From NCBI GenBank assembly GCA_018402765.1, contig JAGYIE010000003.1:434001-498000 (forward strand): DNA of 64,000 nt, given 5' to 3'. The first letter of the stretch is position 1, and every line of letters begins with the position of its first letter. The position numbers were made by a program, and so were the translations under genes. The stretch is from Vicingaceae bacterium. GTDB taxonomy: Bacteria > Bacteroidota > Bacteroidia > Flavobacteriales_E > Vicingaceae. Positions 1-64,000 of this stretch are shown one piece after another. Below the pieces are notes generated by a model. The model was not told where the DNA came from. It ran no database searches and saw nothing but the letters and a program-made list of their open reading frames with translations.

Positions 1-1167
1 AAAGAAACATTGAAAAGTTACGGCGTAGCTATTCAAGAAGGTATTGTAGCAGACACACCTGAAAAGGCAGTAGAAGCGGCAAAAAAATTAACAGAGCAAA
101 CAGGTACGACTTGGTGGGTTATTAAAGCTCAGATTCATGCAGGTGGCCGGGGTAAAGGCGGTGGTGTTAAATTGGCAAAGTCGCTTGATGAAGTGAAGGA
201 GATTGCAGGACAAATCTTAGGAATGCAATTAGTTACACCGCAAACTTCTAAAGAAGGAAAAAAAGTGCACCAAATTTTAGTTGCACAAGACGTTTATTAT
301 CCTGGAGAGAGTAAAACTGAAGAGTTCTACATGTCGGTGTTATTAAATAGAGCTTCTGGCAGAAACATGATTATGTATTCTACGGAAGGAGGAATGGATA
401 TTGAAGAGGTTGCAGAGAAAACTCCTCATCTAATTTTTACAGAAGAGATTGACCCTGCTATTGGTTTACAAGGTTTTCAAGCACGAAAAATTGCTTTTAA
501 TTTAGGTTTGTCAGGACATTCGTTTAAACAGATGGTAAAGTTTGTTTATTCTTTATATGCTGCTTACGAGGGTATCGATGCTTCACTTTTTGAAATCAAT
601 CCTGTGTTAAAGACTTCAGACGATATGATTATTGCTGTAGATTCAAAAGTATCAATTGATGCAAATGCTCTTTATAGACAGCAGACATTAGCAGAAATGA
701 GAGATGTTAGAGAAGAAGATCCAACAGAAGTTGAGGCCGGTGAAGCAGGACTAAATTTCGTTAACCTAGATGGAAATGTGGGTTGTATGGTAAATGGTGC
801 TGGACTAGCTATGGCTACAATGGATATTATTAAAATTAGTGGTGGAAATCCTGCAAACTTCCTTGATGTTGGAGGTACTGCAAATGCAGAGAGAGTAGAG
901 AAAGCATTCAGAATTATCTTAAAGGATGCTAATGTAGAGGCGATTCTTGTTAACATTTTTGGCGGTATTGTTCGTTGCGACAGAGTTGCACAAGGTATTG
1001 TTGATGCATACAAGAATATTGGTGATATTCCTGTGCCAATAATTGTAAGGTTACAAGGAACAAACGCTGAAGAGGCAAAGAAGATTATCGATGACTCAGG
1101 GCTTAAAGTTCATTCAGCAATATTGTTACAAGAGGCTGCAGATAAAATTAAAGAGGTTCTAGCTTAA
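1..1167 (+). CDS. sucC: Succinyl-CoA synthetase beta subunit (5' truncated)
   Basis: This is the beta subunit of ADP-forming succinate-CoA ligase, which makes succinate, CoA and ATP from succinyl-CoA in the TCA cycle as a complex with SucD. The frame is open from base 1, so the gene is cut by the window edge. The family normally begins about a dozen residues earlier, and the TTG at 10 is an internal Leu codon rather than the start. The N-terminal ATP-grasp domain shows the glycine-rich stretch GGRGKGGGVKLAKS. The C-terminal CoA-ligase domain shows NIFGGIVRCDRVAQGIV, typical of SucC. A hairpin terminator follows at 1187-1220. sucD is not adjacent downstream. The identification is secure. Confidence 0.96.
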   Translation, partial: KETLKSYGVAIQEGIVADTPEKAVEAAKKLTEQTGTTWWVIKAQIHAGGRGKGGGVKLAKSLDEVKEIAGQILGMQLVTPQTSKEGKKVHQILVAQDVYYPGESKTEEFYMSVLLNRASGRNMIMYSTEGGMDIEEVAEKTPHLIFTEEIDPAIGLQGFQARKIAFNLGLSGHSFKQMVKFVYSLYAAYEGIDASLFEINPVLKTSDDMIIAVDSKVSIDANALYRQQTLAEMRDVREEDPTEVEAGEAGLNFVNLDGNVGCMVNGAGLAMATMDIIKISGGNPANFLDVGGTANAERVEKAFRIILKDANVEAILVNIFGGIVRCDRVAQGIVDAYKNIGDIPVPIIVRLQGTNAEEAKKIIDDSGLKVHSAILLQEAADKIKEVLA

Positions 1168-1186
1168 TGCTATCTTAAAATAATTT

Positions 1187-1220
1187 AAAGGCCTTGCTTG
1201 ACTAAAGTAAGGCCTTTTTT
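1187..1220 (+). terminator. Rho-independent terminator of sucC
   Basis: A 12-bp stem (1188-1199 with 1205-1216, one G-U pair) with a 5-nt loop is followed by a T run ending at 1220. It lies 20 nt after the sucC stop. Confidence 0.9.
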
Positions 1221-1904
1221 ATGTTAAATTATATGAAAACATATTTTAATCAGGATTTTTTACACTTTTTCAAAGAGCTAGCTTTAAATAATAATAAGGA
1301 CTGGTTTGATGTGCATCGTTCCCGTTATGAGCTTAACATAAAAGAACCATTTAAAACTTTTGTTGGAGATTTGGCAATGTATTTAGCTAAATATGATTCT
1401 ACTCTAATTCAAGAGCCAAAGAACTTAATTTTTAGAATCAATCGAGATATTCGATTTTCAAAAGATAAGCGTCCCTACAAAACATTTGTTTCTGCTATAA
1501 TCTCATCCGGAGGAAAGAAAGAAAAGGAAATGCCAGGAATGTATTTTGAACTTACTACGGAGGGAGTGTTTATTTATGGTGGAGTTTTTCAGCCAAACAA
1601 ATTACAGTTAGAAGATATTAGGTATTATATTGCTAATAATCACAATAAATTTGTTGACTTAATTAATGAATCCAAATTCAAAAAACAATTTGGTGAGGTT
1701 CTAGGTCAAAAAAATGTTCGACTACCAAAAGAGCTTCAAGAATCAGGATATATAGAACCATTAATTTACAATAAACAGTTCTATTTTAGAACTCAGCTTC
1801 CTCCTGAAGCGATTACTTCTAAAAACCTAATTCAGCAGATGGAAAAAATTTACCTTCTGATAAATCCGCTGAATATATTTTTTAAAACCGCAATAGGCTA
1901 TTAA
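1221..1904 (+). CDS. DUF2461 domain protein
   Basis: This is a DUF2461 (TIGR02453-type) protein of about 225 residues, the usual family length. Near the N-terminus FFKELALNNNKDWFD, followed by an RxxYE-like segment, matches the family start. The block FRINRDIRFSKDKRPYKT is the family hallmark. The biochemical function is unknown. The ATG at 1221 directly abuts the sucC terminator T run. The in-frame ATG at 1233 gives MKTYFNQDF, closer to family starts and more likely. No Shine-Dalgarno sequence is visible, which is common in Bacteroidota. The gene converges with the methyltransferase ending at 1915. Confidence 0.85.
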   Translation: MLNYMKTYFNQDFLHFFKELALNNNKDWFDVHRSRYELNIKEPFKTFVGDLAMYLAKYDSTLIQEPKNLIFRINRDIRFSKDKRPYKTFVSAIISSGGKKEKEMPGMYFELTTEGVFIYGGVFQPNKLQLEDIRYYIANNHNKFVDLINESKFKKQFGEVLGQKNVRLPKELQESGYIEPLIYNKQFYFRTQLPPEAITSKNLIQQMEKIYLLINPLNIFFKTAIGY

Positions 1905-1914
1905 GGAGCATAAT

Positions 1915-2718
1915 TTAGATTCCTTTTTTTTGTACTAAATAATACATCCCAGTTGTGAGAAAATTTCTTAAATATGGAATTTTTGAAATAAACCCTACTT
2001 GTTTTGTTTCTCTTATGTTAAACTTATATGAGTATATAGGATTTATTAAAAAATATGTGCGTTGCTGTATGTTGTAGTTCGTTTCTTTACAAATACGCTC
2101 AAATCGCTCAATACTTATACCTGTTTCTTTTATTTCTACCAAATCATCAATCCTTTTTTGGCTTTCATTAAAAAGTCTAAGAACCCCTTTATACAACGGC
2201 ATTGGCAGCAAGTGATAATAAGGTAGTTTGGACAATAGTTTGCTTTTCGCTATTTGCTGATGTCCTCCAAAAGGCATTTGCCAAGGTGGAAACCCGAAAA
2301 AGATAAATCCATTGGGTTTTAAAAATGCCCGTAATTTATCTAGAAGTTTGTCCTGATCAAATATGTGTTCAATAACATCTTTAAGTATGATTAGGTCAAA
2401 TTCACCTTTCATTTCTTCTTCAAAGTCAACATCGTAAATATTTTTGTTGATTAAAAATGCATTTCCTTGTTCTACTTCTTTTGATAGAAATGACTTTGCT
2501 AGCTTTAGTCTGCTTGGAGATAATTCTACGCCATAGCCTTTACATCCTTTTTCGATAAAGGCTTTTAATACTCCGCCTTCCGCACAGCCTACTTCAAGAA
2601 CTTTAAGTCCATTAATTATTTTAAATTCCTGCTCGATAAATGGGATAATTGATTTTGCAGCATTTATGGTCTGCATATTAAAATACCGCTGTTTATCTTT
2701 ATGAAAATCGAAAGCCAT
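1915..2718 (-). CDS. Class I SAM-dependent methyltransferase
   Basis: This 267-residue protein has a Rossmann-fold methyltransferase core. Motif I is VLEVGCAEGGVLKAF (around residues 40-54), followed by the acidic strand YGVELSPSR. Motif II/post-I is FDLIILKDVIEHI, as in Methyltransf_11/23 enzymes of the UbiE/UbiG type. The C-terminal 100 residues are basic and aromatic and do not indicate a substrate. Small molecules, lipids and glycans are all possible. It is divergently oriented to the epimerase-like gene at 2774, with a 55-nt shared upstream region containing a minus-strand TAAATTTG element. Confidence 0.82.
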   Translation of the reverse strand: MAFDFHKDKQRYFNMQTINAAKSIIPFIEQEFKIINGLKVLEVGCAEGGVLKAFIEKGCKGYGVELSPSRLKLAKSFLSKEVEQGNAFLINKNIYDVDFEEEMKGEFDLIILKDVIEHIFDQDKLLDKLRAFLKPNGFIFFGFPPWQMPFGGHQQIAKSKLLSKLPYYHLLPMPLYKGVLRLFNESQKRIDDLVEIKETGISIERFERICKETNYNIQQRTYFLINPIYSYKFNIRETKQVGFISKIPYLRNFLTTGMYYLVQKKGI

Positions 2719-2735
2719 TAGAAAAAATTTATTAT

Positions 2736-2743
2736 CAAATTTA
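2736..2743 (-). promoter_or_regulatory. Candidate -7 promoter element (TAAATTTG)
   Basis: On the minus strand TAAATTTG matches the Bacteroidota -7 consensus TAnnTTTG, 18 nt upstream of the methyltransferase start. No TTG was found at the usual 17-23 nt spacing, so this is only a candidate. Confidence 0.4.
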
Positions 2744-2773
2744 GAAATTATAATACTAGTATTCGATAATCAA

Positions 2774-3622
2774 ATGGCTACTTTTATATTGATGATTGAT
2801 AAGGTAGACATAAAAACGGTTAGCATATTAGGATGTGGTTGGCTTGGAATAGAAGTTGCAAAACAACTAATTTCTAAGGGGTACCTGGTAAAAGGTTCGA
2901 CAACATCGGAATCTAAGGTGATGGGATTGAAATTAATAGGTATTGATACTTTCTTAATTAATCTTAACTCGAAAGCTAGTAGAGAGACTATTCAAGAGTT
3001 TTTAGCTTCTGATGTATTATTCATAAATATACCTCCTTCTAAATCGTCAAAAAAATCAAAATCTTACGCGGAGTCATTTTCTGATATTCTTAGATTACTT
3101 CCTTCATCTTCTATTAAACATATTGTATTTATAAGTGCTACATCTGTTTACAAAGATGTAAATTCCGTAGTAACTGAGGATGGTCAACTTGCAAAAAATG
3201 AAAGAGCCGAAAGATTGCTGGAGGCTGAAAATTTATTTTTGGCTTTAGAAAATGTGACAACTACTATTATACGTTTTGGCGGTCTTTGCGGCAATGGTAG
3301 AAATCCTGTAAATTATTTCAAGGGAAATACGAATATGACAGGTGCTGGTGATCGTGTAAATATGATTCACCTGATAGATTGCATTAGAGTTGTTGAGATT
3401 TCCTTACTTAGTCTAAAAGGGGGTATTTACAATGTTACCGCTGATGAGCATCCAAGAAAGGAAGTATTTTACCAAAGTATGGCTGATTTGTTTGATGTAA
3501 TAGCGCCAATATATGTGGATTCGGGAATAGAAACTAGTGGAAAAGAGATTAACTCAAATAAGTTTAAAAATGAGTTTAATTTTCAATTCAACTTTCCAAA
3601 TCCATTAAATTTTCCAAAATAA
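2774..3622 (+). CDS. NAD(P)-dependent epimerase/dehydratase-like protein (YeeZ-type SDR)
   Basis: This 282-residue protein has an N-terminal Rossmann nucleotide-binding motif, ILGCGWLGIEVAKQL (around residues 19-33). The strand HIVFISATSVYKD fits the catalytic region of extended or atypical short-chain dehydrogenases. The conserved GLCGNGRNPV and MIHLIDCIRV segments resemble YeeZ/SDR-a sugar-nucleotide epimerase-like proteins. The substrate is unknown. The ATG at 2774 or the one at 2792 (MIDKVDIKT) could be the start. The shorter start places the Rossmann motif nearer the N-terminus, as is usual. Confidence 0.8.
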   Translation: MATFILMIDKVDIKTVSILGCGWLGIEVAKQLISKGYLVKGSTTSESKVMGLKLIGIDTFLINLNSKASRETIQEFLASDVLFINIPPSKSSKKSKSYAESFSDILRLLPSSSIKHIVFISATSVYKDVNSVVTEDGQLAKNERAERLLEAENLFLALENVTTTIIRFGGLCGNGRNPVNYFKGNTNMTGAGDRVNMIHLIDCIRVVEISLLSLKGGIYNVTADEHPRKEVFYQSMADLFDVIAPIYVDSGIETSGKEINSNKFKNEFNFQFNFPNPLNFPK

Positions 3623-3677
3623 TTTTATTGCAAGACAACAATTTAAATAGTAAACGAGTCTATTAGAAAAAATAGTT

Positions 3678-4376
3678 TTGAGAAAAAGCCGAATACTTTT
3701 GATTGTGGTGATGTTGACAATAGAATCTGTTATTGGACAATCGATTGGCTTTGGTGTATTGACTTCACTTAACTACTCATCGTATGGTGTAAAGAATAAT
3801 GCACTTCAAAGAAAAAATTTTGATTATCCGTTAAATTATGGAGGTTCAGTTGGTATAGCAATTCGGTATTCGCCATCTAATGAGCAGGTTTCTAGAAAGT
3901 TTCTTTTCAGACCAATTGTTCAAACTGAAGGAAAGATTTCTACAACATTTATGTTAATTAAAGCAAATATTAAATCGCTCAATTTTGAACAAGAATCTTA
4001 TGAAGTTACCCGCTTTGAATACAATTTAACTGTAGGTTTTGATTATAAACGAATATATCAATTTCTGATTGGACCTTCTTTTAATACGATAATAGCAGCT
4101 AAGAAAACGTTGTATATTAAGGATAATGTTTCTAGAGTTTTTCCCGAATCAGATCGAGAGTTTAAGCGATTTGGTATAGGTATTAACACTTCTTTTGGCT
4201 ACAAATGGAAAAAATTTCTTTTTTCTGTTCAATATGAACGCCAAATTACAGATTTTAGAACAACATTGTTTAATTCTTCCGTTGAATTTAAAATGAATAC
4301 TTTACGATTAGTTTCCGTATTTTTTTTGTTTAATAAAAATAATGAGAAGTACAGAGATAGCCTTTTTGGACTGTAA
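3678..4376 (+). CDS. Predicted outer-membrane beta-barrel protein
   Basis: This 232-residue protein starts at TTG (3678), a start chosen because it yields a classic signal peptide, RKSRILLIVVMLTIESVIGQ, followed by the barrel. The rest alternates hydrophobic and polar residues, with repeated aromatic-rich strands and a C-terminal region ending near VSVFFLF. That pattern fits the small OMP_b-brl_2/PorT-like barrels common in Flavobacteriia. I recognise no specific family function. It lies between the epimerase-like gene and the desaturase, 55 nt downstream of the former. Confidence 0.65.
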   Translation: MRKSRILLIVVMLTIESVIGQSIGFGVLTSLNYSSYGVKNNALQRKNFDYPLNYGGSVGIAIRYSPSNEQVSRKFLFRPIVQTEGKISTTFMLIKANIKSLNFEQESYEVTRFEYNLTVGFDYKRIYQFLIGPSFNTIIAAKKTLYIKDNVSRVFPESDREFKRFGIGINTSFGYKWKKFLFSVQYERQITDFRTTLFNSSVEFKMNTLRLVSVFFLFNKNNEKYRDSLFGL

Positions 4377-4432
4377 GTTTAATTGTTCTTTTACTTAATA
4401 TAATCGTAATTTAGCATTCTAAATTTTACTAA

Positions 4433-5533
4433 ATGAAACCAGCTATTAAATACATTAACAAAGATCAGGCGAAGTTTTTCTCTACCCTTCGTAAAAGAGT
4501 TGATGGATACTTTAAAGAAAATAATTTATCAAAGTTCGGAAGTAAACGATTAGCCTTTAAGTCAATAGGTATATTGTCTTTGTATTTTATACCCTATTTC
4601 TTAATTGTTTTTGATTTTTTACCTGTTTGGTCTATGCTACTTTTAGCTGCCTTTATGGGTGTCGGAATGGCAGGAGTAGGTATGAGTGTAATGCATGACG
4701 GTAATCACGGTTCATTCTCTAGTAAAGGATGGGTCAATAGATTGGTAGGCTCTTCCATTATTTTAGTTGGTGGTCATAAATTGAATTGGAAAATTCAGCA
4801 CAATGTATTGCACCACACTTACACGAATGTATATGAACATGATGAAGACATTGATGCGAATGGTTTGATTAGAATGTCTTCTCAAGAAGAACTCAAGCCG
4901 CTCCATAGGTTTCAGCATATTTATGCTTTTTTCTTGTATGGTTTAATGACCATTTTCTGGTATACATTTAAAGATATAAAGCAACTTTCGTCATACTACA
5001 AAAGAGGATTATACCATGGCAAAAAGATGAATCTTAAAAGTGAGATTTTTAAGTTAACCATTGGTAAAGCAATCTACACTGTATATATGTTAGTTATACC
5101 AATAATGGTTATGAATAGCATTCCATGGTGGGGAGTTATAATAGGATTTTTACTTATGCACTTTGTTTGTGGACTAGTTCTAGCAGTTATTTTCCAACTC
5201 GCTCATGTCGTTGAGGAAACCAAGCAACCTTTACCTAATTCTGAGGGAACTATTGAAAATACATGGGCAGTTCACCAATTAATGACTACAGCCAATTTTG
5301 CTCGCAACAATAAAATACTTTCATGGTACATAGGTGGATTAAATTACCAGGTAGAACACCATATTTTTCCCAATATAAGTCATGTTCATTATCCTGAAAT
5401 TTCTAAAATTGTTCAGAATACTGCTATAGAATTTGGTATTCCTTACAATGAATTTGAAACATTTAGTGAAGCTTTAAAGTCTCATTTGAGGTTATTAAAG
5501 TCGCTAGGTCAGCCAAGTATGCAAATGGGTTAA
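4433..5533 (+). CDS. Membrane fatty-acid (acyl-CoA/acyl-lipid) desaturase
   Basis: This 366-residue integral-membrane di-iron desaturase carries all three histidine boxes: HDGNH (residues 88-92), HNVLHH (123-128) and the third box QVEHH (306-310). The QxxHH form of the third box is typical of the linoleoyl-CoA/front-end desaturase group. There is no fused cytochrome b5 domain. Hydrophobic segments flank the boxes (about 42-85 and 215-255). The likely role is introducing double bonds into membrane acyl chains using an external electron donor. The regiospecificity cannot be told from the sequence. A terminator follows at 5554-5589. Confidence 0.92.
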   Translation: MKPAIKYINKDQAKFFSTLRKRVDGYFKENNLSKFGSKRLAFKSIGILSLYFIPYFLIVFDFLPVWSMLLLAAFMGVGMAGVGMSVMHDGNHGSFSSKGWVNRLVGSSIILVGGHKLNWKIQHNVLHHTYTNVYEHDEDIDANGLIRMSSQEELKPLHRFQHIYAFFLYGLMTIFWYTFKDIKQLSSYYKRGLYHGKKMNLKSEIFKLTIGKAIYTVYMLVIPIMVMNSIPWWGVIIGFLLMHFVCGLVLAVIFQLAHVVEETKQPLPNSEGTIENTWAVHQLMTTANFARNNKILSWYIGGLNYQVEHHIFPNISHVHYPEISKIVQNTAIEFGIPYNEFETFSEALKSHLRLLKSLGQPSMQMG

Positions 5534-5553
5534 TAATAACTAATTAAATACTA

Positions 5554-5589
5554 TAGCTGCATCATAAAAATGATGCGGCTATTTTTTTT
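5554..5589 (+). terminator. Rho-independent terminator of desaturase
   Basis: A 12-bp stem (5554-5565 with 5570-5581, one G-U pair) with an AAAA loop is followed by eight Ts. It overlaps the 3' end of the convergent gene at 5579. Confidence 0.88.
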
Positions 5590-6748
5590 GAATACGATTG
5601 CAAACTAAATATATAGGTTTGTTATTCGAGAGTCTTGTTGCAAGAATATACAGCTGACCTCCATCTTTTATTTTACCCTTTTTCTTTATTTCTTCTGGCT
5701 TTAATGGATGATTTCTACTTATAATATTTGCCTTTTTTGGTAAATCTTTTAGCTGATAAGTTGAAAATTGTAGCTCAAAAATTCGACCTGGAAATTCTAG
5801 AATGAACTCATTACTTGTGTAAAAGTGACTACTTATCGCCAACTTATTTACAGTATAATAAGTACCAATGGACTTAAAAGCCCCTGCTTTCAATATAGAT
5901 GTGTTTGGCTCATATATAAAATGTAATGGGTCAGATATCGTTGATGTAGAATTTGCCTCTTTTTCATAAGAGAAGTTAAAATGTTCTGTGTCTTTTTTCA
6001 TAAAGTTAACGCAGTTAATCTCCACTGAAGAATCTAGGTTATTGGATAAAATGAAAAGTATTTCTTTACATTCATTGTGAACTGAAACGATACATACTTT
6101 TTTTATAGATTTTAGTTGGCTTAACGCTCGTTTAATGTCTAATAGTGGAGAAAACTTAACCATTATTAAGTTACTTCGTTTTAATAATTCGTCTTGAATG
6201 ACTAAAAGGTTAGGGGAGCATTCTTCTATTTTTACCCCTTTTTTATTTACCCCGACTCTTCGATCAGGATCAAGATAAACAAGATCATAATGCGCATTAT
6301 TTTGGGCAATAAATTCTTCTGCCGTTAAATTTTTAAAATGTAAAATCTCATCTGGAAGAAGTTGTTTTAGGTTATGCCGACTTACAGTAAAAAGGTTCAT
6401 ATTTGACTCAACATATGTGGCTTCTTTATACTTTTTACTTAAATAATAGGTATCTACGCCAAGACCTCCCGTTAAGTCTATAAAAGAATCTCCTTTGTCC
6501 ACTAGCATTGCTTTGTAGGCAGCAGTTACGGATGAAGAACATTGCTCTAAAGCCTGCTTGTTTGGGTAGATTAGATTTATATTCTTCCAATCAGGTAACT
6601 TTATAGCTGCTATTTTTTTTCCAATAATTTGGTTTATGATATATTCTCTTGGCAATTCAGGTTTTTTATTCAGAAGTAGAGCCAAAGAAGGGGCGTCGTA
6701 ACTTAAATGGTCTAGTATGAATTCATTTATTTCTTGACTACTTATCAT
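5579..6748 (-). CDS. Class I SAM-dependent methyltransferase with THUMP-like domain (PG_1098-type)
   Basis: This 389-residue protein has methyltransferase motif I in FIDLTGGLGVDTYYLS (around residues 91-106) and the acidic loop YVESN. The segment YLDPDRR takes the place of the catalytic NPPY-like motif. The length and order match the PG_1098/THUMP-like Bacteroidota family: an N-terminal helical segment, a Rossmann core, and a C-terminal ferredoxin-like/THUMP-like part. The relatives are RNA methyltransferase-like, but the substrate is unproven. Its start overlaps the end of the DUF4159 gene by 11 nt, and it forms an operon with DUF4159 and rsmE. Confidence 0.82.
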   Translation of the reverse strand: MISSQEINEFILDHLSYDAPSLALLLNKKPELPREYIINQIIGKKIAAIKLPDWKNINLIYPNKQALEQCSSSVTAAYKAMLVDKGDSFIDLTGGLGVDTYYLSKKYKEATYVESNMNLFTVSRHNLKQLLPDEILHFKNLTAEEFIAQNNAHYDLVYLDPDRRVGVNKKGVKIEECSPNLLVIQDELLKRSNLIMVKFSPLLDIKRALSQLKSIKKVCIVSVHNECKEILFILSNNLDSSVEINCVNFMKKDTEHFNFSYEKEANSTSTISDPLHFIYEPNTSILKAGAFKSIGTYYTVNKLAISSHFYTSNEFILEFPGRIFELQFSTYQLKDLPKKANIISRNHPLKPEEIKKKGKIKDGGQLYILATRLSNNKPIYLVCNRIQKK

Positions 6749-7403
6749 TGTTTAAAAAAACATAAGAAATTATATTTGATCCCATTTCTAAGGCTGCATT
6801 GCGCTTTGTGAAATTATCGTTATGTACTTCCTCATCTTCCCATCCATCACCTAAATCACTCTCATGGCTGTAAAATAATACTAATCTTCCTTCATGTATA
6901 ATTCCTAAACCTTTTGGATCTAAATCATCGTGTTCGTGAATTTTTGGTAAGCCGTTATTAAAATCAAATTCTTGGTGATAAATAGGATGATTAAAAGGAA
7001 TTTCAACTAATTCATATTCTGGAAATACTTTTTTTAGTTCGTTTCTGATAAATTGGTCCATTCCGTAGTTATCATCAATATGAAGAAAACCACCTCCAAT
7101 TAAATAGTTGCGCAGGTTTTCTGATTCCTGTGAGGAGAAAACAACATTTCCATGGCCGGTCATATGAATAAAAGGATAGTCAAATAAAAGCGGACTACCT
7201 ACTTCTACTAAGGCTTGTTCACGACTAATAGTTGTACCTAATTTTTTGTTACTAAAATCGATTAAATTCGGTAAGGATGTTTCCAAATTTGCGTACCAAT
7301 CACCACCGCCATTGTATTTTAGAACTGCTATTTGGTAATTTTGAGAAATGGCATACTGTACATTGATGAGCAATGTAAAGAAGAATATATAACGTTTACT
7401 CAT
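6738..7403 (-). CDS. DUF4159 secreted protein
   Basis: This 221-residue protein has an N-terminal signal peptide (MSKRYIFFFTLLINVQYAIS, then Q). The body shows the DUF4159 features LKYNGGGDWYANLETSLPNL, FIHMTGHGNV and GGFLHIDDNYGMDQF. The fold is glutamine-amidotransferase-like, and the catalytic role is unknown. It is thought to act in the periplasm or envelope. It overlaps rsmE by 8 nt upstream and the methyltransferase by 11 nt downstream, so the three genes are probably translationally coupled. Confidence 0.85.
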   Translation of the reverse strand: MSKRYIFFFTLLINVQYAISQNYQIAVLKYNGGGDWYANLETSLPNLIDFSNKKLGTTISREQALVEVGSPLLFDYPFIHMTGHGNVVFSSQESENLRNYLIGGGFLHIDDNYGMDQFIRNELKKVFPEYELVEIPFNHPIYHQEFDFNNGLPKIHEHDDLDPKGLGIIHEGRLVLFYSHESDLGDGWEDEEVHNDNFTKRNAALEMGSNIISYVFLNNDK

Positions 7404-8103
7404 AGAGCATATTTAATTTTGTGCAAGCTACAATCGCTGCCGTTTCAGTTCGTAATCTTGTATTTCCTAAAGTTACAGATTGGAATCCATTGTCTAGAGC
7501 ATATTGAACTTCATTCTGACTAAAATCCCCTTCTGGACCTATTAACAAAAGTGTTGATTTTTTTTTGTCTACAACCTTAGTTAAGTCAGCCTTTGAGATA
7601 TCAGAATAACAATGAGCGATAAGTAGGTTAATTTCTTTATCCTTAATCGATATAATCAATTCTTTTAAAGTGCTTGCTGCGTTGAGCACCGGCAAATAGC
7701 TTTTTAGTGATTGTTTCATTGCAGCAATGATAACTTTCTTCATCCGATCTCCGTTTATTACTTTTCTCTCTGAATTTTTTGTAATAATTGGGAATATACT
7801 TCCAATTCCTATTTCAGTTGCTTTTTCTAAAAACCATTCGTATCGATTATTATTTTTTGTAGGTGCTACAGCAATTGAAATTTGCGCATATGGATTCTCT
7901 TGAAAGTTTGTTTGTAATACGTTTAATGTGCATTTCTTTGGATGTGCATCTTTTATTTCGCATTCAAATAAATTTCCTTTACCATCAACCGCGTGAACTT
8001 GATTGCCCGACTGCAATCGTAAGACCTTGACTGCGTGTTTTGAATCGTTTTCATCTAACGTTATAGTATTTAAATTTATCGCCGTGGTGTAGAATAACAA
8101 CAT
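7396..8103 (-). CDS. rsmE: 16S rRNA (uracil-1498-N3)-methyltransferase RsmE
   Basis: This 235-residue SPOUT methyltransferase methylates U1498 of 16S rRNA. The N-terminal PUA-like part contains HAVKVLRLQSGNQVHAVDGKG. The C-terminal knot contains LLIGPEGDFSQNEV and the hallmark VTLGNTRLRTETAAI. It is the first gene of a three-gene operon with the DUF4159 and methyltransferase genes. A minus-strand TACCTTTG sits only 4 nt upstream of the ATG, so the transcript may be leaderless. Confidence 0.95.
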   Translation of the reverse strand: MLLFYTTAINLNTITLDENDSKHAVKVLRLQSGNQVHAVDGKGNLFECEIKDAHPKKCTLNVLQTNFQENPYAQISIAVAPTKNNNRYEWFLEKATEIGIGSIFPIITKNSERKVINGDRMKKVIIAAMKQSLKSYLPVLNAASTLKELIISIKDKEINLLIAHCYSDISKADLTKVVDKKKSTLLLIGPEGDFSQNEVQYALDNGFQSVTLGNTRLRTETAAIVACTKLNMLYE

Positions 8104-8107
8104 AGTA

Positions 8108-8115
8108 CAAAGGTA
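8108..8115 (-). promoter_or_regulatory. Candidate -7 promoter element of rsmE operon (TACCTTTG)
   Basis: The element matches TAnnTTTG on the minus strand, immediately upstream of the rsmE ATG. No clear -33 TTG is present at standard spacing. Confidence 0.4.
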
Positions 8116-8192
8116 ATATTGTGAAAGATATTAACGACTGTTTTTAAAAAAGGCTTTAATTCATAATTTAGCTGTAAATATAGAATTGATAG

Positions 8193-9680
8193 ATGAAGAA
8201 GATTTTAGTAGCCAATAGAGGAGAGATTGCATTAAGAATTATGAGAACTTGCAAAGAAATGGGGATAAAAACAGTTGCTGTTTTTTCCGAAGCGGACAGA
8301 ATGGCTCCATTTGTTAAATATGCAGATGAGGCTGTTTTATTAGGTCCTCCGCCTTCTTCAGAATCCTATTTATTAGGAGATAAAATTATTGCTATATCTA
8401 AAGAGCTTAATGTGGATGGGATTCATCCCGGTTATGGATTTTTATCTGAGAATGCGGCATTTAACAAAAAGGTTACGGATGCAGGAATTACTTTTATTGG
8501 TCCCTCTCCTGAGGCCATGGAAGTAATGGGTAGTAAATTGGCTGCAAAAGCTGCAGTAAAAGCTTACAATATTCCTCTTGTACCCGGAACAGATGAGGCA
8601 ATAACTGATGTTGCAGAAGCAAAAAAAAGAGCCTTAGAGGTAGGTTTTCCAATTTTAGTAAAAGCTTCCGCAGGCGGCGGTGGAAAAGGAATGCGTATCG
8701 TTGAGCGCGTTGAAGACTTCGAAGAGCAAATGGATCGAGCCGTTTCAGAAGCAATATCATCTTTCGGAGACGGGGCTGTTTTTATTGAGCGATTTGTTGG
8801 TTCTCCACGTCATATTGAAATACAAATTTTGGCTGATCAGCACGGAAATACGCTTTTTCTTCACGAGAGAGAGTGCTCTATCCAACGAAGACACCAAAAG
8901 GTTATTGAAGAGGCCCCTTCTGCTGTTTTAACCGCCAAAATACGAAAAGCAATGGGAGAAGCAGCTGTAAATGTAGCCAGATCTTGTAATTATGTTGGAG
9001 CAGGAACTGTAGAATTTCTATTGGATGAGAATAAAAACTTTTATTTTCTGGAAATGAATACTCGTCTTCAAGTGGAGCATCCTGTTACTGAGCAAATTAC
9101 TGGATTGGATTTGGTGCGTGAACAAATAAACATTGCAAGAGGAGAAAAGCTTACCTTTCATCAAGAGGAAATTCCAATGCACGGACATTCATTTGAGGTT
9201 CGTGTTTATGCTGAAGACCCTTTAAATAATTTCTTACCTGATATTGGTAAATTAGTTACTTACAATCGTCCTCAAGGATTAGGTGTAAGAGTGGACGATG
9301 GATTTGAAGAAGGTATGGAGATTCCAATCTACTATGATCCTATGATTTCTAAGTTAATCACTTTTGGCAAAGATAGGGAGGAAGCCCGTTTAAGAATGCT
9401 TAGAGCGATAGATGATTATGAAATTAGCGGTGTGCAAACAACCTTATCATTTTGTAAATTTGCACTTCAGCATGAAGCATTTGTGAGTGGTAATTTCGAT
9501 ACAAACTTTGTTAAAAAATACTTTACTCCTGAGGTCTTAATTGAAGACACAAAAGAAGAAGAAATACTCGCAGCATTATTTGCAGCTAAACTTTTTGAAA
9601 CATCAATTAAGGAAGTTATAAAAGTAGCGGAGAATAATACAATCCAAGGATCTAAATGGAAGAAGAATCGACTCAATTAA
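8193..9680 (+). CDS. accC: Acetyl-/propionyl-CoA carboxylase, biotin carboxylase subunit
   Basis: This 495-residue biotin carboxylase performs ATP-dependent carboxylation of the biotin on the carrier protein. That is the first half-reaction of acetyl-CoA (or propionyl-CoA) carboxylase. It starts with the canonical KKILVANRGEIALRIMRT. It carries the ATP-grasp glycine loop KASAGGGGKGMRIV, the HERECSIQRRHQK segment and the catalytic block EMNTRLQVEHPVTE. It is about 45 residues longer than E. coli AccC, with the extra residues at the C-terminus. No biotin carrier gene is adjacent, so acetyl- and propionyl-CoA specificity cannot be separated from context. Confidence 0.93.
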   Translation: MKKILVANRGEIALRIMRTCKEMGIKTVAVFSEADRMAPFVKYADEAVLLGPPPSSESYLLGDKIIAISKELNVDGIHPGYGFLSENAAFNKKVTDAGITFIGPSPEAMEVMGSKLAAKAAVKAYNIPLVPGTDEAITDVAEAKKRALEVGFPILVKASAGGGGKGMRIVERVEDFEEQMDRAVSEAISSFGDGAVFIERFVGSPRHIEIQILADQHGNTLFLHERECSIQRRHQKVIEEAPSAVLTAKIRKAMGEAAVNVARSCNYVGAGTVEFLLDENKNFYFLEMNTRLQVEHPVTEQITGLDLVREQINIARGEKLTFHQEEIPMHGHSFEVRVYAEDPLNNFLPDIGKLVTYNRPQGLGVRVDDGFEEGMEIPIYYDPMISKLITFGKDREEARLRMLRAIDDYEISGVQTTLSFCKFALQHEAFVSGNFDTNFVKKYFTPEVLIEDTKEEEILAALFAAKLFETSIKEVIKVAENNTIQGSKWKKNRLN

Positions 9681-9697
9681 TGAGGCGACTCTTACTT

Positions 9698-11800
9698 TTA
9701 GCTAATGGATTCTAGTTTACTAATCTGAGTCTTAGTTTTAAAATTTCCAAAAGCTACAGTTGCTTCTTTTCCATTTATTTCTAAAACTTTCCCAACTTGT
9801 TTGCTTTCTCTTAGGCGCACTATAGTTCCCACTAAAATTGGTTTTTCAGCCTTAGTATTTGCTTTTTGTTTTCTTTTTGGGTGCTTTGCTTTTACGGCAG
9901 CTTTTAACGTAGCTTGTTTTTCTATCTCTTCTAACTTACTCTTTTCTATAGCAATGTATTTCTTTAATTCTGCAAGAAGATTTTTATTTCCTTTTTTAGA
10001 TTCGTAGGAGTCAATGAATTGCAACATTTTTTTACCGCTTGTTACATACTTATTGTTTTTCTCCATTACTTCTTGTTGTCTTTGCAAACGTTCTTCGTAA
10101 TGCTGTTGCTTCAATTCATAAGCTTTTCGCTCATCTTCTGCAATAATTTTGGCAAGACGAGTTTGTGCATTTATTATTTCATAATTGGATTTTTCTCGTT
10201 GAAGTTCTGCAATGAGTTTATCCATTTCAACTTTTGTAGTACTAACTTTTTCTTTTGCTAAATCAATAATCTCTTGCTCTATTCCATTAATAGTGGCAAC
10301 CTCAAATGTGAATGATGATCCGGGTTGACCAATTGAAAGCTTATACATTGGCTGCAATGTGTCTACATTAAACAACATGTTTGCATTTAGTGTGTTAGAA
10401 AGTTGAGCAGCTTTCAGTTTTATATTGCCATAATGTGTAGTGATTACTCCGAAGCTTTTTTTAGTGTACAATTTTTCAAAAAACACTTCAGCCAATGCTC
10501 CACCTAAATCTGGATCAGAGCCTGTTCCAAACTCATCTAACAAAAGCAGTGTTCTCTTATTTGCCGTGCGTAAAAAAAAGTGCATTCGTTTAAGCCTATA
10601 ACTATAAGTACTTAATTCATTTTCTATGCTTTGATTATCTCCAATATCTGATAAGATATAATGAAACCAACCAAATTTACTATTTGAATCGACAGGCACT
10701 AACAACCCACATTGAAGCATAAGTTGTAATAGACCAACGGTCTTTAATGTAATCGATTTTCCACCGGCGTTCGGTCCTGAAATGACCAACATACGGCTAA
10801 ACTTATCCATTCGAATAGTTTGTGGTAATGTCGGTTTCTTTATTTCTTCATTTTTTAACCAAAGTAATGGATGGTATGCATTGGTCATTTCTATATAACT
10901 TTCGTCTACAAGTGCAGGTTTTACAGCATTGATAAGCTGAGCATACTTTACTTTTGACTGAATAAAGTCTAGGTTGGTTAGTACGTTTTGATAAGATTCA
11001 ATTAAAGGGTATTGATTTTGAATTTGGTCAGTTAAAACCTTAAATATTCGTTTAATTTCTTTCCTTTCATCATCAAGTAATTGCTCTAATTCAAAGTTCA
11101 AACTCTCAGTTTCTTCAGGCTCTATGTAAGTAAGAAAGCCAGTATTTGAGGATCCGAGAATTTTACCTTTTACTTGTCGTTTGTAGGATGAAACAATCGA
11201 TAATACTCTACGATCATTTATTAATCCTTCATTGGTTTCTGCAAGGTAACCTTTAGCTCGCATTCTTTTTAACGCAATGTCAAAGTTCTTTGTGATTTGC
11301 TTTCGAGTCGAGTTTATACTCATCCGAATTCTAAAAAGTTCCTCAGTTGCATTATCTTTTACTCTCTGCTTATTATCGAGAATTCGCTCTATTGCTTCTA
11401 CTATTTCGGTAGTAAACTCAGCTTGTTGTATGAGTTCTGATAATAAAGGGAAGTTAGTGTTATTCTTTTGAGTAAATCGGAGTAGGTCATTAACTAATAT
11501 ACTAGTATCTAATAGTTTAATAATGCTTTCTAATTCTAGAATTGCACCCTGTTTACCAAGTATTTTTAGTTCATAAAGTAACTCTTTAAACTCAAGTCTT
11601 GGAAAACGAATGGCTTCTTCTCTGATTCTTAATAACTCGTTAGTTAAAGAAAGTTCATAATCAGCGCTTTTTAAATTTTTTAGTGGTTGCAGACCGTTAA
11701 ATCTTTTCTTCGCTGTATCACCATAGCAGAAATCAATTAATTGATTACATATAACTTTAAAATCTAAATCTTCTGCTGTTTGTTCGTCGAAAAGTATCAA
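9698..11800 (-). CDS. mutS2: MutS2-like ATPase lacking an Smr domain
   Basis: This 700-residue MutS2-family protein starts at TTG (11800). The middle of the protein holds the MutS core with clamp-like helices. The ABC-type ATPase follows, with Walker A VISGPNAGGKSITLK and Walker B LLLLDEFGTGSDPDLGGAL. A long coiled coil (about residues 515-650) comes next. The protein ends in a short KOW/SH3-like segment, GTIVRLRESKQVGKVLEI, at the point where canonical ~780-residue MutS2 continues into the Smr endonuclease domain. No Smr motif remains here or downstream. The family acts in recombination control and collided-ribosome rescue. A nuclease-free role is inferred. Confidence 0.88.
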   Translation of the reverse strand: MILFDEQTAEDLDFKVICNQLIDFCYGDTAKKRFNGLQPLKNLKSADYELSLTNELLRIREEAIRFPRLEFKELLYELKILGKQGAILELESIIKLLDTSILVNDLLRFTQKNNTNFPLLSELIQQAEFTTEIVEAIERILDNKQRVKDNATEELFRIRMSINSTRKQITKNFDIALKRMRAKGYLAETNEGLINDRRVLSIVSSYKRQVKGKILGSSNTGFLTYIEPEETESLNFELEQLLDDERKEIKRIFKVLTDQIQNQYPLIESYQNVLTNLDFIQSKVKYAQLINAVKPALVDESYIEMTNAYHPLLWLKNEEIKKPTLPQTIRMDKFSRMLVISGPNAGGKSITLKTVGLLQLMLQCGLLVPVDSNSKFGWFHYILSDIGDNQSIENELSTYSYRLKRMHFFLRTANKRTLLLLDEFGTGSDPDLGGALAEVFFEKLYTKKSFGVITTHYGNIKLKAAQLSNTLNANMLFNVDTLQPMYKLSIGQPGSSFTFEVATINGIEQEIIDLAKEKVSTTKVEMDKLIAELQREKSNYEIINAQTRLAKIIAEDERKAYELKQQHYEERLQRQQEVMEKNNKYVTSGKKMLQFIDSYESKKGNKNLLAELKKYIAIEKSKLEEIEKQATLKAAVKAKHPKRKQKANTKAEKPILVGTIVRLRESKQVGKVLEINGKEATVAFGNFKTKTQISKLESIS

Positions 11801-11969
11801 AGGTTATGCGGGTTTACTTTTGTTTTAATGAGTGTTGAACACCTAATTATCTAATCTGTTTTTCAATTTTTTCTAAATTAGAAAACAACTAATCTCAAAG
11901 GTAAATGTTTTTTATCGATAACTAAAAGATAATCAGTGGAATCAAGCCTGTAGATGCTAAAAAAGGTCA

Positions 11970-12000
11970 TAAAAAAAGAGCAGCGACCCCTCGCTGCTCT
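11970..12000 (-). terminator. Rho-independent terminator (minus strand)
   Basis: A perfect 10-bp GC-rich stem (11977-11986 with 11991-12000) has a four-base loop. On the minus strand it is followed by a T run (A run at 11971-11976 on plus). It closes the candidate small RNA. Confidence 0.8.
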
Positions 12001-12051
12001 AAAAACTAAACCTACTACTTAAATCAAATGAGCTACTCTTAAACTCATTGA
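11971..12051 (-). ncRNA. Candidate small RNA or leader with 9-codon ORF
   Basis: A near-consensus promoter (TTTG, 22-nt spacer, TATATTTG; 12090 to 12057) points at a strong terminator only 60-80 nt away, with no ordinary gene between. The predicted transcript of about 80 nt contains a small hairpin (AATGAG pairing with CTCATT, 12018-12039). That hairpin overlaps a 9-codon ORF reading MSLRVAHLI then stop. It could be a small RNA, a micropeptide mRNA, or a terminated leader upstream of mutS2. The last is less likely because mutS2 begins 170 nt beyond the terminator. This is seen in sequence only and I recognise no named RNA family. Confidence 0.45.
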
Positions 12052-12056
12052 CGAAT

Positions 12057-12090
12057 CAAATATAAGATGTTTTTTTAATTCCGTAACAAA
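12057..12090 (-). promoter_or_regulatory. Bacteroidota-type promoter (TTTG-N22-TATATTTG)
   Basis: On the minus strand the -33 TTTG (12087-12090) and the -7 TATATTTG (12057-12064) are separated by 22 nt. This is within the usual 17-23 nt range for Flavobacteriia. Confidence 0.6.
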
Positions 12091-12176
12091 AGAAATAGAC
12101 GAAATACATTTTTTTATCGATTAAAGGTTGTTTTTAACCTTTTTTTGCAAATTAATTTTTGTTTTATTCACTTGGT

Positions 12177-12184
12177 TATCTTTG
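12177..12184 (+). promoter_or_regulatory. Candidate -7 element (TATCTTTG) before DUF3817 gene
   Basis: The element matches TAnnTTTG 10 nt before the ATG at 12195. A TTG lies at 12159-12161 with a short 15-nt spacer. It supports the ATG at 12195 rather than an upstream TTG as the translation start. Confidence 0.4.
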
Positions 12185-12194
12185 TGACAAAAAC

Positions 12195-12497
12195 ATGAGC
12201 CAAGCCAAACTTCTTAAAACCTTCAGAAGAATTAGTATTGCTGAAGGCTATTCTTTTCTTTTATTAGTTTTTATAGCAATGCCATTTAAATATGTGTTTG
12301 ATCGTCCTGAACTAGTTAAATATTTTGGGTGGTTACATGGCCTATTATTTATACTTTATGGATTTTATCTGCTGTTGGTTACTATAAAATTTAAGTGGAC
12401 TATACAACGATTTGCTATTGGCTTTTTTGCTTCTTTATTACCATTAGGCCCATTTATATTTGAGAGGAAATTAAAAAAAGAGTATGGGGTTCTTTAA
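12195..12497 (+). CDS. DUF3817 small integral membrane protein
   Basis: This 100-residue protein has the DUF3817 pattern. An amphipathic start, KLLKTFRRISIAEGYSFLLL, leads into a first membrane segment. YVFDRPELVKYFGWLHGLLF follows with a second segment, and then a third ends near LLPLGPFIFERKLKK. The function is unknown. The start at ATG 12195 was preferred over an upstream TTG at 12159 because of the promoter-like TATCTTTG between them and because family members begin close to this residue. It is monocistronic by position. Confidence 0.8.
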   Translation: MSQAKLLKTFRRISIAEGYSFLLLVFIAMPFKYVFDRPELVKYFGWLHGLLFILYGFYLLLVTIKFKWTIQRFAIGFFASLLPLGPFIFERKLKKEYGVL

Positions 12498-12581
12498 AAT
12501 GTAAATCTTTAGTTCTTCTTATTTATTAATTGTTTTGAAAATAAAACTCAATAAATATGAAATATGTTTATTCGTAATTTG

Positions 12582-13480
12582 TTACAATACAGTTATGTTA
12601 GCGATATAAAACCCATCAAAGAGTTTCTCACCAAAATATCTTCTATTTAGCTTATAACAAAATTCATCCAAATACAATTGCAAATATTTCCCTTTGATTT
12701 TATGATAGTTGCCTAAAAGGTTTCTTTTGGCATTGCTTATTGTTATGTGAACCCATTTTAGAGTTTCTTCGGTTGTCTTTTTATCTGATTTCTCTGTTAT
12801 ATGCAACTCAACATAATCAGCTATGTCTATCCAAGATGTACTTTTATCAATAAATACAATACTTTTTTCATCAATCGAAACAACCACAGTTTGATTTGTC
12901 TCATCTTTAAAGTGATAATCTAACACTTTGGCCTTAAATACCTGCAATGCTTGGAGACTTATTTCTTTTCTAAATTCTCCAAAGGCGTTGATTCAGTCAT
13001 TATTTCAATATTTCTCTTATCCGCTGCACCTCGTCCTCTCATTGCTTTATTCTTTTCAAATTCAGAAGATTCAACCGTAAAATAGCCTTTATCCATTTCA
13101 ATCATGCCCTCTAAAGTATAGCGATCGTCACGCTTACCCATGGCTTTTCGTAGCTTATGAACCATTGCCCATACGGGCTCATAACGCTTTAATCCAAGTT
13201 GTTTTTGTATTTCTTTACTTGAAAACCCCTTCTTTGTCATACTTAACAAAAACATCATTTTATACCAAACCAAAAATGGCAAGCTCGATCTTTGCATTAT
13301 GGTACCGCTTATAAGAGAAGTTCTACTTCTACATTTTTTTACATTCATAACTCCATTGGCTTTTATCCCATAATGCTAATCATGCCCTCAGCGATGACAA
13401 GTCACTCCTAATTTATCAAGATCCGACTTGAAGTACTCCTTGCAAGTTACTTAACTATTAAAATGAGCTATAAAAATGAA
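12582..13480 (-). pseudogene. Decayed IS1595-family transposase
   Basis: Translated fragments join into one IS1595/ISXO2-type transposase. The N-terminal zinc ribbon reads CHR-stop-GHD...LWDKSQWSYECKKC, then the linker RTSLISGTIMQRSSLP. The DDE core starts with MIEMDKGYFTVES, and the C-terminus is LDEFCYKLNRRYFGEKLFDG. Lesions seen are an in-frame TAA (13451-13453), a TGA in the zinc ribbon (13388-13390) and a frameshift between 13375 and 13388. Another frameshift lies in a seven-A run (T run 13334-13340 on plus), and one more near 12950-12990. No convincing terminal inverted repeats were identified. The element is dead and is not expected to transpose. Confidence 0.85.
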
Positions 13481-13556
13481 AAAAAATTATCCTATTTTTT
13501 ATAAAAATGAGGTATTTATTTGTAATTACAGTTATACATATTTGTCTTATTATTAA

Positions 13557-13590
13557 TTGTTAAGAATAGCGTTTGAATTGCTTAATTTTG
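13557..13590 (+). promoter_or_regulatory. Bacteroidota-type promoter (TTG-N23-TAATTTTG)
   Basis: TTG at 13557-13559 and TAATTTTG at 13583-13590 are 23 nt apart, 25 nt upstream of the GTG start at 13616. Confidence 0.5.
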
Positions 13591-13615
13591 CAGTTCAAAT
13601 CAAAATCAAACAACT

Positions 13616-14935
13616 GTGTCTCTAGATTCATTAAAAGTCAATAAGCAATTAAAGTTAGCGCTTAATTCTAAAGGTATTCACTATCCAACAGAAGTACAAG
13701 CGCAAACCATTAATAGAATAGTAGGAGGCCATGACGTAGTAGCCATTTCGCCTGAGGGCACAGGTAAAACTACTGCAGTTGTAATGGGAGTAATAGCTAA
13801 ATTAATTTTTGCAAAGGGGGATGCTCCTAGAGCATTGATTTTAGTTCCTACTCAAGAGAAAGTGGATGAGCTAGTTTTACTTTTTGAAGAATTAGGAGTT
13901 AATACTGATTTACGCGTAGAAACTATTCGCAAGGGAAGTAATTTCGATTACATGAGAGATATACTTGCTGAGGGAGTAGATGTAGTGATTTCTACACCTG
14001 AGCGTTTACAACCATTTTATTATAAAACGGGAATTAACATTACTCAAATAGAGTTGTTTATCATTGATGGCGCCGATCATATTACCAGATTGGGTACTCA
14101 TACTGCTACTAAGCAATTGGGTGAGAATGTTCCTGAAAAGTCTCAGCATGTAGTTTTTACTGAAGTGACACACCCTAAAGTTGAGCATATGATTGAAGAC
14201 TTTTTGCGTTTTCCAGCGTATATAGAAGTGAAGACCGAGAAAAAAGTTGATTTAGAAATCATAGATTCACTAGTCTATGAAGTGAGAAACTTCAAAACGA
14301 AATTGAACCTGATAAACGTTTTAGCAGGTGATGCGGTAACGTATCATAAAATGCTTGTATTTGTTAACAATAAGCTAAATGCTAGTAAGGTCTATAAAAG
14401 TTTAGAAAAAAGAAATGTAGGGCAAGTTGTTATGCTAAATGCTCCTTTCTTCAATCAAAGAAGCGTAAGTAATCTTGAAGATTTTAAAGAGGAAGAATAC
14501 TACCGGGTGTGCGTGGTTTCTACTGAAGATTTAGAACAGACCTTAGACTTTGGTGGAGTATCACATTTGGTACATTTTGATTTGAAGGATGATAAGGATA
14601 CTATTATAAACAGAGTTGTAAGACAAGAGAATGCTAGCGAAGAAACAACGGCATTGTTTTTTGCTACTGAAAATGAAATTAGTACACTTCGAAAGATAGA
14701 ACAAACTGTAGGTGTATCTATTTTAATTGAGGAACTACCTTTAGGTACTATAGTAGAAGGGGATGTAGAGCGATTAGAAGTTGATTTAGAACCTTTAGTT
14801 AGTGACGATCCTAATAAGGGTGCCTTTCATAAAAAGAAAGATAAAAACGCTAAAGATTATAACTACGGTATAAAGGATAAAGTAGAAAAGTTTGGTCGCT
14901 ACAAAAAGAAAAAAGGAAAGCGGAAGAATAAATAA
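13616..14935 (+). CDS. Degenerate DEAD-box helicase-like protein
   Basis: This 439-residue protein has a DEAD-box helicase layout: a Q-motif region with YPTEVQAQTI, Walker A SPEGTGKT (residues 45-52), motif Ia-like VPTQEKV and motif Ib TPERLQP. A second RecA-like domain is followed by a basic tail of about 50 residues rich in Lys. Key residues are altered. Motif II is DGAD (151-154) with the catalytic Glu replaced by Gly. Motif III (SAT) reads TEVT near 182-185. Motif VI reads NRVVRQEN (332-339) instead of HRxGRxGR. It may bind ATP and RNA but probably hydrolyses poorly. The start is GTG at 13616, and the gene ends 3 nt from the convergent bestrophin. Confidence 0.85.
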   Translation: MSLDSLKVNKQLKLALNSKGIHYPTEVQAQTINRIVGGHDVVAISPEGTGKTTAVVMGVIAKLIFAKGDAPRALILVPTQEKVDELVLLFEELGVNTDLRVETIRKGSNFDYMRDILAEGVDVVISTPERLQPFYYKTGINITQIELFIIDGADHITRLGTHTATKQLGENVPEKSQHVVFTEVTHPKVEHMIEDFLRFPAYIEVKTEKKVDLEIIDSLVYEVRNFKTKLNLINVLAGDAVTYHKMLVFVNNKLNASKVYKSLEKRNVGQVVMLNAPFFNQRSVSNLEDFKEEEYYRVCVVSTEDLEQTLDFGGVSHLVHFDLKDDKDTIINRVVRQENASEETTALFFATENEISTLRKIEQTVGVSILIEELPLGTIVEGDVERLEVDLEPLVSDDPNKGAFHKKKDKNAKDYNYGIKDKVEKFGRYKKKKGKRKNK

Positions 14936-14938
14936 TTT

Positions 14939-15797
14939 CTATTCCAAAATCTCGGTTACATTAAGCTTTATGGTCTCATAAATTTGATTAATAGGTAAAT
15001 CATTGGCGTCTTCTCCAAATGGATCTTCTATTTCTTCAGCGATAAGTTCTATACTGCTAAATATGTAAAATACGATAGCAACTATTGGCATTGCCCAATA
15101 TCCAAACGTTTGCACAAATCCAATTGGCATAGTAAACACATATAAAAAGATCACTTTTTTAACGAAAATATTATATGAGTAAGGAATGGGCGTTTTTTTG
15201 ATTCGCTCGCATGCGCCTATATTATCAGTGAACGACTTTAATTCTAAATTAAGATACAGCATTAGTTCATGCGTCAGCAATCCTTTACTTCTGAGCTCCT
15301 CAATTTTGTGATAAATAGCCTTTGAAACTCTATTTGGAACATGTTCTGATTTAGTATAGTATTTCAAAGGGTACTGTGGTCCTTAACTTATTTAAGTCAA
15401 TATTATCTTGAAGATGGTCTTTAGCAGTTAAAATGTAGTTACTTATTAAAACGCTAAATGTTGTTTTTATTTCTTGGTCACTAATTAAACTATCAATTTT
15501 TAAGGCTAAGTTTCTCGAGTTATTTACAAAGCTCCTCCAAATTTTTCTTCCTTCCCGCCATCTTTCATAGGCAGAGTTCGTTCTAAATACAAGTAATAAG
15601 GAAAGTACAAAACCGACAAGTGAATGGACATTTAACGTATTTGTAAATTCTACATGTAGAATTTCTTTTTCAAGATAATTGACTAAACCTGTATAAATTG
15701 CAACGCCAATAATGCCCGGGAAAACACGTCTTAAGGTATCACTTTCGTGAAATGCAAACATTAATCTCCACCAATCTTTAGGATTGTATATGACCAT
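14939..15797 (-). pseudogene. Bestrophin-family (UPF0187) channel gene with a frameshift
   Basis: Two overlapping reading frames encode one bestrophin-like anion channel. The upstream half (15797 to 15351) has the family features SLVGFVLSLLLVFRTNSAYERWREGRKIW. The downstream half (15367 to 14939) starts in the +1 frame with YYTKSEHVPNRV and contains membrane segments and the family-like EEIEDPFGEDANDLP. The join lies in 15351-15370, where the first frame stops at TAA just after PFEILY. No other lesions are present, so recent inactivation, a sequencing error or recoding are all possible. It starts 7 nt after the E1 dehydrogenase stop and is probably co-transcribed with it. Confidence 0.82.
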
Positions 15798-15804
15798 TTA
15801 TATC

Positions 15805-18231
15805 TTAGTAAACTTTAGGAAACTGCTGAGGTTTAGCTTCACTCATTAAGTTGTAAACCGTTTCAACAATGTCCTCTATGCTTGGTTTAGAGAAGTAGTC
15901 ACCATCAGTGCCATAAGCAGGGCGATGATTTTTAGCTGCAAGTGTTACAGGTTCTGAATCTAAATCAAAATATGCTTTTTGACCCTCTAAAACTTGCTGC
16001 ATCATAAAGGCTGATGCACCACCTTCCACATCTTCATCTAAGAATACAACTCTGTTTGTCTTTTTAATTGATGCACCAATTATTCCATTTTTATCAAATG
16101 GTATTAATGTTCTTACATCAATTAATTCTACAGAAATGCCTTCTTCTGCTAATTGAGTAATTGCCTCTTCAGCGAGGTTGCATGTAGATCCATAAGAAAC
16201 TATGGTAACATCAGTACCTTCTGAAATAATTTCAGGAACACCTATCTCTACTTGGAACTCTCCTAAGTTAGTTGGGAGTTGTTCTTTAGTTCTGTATGCA
16301 TTTAATGGTTCTATGATCAATCCAGGATCATCACCTTTTAATAAGGTATTATACATTCCTGCCGCTGTGGTTAGATTCCTTGGTACACAAACATGAATCC
16401 CTTTAATACTGTTTATTATAGTTCCCATAGGTGATCCCGAGTGCCAAATACCCTCTAATCGATGTCCTCTTGTTCGAACGATTAATGGAGCCTTTTGTCC
16501 ACCTTTAGACCGGTAATGAAGCGTTGCTAAATCATCACTCATTATTTGCAGTGCATAAAGCAAATAATCTAAATATTGTATTTCGGCTATTGGACGTAGT
16601 CCTCTCATAGCCATCCCTATACCTTGGCCTATAATGGTAGCTTCTCGAATGCCGGTATCACTAACCCTAAGCTCCCCATACTTTTCTTGCATACCCTCTA
16701 ACCCTTGGTTTACATCACCAATTTTACCAGAGTCTTCACCAAATATTAAGGTGTTGGGGTATTTTTCAAATAGTGCATCAAAATTATCTCTAACGACTAC
16801 ACGTCCATCAACTAGCTCTGCATTATCATCATAAGTTGGTTTGATTTCTTTAATCGCTAATGGGCTGTCTGCTGATGCAGAGTATAAGTGAGAACTGTAA
16901 CGATCATTATTTATTATTTTACTATATCCTAACCAATTAACTAATGCGTCTTTTGCAGATAAGTTTTCGTGTTTTATGATTCTTAATGTACGCTTAGCTG
17001 CAGCAATGATATCTTTTCTAATTGGCTCTTTAGCTGCTTTAAGAGGGTCTATTAGTTCGCTAATTTTTATTGCATTGCTAGACTCATCGGCGATAGTTTG
17101 CATTATAGCAATAGCTTCGTCTCTATCAGATTTTATAGGTTCAATATAATCTTCCCAGGCAAGTTTTTTTTCGTCTCTGACATGTTTTTTTGCTGCTTCT
17201 CTTATTTCATCTAATTGCTCTTGAGTAGCAATTCCTTTATCTATAATCCAATTACCAAATTGATTAATACAATCATACTCTGCTTCCCAATCTAAGCGCT
17301 TTTGAGATTTGTATCGTTCATGTGATCCTGAAGTAGAGTGCCCTTGAGGTTGAGTAACCTCTTCTACATGGATTAAAACTGGTATGTGTTGCTCTCTTGC
17401 AATTGCAGTCGCTTTCTCATACGTTTCAATTAAGTGAGCATAATCCCATCCTTTCGTTTTAAAGATTTCATATCCATTGCTATCACCTTCACGTTGAAAT
17501 CCCTTTAAAACTTCAGAGATACTTTCTTTTGTTGTTTGGTATTTTTTAGGGACAGAAATGCCGTGTCCATCATCCCAAACAGACATGACCATTGGGATTT
17601 GTAAAACACCTGCTGCATTAATAGACTCCCAGAATAAACCTTCAGAAGTAGAGGCATCACCAATAGTTCCAAAAGCAACCTCATTTCCATTTACGGAGAA
17701 ATTATTTTCTCCTTTTAATTCTTCTACATTCCTGTAAATCTTTGATGCTTGAGCAAGACCTAATAATCTTGGCATTTGTCCCGCGGTAGGAGAAATGTCA
17801 GCGGATGAGTTCTTTTGTTGCGTTAGGATCTTCCAAGATCCGTCTTCATTAAGGCTTCGTGTTGCAAAGTGACCGTTCATAGATCTACCACCTGATGCTG
17901 GCTCTAGTTCCACATTTGGATTTGCATAAAGTTGAGCAAAGAACTGACGTACAGTTAATTGGTCAATTGCCATCATAAATGTTTGGTCTCTGTAGTATCC
18001 AGACCTAAAATCTCCATTTTGAAAGAATTTGGCCATCGCCAATTGAGGTACTTCTTTTCCATCACCAAAAATTCCAAACTTAGCTTTCCCTGTTAATACT
18101 TCCCTTCTACCAAGTAAAGATGTTTCTCTACTTAAAACAGCTAAAGAATAATCAGATAAGATGTCTTGTTTGAACTCTTCTTTGCTTAATTTCTTTTTGC
18201 TTGATAGATCTAGGGTAGCTTCTTTGCTCAT
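15805..18231 (-). CDS. Fused E1 alpha/beta 2-oxoacid dehydrogenase (branched-chain/pyruvate type)
   Basis: This 808-residue thiamine-diphosphate E1 enzyme has alpha and beta parts joined in one chain, as is common in Bacteroidota. The alpha part carries the ThDP motif beginning GDASTSEGLFWESINAAG and ending near WDDGHGIS, where many E1 alpha chains have an NNG. The beta part begins around residue 475 with LIFGEDSGKIGDVNQG and includes RTRGHRLEGIWHSGSP. It decarboxylates a 2-oxoacid and passes the acyl group to a lipoyl E2, but E2 and E3 are not in the window. The substrate could be branched-chain 2-oxoacids or pyruvate. A structured element lies upstream at 18309-18407. Confidence 0.88.
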   Translation of the reverse strand: MSKEATLDLSSKKKLSKEEFKQDILSDYSLAVLSRETSLLGRREVLTGKAKFGIFGDGKEVPQLAMAKFFQNGDFRSGYYRDQTFMMAIDQLTVRQFFAQLYANPNVELEPASGGRSMNGHFATRSLNEDGSWKILTQQKNSSADISPTAGQMPRLLGLAQASKIYRNVEELKGENNFSVNGNEVAFGTIGDASTSEGLFWESINAAGVLQIPMVMSVWDDGHGISVPKKYQTTKESISEVLKGFQREGDSNGYEIFKTKGWDYAHLIETYEKATAIAREQHIPVLIHVEEVTQPQGHSTSGSHERYKSQKRLDWEAEYDCINQFGNWIIDKGIATQEQLDEIREAAKKHVRDEKKLAWEDYIEPIKSDRDEAIAIMQTIADESSNAIKISELIDPLKAAKEPIRKDIIAAAKRTLRIIKHENLSAKDALVNWLGYSKIINNDRYSSHLYSASADSPLAIKEIKPTYDDNAELVDGRVVVRDNFDALFEKYPNTLIFGEDSGKIGDVNQGLEGMQEKYGELRVSDTGIREATIIGQGIGMAMRGLRPIAEIQYLDYLLYALQIMSDDLATLHYRSKGGQKAPLIVRTRGHRLEGIWHSGSPMGTIINSIKGIHVCVPRNLTTAAGMYNTLLKGDDPGLIIEPLNAYRTKEQLPTNLGEFQVEIGVPEIISEGTDVTIVSYGSTCNLAEEAITQLAEEGISVELIDVRTLIPFDKNGIIGASIKKTNRVVFLDEDVEGGASAFMMQQVLEGQKAYFDLDSEPVTLAAKNHRPAYGTDGDYFSKPSIEDIVETVYNLMSEAKPQQFPKVY

Positions 18232-18308
18232 AAGATGTAGTATTTTAGAATACTTTGCGAAATTACCAAATTTTAGCCTTTTTTTAACCCCTAAATTTGA
18301 TGATATAA

Positions 18309-18407
18309 AGAAAGCAGGAGGGAACCCTCCTGCTTTATCGTGCCTGTAATATTGAAAGGTTGATTAAATTGTTTAACTGTAGTTTTATTAATCAGTTGAA
18401 AGGCACA
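18309..18407 (-). ncRNA. Candidate structured RNA or attenuator upstream of E1
   Basis: Nested inverted repeats are present. The outer pair is GTGCCT (18340-18345) with AGGCAC (18401-18406). The inner pair is TGATTAA (18361-18367) with TTAATCA (18388-18394). On the minus strand these are followed directly by an 11-bp GC-rich hairpin (18312-18335) with a T-rich tail. A six-codon ORF (MCLSTD) starts at the 5' edge on the minus strand, with a near-consensus TAATTTTC just upstream. It could be an independent small RNA or a regulated leader of the E1 gene, which starts 80 nt further on. I do not recognise a known family. Confidence 0.4.
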
Positions 18408-18467
18408 TTGAAAATTAATGGTTTTTCAGTTAAGAAAAAAATCTTAATGAATTAACTTATTGTTAAC

Positions 18468-18668
18468 TCAATTATTTCTGCTATTTATATCGAATAGATT
18501 GAGAGTGAACAAATAATTTGTGGAGTTATTACTTACGCTTATTCGTGGATTATGTGGCTTTTTGATTTCAATAATTCCACTTGATACACTAAACAAGGTC
18601 ATCAACCCCATGATTAATACTAGTCCTAAGCCAATATAAATTCTCTTTAAGTTATGAGTTGCATTCAT
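18468..18668 (-). CDS. Small single-pass membrane protein in PspC operon
   Basis: This 66-residue ORF starts 5 nt after the stop of the PspC-domain gene. It has one hydrophobic segment (IYIGLGLVLIMGLMTLFSV, about residues 10-28) with a short basic N-terminus and a polar tail. The tight spacing suggests it is translated with the PspC-domain gene. No homolog family is recognised. Confidence 0.5.
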   Translation of the reverse strand: MNATHNLKRIYIGLGLVLIMGLMTLFSVSSGIIEIKKPHNPRISVSNNSTNYLFTLNLFDINSRNN

Positions 18669-18673
18669 AATTT

Positions 18674-20311
18674 CTATTTTATAATTGTTTTTACTGTATC
18701 CACATCGTTAGAGGATATGCTAGGAAGTAATTTGCAATCAAGGCAGTTTAATCCATTTTCTAACATGATCCATGTTTCCCCAATCATATCCCAATCATAC
18801 TCATTGGTAACATTTTTAATATCATAAATTATATTTTCACAACCCTCCTCTAAAACTATTTTAGAACCAATAGGAAGCATTATATGCACTTTTACTTCTT
18901 GACCTCTTAGTTGTTCAATTAAATCAAAATTGATAAACGGACTTATTTTCAAGATAGAGTCTTTTAATAAATAGGAAAAATCAATCAATTCTGCACGTTC
19001 TTTTGCAACCTTTCTGTTTTTTCCTTGTGCTATCTTTTCTACTATCAGTTCAATCTGATTGCTTTTACTTTGTAGAACATCTACTTCAAGATTATCGTAA
19101 TAAATTTTATCGTCTTCTATCCAAAGATTTCCAATTACTGGTGGAAACTTATAATCTCTTTGTAAATCATCTTCTTCAACTAAGCTATTTAGATAAATGG
19201 TATTTGATTTACTAATCCATTCAATTTTAGTTTTGGATTTCTGAGTATTGGTAAAGTCTGTTACCGTGCTTATTGCAATATAAAAGCTAAGAATTACACC
19301 AACCACCCAAAGCGATAGTAGACTAATTCCTATCGCTTTATTGTTAGTTTTTAGTTTAAACAGTATTTTAATAGCACTGTAAATTATACCAATAACTGGA
19401 ATCCCAAATACTAGAATTAGTGCAACTAAAGTAAGTGTTGAGTTTGTTCCCGTTCCAATCAGCGCATGAATAATATCATAGGATTTAATTTGGAAAATAC
19501 TGTTATCGCTAACCACAGTAATTACTTCAGAATTAAATGTGGTGGCTAACAAGGCCACTAGCAAAGAGATTCCTATGATTAACAAAATAACTCCAATAAA
19601 TTTGACAAAGAATTTTAAAATGAATAAAATCACCATGCCAATAAAAGTGAATATTTTAGAGAGCACATTGCTTAAGCTATTGGCTGCATTTTTTGCACCC
19701 TCTCCATTAAAAGAATCTTTTAGTTCATTAAATTTATCTTCGACTGTTTTTTTTATGTTATCCACATTTACAGCCTCTCCTTTCATCTCTAATTTTTCGG
19801 CTGTAGTTTTTGCTTTAGGAATCACAATCCAAAGAATTATATAGGGTATAAAACCAACCCCCCACACAAAAAAAGCAAACAGAAAAATAACTCTAATCCA
19901 AATTCGATCAATCCCAAAATAGTGTCCTATTCCTGAGCAAACACCACCTGCTACTTTATCATCTTCATCTCTAAAAATACGTTTAGACTTTGCTTTTTGA
20001 GAATTTTCATCTGCACTTTTTGATGAAGTAGTTTCTTCTGCATCCTCGCCATCGAAATACTGCTCAGGTTCACCCATTATTGCAATTATATGATCAACAT
20101 CACTCATAATTACAACTGAACGCTCATTTTTAAACCGTTCCTTAAACAATTCAGCAATTCGAGATTCTATATCTGCCATAATTTCATCTCTACTATCTGC
20201 ATCATTAAGGTATTTTTTTATAGTGGAGAGATAGTTATTCAGCTTATCATAAGCACCTATTTCTAGATAAAAAACGATGCCACTTATATTTGCAGTTATT
20301 GTTTTGTTCAT
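18674..20311 (-). CDS. PspC-domain envelope stress/membrane protein
   Basis: This 545-residue protein has a cytoplasmic N-terminal segment that includes the Bacteroidota HAAS-like helices (YDKLNNYLSTIKKYLNDADS). A PspC domain follows: KRIFRDEDDKVAGGVCSGIG with its hydrophobic hairpin VIFLFAFFVWGVGFIPYII. Three to four more membrane segments (about 215-345) and a C-terminal extracytoplasmic region with a beta-rich DUF-like pattern complete it. PspC-family proteins sense or stabilise the membrane. The gene lies 24 nt downstream of a PadR regulator, which is the usual pairing in Flavobacteriia and suggests PadR control. Confidence 0.85.
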   Translation of the reverse strand: MNKTITANISGIVFYLEIGAYDKLNNYLSTIKKYLNDADSRDEIMADIESRIAELFKERFKNERSVVIMSDVDHIIAIMGEPEQYFDGEDAEETTSSKSADENSQKAKSKRIFRDEDDKVAGGVCSGIGHYFGIDRIWIRVIFLFAFFVWGVGFIPYIILWIVIPKAKTTAEKLEMKGEAVNVDNIKKTVEDKFNELKDSFNGEGAKNAANSLSNVLSKIFTFIGMVILFILKFFVKFIGVILLIIGISLLVALLATTFNSEVITVVSDNSIFQIKSYDIIHALIGTGTNSTLTLVALILVFGIPVIGIIYSAIKILFKLKTNNKAIGISLLSLWVVGVILSFYIAISTVTDFTNTQKSKTKIEWISKSNTIYLNSLVEEDDLQRDYKFPPVIGNLWIEDDKIYYDNLEVDVLQSKSNQIELIVEKIAQGKNRKVAKERAELIDFSYLLKDSILKISPFINFDLIEQLRGQEVKVHIMLPIGSKIVLEEGCENIIYDIKNVTNEYDWDMIGETWIMLENGLNCLDCKLLPSISSNDVDTVKTIIK

Positions 20312-20335
20312 TTTATTTCGGTTTATGTTGGTCTG

Positions 20336-20668
20336 TTATGCGTTTTGTTTTCTTGTTAATTCAACTGCTTTTACAAGGTCACTCCATGTAGCGTCTAACT
20401 CCTTCAAAAAGTTACTTCCTTTATCGGTTAGTTGATAATATTTTCTTGGAGGTCCTGATTTAGATTCCTCCCAGCGATAAGAGAGAAGTTCAGCATTTTT
20501 TAGTCGCGTGAGTAGCGGATATAGAGTTCCCTCTACTACTATTAGTTTTCCTTCTTTTAATTGGTTAATAATTTCAGAAGGATAAGCCTCACCTGAAGAA
20601 AGTATAGATAGAATACAATATTCTAAGACTCCTTTTCGCATTTGAGCTTGTGTATTTTCAATTTTCAT
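20336..20668 (-). CDS. PadR-family transcriptional regulator
   Basis: This 110-residue winged-helix regulator has the PadR pattern: MRKGVLEYCILSILSSGEAY, then the recognition and wing region VVEGTLYPLLTRLKNAELLSY and GPPRKYYQLTDKG. It lacks a long C-terminal Vir-type domain, so it belongs to the short PadR-s1 group. It sits between the DUF4252-like gene and the PspC-domain gene on the same strand. It probably autoregulates this operon, as PadR proteins in such loci commonly do. Confidence 0.9.
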   Translation of the reverse strand: MKIENTQAQMRKGVLEYCILSILSSGEAYPSEIINQLKEGKLIVVEGTLYPLLTRLKNAELLSYRWEESKSGPPRKYYQLTDKGSNFLKELDATWSDLVKAVELTRKQNA

Positions 20669-20687
20669 ATTGCTTCCTTTCGGTCTG

Positions 20688-21146
20688 TTATTGTTGTTTG
20701 ATTACATTCATATTTCCATATATCGATAGCAATACTGTGCTTTCATCAGTAGATACGATGAAATGAGCTTCTTTTACTACTTTACCTATTTTACTAATAA
20801 CTAAATATTTTTCTTCATTCGAGGATTCAAAATTATCTATTTCGTCTTCCAAATTTATTTCCTCATATCCTTCTTTTAAAAATGACCTTTTAATGTCACT
20901 GGCTTTTTTTAAGTCGCTAATCACTAAGAATCGTCCCTTATGAAAATCACCCTTAACCCATTTTTGTTTTCCATTAAGATCAAGGTCGATATCAAAAGCA
21001 TCTATCATTTCTTTAGATAAACTCATGCTAAAACAATCATTTTTAGCATTTAATTCATTGTGAATTTTATCTGATTCACCTTCATTTCCTGCTATAGCTA
21101 TCATGGTAAATAAAGCTCCAATTATTGTTAGACTAAAATATTTCAT
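20688..21146 (-). CDS. Secreted DUF4252-like protein
   Basis: This protein of about 152 residues (from the ATG at 21146) has a signal peptide, MKYFSLTIIGALFTMIAIAG. The body has the DUF4252-like order: an N-terminal SMSLSKEMIDAFDIDL segment, a central ISDLKKASDIKRSF strand-helix, and the closing VLLSIYGNMNVIKQ. DUF4252 proteins are found next to sigma-factor or PadR/PspC loci in Bacteroidota. The function is unknown. An in-frame TTG/ATG extension to 21173 is possible, but the promoter -7 element at 21171-21178 lies within it, so 21146 is preferred. Confidence 0.65.
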   Translation of the reverse strand: MKYFSLTIIGALFTMIAIAGNEGESDKIHNELNAKNDCFSMSLSKEMIDAFDIDLDLNGKQKWVKGDFHKGRFLVISDLKKASDIKRSFLKEGYEEINLEDEIDNFESSNEEKYLVISKIGKVVKEAHFIVSTDESTVLLSIYGNMNVIKQQ

Positions 21147-21170
21147 GTCTTTATGTATTTGAATGTTTAA

Positions 21171-21202
21171 CAAAGATATTTCTTTTAAAAGGTATTATGC
21201 AA
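21171..21202 (-). promoter_or_regulatory. Bacteroidota-type promoter of DUF4252-PadR-PspC operon
   Basis: On the minus strand TTG (21200-21202) and TATCTTTG (21171-21178) are 21 nt apart, 24 nt before the ATG at 21146. This is a good consensus match and decides the start of that gene. Confidence 0.6.
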
Positions 21203-21306
21203 CACATAGTACCATATTTTTTTAGTTTTTATGATTTGTGGTCACAACTATTGATGAATGGTAAAAGAAAATTGTTGGTGGGGTGCGTATAATGACTTCA
21301 CTTTTA

Positions 21307-21314
21307 TAAATTTG
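21307..21314 (+). promoter_or_regulatory. Candidate -7 element of terC (TAAATTTG)
   Basis: It is a perfect TAnnTTTG 21 nt upstream of the ATG at 21336. The nearest TTG is 29 nt upstream, further than usual. It supports 21336 as the real start. Confidence 0.4.
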
Positions 21315-21335
21315 AAGCTTATTAAAAGAATCGAC

Positions 21336-22049
21336 ATGGAAATTTTCTTACTACCTGAAACTTGGATTAGTTTACTAACATTAACTTTTTTAGAGATTGT
21401 TTTAGGGATAGATAATATTATTTTTATTTCTATCGTTGCTGATAAATTACCGAAGGCGCAGCAGGCAAAGGCAAGAAACATTGGCTTAATTCTGGCGATT
21501 GTGATTCGCATTTTCCTATTGATGGGTATTTCTTACATCGTTCAGCTAACTAGTCCATTGTTTACCATTTTTGATTTATCGATTAGTGTAAGAGACATAA
21601 TTTTAATTGCAGGAGGAATTTTTCTATTGGCAAAAAGTACCACCGAAATTCACCATAAAGTAAATGGAGACGAAGCTAAATTGGAAGAAAAGGAAGGTAA
21701 AAAAATAACAATTAATGTCGCAATAGTTCAAATTATCTTACTAGATATGGTTTTCTCTTTTGATTCTATACTAACAGCAGTTGGACTCTCTGATCATTTA
21801 CCTGTTATGATTGCAGCTGTCATGCTTTCTCTGATTGTAATGCTTGTGTTTGCCGGTAAAATTGCCAAGTTCATTAATGAGCAACCTACAGTCCGGATGC
21901 TAGCTTTATCCTTTTTAATTATGATTGGAACCTTACTGATTTTAGATGGTTTTCACGTTCATGTGCCAAAAGGATATATTTATTTTTCATTAGTATTTAG
22001 TTTATTTGTAGAGTTTTTGAACCAAAGAATGCGGAAGAAGAAATCTTAG
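21336..22049 (+). CDS. TerC-family membrane protein
   Basis: This 237-residue multi-pass membrane protein belongs to the TerC/Alx family. It starts LPETWISLLTLTFLEIVLGIDNI-like; the acidic segment EIVLGIDNIIFIS and its repeat LLDMVFSFDSILTAVGL are the paired membrane motifs of the family. Relatives are linked to manganese export and metallation of secreted proteins, and historically to tellurium resistance. An upstream in-frame extension to 21258 exists but lies across the promoter-like element, so it was not used. It is monocistronic. Confidence 0.9.
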   Translation: MEIFLLPETWISLLTLTFLEIVLGIDNIIFISIVADKLPKAQQAKARNIGLILAIVIRIFLLMGISYIVQLTSPLFTIFDLSISVRDIILIAGGIFLLAKSTTEIHHKVNGDEAKLEEKEGKKITINVAIVQIILLDMVFSFDSILTAVGLSDHLPVMIAAVMLSLIVMLVFAGKIAKFINEQPTVRMLALSFLIMIGTLLILDGFHVHVPKGYIYFSLVFSLFVEFLNQRMRKKKS

Positions 22050-22309
22050 TATTTCTTTTATAAAAATTATAATAAATTACTCATTACTTTCTTATACGTA
22101 ACGATTCGTTAATGTCCTTCTTAAATTTAGATTGAAATTGCACAATAATATGCCTATTAGTAGGTTGGATATACTAACCCTATCTAAGTATTAAAAAATA
22201 GATATGTCGAATTCATAGGTTGAACACAATCATAATCAAATATACTGAAAAATAATTTTTCTAATCCAATAGAAAATAATGGATTAATATTAAGATATTC
22301 ATCACATTT
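22050..22309. other. Intergenic region without recognised feature
   Basis: The AT-rich spacer lies between the convergent terC and TSP3-repeat genes. I see no gene, no strong hairpin with a T run, and no repeat. Confidence 0.5.
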
Positions 22310-24763
22310 TTATTCAATTATAATTGTTTGGCTATCTATCACGCTATTATTTATTATTAAACTGATTATATAGCTACCTTTAGCTAGTGGTTTACTAGGG
22401 AGGATATTAATTCTACTATTTTTAGGGTATTGTTGATTAACAGTTTGCGTTGATATTAGCTGGCCTCCAACAGATTTAATTGTTATTGTAAAAGTTTTAT
22501 CTAATTTGATTGAAACTATCATTCCAAGCACTTCACTTGTTGATGGATTCGGAAAAACAGTAAAAAACCTCTCACTTTTAGATTGTTCCCCAAAATCAAT
22601 AGCTTTCAATTCTGAGTACGAATAATCTCCATTAAAGTCAGTTTGTTTTAGTCGGTAGTATGAAACTCCATTATAAGGAGAATGATCAATCAGATTGTAA
22701 GTTAATTTTTCATTGCTATTGCCAGCCCCTGCAACTTTATCTAATTCAATAAAGTAGATACCATCCTTAGATTTTTCAACTGTAAAATAATCATTGTTAA
22801 TTTCAGACAGTGTTATCCAAGTTAACAATACATCTTCTACTTTTTTCTCTGCGTCAAAAGTCAATAATGTAATTGGAAGAGTGGTAGCATTATCCGCATC
22901 TCTCCAATCCGGCTCTAAATCCGCATCTTTATTAGGCAATATAGATGCTGTACCAAAATTATCAAGATCATATAAGTCTATTAATCCATCGTTATCAGTA
23001 TCATGATAGTAAGGACTGTCTGGATCTAAAAAGTTTGGCTGTGCATCCAAATCTGAATCTTCTAACCAATTTGGTATTAGGTCAGCATCATCATCTAGCA
23101 TATTATCATAGAAATTCGCATTTCCACCTGCTGCAGTAAAATTAGCTGCTCGAGCTAAAAAATCGTTTAATGCATCTCCATTTTGGTCATCATCAAATCC
23201 TTCAATCCAATCGGGTTGACCATCTCCATCGGTATCAAAATCAGTATAATCAGGATTGTCTGTACCATCTTGATTATTGATCTCAATAACTGATCCTCCA
23301 TTGTCGGTGTCATATTGATTATCCCATCCATCGCCATCTGTGTCAATGCCGCTGGGTGCAACAAAGCTAGCAGTTGATTGACTTTCTATATTATCAATTA
23401 AACCGTCATTATCAGAATCAATATCTAACCTATTTGGTAAACCATCACTGTCTATATCATAGTCTGCAAGAGGAGTGCCTCCACTATTCCCATCTACTAA
23501 ATCAATTAATCCGTTAAAGTCAGCATCTATACCATCAATTTGACCGTCTCTATTTGCATCTATTCCACCTGCTTCTACTACATCGGCAATGCCATCATTA
23601 TCTGAATCTAAATCCAGATAATCATCTATTCCATCATTGTCACTATCAGGTTTTGTTAAGGGTGTACCGCCATTGTCTGAATCAAAGGTATTGGCCCAGC
23701 CATCTCCATCGGTATCTACAAAAACATCCACACGACCGTCACCATCAGCATCAACTCCGCCAGCTTCTACGATGTCTGGTATACCGTCGTTGTCTGAGTC
23801 TAGGTCAACATGGTTAGGAATTCCATCACCGTCGGTATCGTACACATCCGGAATTCCATTTCCATCAGCATCGGTGTAGTTTGTTGTTGAGCCATCACCT
23901 CCACTTCCGTTATCACTAGTATCCTGCCAATTAAATATTCCATCACCATCCTCATCTCCAAAGGGATCATTCCCACCTGACTCATCTATATCAAGAATTC
24001 CATCGTTATCAGAATCTTGGTCATCTACATCTGCAATTCCATCTTCATCTGAATCGTTAAAACTGGAAATTCCTATAGCTGTTATATTACTCACCGTAGT
24101 ACCCGAAAGGGTGCTATTCTCTGTATTGCCACTAGCGGTGCTCGTTCCACTTAAATCGACCCATTGAGTTCCATCCCACCCTGCTAAACGCAAAAGGCTT
24201 GCAGGCGCATAAGCAGTTAAATCAGGAATACTTACCGTTACCGTTACTCCTGTATTATTGCCACTAATGTCTTGCCAATCCCACTGACCAACTGTGCTTA
24301 TATCCGATAAAAATGCTTGTTTTGAACTGACATCATGAGTCCCACTGCTCGGGCTTGTTGGATCAACAGTTATTGAAGGATTACCCGCAATCCATGCAAC
24401 TCCTAATACAGAATTAGAAGGAATTGAGCCTGAAATAGAAAGATTTCTAAAATCTGCACCTGTGCCCACCGTAAAATTAAATGATTGATTAGCAGCATTG
24501 GCGTAGTGTTTTACATACCCATTTATATTGTGTGCATCTGAAGGATCAATAAAAGCAGTATTACCTACTACGCTAAAGTAACTTGGCGTTGCGCTTCTTA
24601 CCGTTTGCCAAATGGTACTCGTATTTAGCGAAACATCACTAAAGATTACCTTCTCGCCGCTGCTTACGAGGTTTCCACTTTGTGCAAAAAGCGACATGTT
24701 ATTTAACGAAATAAATACAATGCACAGATAAAAAAAACAAGTTTTTAAGTTTTTAGAATTCAT
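22310..24763 (-). CDS. T9SS-exported protein with thrombospondin type 3 (Ca-binding) repeats
   Basis: This secreted protein of about 817 residues (start ATG at 24763; an upstream ATG at 24799 would put 12 extra residues before the signal peptide) has three parts. The signal peptide ends near NNMSLFAQ. A beta-rich N-terminal domain covers about residues 25-235. A long array of acidic Asp/Asn-rich TSP3 repeats such as DSDNDGIPDIVEAGG runs about 240-625, expected to bind many calcium ions. A fibronectin-like stretch (PITLLTFDAEKKVEDVLLTW) then leads to a C-terminal type A sorting domain beginning FTVFPNPSTSE. It is probably anchored at the cell surface by the type IX system. The ligand is unknown. 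Confidence 0.88.
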   Translation of the reverse strand: MNSKNLKTCFFYLCIVFISLNNMSLFAQSGNLVSSGEKVIFSDVSLNTSTIWQTVRSATPSYFSVVGNTAFIDPSDAHNINGYVKHYANAANQSFNFTVGTGADFRNLSISGSIPSNSVLGVAWIAGNPSITVDPTSPSSGTHDVSSKQAFLSDISTVGQWDWQDISGNNTGVTVTVSIPDLTAYAPASLLRLAGWDGTQWVDLSGTSTASGNTENSTLSGTTVSNITAIGISSFNDSDEDGIADVDDQDSDNDGILDIDESGGNDPFGDEDGDGIFNWQDTSDNGSGGDGSTTNYTDADGNGIPDVYDTDGDGIPNHVDLDSDNDGIPDIVEAGGVDADGDGRVDVFVDTDGDGWANTFDSDNGGTPLTKPDSDNDGIDDYLDLDSDNDGIADVVEAGGIDANRDGQIDGIDADFNGLIDLVDGNSGGTPLADYDIDSDGLPNRLDIDSDNDGLIDNIESQSTASFVAPSGIDTDGDGWDNQYDTDNGGSVIEINNQDGTDNPDYTDFDTDGDGQPDWIEGFDDDQNGDALNDFLARAANFTAAGGNANFYDNMLDDDADLIPNWLEDSDLDAQPNFLDPDSPYYHDTDNDGLIDLYDLDNFGTASILPNKDADLEPDWRDADNATTLPITLLTFDAEKKVEDVLLTWITLSEINNDYFTVEKSKDGIYFIELDKVAGAGNSNEKLTYNLIDHSPYNGVSYYRLKQTDFNGDYSYSELKAIDFGEQSKSERFFTVFPNPSTSEVLGMIVSIKLDKTFTITIKSVGGQLISTQTVNQQYPKNSRINILPSKPLAKGSYIISLIINNSVIDSQTIIIE

Positions 24764-24842
24764 ATAAGTTGTTTTAAGTTGGCCTATAGGCAATATCAAT
24801 GGTTACAATTTAATTAGTATTCGTATATAGCAGGTTTGTAAT

Positions 24843-26192
24843 TTATTTTAAATTGGATAATTTCTCTATTTGAGTTAGAATGCTGTTAATAGTGTAACTT
24901 TTGGCTACAATTATTCCGTTACTATCTAGCAAATAATAAGTAGGTGTGCCTGTAATGAAATAATTTAGGAAATTCTCATCTTCATATCCTAATCCACTAC
25001 AGTAATGTTCATTCCACATAAACTCTTTACTGCCTTGATGGTAAGATTGAATATCAGTGTCTGCTGACAAGCTAATCAATCTAATATCATTTTTCTTTAA
25101 ACTATCTAGTGATGAGTTAATATTATCTATTTCATTTTGACAATGATTGCAACTTGTCTCATTAAAAAATAAAAGCACATAGCTACAATGAATAGAATCT
25201 AATGGATGATTAAATGTCTTTATTCCGGATTTGCCGAATAATAAGTCAGGAGCTTTTTTACCAATGTGCACTTTTTGTATCTTAGTTAGTTCGTTGCGCC
25301 ATTCACCAGATACACGACCCGATAAAATCAAAAAGTCTTCAATTCTTTCTTTATCCTTTAACCATCCTGCTTTACTACAAATATATAGTGCATCTTTTGC
25401 TAATGCTTCAAAAGGCTCTTTGTCTTCAATAGTAAATAGGTTAGCAATAATATCTTCTCCAAATTTTTCATGAAAGCTTGAATACGCATAGTATGCAGGT
25501 AAACAATTATTAATTAGCGAAAACCATAGCCCACTCGTATAAAGTACATCAAAATCTACGCTACTAATAAAATGATTTCTAATCGTATTAGTGCTGCTTG
25601 ACGTTTTATTTAATCGATAATCTTTAATTTGTTCTGAAGCCAATACTAATCTAAAGAATTTTGATTCGTATGAATTACTTTCTATGAGTTCAGCATAAAA
25701 CTTAGCATTATCATTTTCTAAATTTCTAATCTCATTAATTAAAGGGGTATAAAAATGATTATCTTGTTGATAAAAGCCCCGCAGACTATTTAGATATCTT
25801 CTCTTTTGTTTTAATATAGACCATTGATCATTAAAATTTTTAATCGTTTTATTACTCGATGAGTTTTCAACTTCAAAATCTCTTTTATAGCCATTGATGC
25901 TTTCAATAAAAATGGATTCTCCTGCAGTTACTATTATTGATGACTGATGTGAATTATTGCAATTATAACCAACTACATACTGACTAAATCTGCTTTTTGC
26001 ACGACTTGGTAATTCAAAACAACCATACCCTAGCGAGTCTAATTTAATAACCCCTATTGTATCAGTTACTGCTCCATAATAAACCCAAAGTTTTATTTCT
26101 TGATCACGCCAAACCGACACGTTAAATTCTAGGGTGTCTCCTTTACAAATCAAGGTTGTAATAAGAAAGGGTAAAAATCCTAGTATTTTCAT
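24843..26192 (-). CDS. TlpA-like periplasmic thioredoxin-fold protein
   Basis: This 449-residue protein has a signal peptide (MKILGFLPFLITTLICKG). An N-terminal region of about 300 residues is of DUF4369-like or helical character. A C-terminal TlpA/AhpC-type thioredoxin domain has the redox motif CNHC (348-351) in FFNETSCNHCQNEI and the cis-proline in TGTPTYYLLD (near 417). The expected role is thiol-disulfide exchange or reductant supply in the envelope. It lies 79 nt upstream of the TSP3-repeat protein start, on the same strand. Confidence 0.8.
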   Translation of the reverse strand: MKILGFLPFLITTLICKGDTLEFNVSVWRDQEIKLWVYYGAVTDTIGVIKLDSLGYGCFELPSRAKSRFSQYVVGYNCNNSHQSSIIVTAGESIFIESINGYKRDFEVENSSSNKTIKNFNDQWSILKQKRRYLNSLRGFYQQDNHFYTPLINEIRNLENDNAKFYAELIESNSYESKFFRLVLASEQIKDYRLNKTSSSTNTIRNHFISSVDFDVLYTSGLWFSLINNCLPAYYAYSSFHEKFGEDIIANLFTIEDKEPFEALAKDALYICSKAGWLKDKERIEDFLILSGRVSGEWRNELTKIQKVHIGKKAPDLLFGKSGIKTFNHPLDSIHCSYVLLFFNETSCNHCQNEIDNINSSLDSLKKNDIRLISLSADTDIQSYHQGSKEFMWNEHYCSGLGYEDENFLNYFITGTPTYYLLDSNGIIVAKSYTINSILTQIEKLSNLK

Positions 26193-26231
26193 CTAGCTTA
26201 TATAAATCAACTTATTAGTAATAAGAGATTG

Positions 26232-27377
26232 CTAATAAATTTGAGTGCAGTATAATCCAATGTCGCCATCCAAATAAGGATAACTTCCTCCACTTGCATA
26301 GATTCTAACACCTTTAATGTATTCTCCCACAGGGCATGTTGCAGTATGTGTTTGATTATCAGCTGTTACACCAGGCCCGTTTGCGTCAACATTTCCTGCA
26401 CCCAAATCTGTAGAATATCCTGGATTTACAGCTGTACATTGTAACTTCATATACCAATCAAAATAAATTGTAGAATATATTTCAATTCCAGTTGCTATCG
26501 TATTGTTAGGGCAAATGACTGTATGAAAAGTATTATCAGCGGTACTTCCTGAAGCAGCACCCCAAGTGGTAGCGCCTGCTGATGAGTAAACTACAGAATT
26601 GGATACATTTAATTCATCTTCCATAATATCTCCTGTTAATGTTAAATTCCCATCTAATGCAGTTGTTGAATAAGCCGATAATGTTTTAGCTGCATAAGGT
26701 CCCTTTGTTAATAAATCTGATCTATGATAGGCATTATCAGGTGAATTAGGACCATTTGAACCATTAACACTAGCGACTGGGGCCCAAGTAATGGCTTGTG
26801 TATTTGTACAAGAAAGATTAAGTTTAGACCAATTACCTATTAACGTGCCAGGCGATGAAGCAGTACCGCTTATTGTATAATTTACAATTGCAGATTGTCC
26901 TGCTGTTAAAGTAACAGAAGAGGTGCTTACACCACTTACAGTGTATCCCACAATTCCTGAAATTACTAAATCAGATGTTTGCAAAGCAATGGTAGCTGTG
27001 TTAAATGAATTATTAACCAGAGTTATTCTATATTGCGCTCCACTTAGTGCGAAGTTTGCATTGTACGTACCCAAGAATCCACCACAAATTACCTCAACAG
27101 AAGGAACTGTTGCACCATAACAATCAGTCCACGCTCCATTTTCATAACCCTTAATGCAATTTGTAGATAAGTCATAAACGATCATGCCATTTACAGGATT
27201 GGCTATGGAATCTGTAGAAGCTATTCTTGTTAGGACTAAGGCTTTGTTAGTACTTTCAATTTCCAACGATGAGCTAACCCCTATGGTCGTCGGATTATCT
27301 CCAATTTTAACTTGAGCGTTTATTTTAAAAGTGAATATGCTTAAAATTAAGCAAGTAAAAAAATACTTATTTTTCAT
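26232..27377 (-). CDS. Secreted repeat protein, paralog 1
   Basis: This 381-residue secreted protein has a signal peptide ending near TFKINAQ. The mature start QVKIGDNPTTIG and the following ALVLTRIAST, PVNGMIVYD and NCIKGYENGAW form the conserved N-terminal module often found in Bacteroidota tail-fibre-like or autotransporter-like secreted proteins. A beta-sandwich-like middle comes next. The C-terminal half has three repeats of roughly 50 residues built on DN-x-x-H and GI-x-IY with paired Cys, ending LDGDIGLYC. No T9SS sorting domain is visible. The function is unknown. It is a tandem paralog of the gene at 27442. Confidence 0.65.
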   Translation of the reverse strand: MKNKYFFTCLILSIFTFKINAQVKIGDNPTTIGVSSSLEIESTNKALVLTRIASTDSIANPVNGMIVYDLSTNCIKGYENGAWTDCYGATVPSVEVICGGFLGTYNANFALSGAQYRITLVNNSFNTATIALQTSDLVISGIVGYTVSGVSTSSVTLTAGQSAIVNYTISGTASSPGTLIGNWSKLNLSCTNTQAITWAPVASVNGSNGPNSPDNAYHRSDLLTKGPYAAKTLSAYSTTALDGNLTLTGDIMEDELNVSNSVVYSSAGATTWGAASGSTADNTFHTVICPNNTIATGIEIYSTIYFDWYMKLQCTAVNPGYSTDLGAGNVDANGPGVTADNQTHTATCPVGEYIKGVRIYASGGSYPYLDGDIGLYCTQIY

Positions 27378-27441
27378 CTGTGATTTAAAGTTTTTGTATT
27401 AATAATGAGTTTTTTTAAGTTAAGGTTTTTCACTAAAAGCT

Positions 27442-28590
27442 TCAATAAATGGGAGTACAATAAAGTCCGATATCTCCATCAAGCCATAGATTAGCGTAAA
27501 TTCTTATGCCTTTGATATATTCAGAAGCAGGGCAATTAGCAATATGGTTTTGATTATTTGCGGCGGTTCCAGGCCCTGCGGCGTCTACCAAACCTTCCCC
27601 AATATCAGTTGAATGTCCTGGATTTAATCCGGTGCATTGTATTTTCATATGGTCATCTAAGTACGTAGTTGAGTAAATTTGAATTCCTGTAACTATAGTA
27701 TTATCAGGACAAACAATTTTATGAAATTTATTATCTCCAATCTCTGGCGAGAATGCCCCCATTGTTGTAACTGTTCTAACGCCAGTTGTAGATGTATAGT
27801 AGCTTACGTTATTATTAACATCTAATTTGTTAGCCTCAATTCCACCATTTAGAATTAAGTTACCATCGAGATAATTCGATGAGTATATGCTAATGCCCTT
27901 AGCCGCATATGGTCCAGAACTGGATAATAAAGCAGTGTGATACGCATTGTCTGGACCGATTGATGAGGACGAACCGTAAACGAAAATGTTTGGCGCCCAA
28001 TTAACAACTTGATTGTTTTCACATGTAAGATTGAGTTTACTCCACAAGCCAGTCAAAGTACCTGTTGTGGTTGCTGTGCCACTAATTGAGTAGGTAATTG
28101 TTGCCGATTGCCCTGCTGCTAGAGTGATTGAGGAAGCGCTGACACTTGAAACAGAATATCCTGACACTCCCGAAAGGACTAAATCTGAGGTTTGAAACCC
28201 TACAGTGGATGAACCAAACGTATTATTAATTAATGTAATGCTATATTCAGCACCACTCAAAGGAATATTTGGATTATAAGTACCACTAAATCCTCCACAA
28301 CTTACTTCAACACTTGGAGTTGTAGCGCCGTAGCAACCACTCCAAGAACCATTTTCAAAGCCCTTTATGCAATTAGCAGATACATCATATACAATCATTC
28401 CGTTCACTGGACTAGAGATAGCATTAGTAGATGCAACTCTTGTAATAACTAATGACTTACTACTACTTTCAAGCTCTAGTGCAGAACTTGCACCCATAGT
28501 GCTTGGATTATCACCTATTTTAACCTGAGCAATCGTCTCCAAAGCGAAATAAAACGAAATAAAGCACATTATTAAATTTAGACTTTTCAT
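27442..28590 (-). CDS. Secreted repeat protein, paralog 2
   Basis: This 382-residue protein is collinear with its neighbour at 26232 throughout. It has a signal peptide, the QVKIGDNPSTMG start, the PVNGMIVYD and CIKGFENGSW segments, and a middle domain with VSCGGFSGTYNPNIPLSG. The same three DN-x-x-H repeats finish with LDGDIGLYCTPIY. The two proteins diverge at many positions, so the duplication is not recent. The 64-nt spacing and shared strand suggest one transcript. The function is unknown. Cysteines in the repeats may form disulfides at the surface or in the medium. Confidence 0.65.
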   Translation of the reverse strand: MKSLNLIMCFISFYFALETIAQVKIGDNPSTMGASSALELESSSKSLVITRVASTNAISSPVNGMIVYDVSANCIKGFENGSWSGCYGATTPSVEVSCGGFSGTYNPNIPLSGAEYSITLINNTFGSSTVGFQTSDLVLSGVSGYSVSSVSASSITLAAGQSATITYSISGTATTTGTLTGLWSKLNLTCENNQVVNWAPNIFVYGSSSSIGPDNAYHTALLSSSGPYAAKGISIYSSNYLDGNLILNGGIEANKLDVNNNVSYYTSTTGVRTVTTMGAFSPEIGDNKFHKIVCPDNTIVTGIQIYSTTYLDDHMKIQCTGLNPGHSTDIGEGLVDAAGPGTAANNQNHIANCPASEYIKGIRIYANLWLDGDIGLYCTPIY

Positions 28591-28930
28591 ATTTCAGTGT
28601 AATTCAATTTTTTTAATTATTTGAAAATAAAATAAAAGTATTTGCTTTAAGAGTGTTAAACTGTTAAGTGTTTATTTAGCTGGATAAGAAGTAATTAACA
28701 TGTATTTAAGAAATATTTTATACTTTAGTTCCTGAAGCTTAACTGTGTATTTAATATTCCACATACCAAGAATTAAAAACAGTTAAACTGAAGAAACATT
28801 GTTATTGCCAAATGAAGACTAGATTAATCTATTTAATCTCCTTAAACCATTGCAAATTTAGCTTTTCCTTGATCTCTATTTTGTAATTGACTAGCTAATA
28901 TTCTGTAGACTTTTTACGACAAAACTTAAT
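28591..28930. other. Intergenic region upstream of paralog pair
   Basis: This is 340 nt of AT-rich sequence. A minus-strand TAAATTTG (28853-28860) could be a -7 element for the paralog pair, about 260 nt upstream of its start, but no -33 TTG is at standard distance. No gene or terminator hairpin was seen. Confidence 0.35.
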
Positions 28931-30817
28931 TTATATCGAAGGAATTTTAACCACAATACATGCAATCTCACTTTTAGAATCTTTTAAAAGTACTTCAGCC
29001 TTTAAGTTTTTTAAGGCTATACTCATAAGTTCTAGCCCTAGTCGACCATTTGGTGAGATATATTCTATTAAGTGTAAAGTTGGGATGACTTCTAGTAAAA
29101 ATAATTTGTCATTTTGATCACAAAAATTGCTTACTTCTAAAACGATATTTCTATCCTTAATAATAGCATCTATAGTAATGTTTGAAGAATTGTGTGTATG
29201 GGTAATTGCATTGTATATCAAAGTTCTAATTATGGTTCCTAAATCTTCAGAGTTAATGAATACATCACCAACTTTCGAATTAGAGTTAATCTTTATCCCG
29301 CGAATAGCTGCTAATTCAGCATAGGTAGCTAGAATTTCCAAGAGGTAAGAGTCAAAATTTAAAAACTGACTATCAAGATTATGCAAACCACGCAATCCTT
29401 TACCCCAATAAGTAATTTGTTGCAAAGTTGTTTGAATAGATTTTGCAGATGCTACAAATGAGTTTTCAATTTTTATGAATTCATTTACTGACATATTTTT
29501 TTTTGCCTCATTGTAAATTTCAACATAAGTGATTAACGCATGGATTGCTCCTGAAAGGTCATGAGATATAACTTGAACAAGCTGTTCCCGTTTTGTAGCT
29601 AACTCTTTGTTTTTAAGAATTACTTTTTTTCTCTTAGCCATGAACACTAATAAAGTGAAAGCAAAAAACACCAGTAATATTAGTGCTACTATAAATAATG
29701 CTCTTTCATTTTTCCTTCTATTCAAATCATTTTCCAATTGAATTGATTTTGCTTTATGTTGAGCGGTTTCAAATTTTTTGTCTGCATAAACTCTAGCTTG
29801 ATTTAGTTCAAATTGAGCTATATCTTTGTAAAATTCAGCTCCTTTTTCAGAATAAAATAGAGCGCTATCTAATTGATTTAATGATTTATAAACATAAGAA
29901 AGTTCTTCCATTATAGATTTCTGTATTTTCAAAAAATATAGAATATTTTTTCCGGGAGTAAGACTTTTTGCAGAATGTAAGTAAAATAGTGCACTATCTA
30001 TTTCACCAATATTCGAATATAAAAATCCTAAATTGAATTTGTATGCATAAACATATTGATTAGATAAAACGGAAAGTTTATGTGCTTCAATAGCTAATTT
30101 TAAAGCATCAGTTATTCTTCCTCCAGCGTAATATTGAATTGCAAGTGCAGTATTGATAGTGCACATTTCAGCAGTGTCTATATGTTGTAACTTTTCCACA
30201 TAAAGTGCAAAGCTATCCAAAGAGGATTCGCTTAAAGTGATATTTTTTAGTTGCAAGTAGTCATACCAGACGATTGTTGCTTTAAGAATACTATATGGAT
30301 AATTAGTTTTGTTTTTTGAATCGTTAATTTCTAAAATGATTGACTTTAACCGATTGCTTATTTCCAATCCATTTTGAACAAAGCTATTTTGAAATATAGC
30401 CATGCCACAAAAAATCAATCCATCATAATCATTTAGCTCTCTAAACATACTGTAGCTGATCATGTGCAATGAATCGCTTAAGTATTGATCGTAGTCAGCG
30501 TATGCATTTCCATAAGCAAAATAGAATATAGCTTTTTGAATGGGACTACCATACTTTTTATTATTGTCAAAAATATATAAATCGCTTATTTCCCATTTAG
30601 TTTCACTCAATAAATAAACTAAAGCTTCATTAGCGTTTGTTTCTTTAAGATTATCCCTATAGGTTAGCAAATCAGCTTCTGATGCCGATTGTAACAATTG
30701 ATGATATTCTCTGAAGGTATTCTGACCAAATACATTTGAACTAAAAATCGTGCAGAGCAATAAAACAATACTTGACAACAATAAATTAACCTCAGAACTA
30801 ATTTTCGAACATTCCAT
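28931..30817 (-). CDS. TPR-containing sensor histidine kinase with degenerate ATPase domain
   Basis: This 628-residue sensor has a signal sequence (about 12-31). A periplasmic helical region of tetratricopeptide-like repeats (about 90-340) includes NLGFLYSNIGEIDSALFYL. A coiled coil and one membrane segment (373-393) lead to the transmitter domain. The H box is VISHDLSGAIHAL with H419. The N box is RTLIYNAITHT with N536. A G2-like GRLGLEL is at 591-597. The G1 box (DxGxG) is not visible; VSNFCDQND occupies its place, so ATP binding may be altered. The gene overlaps the response regulator by 20 nt, so the pair is translationally coupled. Confidence 0.83.
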   Translation of the reverse strand: MECSKISSEVNLLLSSIVLLLCTIFSSNVFGQNTFREYHQLLQSASEADLLTYRDNLKETNANEALVYLLSETKWEISDLYIFDNNKKYGSPIQKAIFYFAYGNAYADYDQYLSDSLHMISYSMFRELNDYDGLIFCGMAIFQNSFVQNGLEISNRLKSIILEINDSKNKTNYPYSILKATIVWYDYLQLKNITLSESSLDSFALYVEKLQHIDTAEMCTINTALAIQYYAGGRITDALKLAIEAHKLSVLSNQYVYAYKFNLGFLYSNIGEIDSALFYLHSAKSLTPGKNILYFLKIQKSIMEELSYVYKSLNQLDSALFYSEKGAEFYKDIAQFELNQARVYADKKFETAQHKAKSIQLENDLNRRKNERALFIVALILLVFFAFTLLVFMAKRKKVILKNKELATKREQLVQVISHDLSGAIHALITYVEIYNEAKKNMSVNEFIKIENSFVASAKSIQTTLQQITYWGKGLRGLHNLDSQFLNFDSYLLEILATYAELAAIRGIKINSNSKVGDVFINSEDLGTIIRTLIYNAITHTHNSSNITIDAIIKDRNIVLEVSNFCDQNDKLFLLEVIPTLHLIEYISPNGRLGLELMSIALKNLKAEVLLKDSKSEIACIVVKIPSI

Positions 30818-31430
30818 ATTGATTAGCTAAATGAAAAACTTCCACCATGCTGTTGGTATTTAATTTAGTGAAGATTCTAGACTTTTGTGTTGCAATTGTG
30901 CTCGGCTGCAAATTCATTATAGTGCAAATTTCCTTCAGACTTTTACCCTTCAAAAGGTGACCAAGGACCTCTAGCTCCCTGTTTGATAAATACGTAAAAG
31001 GGTTACTTGTACTTAACTTAGTCGGCTGTTGCATTACATTTTGTAGCAAGTTATTTGTTACGTATATACTTCCACGTAAAATAGAATTTACCGCAATTGC
31101 AAAATCTTCATCTCGGCTATTTTTTGTTAAAAACCCTCTAACGCCTGCGGCTAAATATTTTTGCCCATAAACTTCTTCATTACTAGCAGTGTAAACCAAA
31201 ATTAAAAGTTCAGGATATCGGTCAAGTATCTTTCTAACTAAGCCATGTGCATCTGTTTTTGGCAGGTGGATATCCAACACTAAAAACTCTATTTTGTATT
31301 GGGATAAAATTTTAATTGCATCTACACCACAGTTTGCGTTATAGATTTTCTCAAATTTTTGTGTTTTCCTTAACGTTACTTCTATCCCCAAAACAGTTAT
31401 TGGATGGTCTTCAACAATTAGTGCATTCAT
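30798..31430 (-). CDS. NarL/FixJ-type (LuxR HTH) response regulator
   Basis: This 210-residue regulator has an N-terminal receiver domain: acidic pocket VEDHP, phospho-acceptor D53 in LVLDIHLP, switch Thr in LVYTAS and Lys in GFLTKNS. A C-terminal LuxR-type helix-turn-helix follows with LSNRELEVLGHLLKGKSLKEI and STIATQKSRIFTKL. It precedes the TPR histidine kinase and overlaps it by 20 nt, making a two-component pair. The targets are unknown. The neighbouring secreted paralog genes on the same strand are candidates by position only. Confidence 0.92.
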   Translation of the reverse strand: MNALIVEDHPITVLGIEVTLRKTQKFEKIYNANCGVDAIKILSQYKIEFLVLDIHLPKTDAHGLVRKILDRYPELLILVYTASNEEVYGQKYLAAGVRGFLTKNSRDEDFAIAVNSILRGSIYVTNNLLQNVMQQPTKLSTSNPFTYLSNRELEVLGHLLKGKSLKEICTIMNLQPSTIATQKSRIFTKLNTNSMVEVFHLANQYGMFEN

Positions 31431-32162
31431 TACACAAATTTGACAAAAATATCTATTGATTTATGTAGACATTTATCGAATAAGTATACATTAATATATA
31501 AGGATATATTTGTTTGCTAAGACTATGTAGTTTATTTTTTTTCAATATGCGATATCTACGTTGTTCGATTAGAACTTCAAACCACACAAAATTTTACTAA
31601 ACTACAGACTTTAACATGCTTTTTTATAGAAACTTACTGTGTAAAATTTGGCTTTAATTTCAATTTTTTTTTCATTTTGTTCGCCATAATAAAAAGTGAT
31701 TGAAGGTTTACTTACACCCTAAAGTAGTAGAGTTGTGAGCTAATTGTATCTACTTTTATTTAAGGGGTAGAACTAATACCGTCCTTTTATTTTCTCCAAA
31801 GTTTATAAATCCTAATTTCTGTTGAGTGATTTTTAATTATTGATTGAAGTTTTCGGATACTTAAAGAATTTATTTTAAAAGCAAATTGAAGTGACAACTT
31901 CTAAATCAGCATTTATTAAAGCAATTTTTTTATCGAACAACAGTGATATAAAATTTTTTGATGAGTTATCCTTTTGTTTCTTCATCTAAAAAAACAGTTC
32001 ATTATTATATTTTACGTAAGTTGAGTCTATGGTTTTGAATGGAGATTCATATCGATTATCTTCTTAAACAAATTTAGTTTCGATTACATTTAGGAATTGC
32101 AAGCAATTATGCTAAAAATAAAAGGTACTAGACGTAAGAATCAAAAGGAGCAAAACCCGTTT
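31431..32162. other. Long intergenic region
   Basis: This 732-nt AT-rich stretch lies between the response regulator start and the TonB-dependent receptor end. A minus-strand TATTTTTG (31444-31451) is a candidate -7 element for the regulator, 13 nt before its ATG. A 31-codon ORF starting GTG near 31891 has no supporting context. I see no convincing gene, hairpin terminator or repeat. It may hold an old decayed gene. Confidence 0.4.
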
Positions 32163-34460
32163 TTATTGTTTATGTAAGGTATATTTTATACCTATAAATA
32201 GTCTAATACCCTGATTGGATGCATAAACATAGGTAGGATCAAAGGTTAGCGCATTTGGGTTGTTGGGTGTAGCAAGTGCATTTCCATTTGCATCAAATTC
32301 CACATTTTTATCAAATGGATCAAATGAGCGCGCAATACTATTGCTTGCAGGCCTAAAGTTTAGTAAGTTCTTAGCTCCTCCATATATTTCCCACTCTTTA
32401 TTAATGGGCTTTGTTAGTTGTATGTTTTGGATGCTAAACCAAGGAGAATATTCATTTCTATCATCTAATTCACCTAAAAGGGGTAAGCGCATTGGACTGT
32501 AAACATTTCCTGAATAGTTGAGCCGCAGATTCCAAGGCAAAACAGTGTATTCGATGCTCCAAACTCCGGTGAATTTTTCGGTTAAAAGTTGACTTCGTTT
32601 TTCTCCTGCTTCTTCGATTGTTACATCCATCAGTGTTGCACCTGCCATTATGGTAACACCACTTTTAAGTACAAGATTAAGATTTAGACTGGCTCCTTTT
32701 GAGATAGCCTGCCCTTTTAGATTAGTGTATATTATTTGATTGGGATTAGTGTCATAATCAGGAATAATCCTATTTGTAAATGAGGTATAAAATAATGATC
32801 CATCAAGATTTAGATAGCTCTCGTTTTTAGTGTAAATTTTTTGTATTGCATTAAGGTTAAAATTAATGGATTGTTCAGGTTCTAACTTTTCAGTAAAAAT
32901 TACTTCTCTTGATCCGGTGAGGGCTGCATGGTCCTCTGTAAAGACATTAGCAACTCTGAATCCGTTTCCCGCACTCAGACGTACAATTGTTTTCTCATTA
33001 GTGGCATTCCATTTATAATTAATTCTTGGAGAAAGTATGTTACCATGAATGTTGTTATAGTCGTATCTCAATCCTAACAGTATCATATTTTTTTCATTGA
33101 GCGTTATCTGATCTTGTATAAATACTCCAGGCAACTGAATAATTGACGGGTTATTTCCTGAACTATCTAACTTGAAAGTTGCACCTGTATTATCATCATA
33201 ATAGGTATGTCTGTATGCTGCACCAAGTAAAAGATTATGTGAAGGAAATAGCTGTTTATTCCAAGAGAGTTGACCAAATCCAATACGTTGGTCTGCCATG
33301 TAAACATCAGCGCCATAAACGGAGTTTTGTTGATGACCATTAGCACTAAACTGAAAGTTCACGTCCCCATTGCTTATCGGAAGTTGATAATTTCCGAATA
33401 CTTCCCATCGGCTTGTGTAAATACTTTCTCCATAGACAGAATCGCCGCCTCTGAATTCAGGTCGCCAATTTATATCTCCACCCCAACGGTCCTCGTATAC
33501 ATAGCGCATTCCTATATTAAATTGGCGGTTATCTTTACGGTCAAAGGCAATTTTATTGAAGATGGATATTCTGTCCTGCAGCGTAATATCTGTGAACCCA
33601 TCATTATTTAGGTCAAGAGGATTGTTATAATTGAAATAATTAATTCCAACTAAAGCACTTGCTTTTTTTCCTAATTTAAGCTTACCGCCAACATCAGCAT
33701 TGGTTTCTAGCCATGAAGTAGTGAATATATCAGCCGAGAGGAGCGGTGAATTGGTCGGTCTTTTAGTGATAATATTAATTAAACCACCCACTGCTTCTGA
33801 GCCATATAGGGTGGAAGCGGGACCTTTTACAATTTCGACTTGCTCGATTAAGTTAGCTGGAATACCAGTTAATCCATAAACAGTTGATAAGCCACTAACT
33901 ATTGGCATTCCATCTATCAAAACCATGGTATACGGGCCTTCTAATCCATTTATATGAATATCGCCCGTATTGCAAACACTGCAATTTAGTTGCGGTCGAA
34001 CACCATTTATATTTTGAAGCGATTCAAAAACAGATGGATTTTTATTATTCTCAAAGAATCTTGCGCTGTAAACTTCTACAGGAACAGGACTGTTTTTTTT
34101 TGAAATTTCCTTCATTGTTCCTGTAATTACCACTTCATCAATTGCTTTCCTGTCCTGATTTAGTTCAAAATTTATAACTGTAGTTTGTTTATTTACTATT
34201 ATTATTTGTTTTACTTGACGTTCAAAACCAATAAATTGAGCCAGTATTTTATAAGGACCCGCAGGAGCGCGGAGAATTTCAAAAGCACCGTTAAGATCAC
34301 TTACTGCTCCTATCTTGGTATTTTCTAAATATACATGAGCAAAAGGCACTACTTCTCCATTCGTTTGCTTTACTGTTCCAATAATGCTTCCGGTTTGACT
34401 CCTTGCTGAAGTGGTTAAAAATAGAATCCCTGATAGCAGTTTTAAAAGTTTTAATGCCAT
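32163..34460 (-). CDS. TonB-dependent outer-membrane receptor
   Basis: This 765-residue receptor has a signal peptide ending near TTSARSQ. An N-terminal carboxypeptidase-like regulatory domain (IGTVKQTNGEVVPFAHVYL) covers about residues 22-100. The TonB box region is DEVVITGTMKE. The plug domain contains LIDGMPIVSGLSTVYGLTGI and IVKGPASTLYGSEAVGG. A 22-stranded barrel ends FIGIKYTLHKQ. The plug has a Cys pair (CSVC, 160-163) before NTGDIHINGLEGPYT, a combination seen in metal/siderophore-type receptors. A DtxR/MntR-like operator at 34495-34512 suggests control by iron or manganese, so a metal chelate is the likely substrate (inference). Confidence 0.9.
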   Translation of the reverse strand: MALKLLKLLSGILFLTTSARSQTGSIIGTVKQTNGEVVPFAHVYLENTKIGAVSDLNGAFEILRAPAGPYKILAQFIGFERQVKQIIIVNKQTTVINFELNQDRKAIDEVVITGTMKEISKKNSPVPVEVYSARFFENNKNPSVFESLQNINGVRPQLNCSVCNTGDIHINGLEGPYTMVLIDGMPIVSGLSTVYGLTGIPANLIEQVEIVKGPASTLYGSEAVGGLINIITKRPTNSPLLSADIFTTSWLETNADVGGKLKLGKKASALVGINYFNYNNPLDLNNDGFTDITLQDRISIFNKIAFDRKDNRQFNIGMRYVYEDRWGGDINWRPEFRGGDSVYGESIYTSRWEVFGNYQLPISNGDVNFQFSANGHQQNSVYGADVYMADQRIGFGQLSWNKQLFPSHNLLLGAAYRHTYYDDNTGATFKLDSSGNNPSIIQLPGVFIQDQITLNEKNMILLGLRYDYNNIHGNILSPRINYKWNATNEKTIVRLSAGNGFRVANVFTEDHAALTGSREVIFTEKLEPEQSINFNLNAIQKIYTKNESYLNLDGSLFYTSFTNRIIPDYDTNPNQIIYTNLKGQAISKGASLNLNLVLKSGVTIMAGATLMDVTIEEAGEKRSQLLTEKFTGVWSIEYTVLPWNLRLNYSGNVYSPMRLPLLGELDDRNEYSPWFSIQNIQLTKPINKEWEIYGGAKNLLNFRPASNSIARSFDPFDKNVEFDANGNALATPNNPNALTFDPTYVYASNQGIRLFIGIKYTLHKQ

Positions 34461-34483
34461 GCCTTATTTTATTTTTAGAATGA

Positions 34484-34491
34484 CAAATATA
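34484..34491 (-). promoter_or_regulatory. Candidate -7 element of TonB receptor gene (TATATTTG)
   Basis: It is a perfect TAnnTTTG on the minus strand, 23 nt before the start. The palindrome just upstream takes the place of the spacer between -7 and -33. Confidence 0.45.
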
Positions 34492-34494
34492 AAT

Positions 34495-34512
34495 ATTTAG
34501 ATTAGTCTAAAT
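34495..34512. promoter_or_regulatory. DtxR/MntR-like operator palindrome
   Basis: ATTTAGA-TTAG-TCTAAAT is a perfect 7-bp inverted repeat around a 4-nt centre. The core TTAGaTTAGtCTAA differs from the classical DtxR/IdeR/MntR half-site arrangement TTAGGTTAGCCTAA only at one symmetric pair. It sits immediately upstream of the -7 element of the TonB-dependent receptor, where a repressor would block the promoter. Confidence 0.55.
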
Positions 34513-34625
34513 TAATAGTTGCGAAATTAAATTTTAGGCATAGCTAAATATTGGAAAATTCTTGATGATAGATTGCCTAAATATTGCTTGAATCGTTTCA
34601 TTTGATTCAAGATAGATTAGTGTAC

Positions 34626-34659
34626 AAAAAAACAGCCCAAGTAAATAACTTAGGCTGTT
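34626..34659 (-). terminator. Rho-independent terminator of decayed lipoprotein gene
   Basis: The stem AACAGCC/GGCTGTT extends with AAG/CTT after a C-A mismatch (34631-34659). A T run follows on the minus strand. It lies 29 nt after the pseudogene stop. Confidence 0.75.
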
Positions 34660-34687
34660 AATCGTTAATCAAAAAGATAAGCTAAAA

Positions 34688-35214
34688 CTATTTACTACTT
34701 CTAGCTTTCTTTTTCATTATTTCATACTTGTCTTGAAGCTTTTGAAATTCTTCCTTTGCATCATCTGACAAATTTTCTAAATTGTGTGAGACGTTATTTT
34801 TTTTCTGGATATACTTGCGATCAATTTCTTCCCATCTGACTTCAGTTTCACTAGAAACTTCACTCACAAAAGCCTTAAATTCTTTTAAAACATCAGAATC
34901 CTTAATTTTTTCTTTTAGACTTTCTTTCTCTTGGATTTCTGTTTTTACGTTTTCATATTTTTCTTGTAGCCTTTGAAATTCATTCTCTTCCCCCTCGGTA
35001 AACTCTTCTAATTGGTCAGAAACTGCATTTTTCTTTTCAATATATTTACGTTCTATTTATTCCCTGTTAGCATCTGTTTCAGCAGATAGTTCACTCACAT
35101 ATGCTTCATTTCTAAAGTTTTTGATTGATTACTTTCATTTTTATTCCCACAACTAGAAAACAATCCGATCGTTCCGATAGAAATTGTTGCTACGATTAAT
35201 TTGTACGTTTTTAT
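34688..35214 (-). pseudogene. Decayed coiled-coil lipoprotein with two internal repeats
   Basis: Read across lesions, the minus strand encodes a lipoprotein. The leader is IKTYKLIVATISIGTIGLFSSC with a lipobox Cys. Two homologous repeats of about 70 residues follow, each with AFVSE.SSETE...R..I.RKYIQKK-like sequence, the second being better preserved. It ends EIMKKKARSSK. Lesions are ATA in place of the expected ATG (35212-35214), a frameshift between 35095 and 35125, and an in-frame TAA (35057-35059). That TAA lies where repeat 2 has a Glu codon, so a single GAA-to-TAA change explains it. Its terminator is intact. No family is recognised. Confidence 0.75.
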
Positions 35215-35384
35215 AATAGTTTTTTTTTGGTTCTATTATCTAAATGAAAAATACAAGCCAAATTTGTCTTAAGTAGTTATGTGTTTGTATTTCAAAAATA
35301 TAACTCACTTGTTGTGGTGGTAGTGATGTTTACGCTACGTGGTGGTTAATGCACACAATGTAGAATACTACTCCTGAAAATGAA

Positions 35385-36257
35385 TTAAAAATTAAGATAT
35401 AATTCCAATAAAACGAAGATGGCGAAAACTACTGAAGCTATGCCGTTAGTCGTAAAAAATGCCAGATTGACTCTAGATAAATCATTTGGCTTTACGATGA
35501 GGTGCTGATAAGTAAGTAATGACAAGAAAATTCCTGTTCCAATCCAATAGTATACACCAAAACCTGCTTGATATCCTGCATAGGATAAAAAACTACCAGT
35601 TAGTAAATGCAGAAAAGTAGAAAAAGATAAAGCTCCATCTTTACCCAAGAAAACAGGTATGGATTTTAATCCCATCTTTTTATCGAACTCATAGTCTTGA
35701 AGGGCATAAATAATATCAAACCCTGAAACCCAAAAAAGTACGGCAAAGGAGAAGTAGAGTGGAAGCCAAGCAAATGAGCCGACCACTACCAAATATGCTC
35801 CTATAGGCGCCAAAGCTAATCCTATTCCTAAAATCAAATGGCACAATGCTGTAAAGTGCTTTGTTAGGCTATACCCTAAAACTACTGCTAAGGCCACTGG
35901 TGATAAGTAGAAGCAGATTGTATTGGTAAAATAAGTAGTGGCAATAAAAAGAACGACATTTATTATTACAAACCATTTCGCTGAATTTGGAGAAATGGAT
36001 CCATTTGGAATTTCTCTAACTTCAGCAGTTCTTTCATTTGCCGTATCGATATCACGATCGATATATCTATTAAATGCCATTGCTGCGTTTCGTGCGAAAA
36101 CCATGCAGAGAATCATTGGTATAAAAGTTAACCAATCAAAGGAGTAGATAGAGAATTTAAACCCTAAAAAATACCCAATAAGCGCAAATGGCAATGCAAA
36201 AATAGTGTGGCTAAACTTTACTAGCGATAAGAAATTCTTAACTGGAGAAGCGATCAT
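35385..36257 (-). CDS. UbiA-family polyprenyltransferase
   Basis: This 290-residue membrane prenyltransferase has the first Asp-rich motif NRYIDRDID in AAMAFNRYIDRDIDTANERT and the second one in YALQDYEFDKKMGLKSIP. It has about eight hydrophobic segments. It attaches a polyprenyl chain to an aromatic quinone precursor, as in 4-hydroxybenzoate (UbiA) or the futalosine-pathway menaquinone enzyme (MqnP). Bacteroidota make menaquinone, so the latter role is likely but unproven. It is the last gene of the RimB/RimK/AstE-like operon, 22 nt after the AstE-like gene. Confidence 0.88.
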   Translation of the reverse strand: MIASPVKNFLSLVKFSHTIFALPFALIGYFLGFKFSIYSFDWLTFIPMILCMVFARNAAMAFNRYIDRDIDTANERTAEVREIPNGSISPNSAKWFVIINVVLFIATTYFTNTICFYLSPVALAVVLGYSLTKHFTALCHLILGIGLALAPIGAYLVVVGSFAWLPLYFSFAVLFWVSGFDIIYALQDYEFDKKMGLKSIPVFLGKDGALSFSTFLHLLTGSFLSYAGYQAGFGVYYWIGTGIFLSLLTYQHLIVKPNDLSRVNLAFFTTNGIASVVFAIFVLLELYLNF

Positions 36258-36279
36258 TCAATTTTTATTTTAGGCAAAT

Positions 36280-37224
36280 TTAATGATTCCCTATGTGGAA
36301 AAGTGCATCACCTTGGTTGATCAATGGCATATTATTATGACCGATTATAATTCCTGTATGCGATGCTTTCACCTTTGTTTCGAACTGCCCAAATGGATCT
36401 GTTATTTTTCCGATAATTTGATTTTTCTTTACCTCTTTGCCGGATTGAATTGTAGCGGTAAACATACCTGAGCTTTTTGCTCTCACCCAAAAGCTATTGC
36501 TACAAAAAACATTCTCTTCGTCATGAGGTGCTTGTGTTATCATTTCTAGATGTTTCATTACTCTTCTTGCTCCTCTAATTCCACTTTGGATAACATGCTC
36601 ATCGAATCGCATTGATTCCCCACCTTCAAAGACAATAATGGACTTTCCCATTTTGAAAGCCTCCTTTCTTAAGCTCTTATCGATTAATTTGGAGGCCATG
36701 GTAATAGGTGCATTAAACACATCAGCAATACTCTTGCTGTAGTCATCTGTCGGAGAAAAGCGGCATTGCGGATAATTGTATCTACTTGCACCTCCTGTAT
36801 GAAAATCTATTCCTAGATCTATCTCTTTTAACACTTTATGCGTTAAATTGTAGGCCACTCTTGCTGCTAAAGAGCCTGTATTGCTTCCAGGAAAGCTTCT
36901 ATTGATATCTTTTCCATCAGGCACTTCTCTCGAAAAGTTCAGAAACCCATAGATATTCATTATCGGAATTGCGATTACAGAGCCACAATGCAAATGCTCA
37001 AATGTGTGGTTGGCGACCATCCTTCGTACTATTTCTACCCCATTTACTTCATCTCCATGCAGTCCGCCACTTAGCAATAAGATTGGCCCTGGGTTTTTAC
37101 TTCTATATACATAAATCGGTAAATCTATTTTAGTTCCTGATGCTAATCTTGCTATATTTAAGGTGATTACGGTATTTTCTCCAGGTTTAACACCTTGTTT
37201 GTTGATGGAAATCATCTTATTCAT
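36280..37224 (-). CDS. Succinylglutamate desuccinylase/aspartoacylase-family zinc hydrolase
   Basis: This 314-residue M14-type zinc deacylase or carboxypeptidase has the metal motif H56-x-x-E59 in LSGGLHGDEVNGVEIV and the third ligand H142 in IDFHTGGA. The conserved GKDINRSFPG segment holds substrate-binding residues. The C-terminal half is a small beta-rich domain (GMFTATIQSGKEVKKNQIIG). The substrate is unknown. Its position 17 nt after rimK and with a RimB-like protease suggests it acts on glutamylated or amino-acid-capped products, which is inference from context only. Confidence 0.88.
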   Translation of the reverse strand: MNKMISINKQGVKPGENTVITLNIARLASGTKIDLPIYVYRSKNPGPILLLSGGLHGDEVNGVEIVRRMVANHTFEHLHCGSVIAIPIMNIYGFLNFSREVPDGKDINRSFPGSNTGSLAARVAYNLTHKVLKEIDLGIDFHTGGASRYNYPQCRFSPTDDYSKSIADVFNAPITMASKLIDKSLRKEAFKMGKSIIVFEGGESMRFDEHVIQSGIRGARRVMKHLEMITQAPHDEENVFCSNSFWVRAKSSGMFTATIQSGKEVKKNQIIGKITDPFGQFETKVKASHTGIIIGHNNMPLINQGDALFHIGNH

Positions 37225-37241
37225 ACTCCGAAAATTATTGT

Positions 37242-38150
37242 TTAAGCGCCAACCTTATCTTTTAGGCTACTCTTTTTACTTGCGTTTCCTTCGATATATT
37301 CAATTATTTTGCCTGCAATATCTACCTTTGTGGAATGCTCAATACCTTCCAGACCCGGCGAAGAATTAACTTCTAATATTAGTGGACCTCTTTCAGATTG
37401 CAGCATATCAACACCGGCAATACTAAGTCCCATCGCTTTAGCAGCTTTGATTGCTGCTGTTTTTTCATTTCTTTTTAATTTAATAGCTGAAGAGCTGCCA
37501 CCTCTATGCAGATTTGAGCGAAACTCTCCTTCCCTCCCTTGCCTTTTCATTGCACCTACAACCTCTCCGTTTACCACGAATGCTCGTATATCAGCGCCAC
37601 CGGCCTCTTTAATAAATTCTTGAACTAGAATATTGGTATTTAATCCCCAGAAAGCTTCAATAACGGACTTGGCAGCTTTTTGTGTTTCTGCCAATACCAC
37701 TCCAAGACCTTGTGTGCCTTCCAATACTTTTATAATAAGCGGAGTTCCGCCTACACTTTTAATCAGGTTAGAAATGTCATCAGGATGTCTAGCAAAAGCT
37801 GTTTTAGGAATATCAAGACCTTCTCTTGACATAATTTGTATACTTCTTAATTTATCACGAGAACGAGTGAGCGCAACAGATTTAACTGTAGTAAACACAT
37901 TACACATTTCAAACTGACGAATTATAGATGCACCGTAAAAGGTAACAGATGCTCCAATTCGCGGAATTATAGCATCAAATCCTTGTAGTTTCTCGCTACC
38001 ATAGTATATCGCGGGATCTTGTTTTTGATTGACGATGTAGCATTTTGTATGGTCAAGTACATGCACTTCGTGTCCTCGAAGCTGAGCCGCTTCAACCAAT
38101 CGACGAGTGGAATATAATTTTTTGTTTCTAGATAGAATTGCAATTTTCAT
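37242..38150 (-). CDS. rimK: RimK-type alpha-L-glutamate ligase
   Basis: This 302-residue ATP-grasp ligase is collinear with E. coli RimK, which adds glutamates to the C-terminus of ribosomal protein S6 and can make poly-alpha-glutamate. It begins [20 protein letters not shown]. It has [19 protein letters not shown] for nucleotide binding, [20 protein letters not shown], and the metal-binding end [16 protein letters not shown]. It follows the RimB-like gene by 15 nt. The three-gene order RimB-like, RimK, deacylase suggests regulated modification and reversal. Confidence 0.93.
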
Positions 38151-38165
38151 TTTATGTATGTGCGT

Positions 38166-38594
38166 TTATGAGATTTTGGTTTTTGATACATCGATAAGAT
38201 ACCCATTTTGAAGAAGTTTTCTTCCAACTAAGACAGGGAACTTCATTTTTTGTCTGTCGGTAAGACTAACATCAGTTAAGTAAGTTTTGCCTGCTAATGT
38301 TATTTTAGTTTTTATGACGTACCGATTCTCTTTTTTCCCATTTGAACTTCTTACTTTTTTCTTTTTGAATTCGGGGCTAGTAAAAATCTGCGCTTTGTAC
38401 TCCGGATGCTCTGGATCTAGAATATCAAAATGAAGAACTGCCTTTTCGTCAATTTCTTCTACCCACATTTTATGACAATGCAATGCTGCGCTATATGCTC
38501 CTGTATCTATTTTTGCAGCAATACGGCTTAGATTTAGACTCGGAAAGTCAAGATATTCAATCCTTCCAATTAAAACTTTTTCTTTTTTGGCCAT
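38166..38594 (-). CDS. RimB-like retropepsin-fold protease (Zn_protease family)
   Basis: This 142-residue protein of the PF05618 family (named for a zinc protease but retropepsin-like) has the aspartic-protease-type motif DTGAYSAALHC at D30-T31-G32-A33. The middle has FKKKKVRSSNGKKENRYV and the end VLVGRKLLQNGYLIDVS, where family members have a GR-x-x-L block. In Pseudomonas the homolog RimB acts with RimK on S6 glutamylation. Here the gene precedes rimK by 15 nt and is the first gene of the operon. Confidence 0.85.
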   Translation of the reverse strand: MAKKEKVLIGRIEYLDFPSLNLSRIAAKIDTGAYSAALHCHKMWVEEIDEKAVLHFDILDPEHPEYKAQIFTSPEFKKKKVRSSNGKKENRYVIKTKITLAGKTYLTDVSLTDRQKMKFPVLVGRKLLQNGYLIDVSKTKIS

Positions 38595-38634
38595 TTCAAG
38601 GTATTAATTCATCCTCACTATTTGCTAGTGGTGG

Positions 38635-38642
38635 TATTTTTG
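38635..38642 (+). promoter_or_regulatory. Candidate -7 element of ettA (TATTTTTG)
   Basis: It matches TAnnTTTG, 47 nt upstream of the ettA ATG. No -33 TTG was found at proper spacing. Confidence 0.3.
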
Positions 38643-38689
38643 TCAAATTTGCATAAAATATTGAAACCGATATCAAATAATAGAATATT

Positions 38690-40372
38690 ATGAGCGACGA
38701 TAAGAAGATTATTTTTTCAATGGTTAATGTCTCTAAGGTTTTACCTTCAGGAAATACCATTTTAAGTAACATTTATTTGTCCTTTTACTATGGCGCAAAG
38801 ATTGGAATTATTGGTCTTAACGGATCAGGAAAGTCTACGTTGATGCGTATTATAGCAGGAGATGACAAAGATATCAAAGGGGAAGTTGTTTTCTCAGATG
38901 GATACAAAGTAGGAATGCTTTCTCAGGAACCATATTTAGATCCTGAAAAAACTGTGAAGCAGACAGTGGAAGAAGGGGTACAAGAAATTGTAGATGTTTT
39001 GAAAGCTTATGAAGCGTGTAATGAAAAATTTGGTGATCCTGAAGTATTAGAAAATCCTGACAAGATGGAGGCTTTAATGAAGGAGCAAGCTCAATTGTCG
39101 GATAAAATTGATCAATACAATGCATGGGAATTAGACCAAAGATTGCAGCGCGCAATGGATGCCTTGCAGTGTCCTGATGGAGATACGCCTGTAACTGTAT
39201 TATCTGGAGGGGAGAGAAGAAGAGTAGCTTTATGTCGTTTACTTTTGCAAGAGCCTGATGTATTGTTATTGGATGAGCCTACTAACCACTTGGATGCAGA
39301 GTCTGTGTTCTGGCTAGAGCGTCATTTGCAGCAGTATAAAGGAACTGTAATTGCAGTAACTCACGATAGATACTTCTTAGATAATGTAGCTGGTTGGATT
39401 CTTGAATTGGATAAGGGAAAAGGTATTCCTTGGGAAGGAAATTACTCTTCTTGGTTAGATCAGAAAACGAAGAAAATGGCGCAGGAAGAGAAATCGGAGA
39501 GTAAGCGTAGAAAGAATTTAGAAAGAGAATTAGAGTGGGTAAGAATGAGCCCTAAAGGTCGTCAGAGCAAATCTAAGGCCCGTTTGAATAACTACGACAA
39601 AATGATGAGCGAAGGTGGGATGAAGAAGGAATCTACCTTAGAGATTCCAATTCCTAACGGACCTCGATTGGGTAATGAAGTAATTGAAGCTAAAAAAGTA
39701 GCTAAAGCATTTGACGGTAAAATTCTTTTTGACGATTTGAATTTTAGACTGCCTCCTGCAGGTATTGTGGGTATTATCGGACCAAATGGTGCAGGTAAAA
39801 CCACACTTTTCCGTCTGATTATGGACGAAGAGAAGCCAGATAATGGAGAATTTGCAGTTGGTCAAACCGTGGAATTAGGATATGTAGATCAGACACATAA
39901 AGATTTAGATCCTGAAAAGACGATTTACGAAGTAATTAGTAATGGTCAAGAACATATAGAGGTGGGCGGACAAACGCTAAATGCTAGAGCGTATATCTCT
40001 CGATTTAACTTCTCAGGTTCTGATCAGAATAAAAAAGTAGGCGTTTTATCAGGGGGAGAACGTAACCGACTGCATTTGGCAATGACGCTGAAAACAGAAG
40101 CTAACGTTTTGCTATTGGATGAGCCGACAAACGATATTGATGTAAATACATTACGAGCACTCGAAGAGGGTATTGAAAACTTTGCAGGATGTGCCGTTGT
40201 AATCTCACACGATAGATGGTTCTTGGACAGAATTTGTACGCATATTCTTGCTTTCGAAGGCAATGGTGATGTGTATTACTTTGAAGGAGGCTATTCTGAT
40301 TACGAAGAAAATAGAGCCAAGCGATTAGGTAAAGAACCAACTCGATTTAAATATAAAAAGTTAGTTGATTAA
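38690..40372 (+). CDS. ettA: Energy-dependent translational throttle protein EttA (ABC-F)
   Basis: This 560-residue soluble ABC-F ATPase binds the ribosomal E site and gates translation with energy charge. Two nucleotide-binding domains are present. The first has Walker A GLNGSGKST, signature LSGGERRRVALCRLLL and Walker B LLLDEPTNHLD. The second has GPNGAGKTT, LSGGERNRLHLAMTL and LLLDEPTNDID. Between them lie the linker and the toe/arm region with KKMAQEEKSESKRRKNLE. The length and the N-terminal KVLPSGNTILSNI match the EttA subgroup. A strong terminator follows at 40397-40435. Confidence 0.95.
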   Translation: MSDDKKIIFSMVNVSKVLPSGNTILSNIYLSFYYGAKIGIIGLNGSGKSTLMRIIAGDDKDIKGEVVFSDGYKVGMLSQEPYLDPEKTVKQTVEEGVQEIVDVLKAYEACNEKFGDPEVLENPDKMEALMKEQAQLSDKIDQYNAWELDQRLQRAMDALQCPDGDTPVTVLSGGERRRVALCRLLLQEPDVLLLDEPTNHLDAESVFWLERHLQQYKGTVIAVTHDRYFLDNVAGWILELDKGKGIPWEGNYSSWLDQKTKKMAQEEKSESKRRKNLERELEWVRMSPKGRQSKSKARLNNYDKMMSEGGMKKESTLEIPIPNGPRLGNEVIEAKKVAKAFDGKILFDDLNFRLPPAGIVGIIGPNGAGKTTLFRLIMDEEKPDNGEFAVGQTVELGYVDQTHKDLDPEKTIYEVISNGQEHIEVGGQTLNARAYISRFNFSGSDQNKKVGVLSGGERNRLHLAMTLKTEANVLLLDEPTNDIDVNTLRALEEGIENFAGCAVVISHDRWFLDRICTHILAFEGNGDVYYFEGGYSDYEENRAKRLGKEPTRFKYKKLVD

Positions 40373-40396
40373 ATTCCTTTTAATTGTAGAATATAA

Positions 40397-40435
40397 AACT
40401 CCCTTTAGCTATTTCAGCTGAAGGGAGTTTTTTTT
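40397..40435 (+). terminator. Rho-independent terminator of ettA
   Basis: A 14-bp stem (40397-40410 with 40416-40429, one mismatch) with a 5-nt loop is followed by a T run. Very similar hairpins (AACTCCCTTTAGC stem) end cassettes A and B and the small lipoprotein gene of F, so this one marks the left border of the cassette array. Confidence 0.9.
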
Positions 40436-40439
40436 GCTT

Positions 40440-40610
40440 TTATTATAAGTTGCTCGTTACCCATATGTTAAAAAATAACTTTTTTGTAACCTATTAAACT
40501 TAAGTCAAAATCACTATTGGCGTGCCTTTGAGCAATTTTTATGGTGGATTGTAACTTTTTGTTTTAGAGGTAGGTATAGGAATTGTAAATTTTCGTAATT
40601 AAGTTTGGGT
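40440..40610 (+). repeat. Cassette A leader (copy 1)
   Basis: This is the first of six related ~170-nt leaders, the others ending at 43447, 46428, 49545, 52650 and 55773. All share the run TTAAAAAATAAC near the start, a TTGTAACTTTTTGTTTTAGAG block, and end AATTAAGTTTGGGTATG at the small-ORF start. The TAAGTTTG there matches TAnnTTTG. A CCACTAT/ATAGTGG inverted repeat is present in several copies. Here it is TCACTAT/ATGGTGG. Confidence 0.75.
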
Positions 40611-40818
40611 ATGACAAAGAGAGAAATTGACCAATTCTTTAAACCTGCCGAACATCCTTGTATGTTAGTTGGGTCTTGCTCTCTCTCTCTCTCTCTCTGC
40701 AGAATCTAGGTTTCGAGAGGTTGTTCGTTATTTATTTTATGGAAAATGTACGTTTTATTGGTGTAGCTGCTCGATTGAGAAACTATGCCTAATACATGTA
40801 ATAACCATAAAACTTTAA
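40611..40818 (+). pseudogene. Small leader ORF of cassette A, out of frame at CT tract
   Basis: Starting at ATG 40611 the frame matches the other copies (TKREIDQFFKPAEHP...). It enters a tract of ten CT units (40679-40698), where it falls out of register and stops at TAG 40707-40709 after 32 codons. The downstream part (40699-40818) is fully open in another frame. It would continue with AESRFREVVRYLFYGKC, homologous to the other copies, and would stop 2 nt before the lipoprotein ATG. Eight or eleven CT units would restore one frame. It is either a phase-off state or a disabled copy. Confidence 0.7.
40679..40698 (+). repeat. (CT)10 tract in small ORF A
   Basis: Ten CT units encode Ser-Leu repeats. 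Copies 2 and 6 with the same downstream sequence have five units. Five and ten differ by 10 nt, hence a different reading frame. Confidence 0.95.
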
Positions 40819-40820
40819 AA

Positions 40821-42224
40821 ATGAAAAAGATTAATTACATAACAATGGCTGCCTTTTCGGCAATAATGATTACTTCTTGTGAGAAGGAGGATATTATAGA
40901 GAGTGAAGATGAGAATAAACTTGTTACTTCAATTAAGTATGAACTAAATAACATTCCTTTAGATAAAATTGCAAAAGCTTCGATGATTAAAGATAAGTCA
41001 GGGAGTGATTATATTTATAATTATTCTATGCTATCATCAAATCCCGATGATGCCGATGAGGAAAAAATAAATAACTTACTCTTCAAATTAGCTGAGGCCA
41101 CAGCGCCTTTGATTAAAGATATTAATTTCAATCAATTAATACTAAATATGGTTATTAATTCTGAAACGCAATCAGCTAATTTATTAGAATTACAAACTAC
41201 AGCACCTAACTTTTATGATCAGATAAATCAAAATTTGAATGTATATGGTTTAAGTCTTCAGACGATTGCAGATAATTTAACTTATCAACCTGTTGCACCA
41301 AATATGGATTATCCAGAAACTGCCCAACCGGAATATTATGTGCCGGCTATTTTTGTTCCGAACATTGATATTGCAGATCTTTCTTATCAACCAATAATTT
41401 CACCAAATTTAGAAGTCAACGCATTAGAAGATATATTATTAGAAGACAATGTGATAGGCTGGTATTATGAAAATGAAACGGATGAGGATATAACTGAGAC
41501 GTTAGTTGATGAAGAAAGTTCTTTCAATACAACAAATCCATTATTCTTTATAGATCATGCAGTAACGACAACGCATTTAATACCTAATCCAAACGCAACT
41601 GCTTACTATGGAATAGATAGTTGTATTTATGCTGATTCTAGTAGTGGTAAATTAGCAGCAAGAAATAATTTACTTTCCAATAATTTGGCAGCAATAAGAA
41701 GTTTTAGCTCTAGAGAACATAGGATTAAAGGTGCAAATTATCAATACGAAAGTAGATGGAGTGGGAAATCTGAATTTGCTATTGTAGGGTATAGAATAGA
41801 GCCGAACGGAACTCATCATTGGGAGTACTCAGGAAGGCATGGTCATAAAGTAATCAGTAAAATTTCGCGATCTGCTGTACAGACTGCTAAAATGCAATGG
41901 AATTGGAGCCATCATTCAGATGATTGGCAACCGTTTTATAATTCATGGAACTTCCCTAATTATCCTCAGGGTGGTGTAAATTATTTTTATTGGAATACTT
42001 TTGAAAGAGACTGGAATCGAGATTTAAAAGCTCTGGGCACGGTTTCCAGAAATGGTACGACAATACATTTAAAAGGCAACATGAGGTACAGTAGTAATTG
42101 GTATGCCTGGATTCCGAATACAGTACATATTCACAATACACAATTTGTTTGGATTGACTATTATTGGTCACATTGGAATAATTCATGGAAATCAGATTTT
42201 AGACTATGGAAAGTCTTCATTTAA
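40821..42224 (+). CDS. Cassette A lipoprotein
   Basis: This 467-residue predicted lipoprotein has the leader MKKINYITMAAFSAIMITSC with the lipobox Cys at residue 20, followed by acidic residues, a Bacteroidota surface-export-like pattern. The start at 40821 is preferred to 40785 because it directly begins the signal peptide and follows the small-ORF frame by 2 nt. The N-terminal half is acidic and Asn-rich. The C-terminal 170 residues are rich in Trp, His and Tyr (e.g. HHWEYSGRHGHKV, WYAWIPNTVHIH) and are unlike the other cassettes. The function is unknown. It is paired with the barrel protein at 42276. Confidence 0.7.
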   Translation: MKKINYITMAAFSAIMITSCEKEDIIESEDENKLVTSIKYELNNIPLDKIAKASMIKDKSGSDYIYNYSMLSSNPDDADEEKINNLLFKLAEATAPLIKDINFNQLILNMVINSETQSANLLELQTTAPNFYDQINQNLNVYGLSLQTIADNLTYQPVAPNMDYPETAQPEYYVPAIFVPNIDIADLSYQPIISPNLEVNALEDILLEDNVIGWYYENETDEDITETLVDEESSFNTTNPLFFIDHAVTTTHLIPNPNATAYYGIDSCIYADSSSGKLAARNNLLSNNLAAIRSFSSREHRIKGANYQYESRWSGKSEFAIVGYRIEPNGTHHWEYSGRHGHKVISKISRSAVQTAKMQWNWSHHSDDWQPFYNSWNFPNYPQGGVNYFYWNTFERDWNRDLKALGTVSRNGTTIHLKGNMRYSSNWYAWIPNTVHIHNTQFVWIDYYWSHWNNSWKSDFRLWKVFI

Positions 42225-42275
42225 ATTCACTTGGGCGAGGATTGTATATCCTCGCCCGTAATTATAAAATTAACT

Positions 42276-42914
42276 ATGAAGTATTTAATCGTATTTTTTA
42301 TTGTTTTAGCTATGCCTTACTCAGTATTATCTCAGTCTATTTTAGGTGGTTATAATTCAACTGCTTCTGGTCATTCAATTTCGATTGACTATAATATTAA
42401 TAGAAATAAATTGGAGTTTGGTGTTGGACTTGGAATTAATCTACCAACTGAATATTTAGATCAAGGAATAAATCTATTTTACAAGAAAAAGTTATACCCA
42501 GTCAAAACTCATGAATATTTTGCATTTAAAACATATATAAACAGAAATATACTTGAAAAAACAAATTTTAACGTTTTTGTTTATTACGACTTCCAATTAA
42601 GACGTTCTGGAGCTAGATCGCAATTATATTTAAGTCTCGGTTATGACTCTACTCTTGTTAAAGATAGACCGGAAGATGGGATTATTTATCAAGAATCTAT
42701 TGTTGAATATGGTCCCTATTTCTGGTTAGAGAATACAGTAGGTGTTGGTATGGATATTTTCCTAAGTAAAAGATGTTTTTTAAGACAAAAGGTTGGTCTT
42801 GGTATAACTATGATTTACGGTTATGATGAAGGAAACCAAATAGTCAACTTTAGTGGTAGAAGTAGTATGTACGGTTTTTTGGCATACTTCGGAGTAGGAT
42901 ATAGGTTAAAATAG
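42276..42914 (+). CDS. Cassette A outer-membrane beta-barrel protein
   Basis: This 212-residue protein begins at ATG 42276, which gives a signal peptide MKYLIVFFIVLAMPYSVLSQ. An upstream ATG at 42231 would add 15 residues before it. The mature part alternates hydrophobic and polar residues with many Tyr, Phe and Gly, as in small OMP_b-brl porin-like proteins. It ends LAYFGVGYRLK. It takes the second-gene position that T9SS-sorted proteins hold in cassettes B-E. No specific function is recognised. Confidence 0.6.
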   Translation: MKYLIVFFIVLAMPYSVLSQSILGGYNSTASGHSISIDYNINRNKLEFGVGLGINLPTEYLDQGINLFYKKKLYPVKTHEYFAFKTYINRNILEKTNFNVFVYYDFQLRRSGARSQLYLSLGYDSTLVKDRPEDGIIYQESIVEYGPYFWLENTVGVGMDIFLSKRCFLRQKVGLGITMIYGYDEGNQIVNFSGRSSMYGFLAYFGVGYRLK

Positions 42915-43065
42915 TATTGTTTAATTTTCTTTATCTATTAAATATATTATGCCACTATTCTAAGATAAATATAGCTTAATTTCTATAGATGCTATTATCA
43001 AACTAAGTAAAAAGCTTATAGATAAAAATAAAAGAGTTTTTCCCAAATTGAGCTTTAGAAGGGTG

Positions 43066-43215
43066 GTTTCTATCACAGGCCAGTTGGTGCTAGAAGGCCG
43101 TTTGAATGATAGTAAAACTATAAATGTAGGCGCTCTAAAAACAGGTACTTACTTTTTGCAGCTAGAAAGTCAGCGCGCAGCTACTTATCGGGCCAATGTG
43201 TTTATGAAGGAATAG
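43066..43215 (+). pseudogene. Remnant of a T9SS type A sorting domain
   Basis: An open segment without a start encodes RRVVSITGQLVLEGRLNDSK and then TINVGALKTGTYFLQLES, ending FMKE and TAG. This is the C-terminal part of a type A sorting domain. The bases are richer in G and C than the neighbourhood. Upstream sequence (VFPKLSF) resembles a decayed FPNP motif. It appears to be the tail of a lost exported-protein gene, followed by the cassette terminator at 43234. Confidence 0.65.
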
Positions 43216-43233
43216 AAATGTATTGCTTTCCAA

Positions 43234-43271
43234 AACTCCCTTTAGCTATTTCAGCTAAAGGGAGTTTTTTT
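43234..43271 (+). terminator. Terminator closing cassette A
   Basis: A perfect 14-bp stem (43234-43247 with 43253-43266) is followed by a T run. Confidence 0.9.
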
Positions 43272-43274
43272 GTA

Positions 43275-43447
43275 ACTTTTTATAAGTTTCTGTTTATCCA
43301 AATGTTAAAAAATAACTTTTTGGTAATCCATTAAATTTGAGTCAAAACCACTATTGGCATGCTTTTGAGCAATTTTTATAGTGGATTGTAACTTTTTGTT
43401 TTAGAGATAGGTATAGGAATTATCAATTTTAGTAATTAAGTTTAGGT
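43275..43447 (+). repeat. Cassette B leader (copy 2)
   Basis: This is the second copy of the leader repeat. It carries CCACTAT (near 43348) and ATAGTGG (near 43378) as an inverted repeat, and the terminal TAAGTTTA before the small-ORF ATG. Confidence 0.75.
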
Positions 43448-43645
43448 ATGAAAAAGAGAGAAATTGAACAGTTCTTTATACCAACCGAGCACCCATGTTC
43501 GATAGTTGAGTATTGCTCTCTCTCTGCAGAATATAGGTTTCGAGAGGTTATTCATCATTTGTTTTATGGAAAATGTACGTTTTATTGGTGTAGCTGCTCG
43601 ATTGAGAAACTATGCCTAATACATGTAATAACCATAAAACTTTAA
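43448..43645 (+). CDS. Small leader protein of cassette B
   Basis: This 65-residue ORF begins KKREIEQFFIPTEHPCSIVE, crosses a (CT)5 tract (43516-43525, CSLS) and continues EYRFREVIHHLFYGKCTFYW. It is homologous to five other copies. The differences between copies are partly synonymous and the pattern R-[FL]-[RK]-E...G-[KR]...T-x-Y is kept, so it is likely translated. The stop (43643-43645) is 2 nt before the lipoprotein ATG at 43648, pointing to translational coupling. No known family is recognised. It is basic, and Cys- and aromatic-rich. Confidence 0.6.
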   Translation: MKKREIEQFFIPTEHPCSIVEYCSLSAEYRFREVIHHLFYGKCTFYWCSCSIEKLCLIHVITIKL

Positions 43646-43647
43646 AA

Positions 43648-44667
43648 ATGAAAAAGATTAATTACATAACAATGGCTGCTATGGCAGCAATACTAATTAC
43701 TTCTTGTGAAAAAGAAGAGAATATGGCTATTAATACTGAAAATGGTCAAAATAGTAAATCAGGATTAGCTAATTCCAATAAAAGTGAAGAGGTTAATGTT
43801 GAAGATATTTTTACTTTTATTGATGCAGTTAGCGATGATGGGATTACAGTTGCTGCTACTGTCGCAGAAGATGCAATGCTTTATACTGAAGCAGCACTAA
43901 ATTGGAGACTAACTAATACGGATAAAATACCTTCTTCAAGTTATGTCGGTAATACCGAAATTAACGTCACAGTGTCAGAGTATGGAGGTGCGTTACAAAT
44001 AAATAGTTCTGATATTGAAAACATGAATTCAGATTTGTACAACCACATATACAACGTTGCAGATACGTTAACGTTACCTGATTTAGGTGACGGTAAATAT
44101 ATATCTGTAATTGACTTAAACTGGGAGGAATTGATAGAAGGTTCAAATACAATAACTGTTCAGTTTGTAATTAATAATTCAGTATCTAGTGCACCAAGTT
44201 GTAATGTAACCGATTATTGGAAACCAATTTTCAATATGGGCGGGTGTAATAATAATACGGCTACAACTAGTGATGCAGGAAAGGAAATAAATACCCGTGT
44301 AAATATGGAGATTTGTAATTCTTATATCAACAATTGTACAAGTCCAATTTGGTTTAATATGCAGACTACGGCAGCTATCAATCCATTTGTGAACCCTCAA
44401 TATTCTAATAATATTTGGAATGACAATAAATATATTTTTGTTTGTTTATCTGACACTTATATCAATGCATTGAAAACTAGTTGTATTAATATTGGCAATC
44501 AAGTGGTAAATACTTCAATTTACAATAAAATAAAAACAATAGTTGTTGGTGAGACTATTATTCCATCAGTATCTACTCCAGCTTATTCCCATAATTACAC
44601 CTATTTCTCAGGTCGTTGTATTGATTATCCTGCAATATCTAAGCCTCAACCTTGTTTTGGATGTTAA
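43648..44667 (+). CDS. Cassette B lipoprotein
   Basis: This 339-residue lipoprotein has the leader MKKINYITMAAMAAILITSC, Cys20, then EKEE. The start at 43648 is preferred over 43612. It is a distant paralog of the lipoproteins in cassettes C-E. Shared landmarks are EDAMLYTEAALNWRL (EDAVLFTEAALNVQL in C-E), the GGC...N-rich segment, DAGKEINTRVNMEICNS (DAAKEVSMRIQNGNCNS in C-E) and several conserved Cys. The C-terminal ~100 residues are cassette-specific and end in CFGC. The function is unknown. It is exported to the envelope or cell surface. Confidence 0.7.
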   Translation: MKKINYITMAAMAAILITSCEKEENMAINTENGQNSKSGLANSNKSEEVNVEDIFTFIDAVSDDGITVAATVAEDAMLYTEAALNWRLTNTDKIPSSSYVGNTEINVTVSEYGGALQINSSDIENMNSDLYNHIYNVADTLTLPDLGDGKYISVIDLNWEELIEGSNTITVQFVINNSVSSAPSCNVTDYWKPIFNMGGCNNNTATTSDAGKEINTRVNMEICNSYINNCTSPIWFNMQTTAAINPFVNPQYSNNIWNDNKYIFVCLSDTYINALKTSCINIGNQVVNTSIYNKIKTIVVGETIIPSVSTPAYSHNYTYFSGRCIDYPAISKPQPCFGC

Positions 44668-44684
44668 AAACTAATTTTTATAAA

Positions 44685-46190
44685 ATGAAATACATTTTAT
44701 TAATCATCACCTCAATGCTCTTTAGTATTGAGGTGATTTCACAACAATTTCAGTTTAAGTTAGACAAATCGGTCGAGAATGAACTATTTGATGTTATTGA
44801 AACGGACTCTACGTATGAGTTCGTAGGAACTCAATTTACCTTATCAAATAGAAGGCCTTATACAATGAGCATGTCTAAATCAGGTGCTATTTTAAATGAT
44901 TCAATTTTCAATTACACTGATAGGTCAACTTTTGGAGGAATAGCTAACAGTAAAAATTATCAAATTAAAGTTTCATCTACTTTGCCAACTCCTCTTTTGT
45001 CAGGAAAGAATAGTGAGCTATATTTTAATTCTGTAAATGGGTTAAATAACGATTTCACGATTCAATTTGCTGATACAACGAAACAGTTATTAATTGAGAA
45101 TTTAAAAGTTCTTAATGATACCTTATTGTTTGCAATGGGATTTTATGCAGATACAGCTAGATTTAGAAATGCTTTCATGTGGATAATCAATCTAAATGAT
45201 ACCTCACAACAGTTTATCGACTTTTCTTCAAATCAAATATCACTAGTAGGCTTTGTATCAGATATTATTTCTTATAAAAATAAATTTATCGCTTCTACTT
45301 ACGGTGTACTTGATGGTGATCCGAATGATTGGGGTGGTTCTGCTGAAATTGTCTTATTAAATCAAAGTTTTCAAATGGACACCGTATTTAATATTTCCTT
45401 TTCGCAAAATACATTTAATCGTAATTTCGTTGGTTTTTTTACGAGTCTAGCCCAATTAGATGATAACCACTTTATGATAGCTTCAAAAGCGGCAAATTCC
45501 CGAGGAATATCTCATGCAAAGCCTGATGATATGGTTAGTATTGTATTAGACTCTAATTTTAATGAAGTAGCTTTAAATTTCTATGGACTGAGAGATTCTT
45601 CTGCAGAGCAGGCCAATCAATGTCTTTCTAGATTTGAGGGCGACCCTTACGTTTACATTGGAGGAACTGAAAACTATAAAGTTGATTTTTCCGGCTACCC
45701 TTCAGATACTACACTATTTATACTTACCAAGGCGGACTTAATGGGCAATGAAATATGGACCCGTTATTATAGTAACAATACCAATTTGTTTATGCGGAAA
45801 GTATTGGCAACATCAGATGGTGGAGCACTTATGGTCGGTTGGTCGTATGATCCTGCAGGCCCTGATGGTTTTGAGAAGGATGTTTGGATTGTAAAAGTAG
45901 ATAGTAATGGTAATTATTTACCTACGAGTATTAAAGAACAACAAATTTCGAACAGTGACTTCAATTTTTATCCGAACCCTTTAAAGAATGAGCTGCATTT
46001 TAGACAAATTAATACCCTCAGAAATTATCAGTTTGAGCTATTCGATGTTTCAGGCAGAAAAGTCGCAGAAGAACAATTGATAAATAGTGATGAAACAATT
46101 AATACCAGTCATCTAAAAAGTGGAGCATATATTTATCATTTGATGGATCAGAATGGAAATTATGCTACTGGAAAACTTATAAAAGAATAG
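44685..46190 (+). CDS. Cassette B T9SS-sorted exported protein
   Basis: This 501-residue protein (from ATG 44685; the ATG at 44652 would overlap the lipoprotein gene and precede the signal peptide) has a signal peptide ending in EVISQQ. A beta-propeller-like body contains repeated strand motifs such as ILTKADLMGNEIWTRYYS and LATSDGGALMVGWSYD. A C-terminal type A sorting domain starts FNFYPNPLKNELHF and ends YATGKLIKE. It is exported by the type IX system and probably surface-attached. It is paired with the upstream lipoprotein with a 17-nt gap. Confidence 0.82.
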   Translation: MKYILLIITSMLFSIEVISQQFQFKLDKSVENELFDVIETDSTYEFVGTQFTLSNRRPYTMSMSKSGAILNDSIFNYTDRSTFGGIANSKNYQIKVSSTLPTPLLSGKNSELYFNSVNGLNNDFTIQFADTTKQLLIENLKVLNDTLLFAMGFYADTARFRNAFMWIINLNDTSQQFIDFSSNQISLVGFVSDIISYKNKFIASTYGVLDGDPNDWGGSAEIVLLNQSFQMDTVFNISFSQNTFNRNFVGFFTSLAQLDDNHFMIASKAANSRGISHAKPDDMVSIVLDSNFNEVALNFYGLRDSSAEQANQCLSRFEGDPYVYIGGTENYKVDFSGYPSDTTLFILTKADLMGNEIWTRYYSNNTNLFMRKVLATSDGGALMVGWSYDPAGPDGFEKDVWIVKVDSNGNYLPTSIKEQQISNSDFNFYPNPLKNELHFRQINTLRNYQFELFDVSGRKVAEEQLINSDETINTSHLKSGAYIYHLMDQNGNYATGKLIKE

Positions 46191-46213
46191 GTTAACTAAA
46201 TACTATTTATACT

Positions 46214-46252
46214 AACTCCCTTTAGCTGAACTGCTAAAGGGAGTTTTTTTTT
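46214..46252 (+). terminator. Terminator closing cassette B
   Basis: A 13-bp stem (46214-46226 with 46233-46245) and 6-nt loop are followed by nine Ts. Confidence 0.9.
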
Positions 46253-46254
46253 GC

Positions 46255-47515
46255 TTTTATTATAAGTTGCTCGTTACCAAAATGTTAAAAAATAACTTTT
46301 TTGTAATCCATTAAATTTGAGTCAAAACCACTATTGGCGTAGCTTTGAGCAATTTTTTATTGCGGATTGTAACTTTTTGTTTTAGAGGCAGGTATAGGAA
46401 TTGTAAATTTTCGTAATTAAGTTTGGGTATGAAAAAGAGAGAAATTGACCAATTCTTTAAACCTGCCGAACATCCTTTTATGTTAGTTGGGTATTGCTCT
46501 CTCTCTCTCTCTCTACGCGAGCAGCGATTAAAGGAATTCATGCGTCTATGGTTTAAAGGCAGAGGAACCATTTATAGGCGGGATTTAAATAAGGAATACC
46601 ATTTTAATTATTTTTAATTTAAATCAAACGAAAATGTTTAAAACAAGAATAGTAACTGCATTTGCAGTATGTGCCATGCTATTTACAGCATGTGAGAAAG
46701 ACCAAGTAATCACACCTGATAACTCCATAACGACTTCAACTAAGTCCGCTATTGGGAATGGGGATAAATCAACCAATATAATTCCAGGATTACAAGAGTT
46801 TGTTGATGATTTGGTAAAAAACAACGATACACCTGACGACCTGTCTTTAGAAGATGCTGTATTATTTACAGAGGCGGCATTGAATGTGCAACTTGCAAAT
46901 ACAGCAGGAGATTTAGTAACAACGGACTCTTTGTATATTGTATCATCTACTTTAAATACCAATGCTATTTATGAGTCAGGACTAGTTTCAGGAACGGAGA
47001 TCTATGATTTCTACAATGATATAAAGTCTCAAATTATGACCATTGGAAACAATAACTTCTCATCTGGTGATGTAGAGGTAGCTTCTGTTGATATTTCTTA
47101 CGGCGAGCACTTTGATAAGTCTGCTGTTAAAGTTTTGATTAAATTCGGTCGAGGAGGAGTTCCTGCTATCTGTGATTGGGATGGTGATTATAAGGCTGCG
47201 TTAAGGCAAGGAGGCTGCGGAACAAATCCCGGGCAGAAACAAAATACAGATGCTGCAAAAGAAGTTAGTATGCGAATTCAAAATGGGAATTGTAATTCTC
47301 CGCTTGTCAGATGTGGCTTTGTGTTTGACTTAACTACCTATCCTGATCCTATCGCCTCTGGGGCGAGTTATTGGAATACAGAGTTGTATAACGTTTCGCC
47401 AATTGGGAACGTTTCGTGCATATCAGAGTTGGGACAAGTACAATGGTATAACCGAATGGAAAATTATATTTCTTTTAATTATCCATACCCCAACGCTAAA
47501 GGCAGACAGGTGGAT
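46255..47515 (+). repeat. Repeat block, copy 1 (leader, small ORF, lipoprotein 5' part of cassette C)
   Basis: This block is nearly identical at DNA level to 49370-50633 and 52475-53737. It runs from the leader through the small ORF and the first ~290 codons of the lipoprotein. The identity includes third codon positions, indicating recent duplication or gene conversion. Differences cluster toward the 3' end. Confidence 0.9.
46429..46617 (+). CDS. Small leader protein of cassette C
   Basis: This 62-residue ORF begins at ATG 46429 with KKREIDQFFKPAEHPFMLVG, crosses a (CT)9 tract (46497-46514) encoding SLSLSL and continues REQRLKEFMRLWFKGRGTIY. The 5' half resembles copies A, B and F at DNA level. 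The 3' half is diverged in DNA but keeps the protein pattern (R, hydrophobic, basic, E ... F, G, T, Y). It ends 16 nt before the lipoprotein ATG at 46634. It is basic and of unknown function. Confidence 0.6.
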   Translation: MKKREIDQFFKPAEHPFMLVGYCSLSLSLREQRLKEFMRLWFKGRGTIYRRDLNKEYHFNYF

Positions 47516-47650
47516 TGTATAAATTCATGGTTGCAAGTAAGAATTAGGTATGTTAACGCAATAAATAGCAATGTATATGTAAATAATATGCATCAATTTA
47601 CTGATTGTACCTTTATTAATGATATCGGTATTAATAAACCAATGTTCTAA
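46634..47650 (+). CDS. Cassette C lipoprotein
   Basis: This 338-residue lipoprotein has the leader MFKTRIVTAFAVCAMLFTAC with Cys20 and EKDQ after it. About 230 residues are identical to the D and E lipoproteins. Landmarks are LEDAVLFTEAALNVQLANTA, a GGC segment and DAAKEVSMRIQNGNCNS. The variable window comes after KGRQVD and reads CINSWLQVRIRYVNAINSNV here. It then returns to the shared tail HQFTDCTFINDIGINKPMF. The function is unknown. A role as a surface partner of the T9SS protein 11 nt downstream is inferred. Confidence 0.72.
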   Translation: MFKTRIVTAFAVCAMLFTACEKDQVITPDNSITTSTKSAIGNGDKSTNIIPGLQEFVDDLVKNNDTPDDLSLEDAVLFTEAALNVQLANTAGDLVTTDSLYIVSSTLNTNAIYESGLVSGTEIYDFYNDIKSQIMTIGNNNFSSGDVEVASVDISYGEHFDKSAVKVLIKFGRGGVPAICDWDGDYKAALRQGGCGTNPGQKQNTDAAKEVSMRIQNGNCNSPLVRCGFVFDLTTYPDPIASGASYWNTELYNVSPIGNVSCISELGQVQWYNRMENYISFNYPYPNAKGRQVDCINSWLQVRIRYVNAINSNVYVNNMHQFTDCTFINDIGINKPMF

Positions 47651-47661
47651 AATTATATATT

Positions 47662-49203
47662 ATGAAAAATTACAAATCACTGATTGTATTATTTTTCATT
47701 TTGATTGGGCTGAATCTTTCAGCCCAATCATTTGAAAGGTATATTAAACACAATTATTCAGAACAAGGTATTATTGACCCAATAGAATTTAGTTCAGGAG
47801 ATTTTGTAGTAGGAAGTATCTTTCCATATACAGAATCTGCAAATGATTATTCGGAAAGCATGCTTTATCAGATGAACTCCAATGGTATTTTGATAGATAG
47901 TGTTTATCTCCCATTTGGGATTCAAAAACTATTTTTAGAGAATAGCTCCTTGATGGGGATAGGCAATCGATTTAATCCAAGTGACACAACAACCCAGCAA
48001 TTACTTTTTAAGTTTAGACCAAATTCTATAGATACTTTATTTACACGAAAATTAAATCGTTCAGACTCTTTATATTTCTCGTCTTATATTAACTTTGTAG
48101 ATTATTGTAACTGTTATACTGAAGTTGGAGCAAAGTATGATACTGCTTTTAATTCATCTCCTTACGTTCGTCAATTTGACTCCAATTTTACTGTTCTTAA
48201 TTATAAGGAATATAGTTCTCCATACAGTCCACAAGTTGCCTTTCCTCTATTTTACAGTTTTTTAGAGCGAACGGATGAAAATGGAATCGTTATCATAGGA
48301 AGTAATTTAGACAGTTTTAATACTATTTATGATCAATTTCTTGCTGTACTTACTTTTTTAGATAGTAATTTAAATAGGGATAGATTAAAACAACCAATTC
48401 AATTATCTACATCAATTCCGCTCAGTGGAGGAGCTTCTGCATATTTAGATCAAGTAGTACATGGAGTTGGTCTGAATGATTCTACCTATTTATTTGCAGG
48501 TAGCGGAATCTCTAAAGGACATTTTATTTTTGGAGAACAAGATATTGGTTTGATTAAAACCGACACTACCTTTAATTATATGTCATCTCTGTTTTATGGG
48601 CTTAGTGATACGGCAGATTTTCCTGCACCTAACTTAATTAGTAAGACTTTAAATGGAATTTATATTTACTCAACTGCAAATCTAGACCCATTAGGGTCTT
48701 CGGAATGGTTTATAAATCTTACTAAACTTGATAATGATGGAAATATCTCGTGGAGTAAATTGTACAAAAAGGGAACAAGGCTATCTGCTAGAGGAGTGCT
48801 TGCAACCTCAGATGGGGGTGCACTCATGATTGCAAATGAAATCGATTTAAACAAACCAACACAACCTGTAAGTGGGCCTGCTGATTCTGATATTTACATC
48901 CTAAAAGTAGATAGCAACGGCAATCAAACTTCGGTAGGTATAGCAGAAGGTACTGCCATACCAGAGAATAACTTTCTATTTTATCCTAACCCAGTAGAAG
49001 ATCAATTAACCATTCGAAAAGTAAATCAGTTTGGTAATTATCAGTTACTACTGTTTGATAGCTTCGGAAAGCAGGTACTCAATTATAATTGGGTAAACGA
49101 TCAAGCTCAATTAAATTTGAGTCATCTAAAGTCAGGTATTTATGTTTATCTTCTTGTAGATGAAAAAGGAAGATCAGCAGGCGGTAAGTTGCTGAAGATG
49201 TAG
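47662..49203 (+). CDS. Cassette C T9SS-sorted exported protein
   Basis: This 513-residue protein has a signal peptide MKNYKSLIVLFFILIGLNLS ending AQ. A beta-propeller-like body contains LERTDENGIVIIGSNLDSF and LATSDGGALMIANEID. The C-terminal type A sorting domain begins FLFYPNPVEDQLTIRK and ends AGGKLLKM. The first ~80 residues are nearly identical to the D protein. The middle (about 80-420) is clearly diverged, including a Cys pair in VDYCNCYTEVG that is conserved in C, D and E. It is secreted via the type IX system. The ligand is unknown. Confidence 0.82.
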   Translation: MKNYKSLIVLFFILIGLNLSAQSFERYIKHNYSEQGIIDPIEFSSGDFVVGSIFPYTESANDYSESMLYQMNSNGILIDSVYLPFGIQKLFLENSSLMGIGNRFNPSDTTTQQLLFKFRPNSIDTLFTRKLNRSDSLYFSSYINFVDYCNCYTEVGAKYDTAFNSSPYVRQFDSNFTVLNYKEYSSPYSPQVAFPLFYSFLERTDENGIVIIGSNLDSFNTIYDQFLAVLTFLDSNLNRDRLKQPIQLSTSIPLSGGASAYLDQVVHGVGLNDSTYLFAGSGISKGHFIFGEQDIGLIKTDTTFNYMSSLFYGLSDTADFPAPNLISKTLNGIYIYSTANLDPLGSSEWFINLTKLDNDGNISWSKLYKKGTRLSARGVLATSDGGALMIANEIDLNKPTQPVSGPADSDIYILKVDSNGNQTSVGIAEGTAIPENNFLFYPNPVEDQLTIRKVNQFGNYQLLLFDSFGKQVLNYNWVNDQAQLNLSHLKSGIYVYLLVDEKGRSAGGKLLKM

Positions 49204-49332
49204 TTCAATATTAGAAATATGTACAGTTAACTTTTAAAACGTACACGCATTTGTGCTAGTTTACTTATGAAGGTAATTATACCTTAGCTAATCTTTTTAT
49301 GAAAGAGTAAAGCAAATTTATTTTTAAATGTA

Positions 49333-49369
49333 ATTCCCTTCACCTAAATTGGTGAAAGGAGTTTTTTTT
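49333..49369 (+). terminator. Terminator closing cassette C
   Basis: The stem with core CCTTCACC/GGTGAAAGG (49333-49345 with 49352-49363) and loop TAAATT is followed by eight Ts. Confidence 0.85.
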
Positions 49370-49545
49370 GTTCTTACCGTAAGTTTCTGTTTATCCAAAT
49401 GTTAAAAAATAACTTTTTGGTAATCCATTAAATTTGAGTCAAAACCACTATTGGCGTGGCTTTGAGCAATTTTTTATAGTGGATTGTAACTTTTTGTTTT
49501 AGAGGTAGGTATAGGAATTGTAAATTTTCGTAATTAAGTTTGGGT

Positions 49546-49734
49546 ATGAAAAAGAGAGAAATTGACCAATTCTTTAAACCTGCCGAACATCCTTTTATGT
49601 TAGTTGGGTGTTGCTCTCTCTCTCTCTCTCTACGCGAGCAGCGATTAAAGGAATTCATGCGTCTATGGTTTAAAGGAAGAGGAACCATTTATAGGCGGGA
49701 TTTAAATAAGGAATACCATTTTAATTATTTTTAA
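49546..49734 (+). CDS. Small leader protein of cassette D
   Basis: This 62-residue ORF from ATG 49546 is nearly identical to the cassette C copy, with VGCC in place of VGYC before the (CT)9 tract (49614-49631). It has the same 16-nt spacing to the lipoprotein start. Nothing beyond the cassette C entry can be said about function. Confidence 0.6.
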   Translation: MKKREIDQFFKPAEHPFMLVGCCSLSLSLREQRLKEFMRLWFKGRGTIYRRDLNKEYHFNYF

Positions 49735-49750
49735 TTTAAATCAAACGAAA

Positions 49751-50758
49751 ATGTTTAAAACAAGAATAGTAACTGCATTTGCAGTATGTGCCATGCTATT
49801 TACAGCATGTGAGAAAGACCAAGTAATCACACCTGATAACTCCATAACGACTTCAACTAAGTCCGCTATTGGGAATGGGGATAAATCAACCAATATAATT
49901 CCAGGATTACAAGAGTTTGTTGATGATTTGGTAAAAAACAACGATACACCTGACGACCTGTCTTTAGAAGATGCTGTATTATTTACAGAGGCGGCATTGA
50001 ATGTGCAACTTGCAAATACAGCAGGAGATTTAGTAACAACGGACTCTTTGTATATTGTATCATCTACTTTAAATACCAATGCTATTTATGAGTCAGGACT
50101 AGTTTCAGGAACGGAGATCTATGATTTCTACAATGATATAAAGTCTCAAATTATGACCATTGGAAACAATAACTTCTCATCTGGTGATGTAGAGGTAGCT
50201 TCTGTTGATATTTCTTACGGCGAGCACTTTGATAAGTCTGCTGTTAAAGTTTTGATTAAATTCGGTCGAGGAGGAGTTCCTGCTATCTGTGATTGGGATG
50301 GTGATTATAAGGCTGCGTTAAGGCAAGGAGGCTGCGGAACAAATCCCGGGCAGAAACAAAATACAGATGCTGCAAAAGAAGTTAGTATGCGAATTCAAAA
50401 TGGGAATTGTAATTCTCCGCTTGTCAGATGTGGCTTTGTGTTTAACTTAACTACTTATCCTGATCCTATAGCCTCTGGGGCGAGTTATTGGAATACAGAG
50501 TTGTATAACGTTTCGCCAATGGGTAATGTAGCATGTATTTCAGAGCTGGGACAAGTACAATGGTATAACCGAATGGAAAATTATATTTCTTTTAATTATC
50601 CATACCCCAACGCTAAAGGCAGACAGGTGGATGTAATTAATTCATGGTTACAGGTACTAATAAATCCTAGAGACTTTAAGGTATATGTAAATAATATGCA
50701 TCAATTTACTGATTGTACCTTTATTAATGATATCGGTATTAATAAACCAATGTTCTAA
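49751..50758 (+). CDS. Cassette D lipoprotein
   Basis: This 335-residue lipoprotein with Cys20 is identical to the C copy up to CGFVF. There Asp becomes Asn (NLTTYPDP), and a few changes (PMGNVACIS) follow. After KGRQVD the variable window reads VINSWLQVLINPRDFKV, shorter than in C and E. The shared tail YVNNMHQFTDCTFIND then resumes. It is exported to the envelope, with function unknown. It lies 11 nt upstream of its T9SS partner. Confidence 0.72.
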   Translation: MFKTRIVTAFAVCAMLFTACEKDQVITPDNSITTSTKSAIGNGDKSTNIIPGLQEFVDDLVKNNDTPDDLSLEDAVLFTEAALNVQLANTAGDLVTTDSLYIVSSTLNTNAIYESGLVSGTEIYDFYNDIKSQIMTIGNNNFSSGDVEVASVDISYGEHFDKSAVKVLIKFGRGGVPAICDWDGDYKAALRQGGCGTNPGQKQNTDAAKEVSMRIQNGNCNSPLVRCGFVFNLTTYPDPIASGASYWNTELYNVSPMGNVACISELGQVQWYNRMENYISFNYPYPNAKGRQVDVINSWLQVLINPRDFKVYVNNMHQFTDCTFINDIGINKPMF

Positions 50759-50769
50759 AATTATATATT

Positions 50770-52308
50770 ATGAAAAATTATAAATCGCTGATTGTATTAT
50801 TTTTCATCTTGATTGGGCTGAATCTTTCAGCCCAATCATTTGAAAGGTATATTAAACACAATTATTCAGAACAAGGTATTATTGACCCAATAGAATTTAG
50901 TTCAGGAGATTTTGTAGTAGGAAGTATCTTTCCATATACAGAGTCTGCAAATGATTATTCGGAAAGCATGCTTTATCGGATGAACTCCAATGGTATTCTA
51001 ATAGATAGTGTTTACTTACCTTTTGGGATTCAAAAATTGTTATTGGTTAATAACTCCTTAATTGGTGTAGGCAACCGATTTAATTCAAGCGACACCACCA
51101 CTCAACAGTTACTTTTTAAGTTTTACCCTAATTCGATTGATACCTTGTACACACGAAGTCTTAACCGTTCTGATTCACTATACGATTCTAGATATGTTGA
51201 TTTCGTTGATTATTGTAATTGTTATACAGAAATAGGTTTTAAGTCTGACACATCTTTTAAGCCAGTACCTTATGTTCGGCAATTTGACTCCAGTTTGACG
51301 GTATTAAATTACAAAGAGTTTACCTCAGTTTATGGATCTCAGTTAAGTTTTCCTTATTTAGATAGTTTTTTAGAGCGAACAGATGAGGATGGTATCGTTA
51401 TAATAGGTAGCAACCTAGATAGTTTTAATATCAATTATGACCAATATCCTGCTGTACTTTACTTTTTAGATGCAAATTTAAACCGTGATACAACTAAACA
51501 ACCCATTCAACTTATTACATCAATACCTATTTCAGGTGGCGTCAATGCACATTTACAAAGCTTAGTTCATTCAACAAGATTAAATGACTCTACTTACTTA
51601 TTTTCTGGTAGTGGTATTTCTCGAGGGCACTTTGTTTTTGGAGATCAAGATATTGGATTAATAAAAACTGACACCGCCTTTAATTATATTTCAGCTCAGT
51701 TTTATGGGCTTCGAGATACAATTGATTCACCTGCACCTAATTTTTTGAGTAGAACAGGAAGCGGCTTTTTTCTATTTTCAACTACCAATATCGATATATT
51801 TGGATCAGATTGGTATTTAAATCTAACAAAGCTGGATAACAATGGAAATATTATATGGAGTAAATTGTACAAAAAAGGAACACGACTTTATGCTAGAGGA
51901 GTTCTTGCAACTTCAGATGGTGGTGTCCTTATGATTGCAAATGAATTCGATTTTAATAAACCAACGCAACCCGTTAGTGGTCCCGGCGATTTAGATATTT
52001 ACATCCTAAAAGTAGATAGCAACGGCAATCAAACTTCGGTAGGTATAGCAGAAGGTACTGCCATACCAGAGAATAACTTTCTATTTTATCCTAACCCAGT
52101 AGAAGATCAATTAACCATTCGAAAAGTGAATCAGTTTGGTAATTACCAACTTTTCCTTTTTGATAGCTTCGGTAAGCAAGTACTCAATTATAATTGGGTA
52201 AACGATCAAGCTCAATTAAATTTGAGTCATCTAAAGTCAGGTATTTATGTTTATCTTCTTGTAGATGAAAAAGGAAGATCAGCAGGCGGTAAGTTGCTGA
52301 AGATGTAG
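50770..52308 (+). CDS. Cassette D T9SS-sorted exported protein
   Basis: This 512-residue paralog of the cassette C protein has an identical signal peptide and near-identical first ~80 residues. The middle is diverged throughout, including synonymous sites (e.g. VDYCNCYTEIGFKSDTSFKP). The C-terminal sorting domain starting FLFYPNPVEDQLTIRK is again nearly identical. The body keeps the propeller-like strand motif LATSDGGVLMIANEFD. Type IX export with surface attachment is expected. The function is unknown. Confidence 0.82.
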   Translation: MKNYKSLIVLFFILIGLNLSAQSFERYIKHNYSEQGIIDPIEFSSGDFVVGSIFPYTESANDYSESMLYRMNSNGILIDSVYLPFGIQKLLLVNNSLIGVGNRFNSSDTTTQQLLFKFYPNSIDTLYTRSLNRSDSLYDSRYVDFVDYCNCYTEIGFKSDTSFKPVPYVRQFDSSLTVLNYKEFTSVYGSQLSFPYLDSFLERTDEDGIVIIGSNLDSFNINYDQYPAVLYFLDANLNRDTTKQPIQLITSIPISGGVNAHLQSLVHSTRLNDSTYLFSGSGISRGHFVFGDQDIGLIKTDTAFNYISAQFYGLRDTIDSPAPNFLSRTGSGFFLFSTTNIDIFGSDWYLNLTKLDNNGNIIWSKLYKKGTRLYARGVLATSDGGVLMIANEFDFNKPTQPVSGPGDLDIYILKVDSNGNQTSVGIAEGTAIPENNFLFYPNPVEDQLTIRKVNQFGNYQLFLFDSFGKQVLNYNWVNDQAQLNLSHLKSGIYVYLLVDEKGRSAGGKLLKM

Positions 52309-52436
52309 TTCAATATTAGAAATATGTACAGTTAACTTTTAAAACGTACACGCATTTGTGCTAGTTTACTTATGAAGGTAATTATACCTTAGCTAATCTT
52401 TTTATGAAAGAGTAAAGCAAATTTATTTTTAAATGT

Positions 52437-52474
52437 AATTCCCTTCACCTAAATTGGTGAAAGGAGTTTTTTTT
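52437..52474 (+). terminator. Terminator closing cassette D
   Basis: It is the same hairpin as at 49333: a CCTTCACC/GGTGAAAGG core with a following T run. Confidence 0.85.
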
Positions 52475-52650
52475 GTTCTTACCGTAAGTTTCTGTTTATC
52501 CAAATGTTAAAAAATAACTTTTTGGTAATCCATTAAATTTGAGTCAAAACCACTATTGGCGTGGCTTTGAGCAATTTTTTATAGTGGATTGTAACTTTTT
52601 GTTTTAGAGGTAGGTATAGGAATTGTAAATTTTCGTAATTAAGTTTGGGT

Positions 52651-52839
52651 ATGAAAAAGAGAGAAATTGACCAATTCTTTAAACCTGCCGAACATCCTTT
52701 TATGTTAGTTGGGTGTTGCTCTCTCTCTCTCTCTCTACGCGAGCAGCGATTAAAGGAATTCATGCGTCTATGGTTTAAAGGAAGAGGAACCATTTATAGG
52801 CGGGATTTAAATAAGGAATACCATTTTAATTATTTTTAA
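52651..52839 (+). CDS. Small leader protein of cassette E
   Basis: This 62-residue ORF is identical to the cassette D copy, with a (CT)9 tract at 52719-52736 in frame. The stop is 16 nt before the lipoprotein ATG at 52856. Confidence 0.6.
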   Translation: MKKREIDQFFKPAEHPFMLVGCCSLSLSLREQRLKEFMRLWFKGRGTIYRRDLNKEYHFNYF

Positions 52840-52855
52840 TTTAAATCAAACGAAA

Positions 52856-53884
52856 ATGTTTAAAACAAGAATAGTAACTGCATTTGCAGTATGTGCCATG
52901 CTATTTACAGCATGTGAGAAAGACCAAGTAATCACACCTGATAACTCCATAACGACTTCAACTAAGTCCGCTATTGGGAATGGGGATAAATCAACCAATA
53001 TAATTCCAGGATTACAAGAGTTTGTTGATGATTTGGTAAAAAACAACGATACACCTGACGACCTGTCTTTAGAAGATGCTGTATTATTTACAGAGGCGGC
53101 ATTGAATGTGCAACTTGCAAATACAGCAGGAGATTTAGTAACAACGGACTCTTTGTATATTGTATCATCTACTTTAAATACCAATGCTATTTATGAGTCA
53201 GGACTAGTTTCAGGAACGGAGATCTATGATTTCTACAATGATATAAAGTCTCAAATTATGACCATTGGAAACAATAACTTCTCATCTGGTGATGTAGAGG
53301 TAGCTTCTGTTGATATTTCTTACGGCGAGCACTTTGATAAGTCTGCTGTTAAAGTTTTGATTAAATTCGGTCGAGGAGGAGTTCCTGCTATCTGTGATTG
53401 GGATGGTGATTATAAGGCTGCGTTAAGGCAAGGAGGCTGCGGAACAAATCCCGGGCAGAAACAAAATACAGATGCTGCAAAAGAAGTTAGTATGCGAATT
53501 CAAAATGGGAATTGTAATTCTCCGCTTGTCAGATGTGGCTTTGTGTTTGACTTAACTACCTATCCTGATCCTATCGCCTCTGGGGCGAGTTATTGGAATA
53601 CAGAGTTGTATAACGTTTCGCCAATTGGTAACGTTTCGTGCATATCAGAGTTGGGACAAGTACAATGGTATAACCGAATGGAAAATTATATTTCTTTTAA
53701 TTATCCATACCCTAACGCTAAAGGCAGACAGGTGGATGTAGTTAACTCTTGGTTACAAACAATGTTCCGCTTAGTTCAAACAAGACAAGGTTCTTATTCA
53801 ACATTTATTTATACTAATAATTTACATCAATTTACTGATTGTACGTTTATCAACGATGTAGGAATTGATAAGCCAATGTTCTAA
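52856..53884 (+). CDS. Cassette E lipoprotein
   Basis: This 342-residue lipoprotein with Cys20 is identical to the C copy for about 290 residues (DLTTYPDP, PIGNVSCIS). The variable window after KGRQVD reads VVNSWLQTMFRLVQTRQGSY, the longest of the three. It continues TNNLHQFTDCTFINDVGIDK before the end PMF. The tail also shows two conservative changes against C and D. It has the same envelope localisation and unknown function. It lies 10 nt upstream of its T9SS partner. Confidence 0.72.
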   Translation: MFKTRIVTAFAVCAMLFTACEKDQVITPDNSITTSTKSAIGNGDKSTNIIPGLQEFVDDLVKNNDTPDDLSLEDAVLFTEAALNVQLANTAGDLVTTDSLYIVSSTLNTNAIYESGLVSGTEIYDFYNDIKSQIMTIGNNNFSSGDVEVASVDISYGEHFDKSAVKVLIKFGRGGVPAICDWDGDYKAALRQGGCGTNPGQKQNTDAAKEVSMRIQNGNCNSPLVRCGFVFDLTTYPDPIASGASYWNTELYNVSPIGNVSCISELGQVQWYNRMENYISFNYPYPNAKGRQVDVVNSWLQTMFRLVQTRQGSYSTFIYTNNLHQFTDCTFINDVGIDKPMF

Positions 53885-53894
53885 AATTTAAATT

Positions 53895-55430
53895 ATGAAA
53901 AATTATAAATCGCTGATTGTATTATTTTTCATCTTGATTGGGCTGAATCTTTCAGCCCAATCATTTGAAAAAAGAATAGACAGAACCCTCTCTGAGAGCA
54001 CAAATGGACTAGCAATCGAATTACTTAACGGGAATTTTATATTTACTTCATCTTTACCAAATTCCGGAAGTTATTATGGAGGTTTTAGTGAGTCTATATT
54101 TTATCTGATAGACTCGAACGGCTTATTTAAGGATAGTATTTACTTACCTTTTAGTAGTGGGGCATTTGTTATGATTGACAGTGTCATATATGGTTCAGGA
54201 ACAAGGTATGATTCCTCTGATACTACATTTACTCCAATATTATATAAAATTAATCCATTTACTTTAGATACACTAGAGGTAAGTTATTTAAGTAGTTCTG
54301 ACTCAACTTTATCTTCTACTACAATCAAAAAAGTTGTCTACTGTAATTGTTTCACAGAGGTTGGAGTCAAGGCTGATACTGGATCTAATCTTACTCCATA
54401 CGTTAGGCAATTCGACTCTAACTTAGCAGTACTTAATTATAAAGAGTTTTCATCGGTATACGGTCCTCAAAGCTACTTTCCAAATATTTATAGTTTTTTA
54501 GAACGAACAGATAAAAATGGAATAGCTTTAATAGGCAGCAATTTGGATAGTTTTAATACACTTTATGATCAGTTTCCTGTGATGATTACCTTCTTAGATG
54601 GTAACCTTAATAGGGACAGCCTAAGGCAACCTATTCAATTAACCAGTGCCTCAATTATTAGCGGAGGAGTTAAGGCTTATTTATCAACCGCCAACTATAT
54701 TAGTTTAAGTGATTCTACCTATTTGTTTGCAGGAAATGCAATTTCAAAAGGGCATTTTTTATGGGGGGAAAGTGATATAGGCCTTTTAAAAATGGATACT
54801 GCATTTAATTTATTATCTTCAACTTTTTATGGTCTTGTTGATACTTTGGATGGGGCACCAATAGGAATGATTGATAAAATGGACGACTTTATTTATGTTC
54901 TTAATACCACTAACATCAACTTTCTTTCAAATTGGTATTTAAGTTTAACTCGTCTTGATAAAAATGGAAATGTGATTTGGAATAAGTTTTATAAAGATGG
55001 TAAAAAATATGAAGCTAAAGGCATTTTAACAACAGCAGATGGTGGTGCTTTAATTCTCGCTGATATGTTTGACATTAACAAACCTAACCAACCAAGTTCA
55101 GGTATGGGCGATTTAGATATCTACATTCTTAAAGTAGATAGCAACGGCAATCAAACTTCGGTAGGTATAGCAGAAGGTAATGCCATACCAGAGAATAACT
55201 TTCTATTTTATCCTAATCCAGTAGAAGATCAATTAACCATTCGAAAAGTGAATCAGTTTGGTAATTACCAACTTTTCCTTTTTGATAGCTTCGGTAAGCA
55301 AGTACTCAATTATAATTGGGTAAACGATCAAGCTCAATTAAATTTGAGTCATCTAAAGTCAGGTATTTATGTTTATCTTCTTGTAGATGAAAAAGGAAGA
55401 TCAGCAGGCGGTAAGTTGCTGAAGATGTAG
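53895..55430 (+). CDS. Cassette E T9SS-sorted exported protein
   Basis: This 511-residue protein has the signal peptide shared with C and D. Divergence starts directly after SFEK (RIDRTLSESTNGLAIELLNG), so the N-terminal 80 residues conserved in C and D are also replaced here. The middle keeps family landmarks (YCNCFTEVG, LERTDKNGIALIGSNLDSF). The last ~90 residues, with FLFYPNPVEDQLTIRK, are again almost identical to C and D. It is the most divergent member of the tandem set. It is exported by the type IX system. Confidence 0.82.
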   Translation: MKNYKSLIVLFFILIGLNLSAQSFEKRIDRTLSESTNGLAIELLNGNFIFTSSLPNSGSYYGGFSESIFYLIDSNGLFKDSIYLPFSSGAFVMIDSVIYGSGTRYDSSDTTFTPILYKINPFTLDTLEVSYLSSSDSTLSSTTIKKVVYCNCFTEVGVKADTGSNLTPYVRQFDSNLAVLNYKEFSSVYGPQSYFPNIYSFLERTDKNGIALIGSNLDSFNTLYDQFPVMITFLDGNLNRDSLRQPIQLTSASIISGGVKAYLSTANYISLSDSTYLFAGNAISKGHFLWGESDIGLLKMDTAFNLLSSTFYGLVDTLDGAPIGMIDKMDDFIYVLNTTNINFLSNWYLSLTRLDKNGNVIWNKFYKDGKKYEAKGILTTADGGALILADMFDINKPNQPSSGMGDLDIYILKVDSNGNQTSVGIAEGNAIPENNFLFYPNPVEDQLTIRKVNQFGNYQLFLFDSFGKQVLNYNWVNDQAQLNLSHLKSGIYVYLLVDEKGRSAGGKLLKM

Positions 55431-55640
55431 TTCAATATTAGAAATATGTCCAGTTAACTTTTAAAACGTACACGAATTTGTGCTAGTTTACTTATGAAGG
55501 TAATTATATCTTAGCTAATCTTTTTATGAAAGAGTAAAGCAAATTTATTTTTAAATGTAATTCCCTTCACCTAAATTGGTGAAAGGAGTTTTTTTTGTTC
55601 TTACCGTAAGTTTCTGTTTATCCAAATGTTAAAAAATAAC
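55125..55640 (+). repeat. Partial repeat block, copy 4 (end of cassette E)
   Basis: It is nearly identical to 48890-49405 and 51998-52510 through the sorting domain, spacer and terminator. Identity breaks down just after AAATGTTAAAAAATAACTTT, where the cassette F leader is diverged. Confidence 0.85.
55559..55597 (+). terminator. Terminator closing cassette E
   Basis: The CCTTCACC/GGTGAAAGG stem and T run are the same as in cassettes C and D. Confidence 0.85.
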
Positions 55641-55773
55641 TTTTTTTTTAACTCCCTAAAAACGAGTAAAAACCAATGAGGGCGCGGCTTTGGTTAACTT
55701 TTTACGAATATCTGTAACTTTTTGTTTTAGAGATAGGTATAGGAAATGTAAATTTTAGTAATTAAGTTTGGGT

Positions 55774-55923
55774 ATGAAAAAGAGAGAAATTGAACAGTTC
55801 TTTATACCAACCGAGCACCCATGTTCGATAGTTGAGTATTTCTCTCTCTCTGCCAAATCTAGGTTTCGAAAGATAATTCACTATTTATTTTATGGAAAAT
55901 GTAAGTTTTATTGGCGTAGTTAA
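55774..55923 (+). CDS. Small leader protein of cassette F
   Basis: This 49-residue ORF begins KKREIEQFFIPTEHPCSIVE, has an in-frame (CT)5 tract (55842-55851), then KSRFRKIIHYLFYGKCKFYW, and ends RS. Compared with cassette B it has several amino-acid changes and several synonymous ones but no frame change. It ends 50 nt before the lipoprotein ATG at 55974 because a TAA replaces the continuation seen in B. Confidence 0.58.
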   Translation: MKKREIEQFFIPTEHPCSIVEYFSLSAKSRFRKIIHYLFYGKCKFYWRS

Positions 55924-55973
55924 TCGATTGAAAAACGCTTACCGAATACATTTATAGACATAAACTAGAAAGA

Positions 55974-56462
55974 ATGAATAAGATAAAATACATAACAATG
56001 GCTGCCATGGCAGCAATAATGATTACTTCTTGTGAAAAGGGAGTAGGATTGAATTCAGAGCAAATGACTCTTAATAGTAATTCAGAAGTAAAAGCTAACA
56101 CGAATTTTACAACTGATAAGTCGGCAGAAATCATGACCTACACTATTAATAGAGAGAATATTGAAAAAGAAATCTTAACTATAACAGATGAAACATTTAA
56201 TTCTGCCTTTTTATCAGAATACCCAAACGCATGGTTAACAATAAACCCTACTGACAGTTCAAATCAGGTAACCTTTAACATCATGCCTAACGGAGATGAT
56301 GATGGAAATCCAATTATTACAGATCCTAATACAGTTGTCTGTTCAGGTGGAGGATACTCTTTTGTTTCTTGTGTAAGTGATTGGTTCGATTTAAATCCTG
56401 ATGGTTGTTTAGTGATAACTCAAAGTGGCGGCTCATTCTCCGCGAATGATGAAGGCTGTTAG
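55974..56462 (+). CDS. Cassette F small lipoprotein
   Basis: This 162-residue lipoprotein has the leader MNKIKYITMAAMAAIMITSC with Cys20, closely resembling the A and B leaders. The mature part is short, rich in Asn, Thr and Asp, and has four Cys in its last 50 residues (VVCSGGG, VSCVSD, DGCLVI, DEGC). It lacks the long homologous body of B-E. The function is unknown. A terminator separates it from the barrel gene at 56593. Confidence 0.65.
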   Translation: MNKIKYITMAAMAAIMITSCEKGVGLNSEQMTLNSNSEVKANTNFTTDKSAEIMTYTINRENIEKEILTITDETFNSAFLSEYPNAWLTINPTDSSNQVTFNIMPNGDDDGNPIITDPNTVVCSGGGYSFVSCVSDWFDLNPDGCLVITQSGGSFSANDEGC

Positions 56463-56523
56463 GATATTGAAAAGTTAAATTTCATCGTTTTTGGGCGATT
56501 AAACTAATTTTAAACTCTATTAA

Positions 56524-56559
56524 AACTCCCTTTAGCTATTCAGTTAAATGGAGTTTTTT
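56524..56559 (+). terminator. Terminator after cassette F lipoprotein
   Basis: An imperfect AACTCCCTTTAGCT / AGTTAAATGGAGTT stem is followed by a T run. It is a diverged member of the same hairpin type. Confidence 0.75.
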
Positions 56560-56592
56560 AGATAGTGTATATTTGATAAAATAGCGATTTAT

Positions 56593-57296
56593 ATGAGAAA
56601 CTTACTATTGATTATTCTAATTTGCATCTCTCAGTTTTCTTTTAGCCAAAATAAGTTCATCATTGGTAATTTACAAGTCAATAATCTACTAGATAACAGT
56701 ACTTTTCCATCAGAAGTTGGTTTTCAGTTTCACACTAGAGTATCATTGGGTGCACAGATACCTTTGTATTACGATATAGAAAAGGAACAAGAAGTCTTTT
56801 CGTTAGAGCTTGGCGTCGGTACTTATATGACTTCCATGTATTTTAAAAATTCAATACTTGATAATCCAAGAAGTCAGGGAAGTGGAGGTGTTATAAGTGG
56901 TTTCTTCTTTAAAGCTGAACCGAGTGTCAATATTTATCAGAATAAAAAGAGAACCATCTTTTTACATGCTAGTTTAAATAATGTACTGCATATTATGCCC
57001 AATTCAGAAACAATGAGTGGATTCACTCGAAAAGATTCAAGTACAATAGTATTATTACCAACGTTAATTCTAATGCATTGCAATACGCTATTGAACCTTA
57101 TTTAGGTGTAAGCTATTTATGGAAGTTCAAAAAAAGCAGTAATGGACTACTTTTTCGGGTAAAAAGAGGGTTTGTATTTCATGAACAATCAATCGCAGTT
57201 ATGCGCATTTCTGATACTAATGAAACTACTAACATTAAATTTAACAATAACAATTGGACATTATCAATAGCTTATTTGCTGCGAAAAAATCAATAA
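56593..57296 (+). pseudogene. Outer-membrane beta-barrel protein with a frameshift
   Basis: The first frame (56593-57105) has a signal peptide MRNLLLIILICISQFSFSQ and barrel-like sequence up to SSTIVLLPT, then runs into unrelated sequence. The second frame (to 57296) resumes with NSNALQYAIEPYLGVSYLW and ends SIAYLLRKNQ, a typical barrel C-terminus. The frameshift lies at about 57058-57075. Apart from this the gene is intact and about 230 residues long. It parallels the barrel gene of cassette A by position, though the two are not clearly homologous. Confidence 0.7.
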
Positions 57297-57303
57297 AACT
57301 TTT

Positions 57304-58314
57304 TTACTGAGCCTGCTGAACAACATACGCTCTCAAATCTTCAATTTGCTGAGGGCTCAATCGCTCTTCAGGATAATGAGGCATATAACGAGGCTTGCCT
57401 TTATCCGCATACGTTCCATGAACTATTATGTCGTACAAATTCCATAAGCCATTTTTGTCTAAATTATTGTTGAATTTTTTGAAAGTCACTTTTGCATCAT
57501 CCAATAGAATTGGAGAAACTCCACCATCTTGATGGCATGCTTGGCAACTTAATTCATAAACCTTTTTTCCATTGGTAGGATCTCCGATTAATCCTGCATA
57601 TCCTTCTATTTTATTATCAGGATTTTTTGGGAAAGTGGCTGGGCTTTTTAACGCATATTTTGATTTGATTCGAGCTAATTTATCTTGATTACTTGCATCA
57701 GATTTTAAGTAGTTGAAATCTTCTTCAGTTAAGTTCAAATCATCTACTGTCAGTTGGATAGATTCATAGTAAGCCAAAATTGCTTCTAATTCCCACTCGT
57801 CTAAATATCTACCAGAAGAGCATACCTTTGCGCATAACTGAGTTGATTCTTCCAAACTTTTACTAGCCGCTGTTACCAAATCGCCATACTTTAGAACGTA
57901 GTCATCATTATACCAGCTTTCTCTGTTATATATTCCCCAAAATGTAGTGGCCGGTAAAAACTTCAGGTTATTTTCAGCTGCGTATTCTAGTCTAGCTTGA
58001 GGATCAAATTGAGTAATAATTGGATCCTCTTGCACTTGGTTATGGCAGCTTGTGCAAGCGAAATACTTACTGATAAAAGGGCCCATTTTCCCATCAGGAC
58101 CCATAGCTCGACCATTGTAAACTAAGGATTTTCCTCGCTCGATTAATTCAGCAGCAGGATTTTCTCTGTAATGCGTTTGCTTTTTATCACCATACTCTAG
58201 CAATAAATCGCTCAATTTATTAGTAGGAGTGAAGGCAAAAAAATCGTCGTAACTATTCCAACTAATAAGTGAAAAAGAAATAACGATAAGTAATAGTGTG
58301 CTTACTTTCTTCAT
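57304..58314 (-). CDS. Di-heme cytochrome c-type protein
   Basis: This 336-residue exported protein begins with a hydrophobic signal segment (about 4-18) and has two c-type heme motifs: CTSCH (residues 87-91) and CQACH (257-261). Met/His axial ligands are not assigned. The C-terminal cytochrome c domain ends with RPRYMPHYPEERLSPQQIEDL-like sequence; MPHYPEERLS fits the distal Met region. It probably carries electrons in the periplasm. It starts 1 nt after the DUF5777 gene stop and is the last gene of that operon. Confidence 0.85.
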   Translation of the reverse strand: MKKVSTLLLIVISFSLISWNSYDDFFAFTPTNKLSDLLLEYGDKKQTHYRENPAAELIERGKSLVYNGRAMGPDGKMGPFISKYFACTSCHNQVQEDPIITQFDPQARLEYAAENNLKFLPATTFWGIYNRESWYNDDYVLKYGDLVTAASKSLEESTQLCAKVCSSGRYLDEWELEAILAYYESIQLTVDDLNLTEEDFNYLKSDASNQDKLARIKSKYALKSPATFPKNPDNKIEGYAGLIGDPTNGKKVYELSCQACHQDGGVSPILLDDAKVTFKKFNNNLDKNGLWNLYDIIVHGTYADKGKPRYMPHYPEERLSPQQIEDLRAYVVQQAQ

Positions 58315-58315
58315 G

Positions 58316-59170
58316 TTACTTGTATTTTTTGCCTTTTAACTGAAAATTACGGCTAAAGTTAAACCCGAAAAAGATATCGCCTTTGAAAAAATCTTCTCTT
58401 GTTTCTGAGATAAAAAACTTGTCAATCATCCCTCTTGAGTTAGAAACATGCAATTGGAATACATGGCTTTTTGTTTGTATATCAAATCCTAAAGAGAGTG
58501 AGTTGGTAAACTCATCTGCCATTTGGTTTGGCAATACGTAATAGTACTCTGCTTGAAAAGAAACTGTTTTTGTCAGTTGGTAACGAGTAGCTGCGCCAAT
58601 CGCAAAAAGATCATTTTTTTCATCCCTAGTTTCTATCAAGTTTCTATGGATAAATGTTGGCATTAACTGAGCTGAAAATTCATCGCAAAACTTTCGAGCA
58701 ATCATCAGTTGATGTCCATAAGTCATTCTATTTGCAAAGTCATAATTTACACCAGGAATTTCAGAAAAGTCTGCCGTTCTAATCGCAGCATTACTTTGCC
58801 ATGTAACGGTTACAGGCATATTTTTACCGCCTGATGATTGTCTTAGAATTTTGTATTTAGCGAAACCATCTACTGTTTTCTCAAAAGAACTCCGGCCTAT
58901 TCCTACAGTTAATCGATCTGTAATACCATAGTCTAATCCCAAACGAATAGTGGCTTGGTCTAAGCCAAAGAAATTATCAAAACCTTCGCTGATTAACCCA
59001 AAACGGTGAGATATTAAAAATTTTAATTGCCCTTCTTCATTTGTTTCTACCGATTGACCATTTACAATTCGTGTATCTTTAAATGTTTCAGAAGCATAAT
59101 TGGTTGATTCTTGTGCGTTCCCTATTACAGTAAAAGCTGTAAAAAAAGCAGATATAAGTATCTTTTTCAT
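58316..59170 (-). CDS. DUF5777 beta-barrel protein
   Basis: This 284-residue protein has a signal peptide (MKKILISAFFTAFTVIGNAQ). The body matches the DUF5777 barrel family: FKDTRIVNGQSVE, LKFLISHRFG, GLDYGITDRLTVGIGRSSFE and FQAEYYYVLPNQM. It is probably an outer-membrane barrel. It lies between a heme lipoprotein gene (4-nt gap) and a di-heme cytochrome gene (1-nt gap), an arrangement that suggests a role in trans-envelope electron transfer or redox enzyme assembly (inference). Confidence 0.83.
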   Translation of the reverse strand: MKKILISAFFTAFTVIGNAQESTNYASETFKDTRIVNGQSVETNEEGQLKFLISHRFGLISEGFDNFFGLDQATIRLGLDYGITDRLTVGIGRSSFEKTVDGFAKYKILRQSSGGKNMPVTVTWQSNAAIRTADFSEIPGVNYDFANRMTYGHQLMIARKFCDEFSAQLMPTFIHRNLIETRDEKNDLFAIGAATRYQLTKTVSFQAEYYYVLPNQMADEFTNSLSLGFDIQTKSHVFQLHVSNSRGMIDKFFISETREDFFKGDIFFGFNFSRNFQLKGKKYK

Positions 59171-59174
59171 CTAA

Positions 59175-59537
59175 TTAATTGTTTGGTGCTCCGGCATCTA
59201 ACCAAGTAGTTAATTTACGTATTTCACAATCAGGAAGGGGAGCAGAAGCAGGCATATCTTTTCTGATTACTACTCTTTGTTTGATCTTATTATTATCGTC
59301 AACACCTGCTTTTATTCCTGCATATGTTGAGAAGTCTCCATTAAAGGATCCACTGTTATGACAACCTGAAGTAGAGCAATTCTGTTTAAAAATAGGTTCG
59401 ATATCTGTTTGGAAACTTACACGATCCGTTTTGCAATTATCGAAGTTAACTGTGGGTTTTAGATCTTCAATATTCTCATATTCGCATGCTGTTAAAGAAA
59501 ATAACAAAATACATATGAATTGAAATGTTCTTTTCAT
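59175..59537 (-). CDS. Heme-binding-motif lipoprotein
   Basis: This 120-residue lipoprotein begins at ATG 59537, giving MKRTFQFICILLFSLTAC with Cys18. An upstream start at 59624 would place 29 residues before the leader. The body has RVSFQTDIEPIFKQNCSTSGC followed by H, a CxxxxCH heme-like motif. It continues with MPASAPLPDCEIRKLTTWLD, as in small cytochrome c-like lipoproteins of Bacteroidota. It is the first gene of the DUF5777/cytochrome operon. Heme attachment is predicted, not shown. Confidence 0.75.
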   Translation of the reverse strand: MKRTFQFICILLFSLTACEYENIEDLKPTVNFDNCKTDRVSFQTDIEPIFKQNCSTSGCHNSGSFNGDFSTYAGIKAGVDDNNKIKQRVVIRKDMPASAPLPDCEIRKLTTWLDAGAPNN

Positions 59538-59624
59538 TTGGACAAATTTTATTAAGTTTAATACAAATAGAAACCTAATTAGTTGACGCAAGTTAGAAAA
59601 AAATACCCAACGAATTAAGTACAC

Positions 59625-60084
59625 TTTTATTAAATATACGTATGTTGACTTGCCGGTATTCCTAAGTAAAATAATGATTGTAGCACTACAGCTAATTGCT
59701 CATAATTTTCTTTTTTATAATTGTTTATAAGTCGAATAACTTGGGGGGATAATTTTTTGAATGATGTTTTTTGTCGCTACCTCGATAACTTGAGCCAATA
59801 TAGTGAAGTTTCATAGAGATCTTCGAGCTAATTGCCAAGCTGCAGTTGGATTGGTTTCTTTAGGCTGTGTTACTAAGTAGATGTGCACTGCAAGCACGAT
59901 AATTAAAATTGAAATAATCGAACCTATTCAAATGGTTATTTTTACTACTGTCTTTTTCATCGTTAATGGTTTTGGTTGTCTGTTTAACTACGAAAGGAAA
60001 GAGAGTTTGGATTTATTTTTATCAAATAAAACCTTGACGTATAATTCTCACTTAATAAAAATAAAGGTTTGTTAATTTGATGAA
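59625..60084. other. Intergenic region, possibly decayed
   Basis: This 460-nt stretch lies between the heme lipoprotein operon and the lepB operon terminator. A short plus-strand ORF (59881-60075) has a hydrophobic start but no RBS, promoter element or homology I recognise, so it is not called. No repeat was seen. Confidence 0.4.
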
Positions 60085-60086
60085 AC

Positions 60087-60126
60087 AAAAAAACCTCTTA
60101 AATACAGAAATTTAAGAGGTTTTTTG
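60087..60126. terminator. Bidirectional terminator at the end of lepB operon
   Basis: A perfect 12-bp stem (60092-60103 with 60110-60121) has an A run before it and a T run after it. It ends the lepB operon on the minus strand and would also stop plus-strand transcripts. Confidence 0.85.
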
Positions 60127-60140
60127 TCAGTTTGAGCGTA

Positions 60141-61676
60141 CTATTCTAACTCTCCTGCAATTGGGGTAAATAATCTGTTCCAACGTACTTTATTGAATCC
60201 TGTTCTATTTGGGTCTAACGATAACCATACAAATACTGCTTTTCCTACTACATGGTCTTCAGGTACAAAACCCCAAAATCGGCTATCTTGTGAATTGTGT
60301 CTATTATCTCCCATCATCCAATAGTAATCCAGTTGGAATGTATAGCTTTCTGCAACTTCTCCATTTATGTAGATTCGACCGTCTTTGACCGCTACCTCGT
60401 TATTTTCATAAACTTGGATCGCTCTTCTATACAGCGGCCAATTATCTTTGTTTAATTGAACTGTTGATCCTTTTTTAGGGATAGTTAGAGGGCCAAAGTT
60501 ATCTTCCGTCCAGTCGTATCCTTTTGCATTTGGAAAGATTAAGTTCTTACCATATTTTCCATCAGAATAATACCCTTTAGGCTTATTGATTGGCTCAATT
60601 CTTTTTACATATGGAAGGGCTTCTATTCGTTTTTTATTCTCATCAGTCAATAGCATAAAGTATAAACCCGGACCATCCATACGTGATTCTGTAATTTCCC
60701 AATCGAGTAATTCTTCTCTAGAGAAACCGCGCCCGTCAGTTTTAACGAGATAGCTAAATTGAACACCTTCAGCTTGATATGCTTCCTCGCCATTAACAAA
60801 AAGTTTGGTGTCTATTATTTCAATTTTGTCTCCTGGTATGGCTACACACCTCTTGATATAGTTTTCTCTTTTGTCCACAGGACGCGCTACAATATCAAAT
60901 TGCTGCTCTAAAGTAGCTCTGCCATAATCTCTCTCTAACTGATAAAAGGTTCTGTCTTGATGCTGAACTACAACAGTATCTCCTGCAGGAAAATTAAAGA
61001 CAACAGCATCATTTCGTTCAACTTCTCCAAATTGGAAAACACGTTTGTAAGGAAATTTAATCCATTCTAAATAGGATTTCACATTTTCAGAGCCTGGCAT
61101 GGTGTGATGTGCAAATGGAAAAAATAGGGGTGTATTTGGAATTCTTGAACCGTAGCTAACTTTACTTACAAATAGAAAATCACCTACTAACAATGACTTT
61201 TCCATAGAACTAGTAGGTATCGTAAATGCTTCAATGTAAAATGCTCTAATTAAAGTAGCCAGTATTACTGCAAAGCTTATGGCATCAGCCCATTCTCTGC
61301 TTTTAGGCTTTGTCCATCGATGAACTACCTCATTACCCCTCCATTTGTATTCTTCTTTACTTCCTAGAAGATACAAGTAAACTGGAGCAGCAATTACCAT
61401 CCCTACATGATTTTTAAATTCAAATATGCCAAAACGTTTAAGTAGTTCTGTTATAATTCCAACCCAAATGATAAACCCAACAAATGGGATGTAATAGACA
61501 ATTAACCACCACCAAGGTTTTTCTACCAATTTAATAGCTTCATATGTCCCATAAAATGGAATCAGGGCTTTCCATGGTTCTAAGCCTGCTTTTTTGAAAA
61601 CAAGGTACAAACCTACGTGGCTCAACAAAAAATATATTAAGGCAAGAATGCCTGCTAACTCTATACTTATCAACAT
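60141..61676 (-). CDS. lepB: Signal peptidase I (large Bacteroidota type)
   Basis: This 511-residue type I signal peptidase cleaves Sec signal peptides at the periplasmic face of the inner membrane. Box B is FTIPTSSMEKSLLVGD with nucleophile S157. Box D is NYIKRCVAIPGDKIEI with general base K275. Box E is MMGDNRHNSQDSRFWGFVP near the C-terminus. It has several N-terminal membrane segments (about 1-105) and a long insertion between boxes D and E, making it much larger than E. coli LepB (324). It lies 4 nt after dapB and is the last gene of the parA-parB-DUF5683-dapB operon. Confidence 0.95.
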   Translation of the reverse strand: MLISIELAGILALIYFLLSHVGLYLVFKKAGLEPWKALIPFYGTYEAIKLVEKPWWWLIVYYIPFVGFIIWVGIITELLKRFGIFEFKNHVGMVIAAPVYLYLLGSKEEYKWRGNEVVHRWTKPKSREWADAISFAVILATLIRAFYIEAFTIPTSSMEKSLLVGDFLFVSKVSYGSRIPNTPLFFPFAHHTMPGSENVKSYLEWIKFPYKRVFQFGEVERNDAVVFNFPAGDTVVVQHQDRTFYQLERDYGRATLEQQFDIVARPVDKRENYIKRCVAIPGDKIEIIDTKLFVNGEEAYQAEGVQFSYLVKTDGRGFSREELLDWEITESRMDGPGLYFMLLTDENKKRIEALPYVKRIEPINKPKGYYSDGKYGKNLIFPNAKGYDWTEDNFGPLTIPKKGSTVQLNKDNWPLYRRAIQVYENNEVAVKDGRIYINGEVAESYTFQLDYYWMMGDNRHNSQDSRFWGFVPEDHVVGKAVFVWLSLDPNRTGFNKVRWNRLFTPIAGELE

Positions 61677-61680
61677 AATG

Positions 61681-62391
61681 TTACAATTTCAATACATCTT
61701 TCATGGAGAAAACTCCATGCTTATTTTTAATAAATTCAGCAGCTATAATCGCACCCAAAGCAAAGCCATCTCGGCTGTGGGCGGTATGTTTGATAGAAAT
61801 ATCATCTATAGCTGATTGGTAAGATATTTCGTGGGTTCCGGGTACATCAGGCAACCGAATCGCTTTTATTTCTATCTCATTTTCTTTTGGAGACTGGTCA
61901 ATCACCCAATTGCTTTTGGTTGGATAATTTTCGATAATCCCCTCACTTATTGTAATTGCAGTTCCACTAGGTGCATCTAATTTCTGAGTATGATGAATTT
62001 CTTCAACTTCTACATTGTATGCGGGGTGAGCGCTCATTAATTTGGCAAGTTGCTTATTTAATTCAAAGAATAAATTGACGCCAATACTAAAATTTGTGGC
62101 TGTTAATATCGCCCCATTGAGTTTAGCGCAACTCTCTTTAATAGAATCAAATTCAGCATACCATCCAGTAGTGCCAACAACTACCGGAATACCGGCTTCG
62201 AAACAGTTTTGAATATGAGAGGTAGCTAATTCAGGTCTAGAAAACTCAATGAATACATCAGCTTTCTTAAGATCTTCTTTAGCTATACTATTAATAGAGT
62301 CAATTTTTACAACTATTTCATGACCTCGATCTTTAGCTAATCGCTCAATGGTTTTACCCATCTTTCCATATCCATAAAGTCCTATTTTCAT
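61681..62391 (-). CDS. dapB: 4-hydroxy-tetrahydrodipicolinate reductase DapB
   Basis: This 236-residue reductase of the lysine/diaminopimelate pathway uses NAD(P)H to reduce HTPA to tetrahydrodipicolinate. The N-terminal nucleotide-binding motif is GYGKMGKT, and VVVGTTGWYAEF lies near the domain border. The catalytic region is VEEIHHTQKLDAPSGTA with His and Lys. The C-terminal HEISYQSAIDDISIKHTAHS is family-typical. The length is slightly short (E. coli 273). It lies in the parB-DUF5683-dapB-lepB operon, 4 nt before lepB. Confidence 0.95.
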   Translation of the reverse strand: MKIGLYGYGKMGKTIERLAKDRGHEIVVKIDSINSIAKEDLKKADVFIEFSRPELATSHIQNCFEAGIPVVVGTTGWYAEFDSIKESCAKLNGAILTATNFSIGVNLFFELNKQLAKLMSAHPAYNVEVEEIHHTQKLDAPSGTAITISEGIIENYPTKSNWVIDQSPKENEIEIKAIRLPDVPGTHEISYQSAIDDISIKHTAHSRDGFALGAIIAAEFIKNKHGVFSMKDVLKL

Positions 62392-62467
62392 ATAGCTGTA
62401 AATATAGCTTTGTCTTTTTGCTGTTTTACTTCATTTTACATTGAAGGTAAAAAAAGCATTTTAATGG

Positions 62468-63031
62468 TTAACGCCTAAATTTAATATTTAACTGAACTCC
62501 TGCTGTGTAATTCTGGTTATATGTATTAAATAAAACTTTGGGTCTAAATGAGGCTTCTAAATCGTCACTTATATTAAAGTAGTAAAGGTGAGCATCAACA
62601 GCTGCATCCACTATATTCAGCATATAACCAAATCCGGCTAACACAAATAACAGGTCTCTATTTTTTCTTCGATTCTCGATTAAGGTCAATAAATTTTGGT
62701 CAGTGTAAACACCTTCATAGGTATTATCATTTGTAGTTGGGTCGTCATCTACTCGGAATAGATACGCTTCTTTAAATTCTTCAAACTGTCTCTTTTGATC
62801 GAATGCAAAGTATAAACTGGCACCGATAGCGCCATAGACGAGCGGAACCTTCCAGTATTTTTTATTGTAAACTTGACCTGCTCCTGGAAGTACTGCTGAT
62901 AATAAGCTTGCCCTTTTAGGAGAATGTTCAATAAAACTAGGATCAATTTTAGTAGTATCTCCTTGCGCGCTCAATTTAATTGAGGAAAATCCCAATAAAA
63001 AGTAGAATAGATATAGTGTTTTTTTAATCAA
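62468..63031 (-). CDS. DUF5683 membrane protein
   Basis: This 187-residue protein has a hydrophobic signal-like start (MIKKTLYLFYFLLGFSSIKL). The DUF5683 core is PKRASLLSAVLPGAGQVYNK, KYWKVPLVYGAIGASLYF and the second hydrophobic segment LLFVLAGFGYMLNIVDAAVD. It ends with a basic VQLNIKFRR. The function is unknown. It is nearly always found after parB and before dapB in Flavobacteriia, as here (9 nt after parB). Confidence 0.9.
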   Translation of the reverse strand: MIKKTLYLFYFLLGFSSIKLSAQGDTTKIDPSFIEHSPKRASLLSAVLPGAGQVYNKKYWKVPLVYGAIGASLYFAFDQKRQFEEFKEAYLFRVDDDPTTNDNTYEGVYTDQNLLTLIENRRKNRDLLFVLAGFGYMLNIVDAAVDAHLYYFNISDDLEASFRPKVLFNTYNQNYTAGVQLNIKFRR

Positions 63032-63040
63032 ATCTTTAGA

Positions 63041-63934
63041 TTAAAGATCTAATAATTCCATAATTCTCAATAGATGATCTTGAGATTCAAATGGGATAAC
63101 AATTTTACCACTCTCTTCATCATTTCGCTGCAGCTTAACTGTTGTCTGAAAGAATTCACTCAGGTCGGCTTTCATTTTTTGCTCATGAAAAGACAATGAA
63201 ACCGAAGCTGCTTTTTTTACTGTTTTTGAAGGCTTTCGTTCTTTAACTAATTCTTCAGTCTGCCTAACAGAAAGTTCATTTTGAAGGATTTCGTTAAACA
63301 TTTTTAGTTGAGTTGCAGTATCTTTTAAATTGATTAATGCTCTAGCGTGACCCATAGTAAGGGTTCTATCTACTATAGCATTTTGAATTTCTGCAGGAAG
63401 CTTTAAAAGTCTTAAATAGTTAGCAACGGTACTTCTTTTTTTACCTACTCGGTGAGATAATTCTTCCTGTGTTAATTTACATTCATCAATTAATCGCTGA
63501 TAGCTAATAGCAACTTCAATAGCATCTAAATCAGCACGCTGAATATTTTCAACTAATGCCATTTCTAGCATTGCCTGGTCATTTGCTATTCTAATGTAAG
63601 CAGGAATTTCTTCTAATCCTGCTAATTGAGAAGCTCTAAAACGTCGTTCACCTGAGATAAGTTGATACTTATTATAACCTAATTTCCTTACGGTAACAGG
63701 CTGAATAATTCCCAATGTGGCAATAGAGTTGGATAAGTCATTTAGTGCTTCTTCTTCAAACTTTGTTCTTGGTTGAAAAGGGTTAGCCTCTATTTGTCCA
63801 ATAGAAATCATTGCTACAGAACCCGCAGCTTCGGTAATTGTCTCCCTTTTAATTCTACTGTTGGTGATATCGGTATCATCATTTTCCAATAAGGCACTTA
63901 GCCCTCTTCCTAATACTCGTTTGTTCTTACTCAT
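63041..63934 (-). CDS. parB: Chromosome partitioning protein ParB
   Basis: This 297-residue ParB/Spo0J protein binds parS near the origin and uses CTP to load along DNA. It begins KRVLGRGLSALLEND. The N-terminal catalytic region has ANPFQPRTKF and SGERRFRASQLAGL. The central helix-turn-helix has LTQEELSHRVGKKRSTVANYL, preceded by ENIQRADLDAIEVA. A short C-terminal dimerisation domain ends LRIMELLDL. Its start overlaps the upstream gene stop by 8 nt (ATGAGTAA type). Confidence 0.95.
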   Translation of the reverse strand: MSKNKRVLGRGLSALLENDDTDITNSRIKRETITEAAGSVAMISIGQIEANPFQPRTKFEEEALNDLSNSIATLGIIQPVTVRKLGYNKYQLISGERRFRASQLAGLEEIPAYIRIANDQAMLEMALVENIQRADLDAIEVAISYQRLIDECKLTQEELSHRVGKKRSTVANYLRLLKLPAEIQNAIVDRTLTMGHARALINLKDTATQLKMFNEILQNELSVRQTEELVKERKPSKTVKKAASVSLSFHEQKMKADLSEFFQTTVKLQRNDEESGKIVIPFESQDHLLRIMELLDL

Positions 63935-64000
63935 CTTCTAAATTGATTATCTTTTCAGACTCATTGATTTGTGTTAAATCATTTTTCTGTAATACTTCGC
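63927..64000 (-). CDS. parA: Probable ParA C-terminus (cut by window edge)
   Basis: The minus strand encodes VLQKNDLTQINESEKIINL, ending EDE and TAA at 63927-63929, overlapping the parB start. Only about 24 residues are visible and no ATPase motif can be seen. The ParA call rests on the standard parA-parB order and the 8-nt overlap. Confidence 0.55.
   Translation of the reverse strand, partial: EVLQKNDLTQINESEKIINLEDE

What the first reader, a model, noticed from the sequence alone, without database searches (positions are those of the whole stretch)
40440..57300. Array of six cassettes: CT-tract small ORF, lipoprotein, exported T9SS or barrel protein
Six consecutive units share the same plan: related leader, small ORF of about 49-65 codons with a CT tract, lipoprotein with Cys at residue 20, then a T9SS-sorted propeller-like protein (B-E) or an outer-membrane barrel (A, and a separately terminated frameshifted one in F). 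Hairpin terminators bound each unit. The lipoprotein leaders fall into two classes (MKKINYITM-type in A, B, F; MFKTRIVTA-type in C-E), but all follow the same leader and small ORF. The order and spacing are visible in the sequence. That it works as one system of surface variation is inference. I do not recognise it as described.
Basis: partly seen in the sequence, partly recalled or inferred. Interest (0 to 1): 0.82.

Follow-up and report, generated by a model that had tools for sequence, protein, structure and literature searches.

The report
Repeat-gated leader peptides before surface proteins
Six tandem surface-protein operons each begin with a tiny gene whose reading frame is set by a slippery DNA repeat, and the same small-peptide switch (with different repeats) turns up in other genera and one other family, which points to a random on/off control of surface proteins not described before in these bacteria.

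Summary
The six units are real. Each starts with a leader ORF whose two halves are joined by a (CT)5-10 tract, followed by a Cys-20 lipoprotein and a T9SS-sorted protein (B-E) or a barrel (A, F). The genome's only GCTCTCTCTCTCT tracts are four of these. The part after the tract encodes a conserved peptide, consensus R-[YF]-L-F-[KY]-G-[RK]-x-[TS]-F-[YW]-(W), with codon-level evidence of coding. A search for the lipoprotein in the same family (46 genomes) found relatives in five genera. Most lie just downstream of a leader ending in the same peptide, but the repeat differs: CT, ACTC, CTAC, CTAT or ACTACAG. An independent peptide-profile search found the same design with (CA)10-14 in a second family, before unrelated exported proteins. 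Two members that lost the repeat read straight through in frame. A relative in Acidiluteibacter ferrifornacis has (CT)8 inside the lipoprotein ORF itself. Best explanation: slipped-strand phase variation of a regulatory leader peptide controlling a cassette of surface proteins. The closest known mechanism is the Streptococcus gallolyticus pil1 leader, but no intrinsic terminator lies between repeat and gene here. Frame logic and conservation are shown. Switching, and how the peptide acts on the next gene, are inferred.

The parts
40395..40431 (+). terminator-like hairpin before unit A
40611..40709 (+). unit A leader ORF as read from its ATG: out of frame, stops soon after the tract (OFF)
40679..40698 (+). 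unit A (CT)10 tract
40699..40818 (+). unit A conserved second half of leader (AESRFREVVRYLFYGKCTFYW...), frame different from its ATG
40821..42224 (+). unit A lipoprotein (Cys20)
42276..42914 (+). unit A outer-membrane barrel-like protein (weak TDE1717 match)
43048..43215 (+). T9SS sorting-domain remnant at the end of unit A
   Evidence: by similarity of its tail to the L140 and L045 partners
43232..43268 (+). terminator-like hairpin before unit B (read by eye)
43448..43645 (+). unit B leader ORF, in frame through the motif, stop 2 nt before the lipoprotein ATG (ON)
43516..43525 (+). unit B (CT)5 tract
43648..44667 (+). unit B lipoprotein
44685..46190 (+). unit B T9SS type A sorted protein
46214..46245 (+). 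terminator-like hairpin before unit C
46429..46617 (+). unit C leader ORF (ON)
46497..46514 (+). unit C (CT)9 tract
46634..47650 (+). unit C lipoprotein
47662..49203 (+). unit C T9SS type A sorted protein
49339..49356 (+). terminator-like hairpin before unit D
49546..49734 (+). unit D leader ORF (ON), (CT)9 at 49614-49631
49751..50758 (+). unit D lipoprotein
50770..52308 (+). unit D T9SS protein
52444..52461 (+). terminator-like hairpin before unit E
52651..52839 (+). unit E leader ORF (ON), (CT)9 at 52719-52736
52856..53884 (+). unit E lipoprotein
53895..55430 (+). unit E T9SS type A sorted protein
55566..55583 (+). terminator-like hairpin before unit F
55774..55923 (+). unit F leader ORF (ON), (CT)5 at 55842-55851
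55974..56462 (+). unit F short lipoprotein
56593..57296 (+). unit F exported barrel-like protein, split by a frameshift near 57078-57105

Best explanation
Each unit is a phase-variable (contingency) operon for a surface lipoprotein and its partner. The first gene is a regulatory leader ORF in two coding halves joined by a simple sequence repeat whose unit is not a multiple of three. Slipped-strand mispairing adds or removes repeat copies and so sets whether a ribosome that starts at the leader ATG reads the conserved end ([LF]-[KY]-G-[RK]-x-[TS]-F-[YW]-(W)) or an unrelated frame with another stop. Reading the conserved end is proposed to raise, reading elsewhere to lower, expression of the lipoprotein and the T9SS or barrel protein; the direction is inferred. 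In A and B the conserved end starts a long hairpin that ends about 8 nt before the lipoprotein ATG. The out-of-frame ribosome of A stops before this hairpin, while the in-frame ribosome of B ends 2 nt before the ATG, so there the effect may be opening of the start site. In other genomes the peptide ends about 50-200 nt before the gene, so a nascent-peptide effect on the ribosome is more likely there than simple proximity. Six independently switching copies with different mature proteins would give one genome many surface states. Shown: anatomy, frame logic, peptide-level conservation, replacement of the repeat unit, occurrence in two families. Inferred: switching, sign of control, mechanism of coupling.
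For: Same design in other genera with different repeats: G007 (CT)8, (CT)5, (CT)9 and (CTAT)6; G009 (ACTC)3, 3, 4 and (CT)6; G004 (CTAC)8-9; G016 (ACTACAG)3. Second family, (CA)10, 11, 11, 13, 14, before exported two-gene operons where the downstream DNA is held. After the repeat the motif frame has 0 stops in 21 sequences (14 and 17 stops in the other frames), an excess of third-position changes (26 of 47, p 0.0016, disjoint pairs) and mean BLOSUM 1.93 against 0.02 and 0.37. Leader state among 19 repeat-bearing copies with a clear start is 7 in frame and 12 out, about what random switching gives. The two copies that lost the repeat (G007:C44a, G001:C19:231k) are both in frame. A. ferrifornacis has a lipoprotein of this family with (CT)8 inside its own N-terminus, currently frameshifted. 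11 of 12 dinucleotide repeats in 251 kb sit in these leaders or at a lipoprotein start. A Bacteroidota-type TAnnTTTG box lies within 60 nt before 9 of 19 leader starts, 1.5 expected. T9SS sorting domain in the partners of B-E and in 9 of 10 partner genes tested elsewhere. Hairpin z -3.6 and -4.9 in A and B. Precedent: GCAGA repeats in the S. gallolyticus pil1 leader peptide (PMC3894217).
Against: No reads, strains or RNA data were available, so tract-length variation within one population is not shown. Tract lengths in assemblies are consensus values; tract A could be a sequencing error. The hairpin near the start codon is strong only in A, B and two G009 units, and no intrinsic terminator lies between tract and gene in the window. 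An in-frame share near one third is also what unlinked halves would give. First halves differ between genera, and third-position excess there is weak. Some copies were found with a protein profile, which favours peptide-conserved ones.
Confidence: 0.72

Rival explanations
1. The repeat acts as a length-variable 5' untranslated element (promoter or ribosome-site spacing, or a target for a protein or small RNA), without translation of the leader.
For: Length-dependent control by repeats outside coding sequence is known (for example the H. pylori tlpB leader G-repeat, PMC8295292). The post-tract RNA folds onto the start region in A, B and G009.
Against: Post-tract sequence evolves as protein in one frame only; an ATG and a first half conserved within each genus are present; repeat-less copies are open in frame; hairpins are not general.
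Confidence: 0.14
2. The leader repeat is mainly a recombination site: identical ends and tracts allow unequal crossing-over and gene conversion that shuffle cassettes behind a fixed expression site; frame effects are incidental.
For: A is a chimera with its junction at the tract. C-E have near-identical leaders and lipoprotein N-termini but divergent T9SS middles. Loci that look orthologous by their neighbours carry different cargo behind a leader (own C10:222k against A. ferrifornacis C19:231k; own C10:88k against C19:365k).
Against: Does not explain why the peptide after the tract is conserved across families or why repeat units are replaced by others of non-multiple-of-three length. It may act in addition to phase variation.
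Confidence: 0.1
3. The tract is a neutral microsatellite and the leader a passively duplicated repeat with no function.
For: C-E are recent duplicates and the own genome holds a decayed copy (C10:88k).
Against: Conserved position and peptide in several genera and a second family with different repeat units; codon-level constraint.
Confidence: 0.04

Closest known systems
Streptococcus gallolyticus pil1 (and pil3) leader-peptide phase variation, PMC3894217
   Same: Simple repeats (GCAGA) inside a leader-peptide ORF set its frame and length, and so the expression of a downstream surface-structure operon.
   Different: Unrelated phylum and sequence. There the long leader opens an intrinsic terminator; none is found here between tract and gene. 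Here the leader ends in a conserved peptide, repeat units vary, and copies form arrays with lipoprotein and T9SS cargo.
Classical SSR contingency loci (Haemophilus, Neisseria, Campylobacter; review PMC11868660)
   Same: Non-triplet repeats that change the reading frame near the 5' end of surface genes.
   Different: The repeat lies in a separate upstream ORF, not in the surface gene, except in the A. ferrifornacis C22 relative.
Bacteroides invertase-driven phase variation of capsules and SusC/D (review PMC11868660)
   Same: Phase variation of the Bacteroidota cell surface.
   Different: DNA inversion, not repeat slippage.
Regulatory nascent peptides (TnaC, Erm leaders), from general knowledge
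   Same: Variable N-terminal part, conserved short C-terminal part, upstream of the regulated gene.
   Different: No stalling shown and no sequence match known; here the peptide is gated by a repeat.
T9SS type A cargo (TIGR04183)
   Same: Partner proteins of B-E carry the sorting domain.
   Different: Mature domains match no Pfam family; weak PDB match to CylK over profile positions 248-425.

Membership tests
SSR contingency locus | non-triplet simple repeat inside an ORF so that copy number sets the frame | tested here: met
SSR contingency locus | repeat number varies between cells or strains | not testable with these tools
   no reads and no second strain; only paralogues (10, 5, 9, 9, 9, 5) and related loci differ
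pil1-type leader attenuation | repeat lies in a leader ORF upstream of a surface operon | tested here: met
pil1-type leader attenuation | intrinsic terminator between leader repeat and first gene | tested here: not met
   no + strand terminator-like site between a tract and its lipoprotein ATG
regulatory nascent (arrest) peptide | conserved C-terminal peptide under amino-acid level selection | tested here: met
regulatory nascent (arrest) peptide | ribosome stalling | not testable with these tools
   needs toeprinting
T9SS type A cargo (partners B-E) | TIGR04183/PF18962 C-terminal domain above cut-off | tested here: met
   (B, C and E scanned; D is 82% identical to C with the same tail)
TDE1717 barrel (partner A) | NF049866 score above cut-off (135 bits) | tested here: not met
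   27.5 bits; resemblance only

The most novel reading that the evidence does not exclude
A previously unnamed family of regulatory nascent peptides (consensus [LF][KY]G[RK]x[TS]F[YW](W)) exists across Bacteroidota families. It acts on the translating ribosome to control the next gene, and lineages have repeatedly gated it with whatever simple repeat is at hand (CT, CA, ACTC, CTAC, CTAT, ACTACAG), so that a peptide-based switch is itself turned on and off at random.
Probability: 0.35. Interest if true: 0.87.

Novelty: new variant of a known kind. Interest (0 to 1): 0.73.

Why it matters
Repeat-driven phase variation is well studied in a few pathogens, while the Bacteroidota cases I know of or found are mostly DNA inversions. 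Here Bacteroidota appear to run arrays of T9SS and lipoprotein surface genes from repeat-gated leader peptides, with a conserved peptide that matched no family in the libraries searched. It gives a direct handle, countable repeat lengths, on surface heterogeneity in these bacteria, and a new small peptide whose action on expression can be tested with simple reporters.

Tried and rejected
Genome-wide DNA pattern over 84,980 species: besides A. ferrifornacis, two hits, both inside genes on the other strand, judged chance. Motif-profile hits G008, G308, G373, G379, G155, G421, G278, G056 and G348 have no repeat and mostly lie in coding sequence of another frame: chance. Weak family hits L024-L026: chance. 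Lipoprotein-profile hits outside the family at E above 1e-6, mostly signal-peptide matches, were not pursued. Rfam: nothing at gathering threshold; the MIR319 match is the terminator hairpin. AlphaFold models of the T9SS protein (pLDDT 46) and lipoprotein (32) are too poor to search with, so no fold search was made. PADLOC: no defence proteins. Diversifying selection on the T9SS middle domains: dN/dS 0.15-0.27, not supported.
Full report
OBSERVATION. The window is C10:434001-498000 of a 3.1 Mb genome in 16 contigs. A second genome of the same genus, G001, is Acidiluteibacter ferrifornacis, since its contig C19 has the length and motif of NZ_WWNE01000006. The six units at 40.4-57.3 kb are present as described. 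Each has a leader ORF with a CT tract, a lipoprotein with Cys at residue 20, and then a T9SS type A protein (B-E, TIGR04183 and PF18962 above cut-off) or a barrel-like protein (A; F, frameshifted). Terminator-like hairpins separate the units. GCTCTCTCTCTCT occurs four times in the genome, always here and on the same strand, with no reversed-control match.

THE TRACT IS A FRAME SWITCH. From the leader ATGs the (CT)5 of B and F and the (CT)9 of C-E lead into the conserved downstream frame; in A, (CT)10 shifts the frame and the ORF ends within a few codons of the tract. In B the in-frame stop lies 2 nt before the lipoprotein ATG, in C-E 16 nt.

CONSERVED PEPTIDE. The two leader types (A, B, F and C-E) are only about 50% identical in DNA after the tract but align as peptides, and a further copy stands at C10:222k before an exported metalloprotease-like gene. 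A. ferrifornacis has a copy with (CT)5 before a T9SS protein; the lipoprotein there appears to be reduced to a 34-codon ORF. A decayed copy lies at C10:88k of the own genome.

OTHER GENERA. A lipoprotein profile, made without regard to the leader, found relatives in the same family. Upstream of most of them is a leader that ends in the same peptide, but with other repeats: G007 (CT)8, (CT)5, (CTAT)6; G009 (ACTC)3, 3, 4; G004 (CTAC)8-9; G016 (ACTACAG)3. G007 and G009 carry tandem units. Partner genes carry the T9SS sorting domain in 9 of 10 tested. In A. ferrifornacis C22 a lipoprotein of this family has (CT)8 within its own first codons and is now out of frame, a classical phase-variation arrangement. 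One weaker relative, G000:C9, has neither repeat nor motif.

INDEPENDENT SEARCH. A profile of the peptide alone, run on 395 genomes of the class, recovered the same loci, further leaders before other lipoproteins (G007 C44 and C27, G009 C15 near the listed lipoprotein), and a hit in a different family, G141. G141 has (CA)14. Its relatives G105 and G172 have (CA)10-13 leaders, M..TKVIEFMYSIFKA-(CA)n-...RCFLYGRCTFW*; in the copies whose downstream DNA is held, an exported protein and a second gene follow. None of these cargo proteins has a Pfam match above cut-off. Nine other hits were judged chance.

CODING TEST. In 21 post-repeat sequences the motif frame has no stop, the other frames have 14 and 17 stops; third-position changes are in excess in disjoint pairs (26 of 47, p 0.0016); BLOSUM means are 1.93, 0.02 and 0.37. 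Several of these sequences were found through the lipoprotein, not through the peptide, which limits search bias. Of 19 repeat-bearing copies with a clear ATG, 7 are in frame. Both copies without a repeat are in frame. With two cases this is only suggestive.

RNA. From motif to lipoprotein start, A and B fold into strong hairpins (z -3.6, -4.9); G009 u1 and u2 are next (-3.1, -2.3), most others are not significant. Masking the motif region raises predicted accessibility of the start by 0.20 on average, but not in the second family. No Rfam family and no intrinsic terminator explain the leaders. Start-site opening may therefore act in some units but cannot be general.

ARRAY EVOLUTION. C-E share leader, lipoprotein codons 1-231 and T9SS tail almost exactly, whereas T9SS middles differ (dS 1-1.9, dN/dS 0.15-0.27), and the lipoprotein varies only in C-terminal patches. 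This indicates gene conversion or cassette exchange at the ends. A joins a C-type first half to a B-type second half at the tract.

INTERPRETATION. The best reading is a phase-variable regulatory leader peptide. The nearest precedent is S. gallolyticus pil1 (PMC3894217), which shares the logic but not the terminator, sequence or conserved peptide. Literature searches in the held open-access library found no description of repeat-gated leaders in Bacteroidota; subscription journals are largely missing from it, so absence is weak evidence. Confidence: about 0.85 that the repeat sets the leader frame with functional effect, about 0.72 for phase variation of the downstream operon through the leader, about 0.35 that a nascent-peptide effect is the means.

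Noticed in passing
L140 (G001:C22), lipoprotein upstream of 7472, minus strand: A. ferrifornacis lipoprotein of this family with (CT)8 inside its own N-terminal codons, currently frameshifted; followed by a T9SS protein.
   Followed up: partly
L145-L153 (G105, G141, G172): A different family has multiple (CA)n leaders with the same terminal peptide before exported two-gene operons without clear Pfam match; several contigs end in or near the tract, as if it broke the assembly.
   Followed up: partly
L094 6287-7980, L093 8295-8990, L138 2022-2720: A roughly 231-aa protein starting MK[IV]HIYRP lies near leader copies at several loci; own C10:88k and A. ferrifornacis C19:365k look like the same site by their neighbours, with different cargo.
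   Followed up: partly
L090 5702-7318: In G009 a T9SS protein begins with the leader's first half (MLTKPLATISPKSEKSTHLTK), as if leader and cargo had fused.
   Followed up: no
window 47400-47600 and 47745-48930 (and D, E equivalents): Variable lipoprotein patches and the T9SS middle domain vary together between C, D and E against identical flanks, which could mean cognate pairing.
   Followed up: partly
leaders, 11-26 nt before the start codon: TAnnTTTG promoter-like box just before 9 of 19 leader starts (1.5 expected), so the leader may sit at the very start of the transcript.
   Followed up: partly
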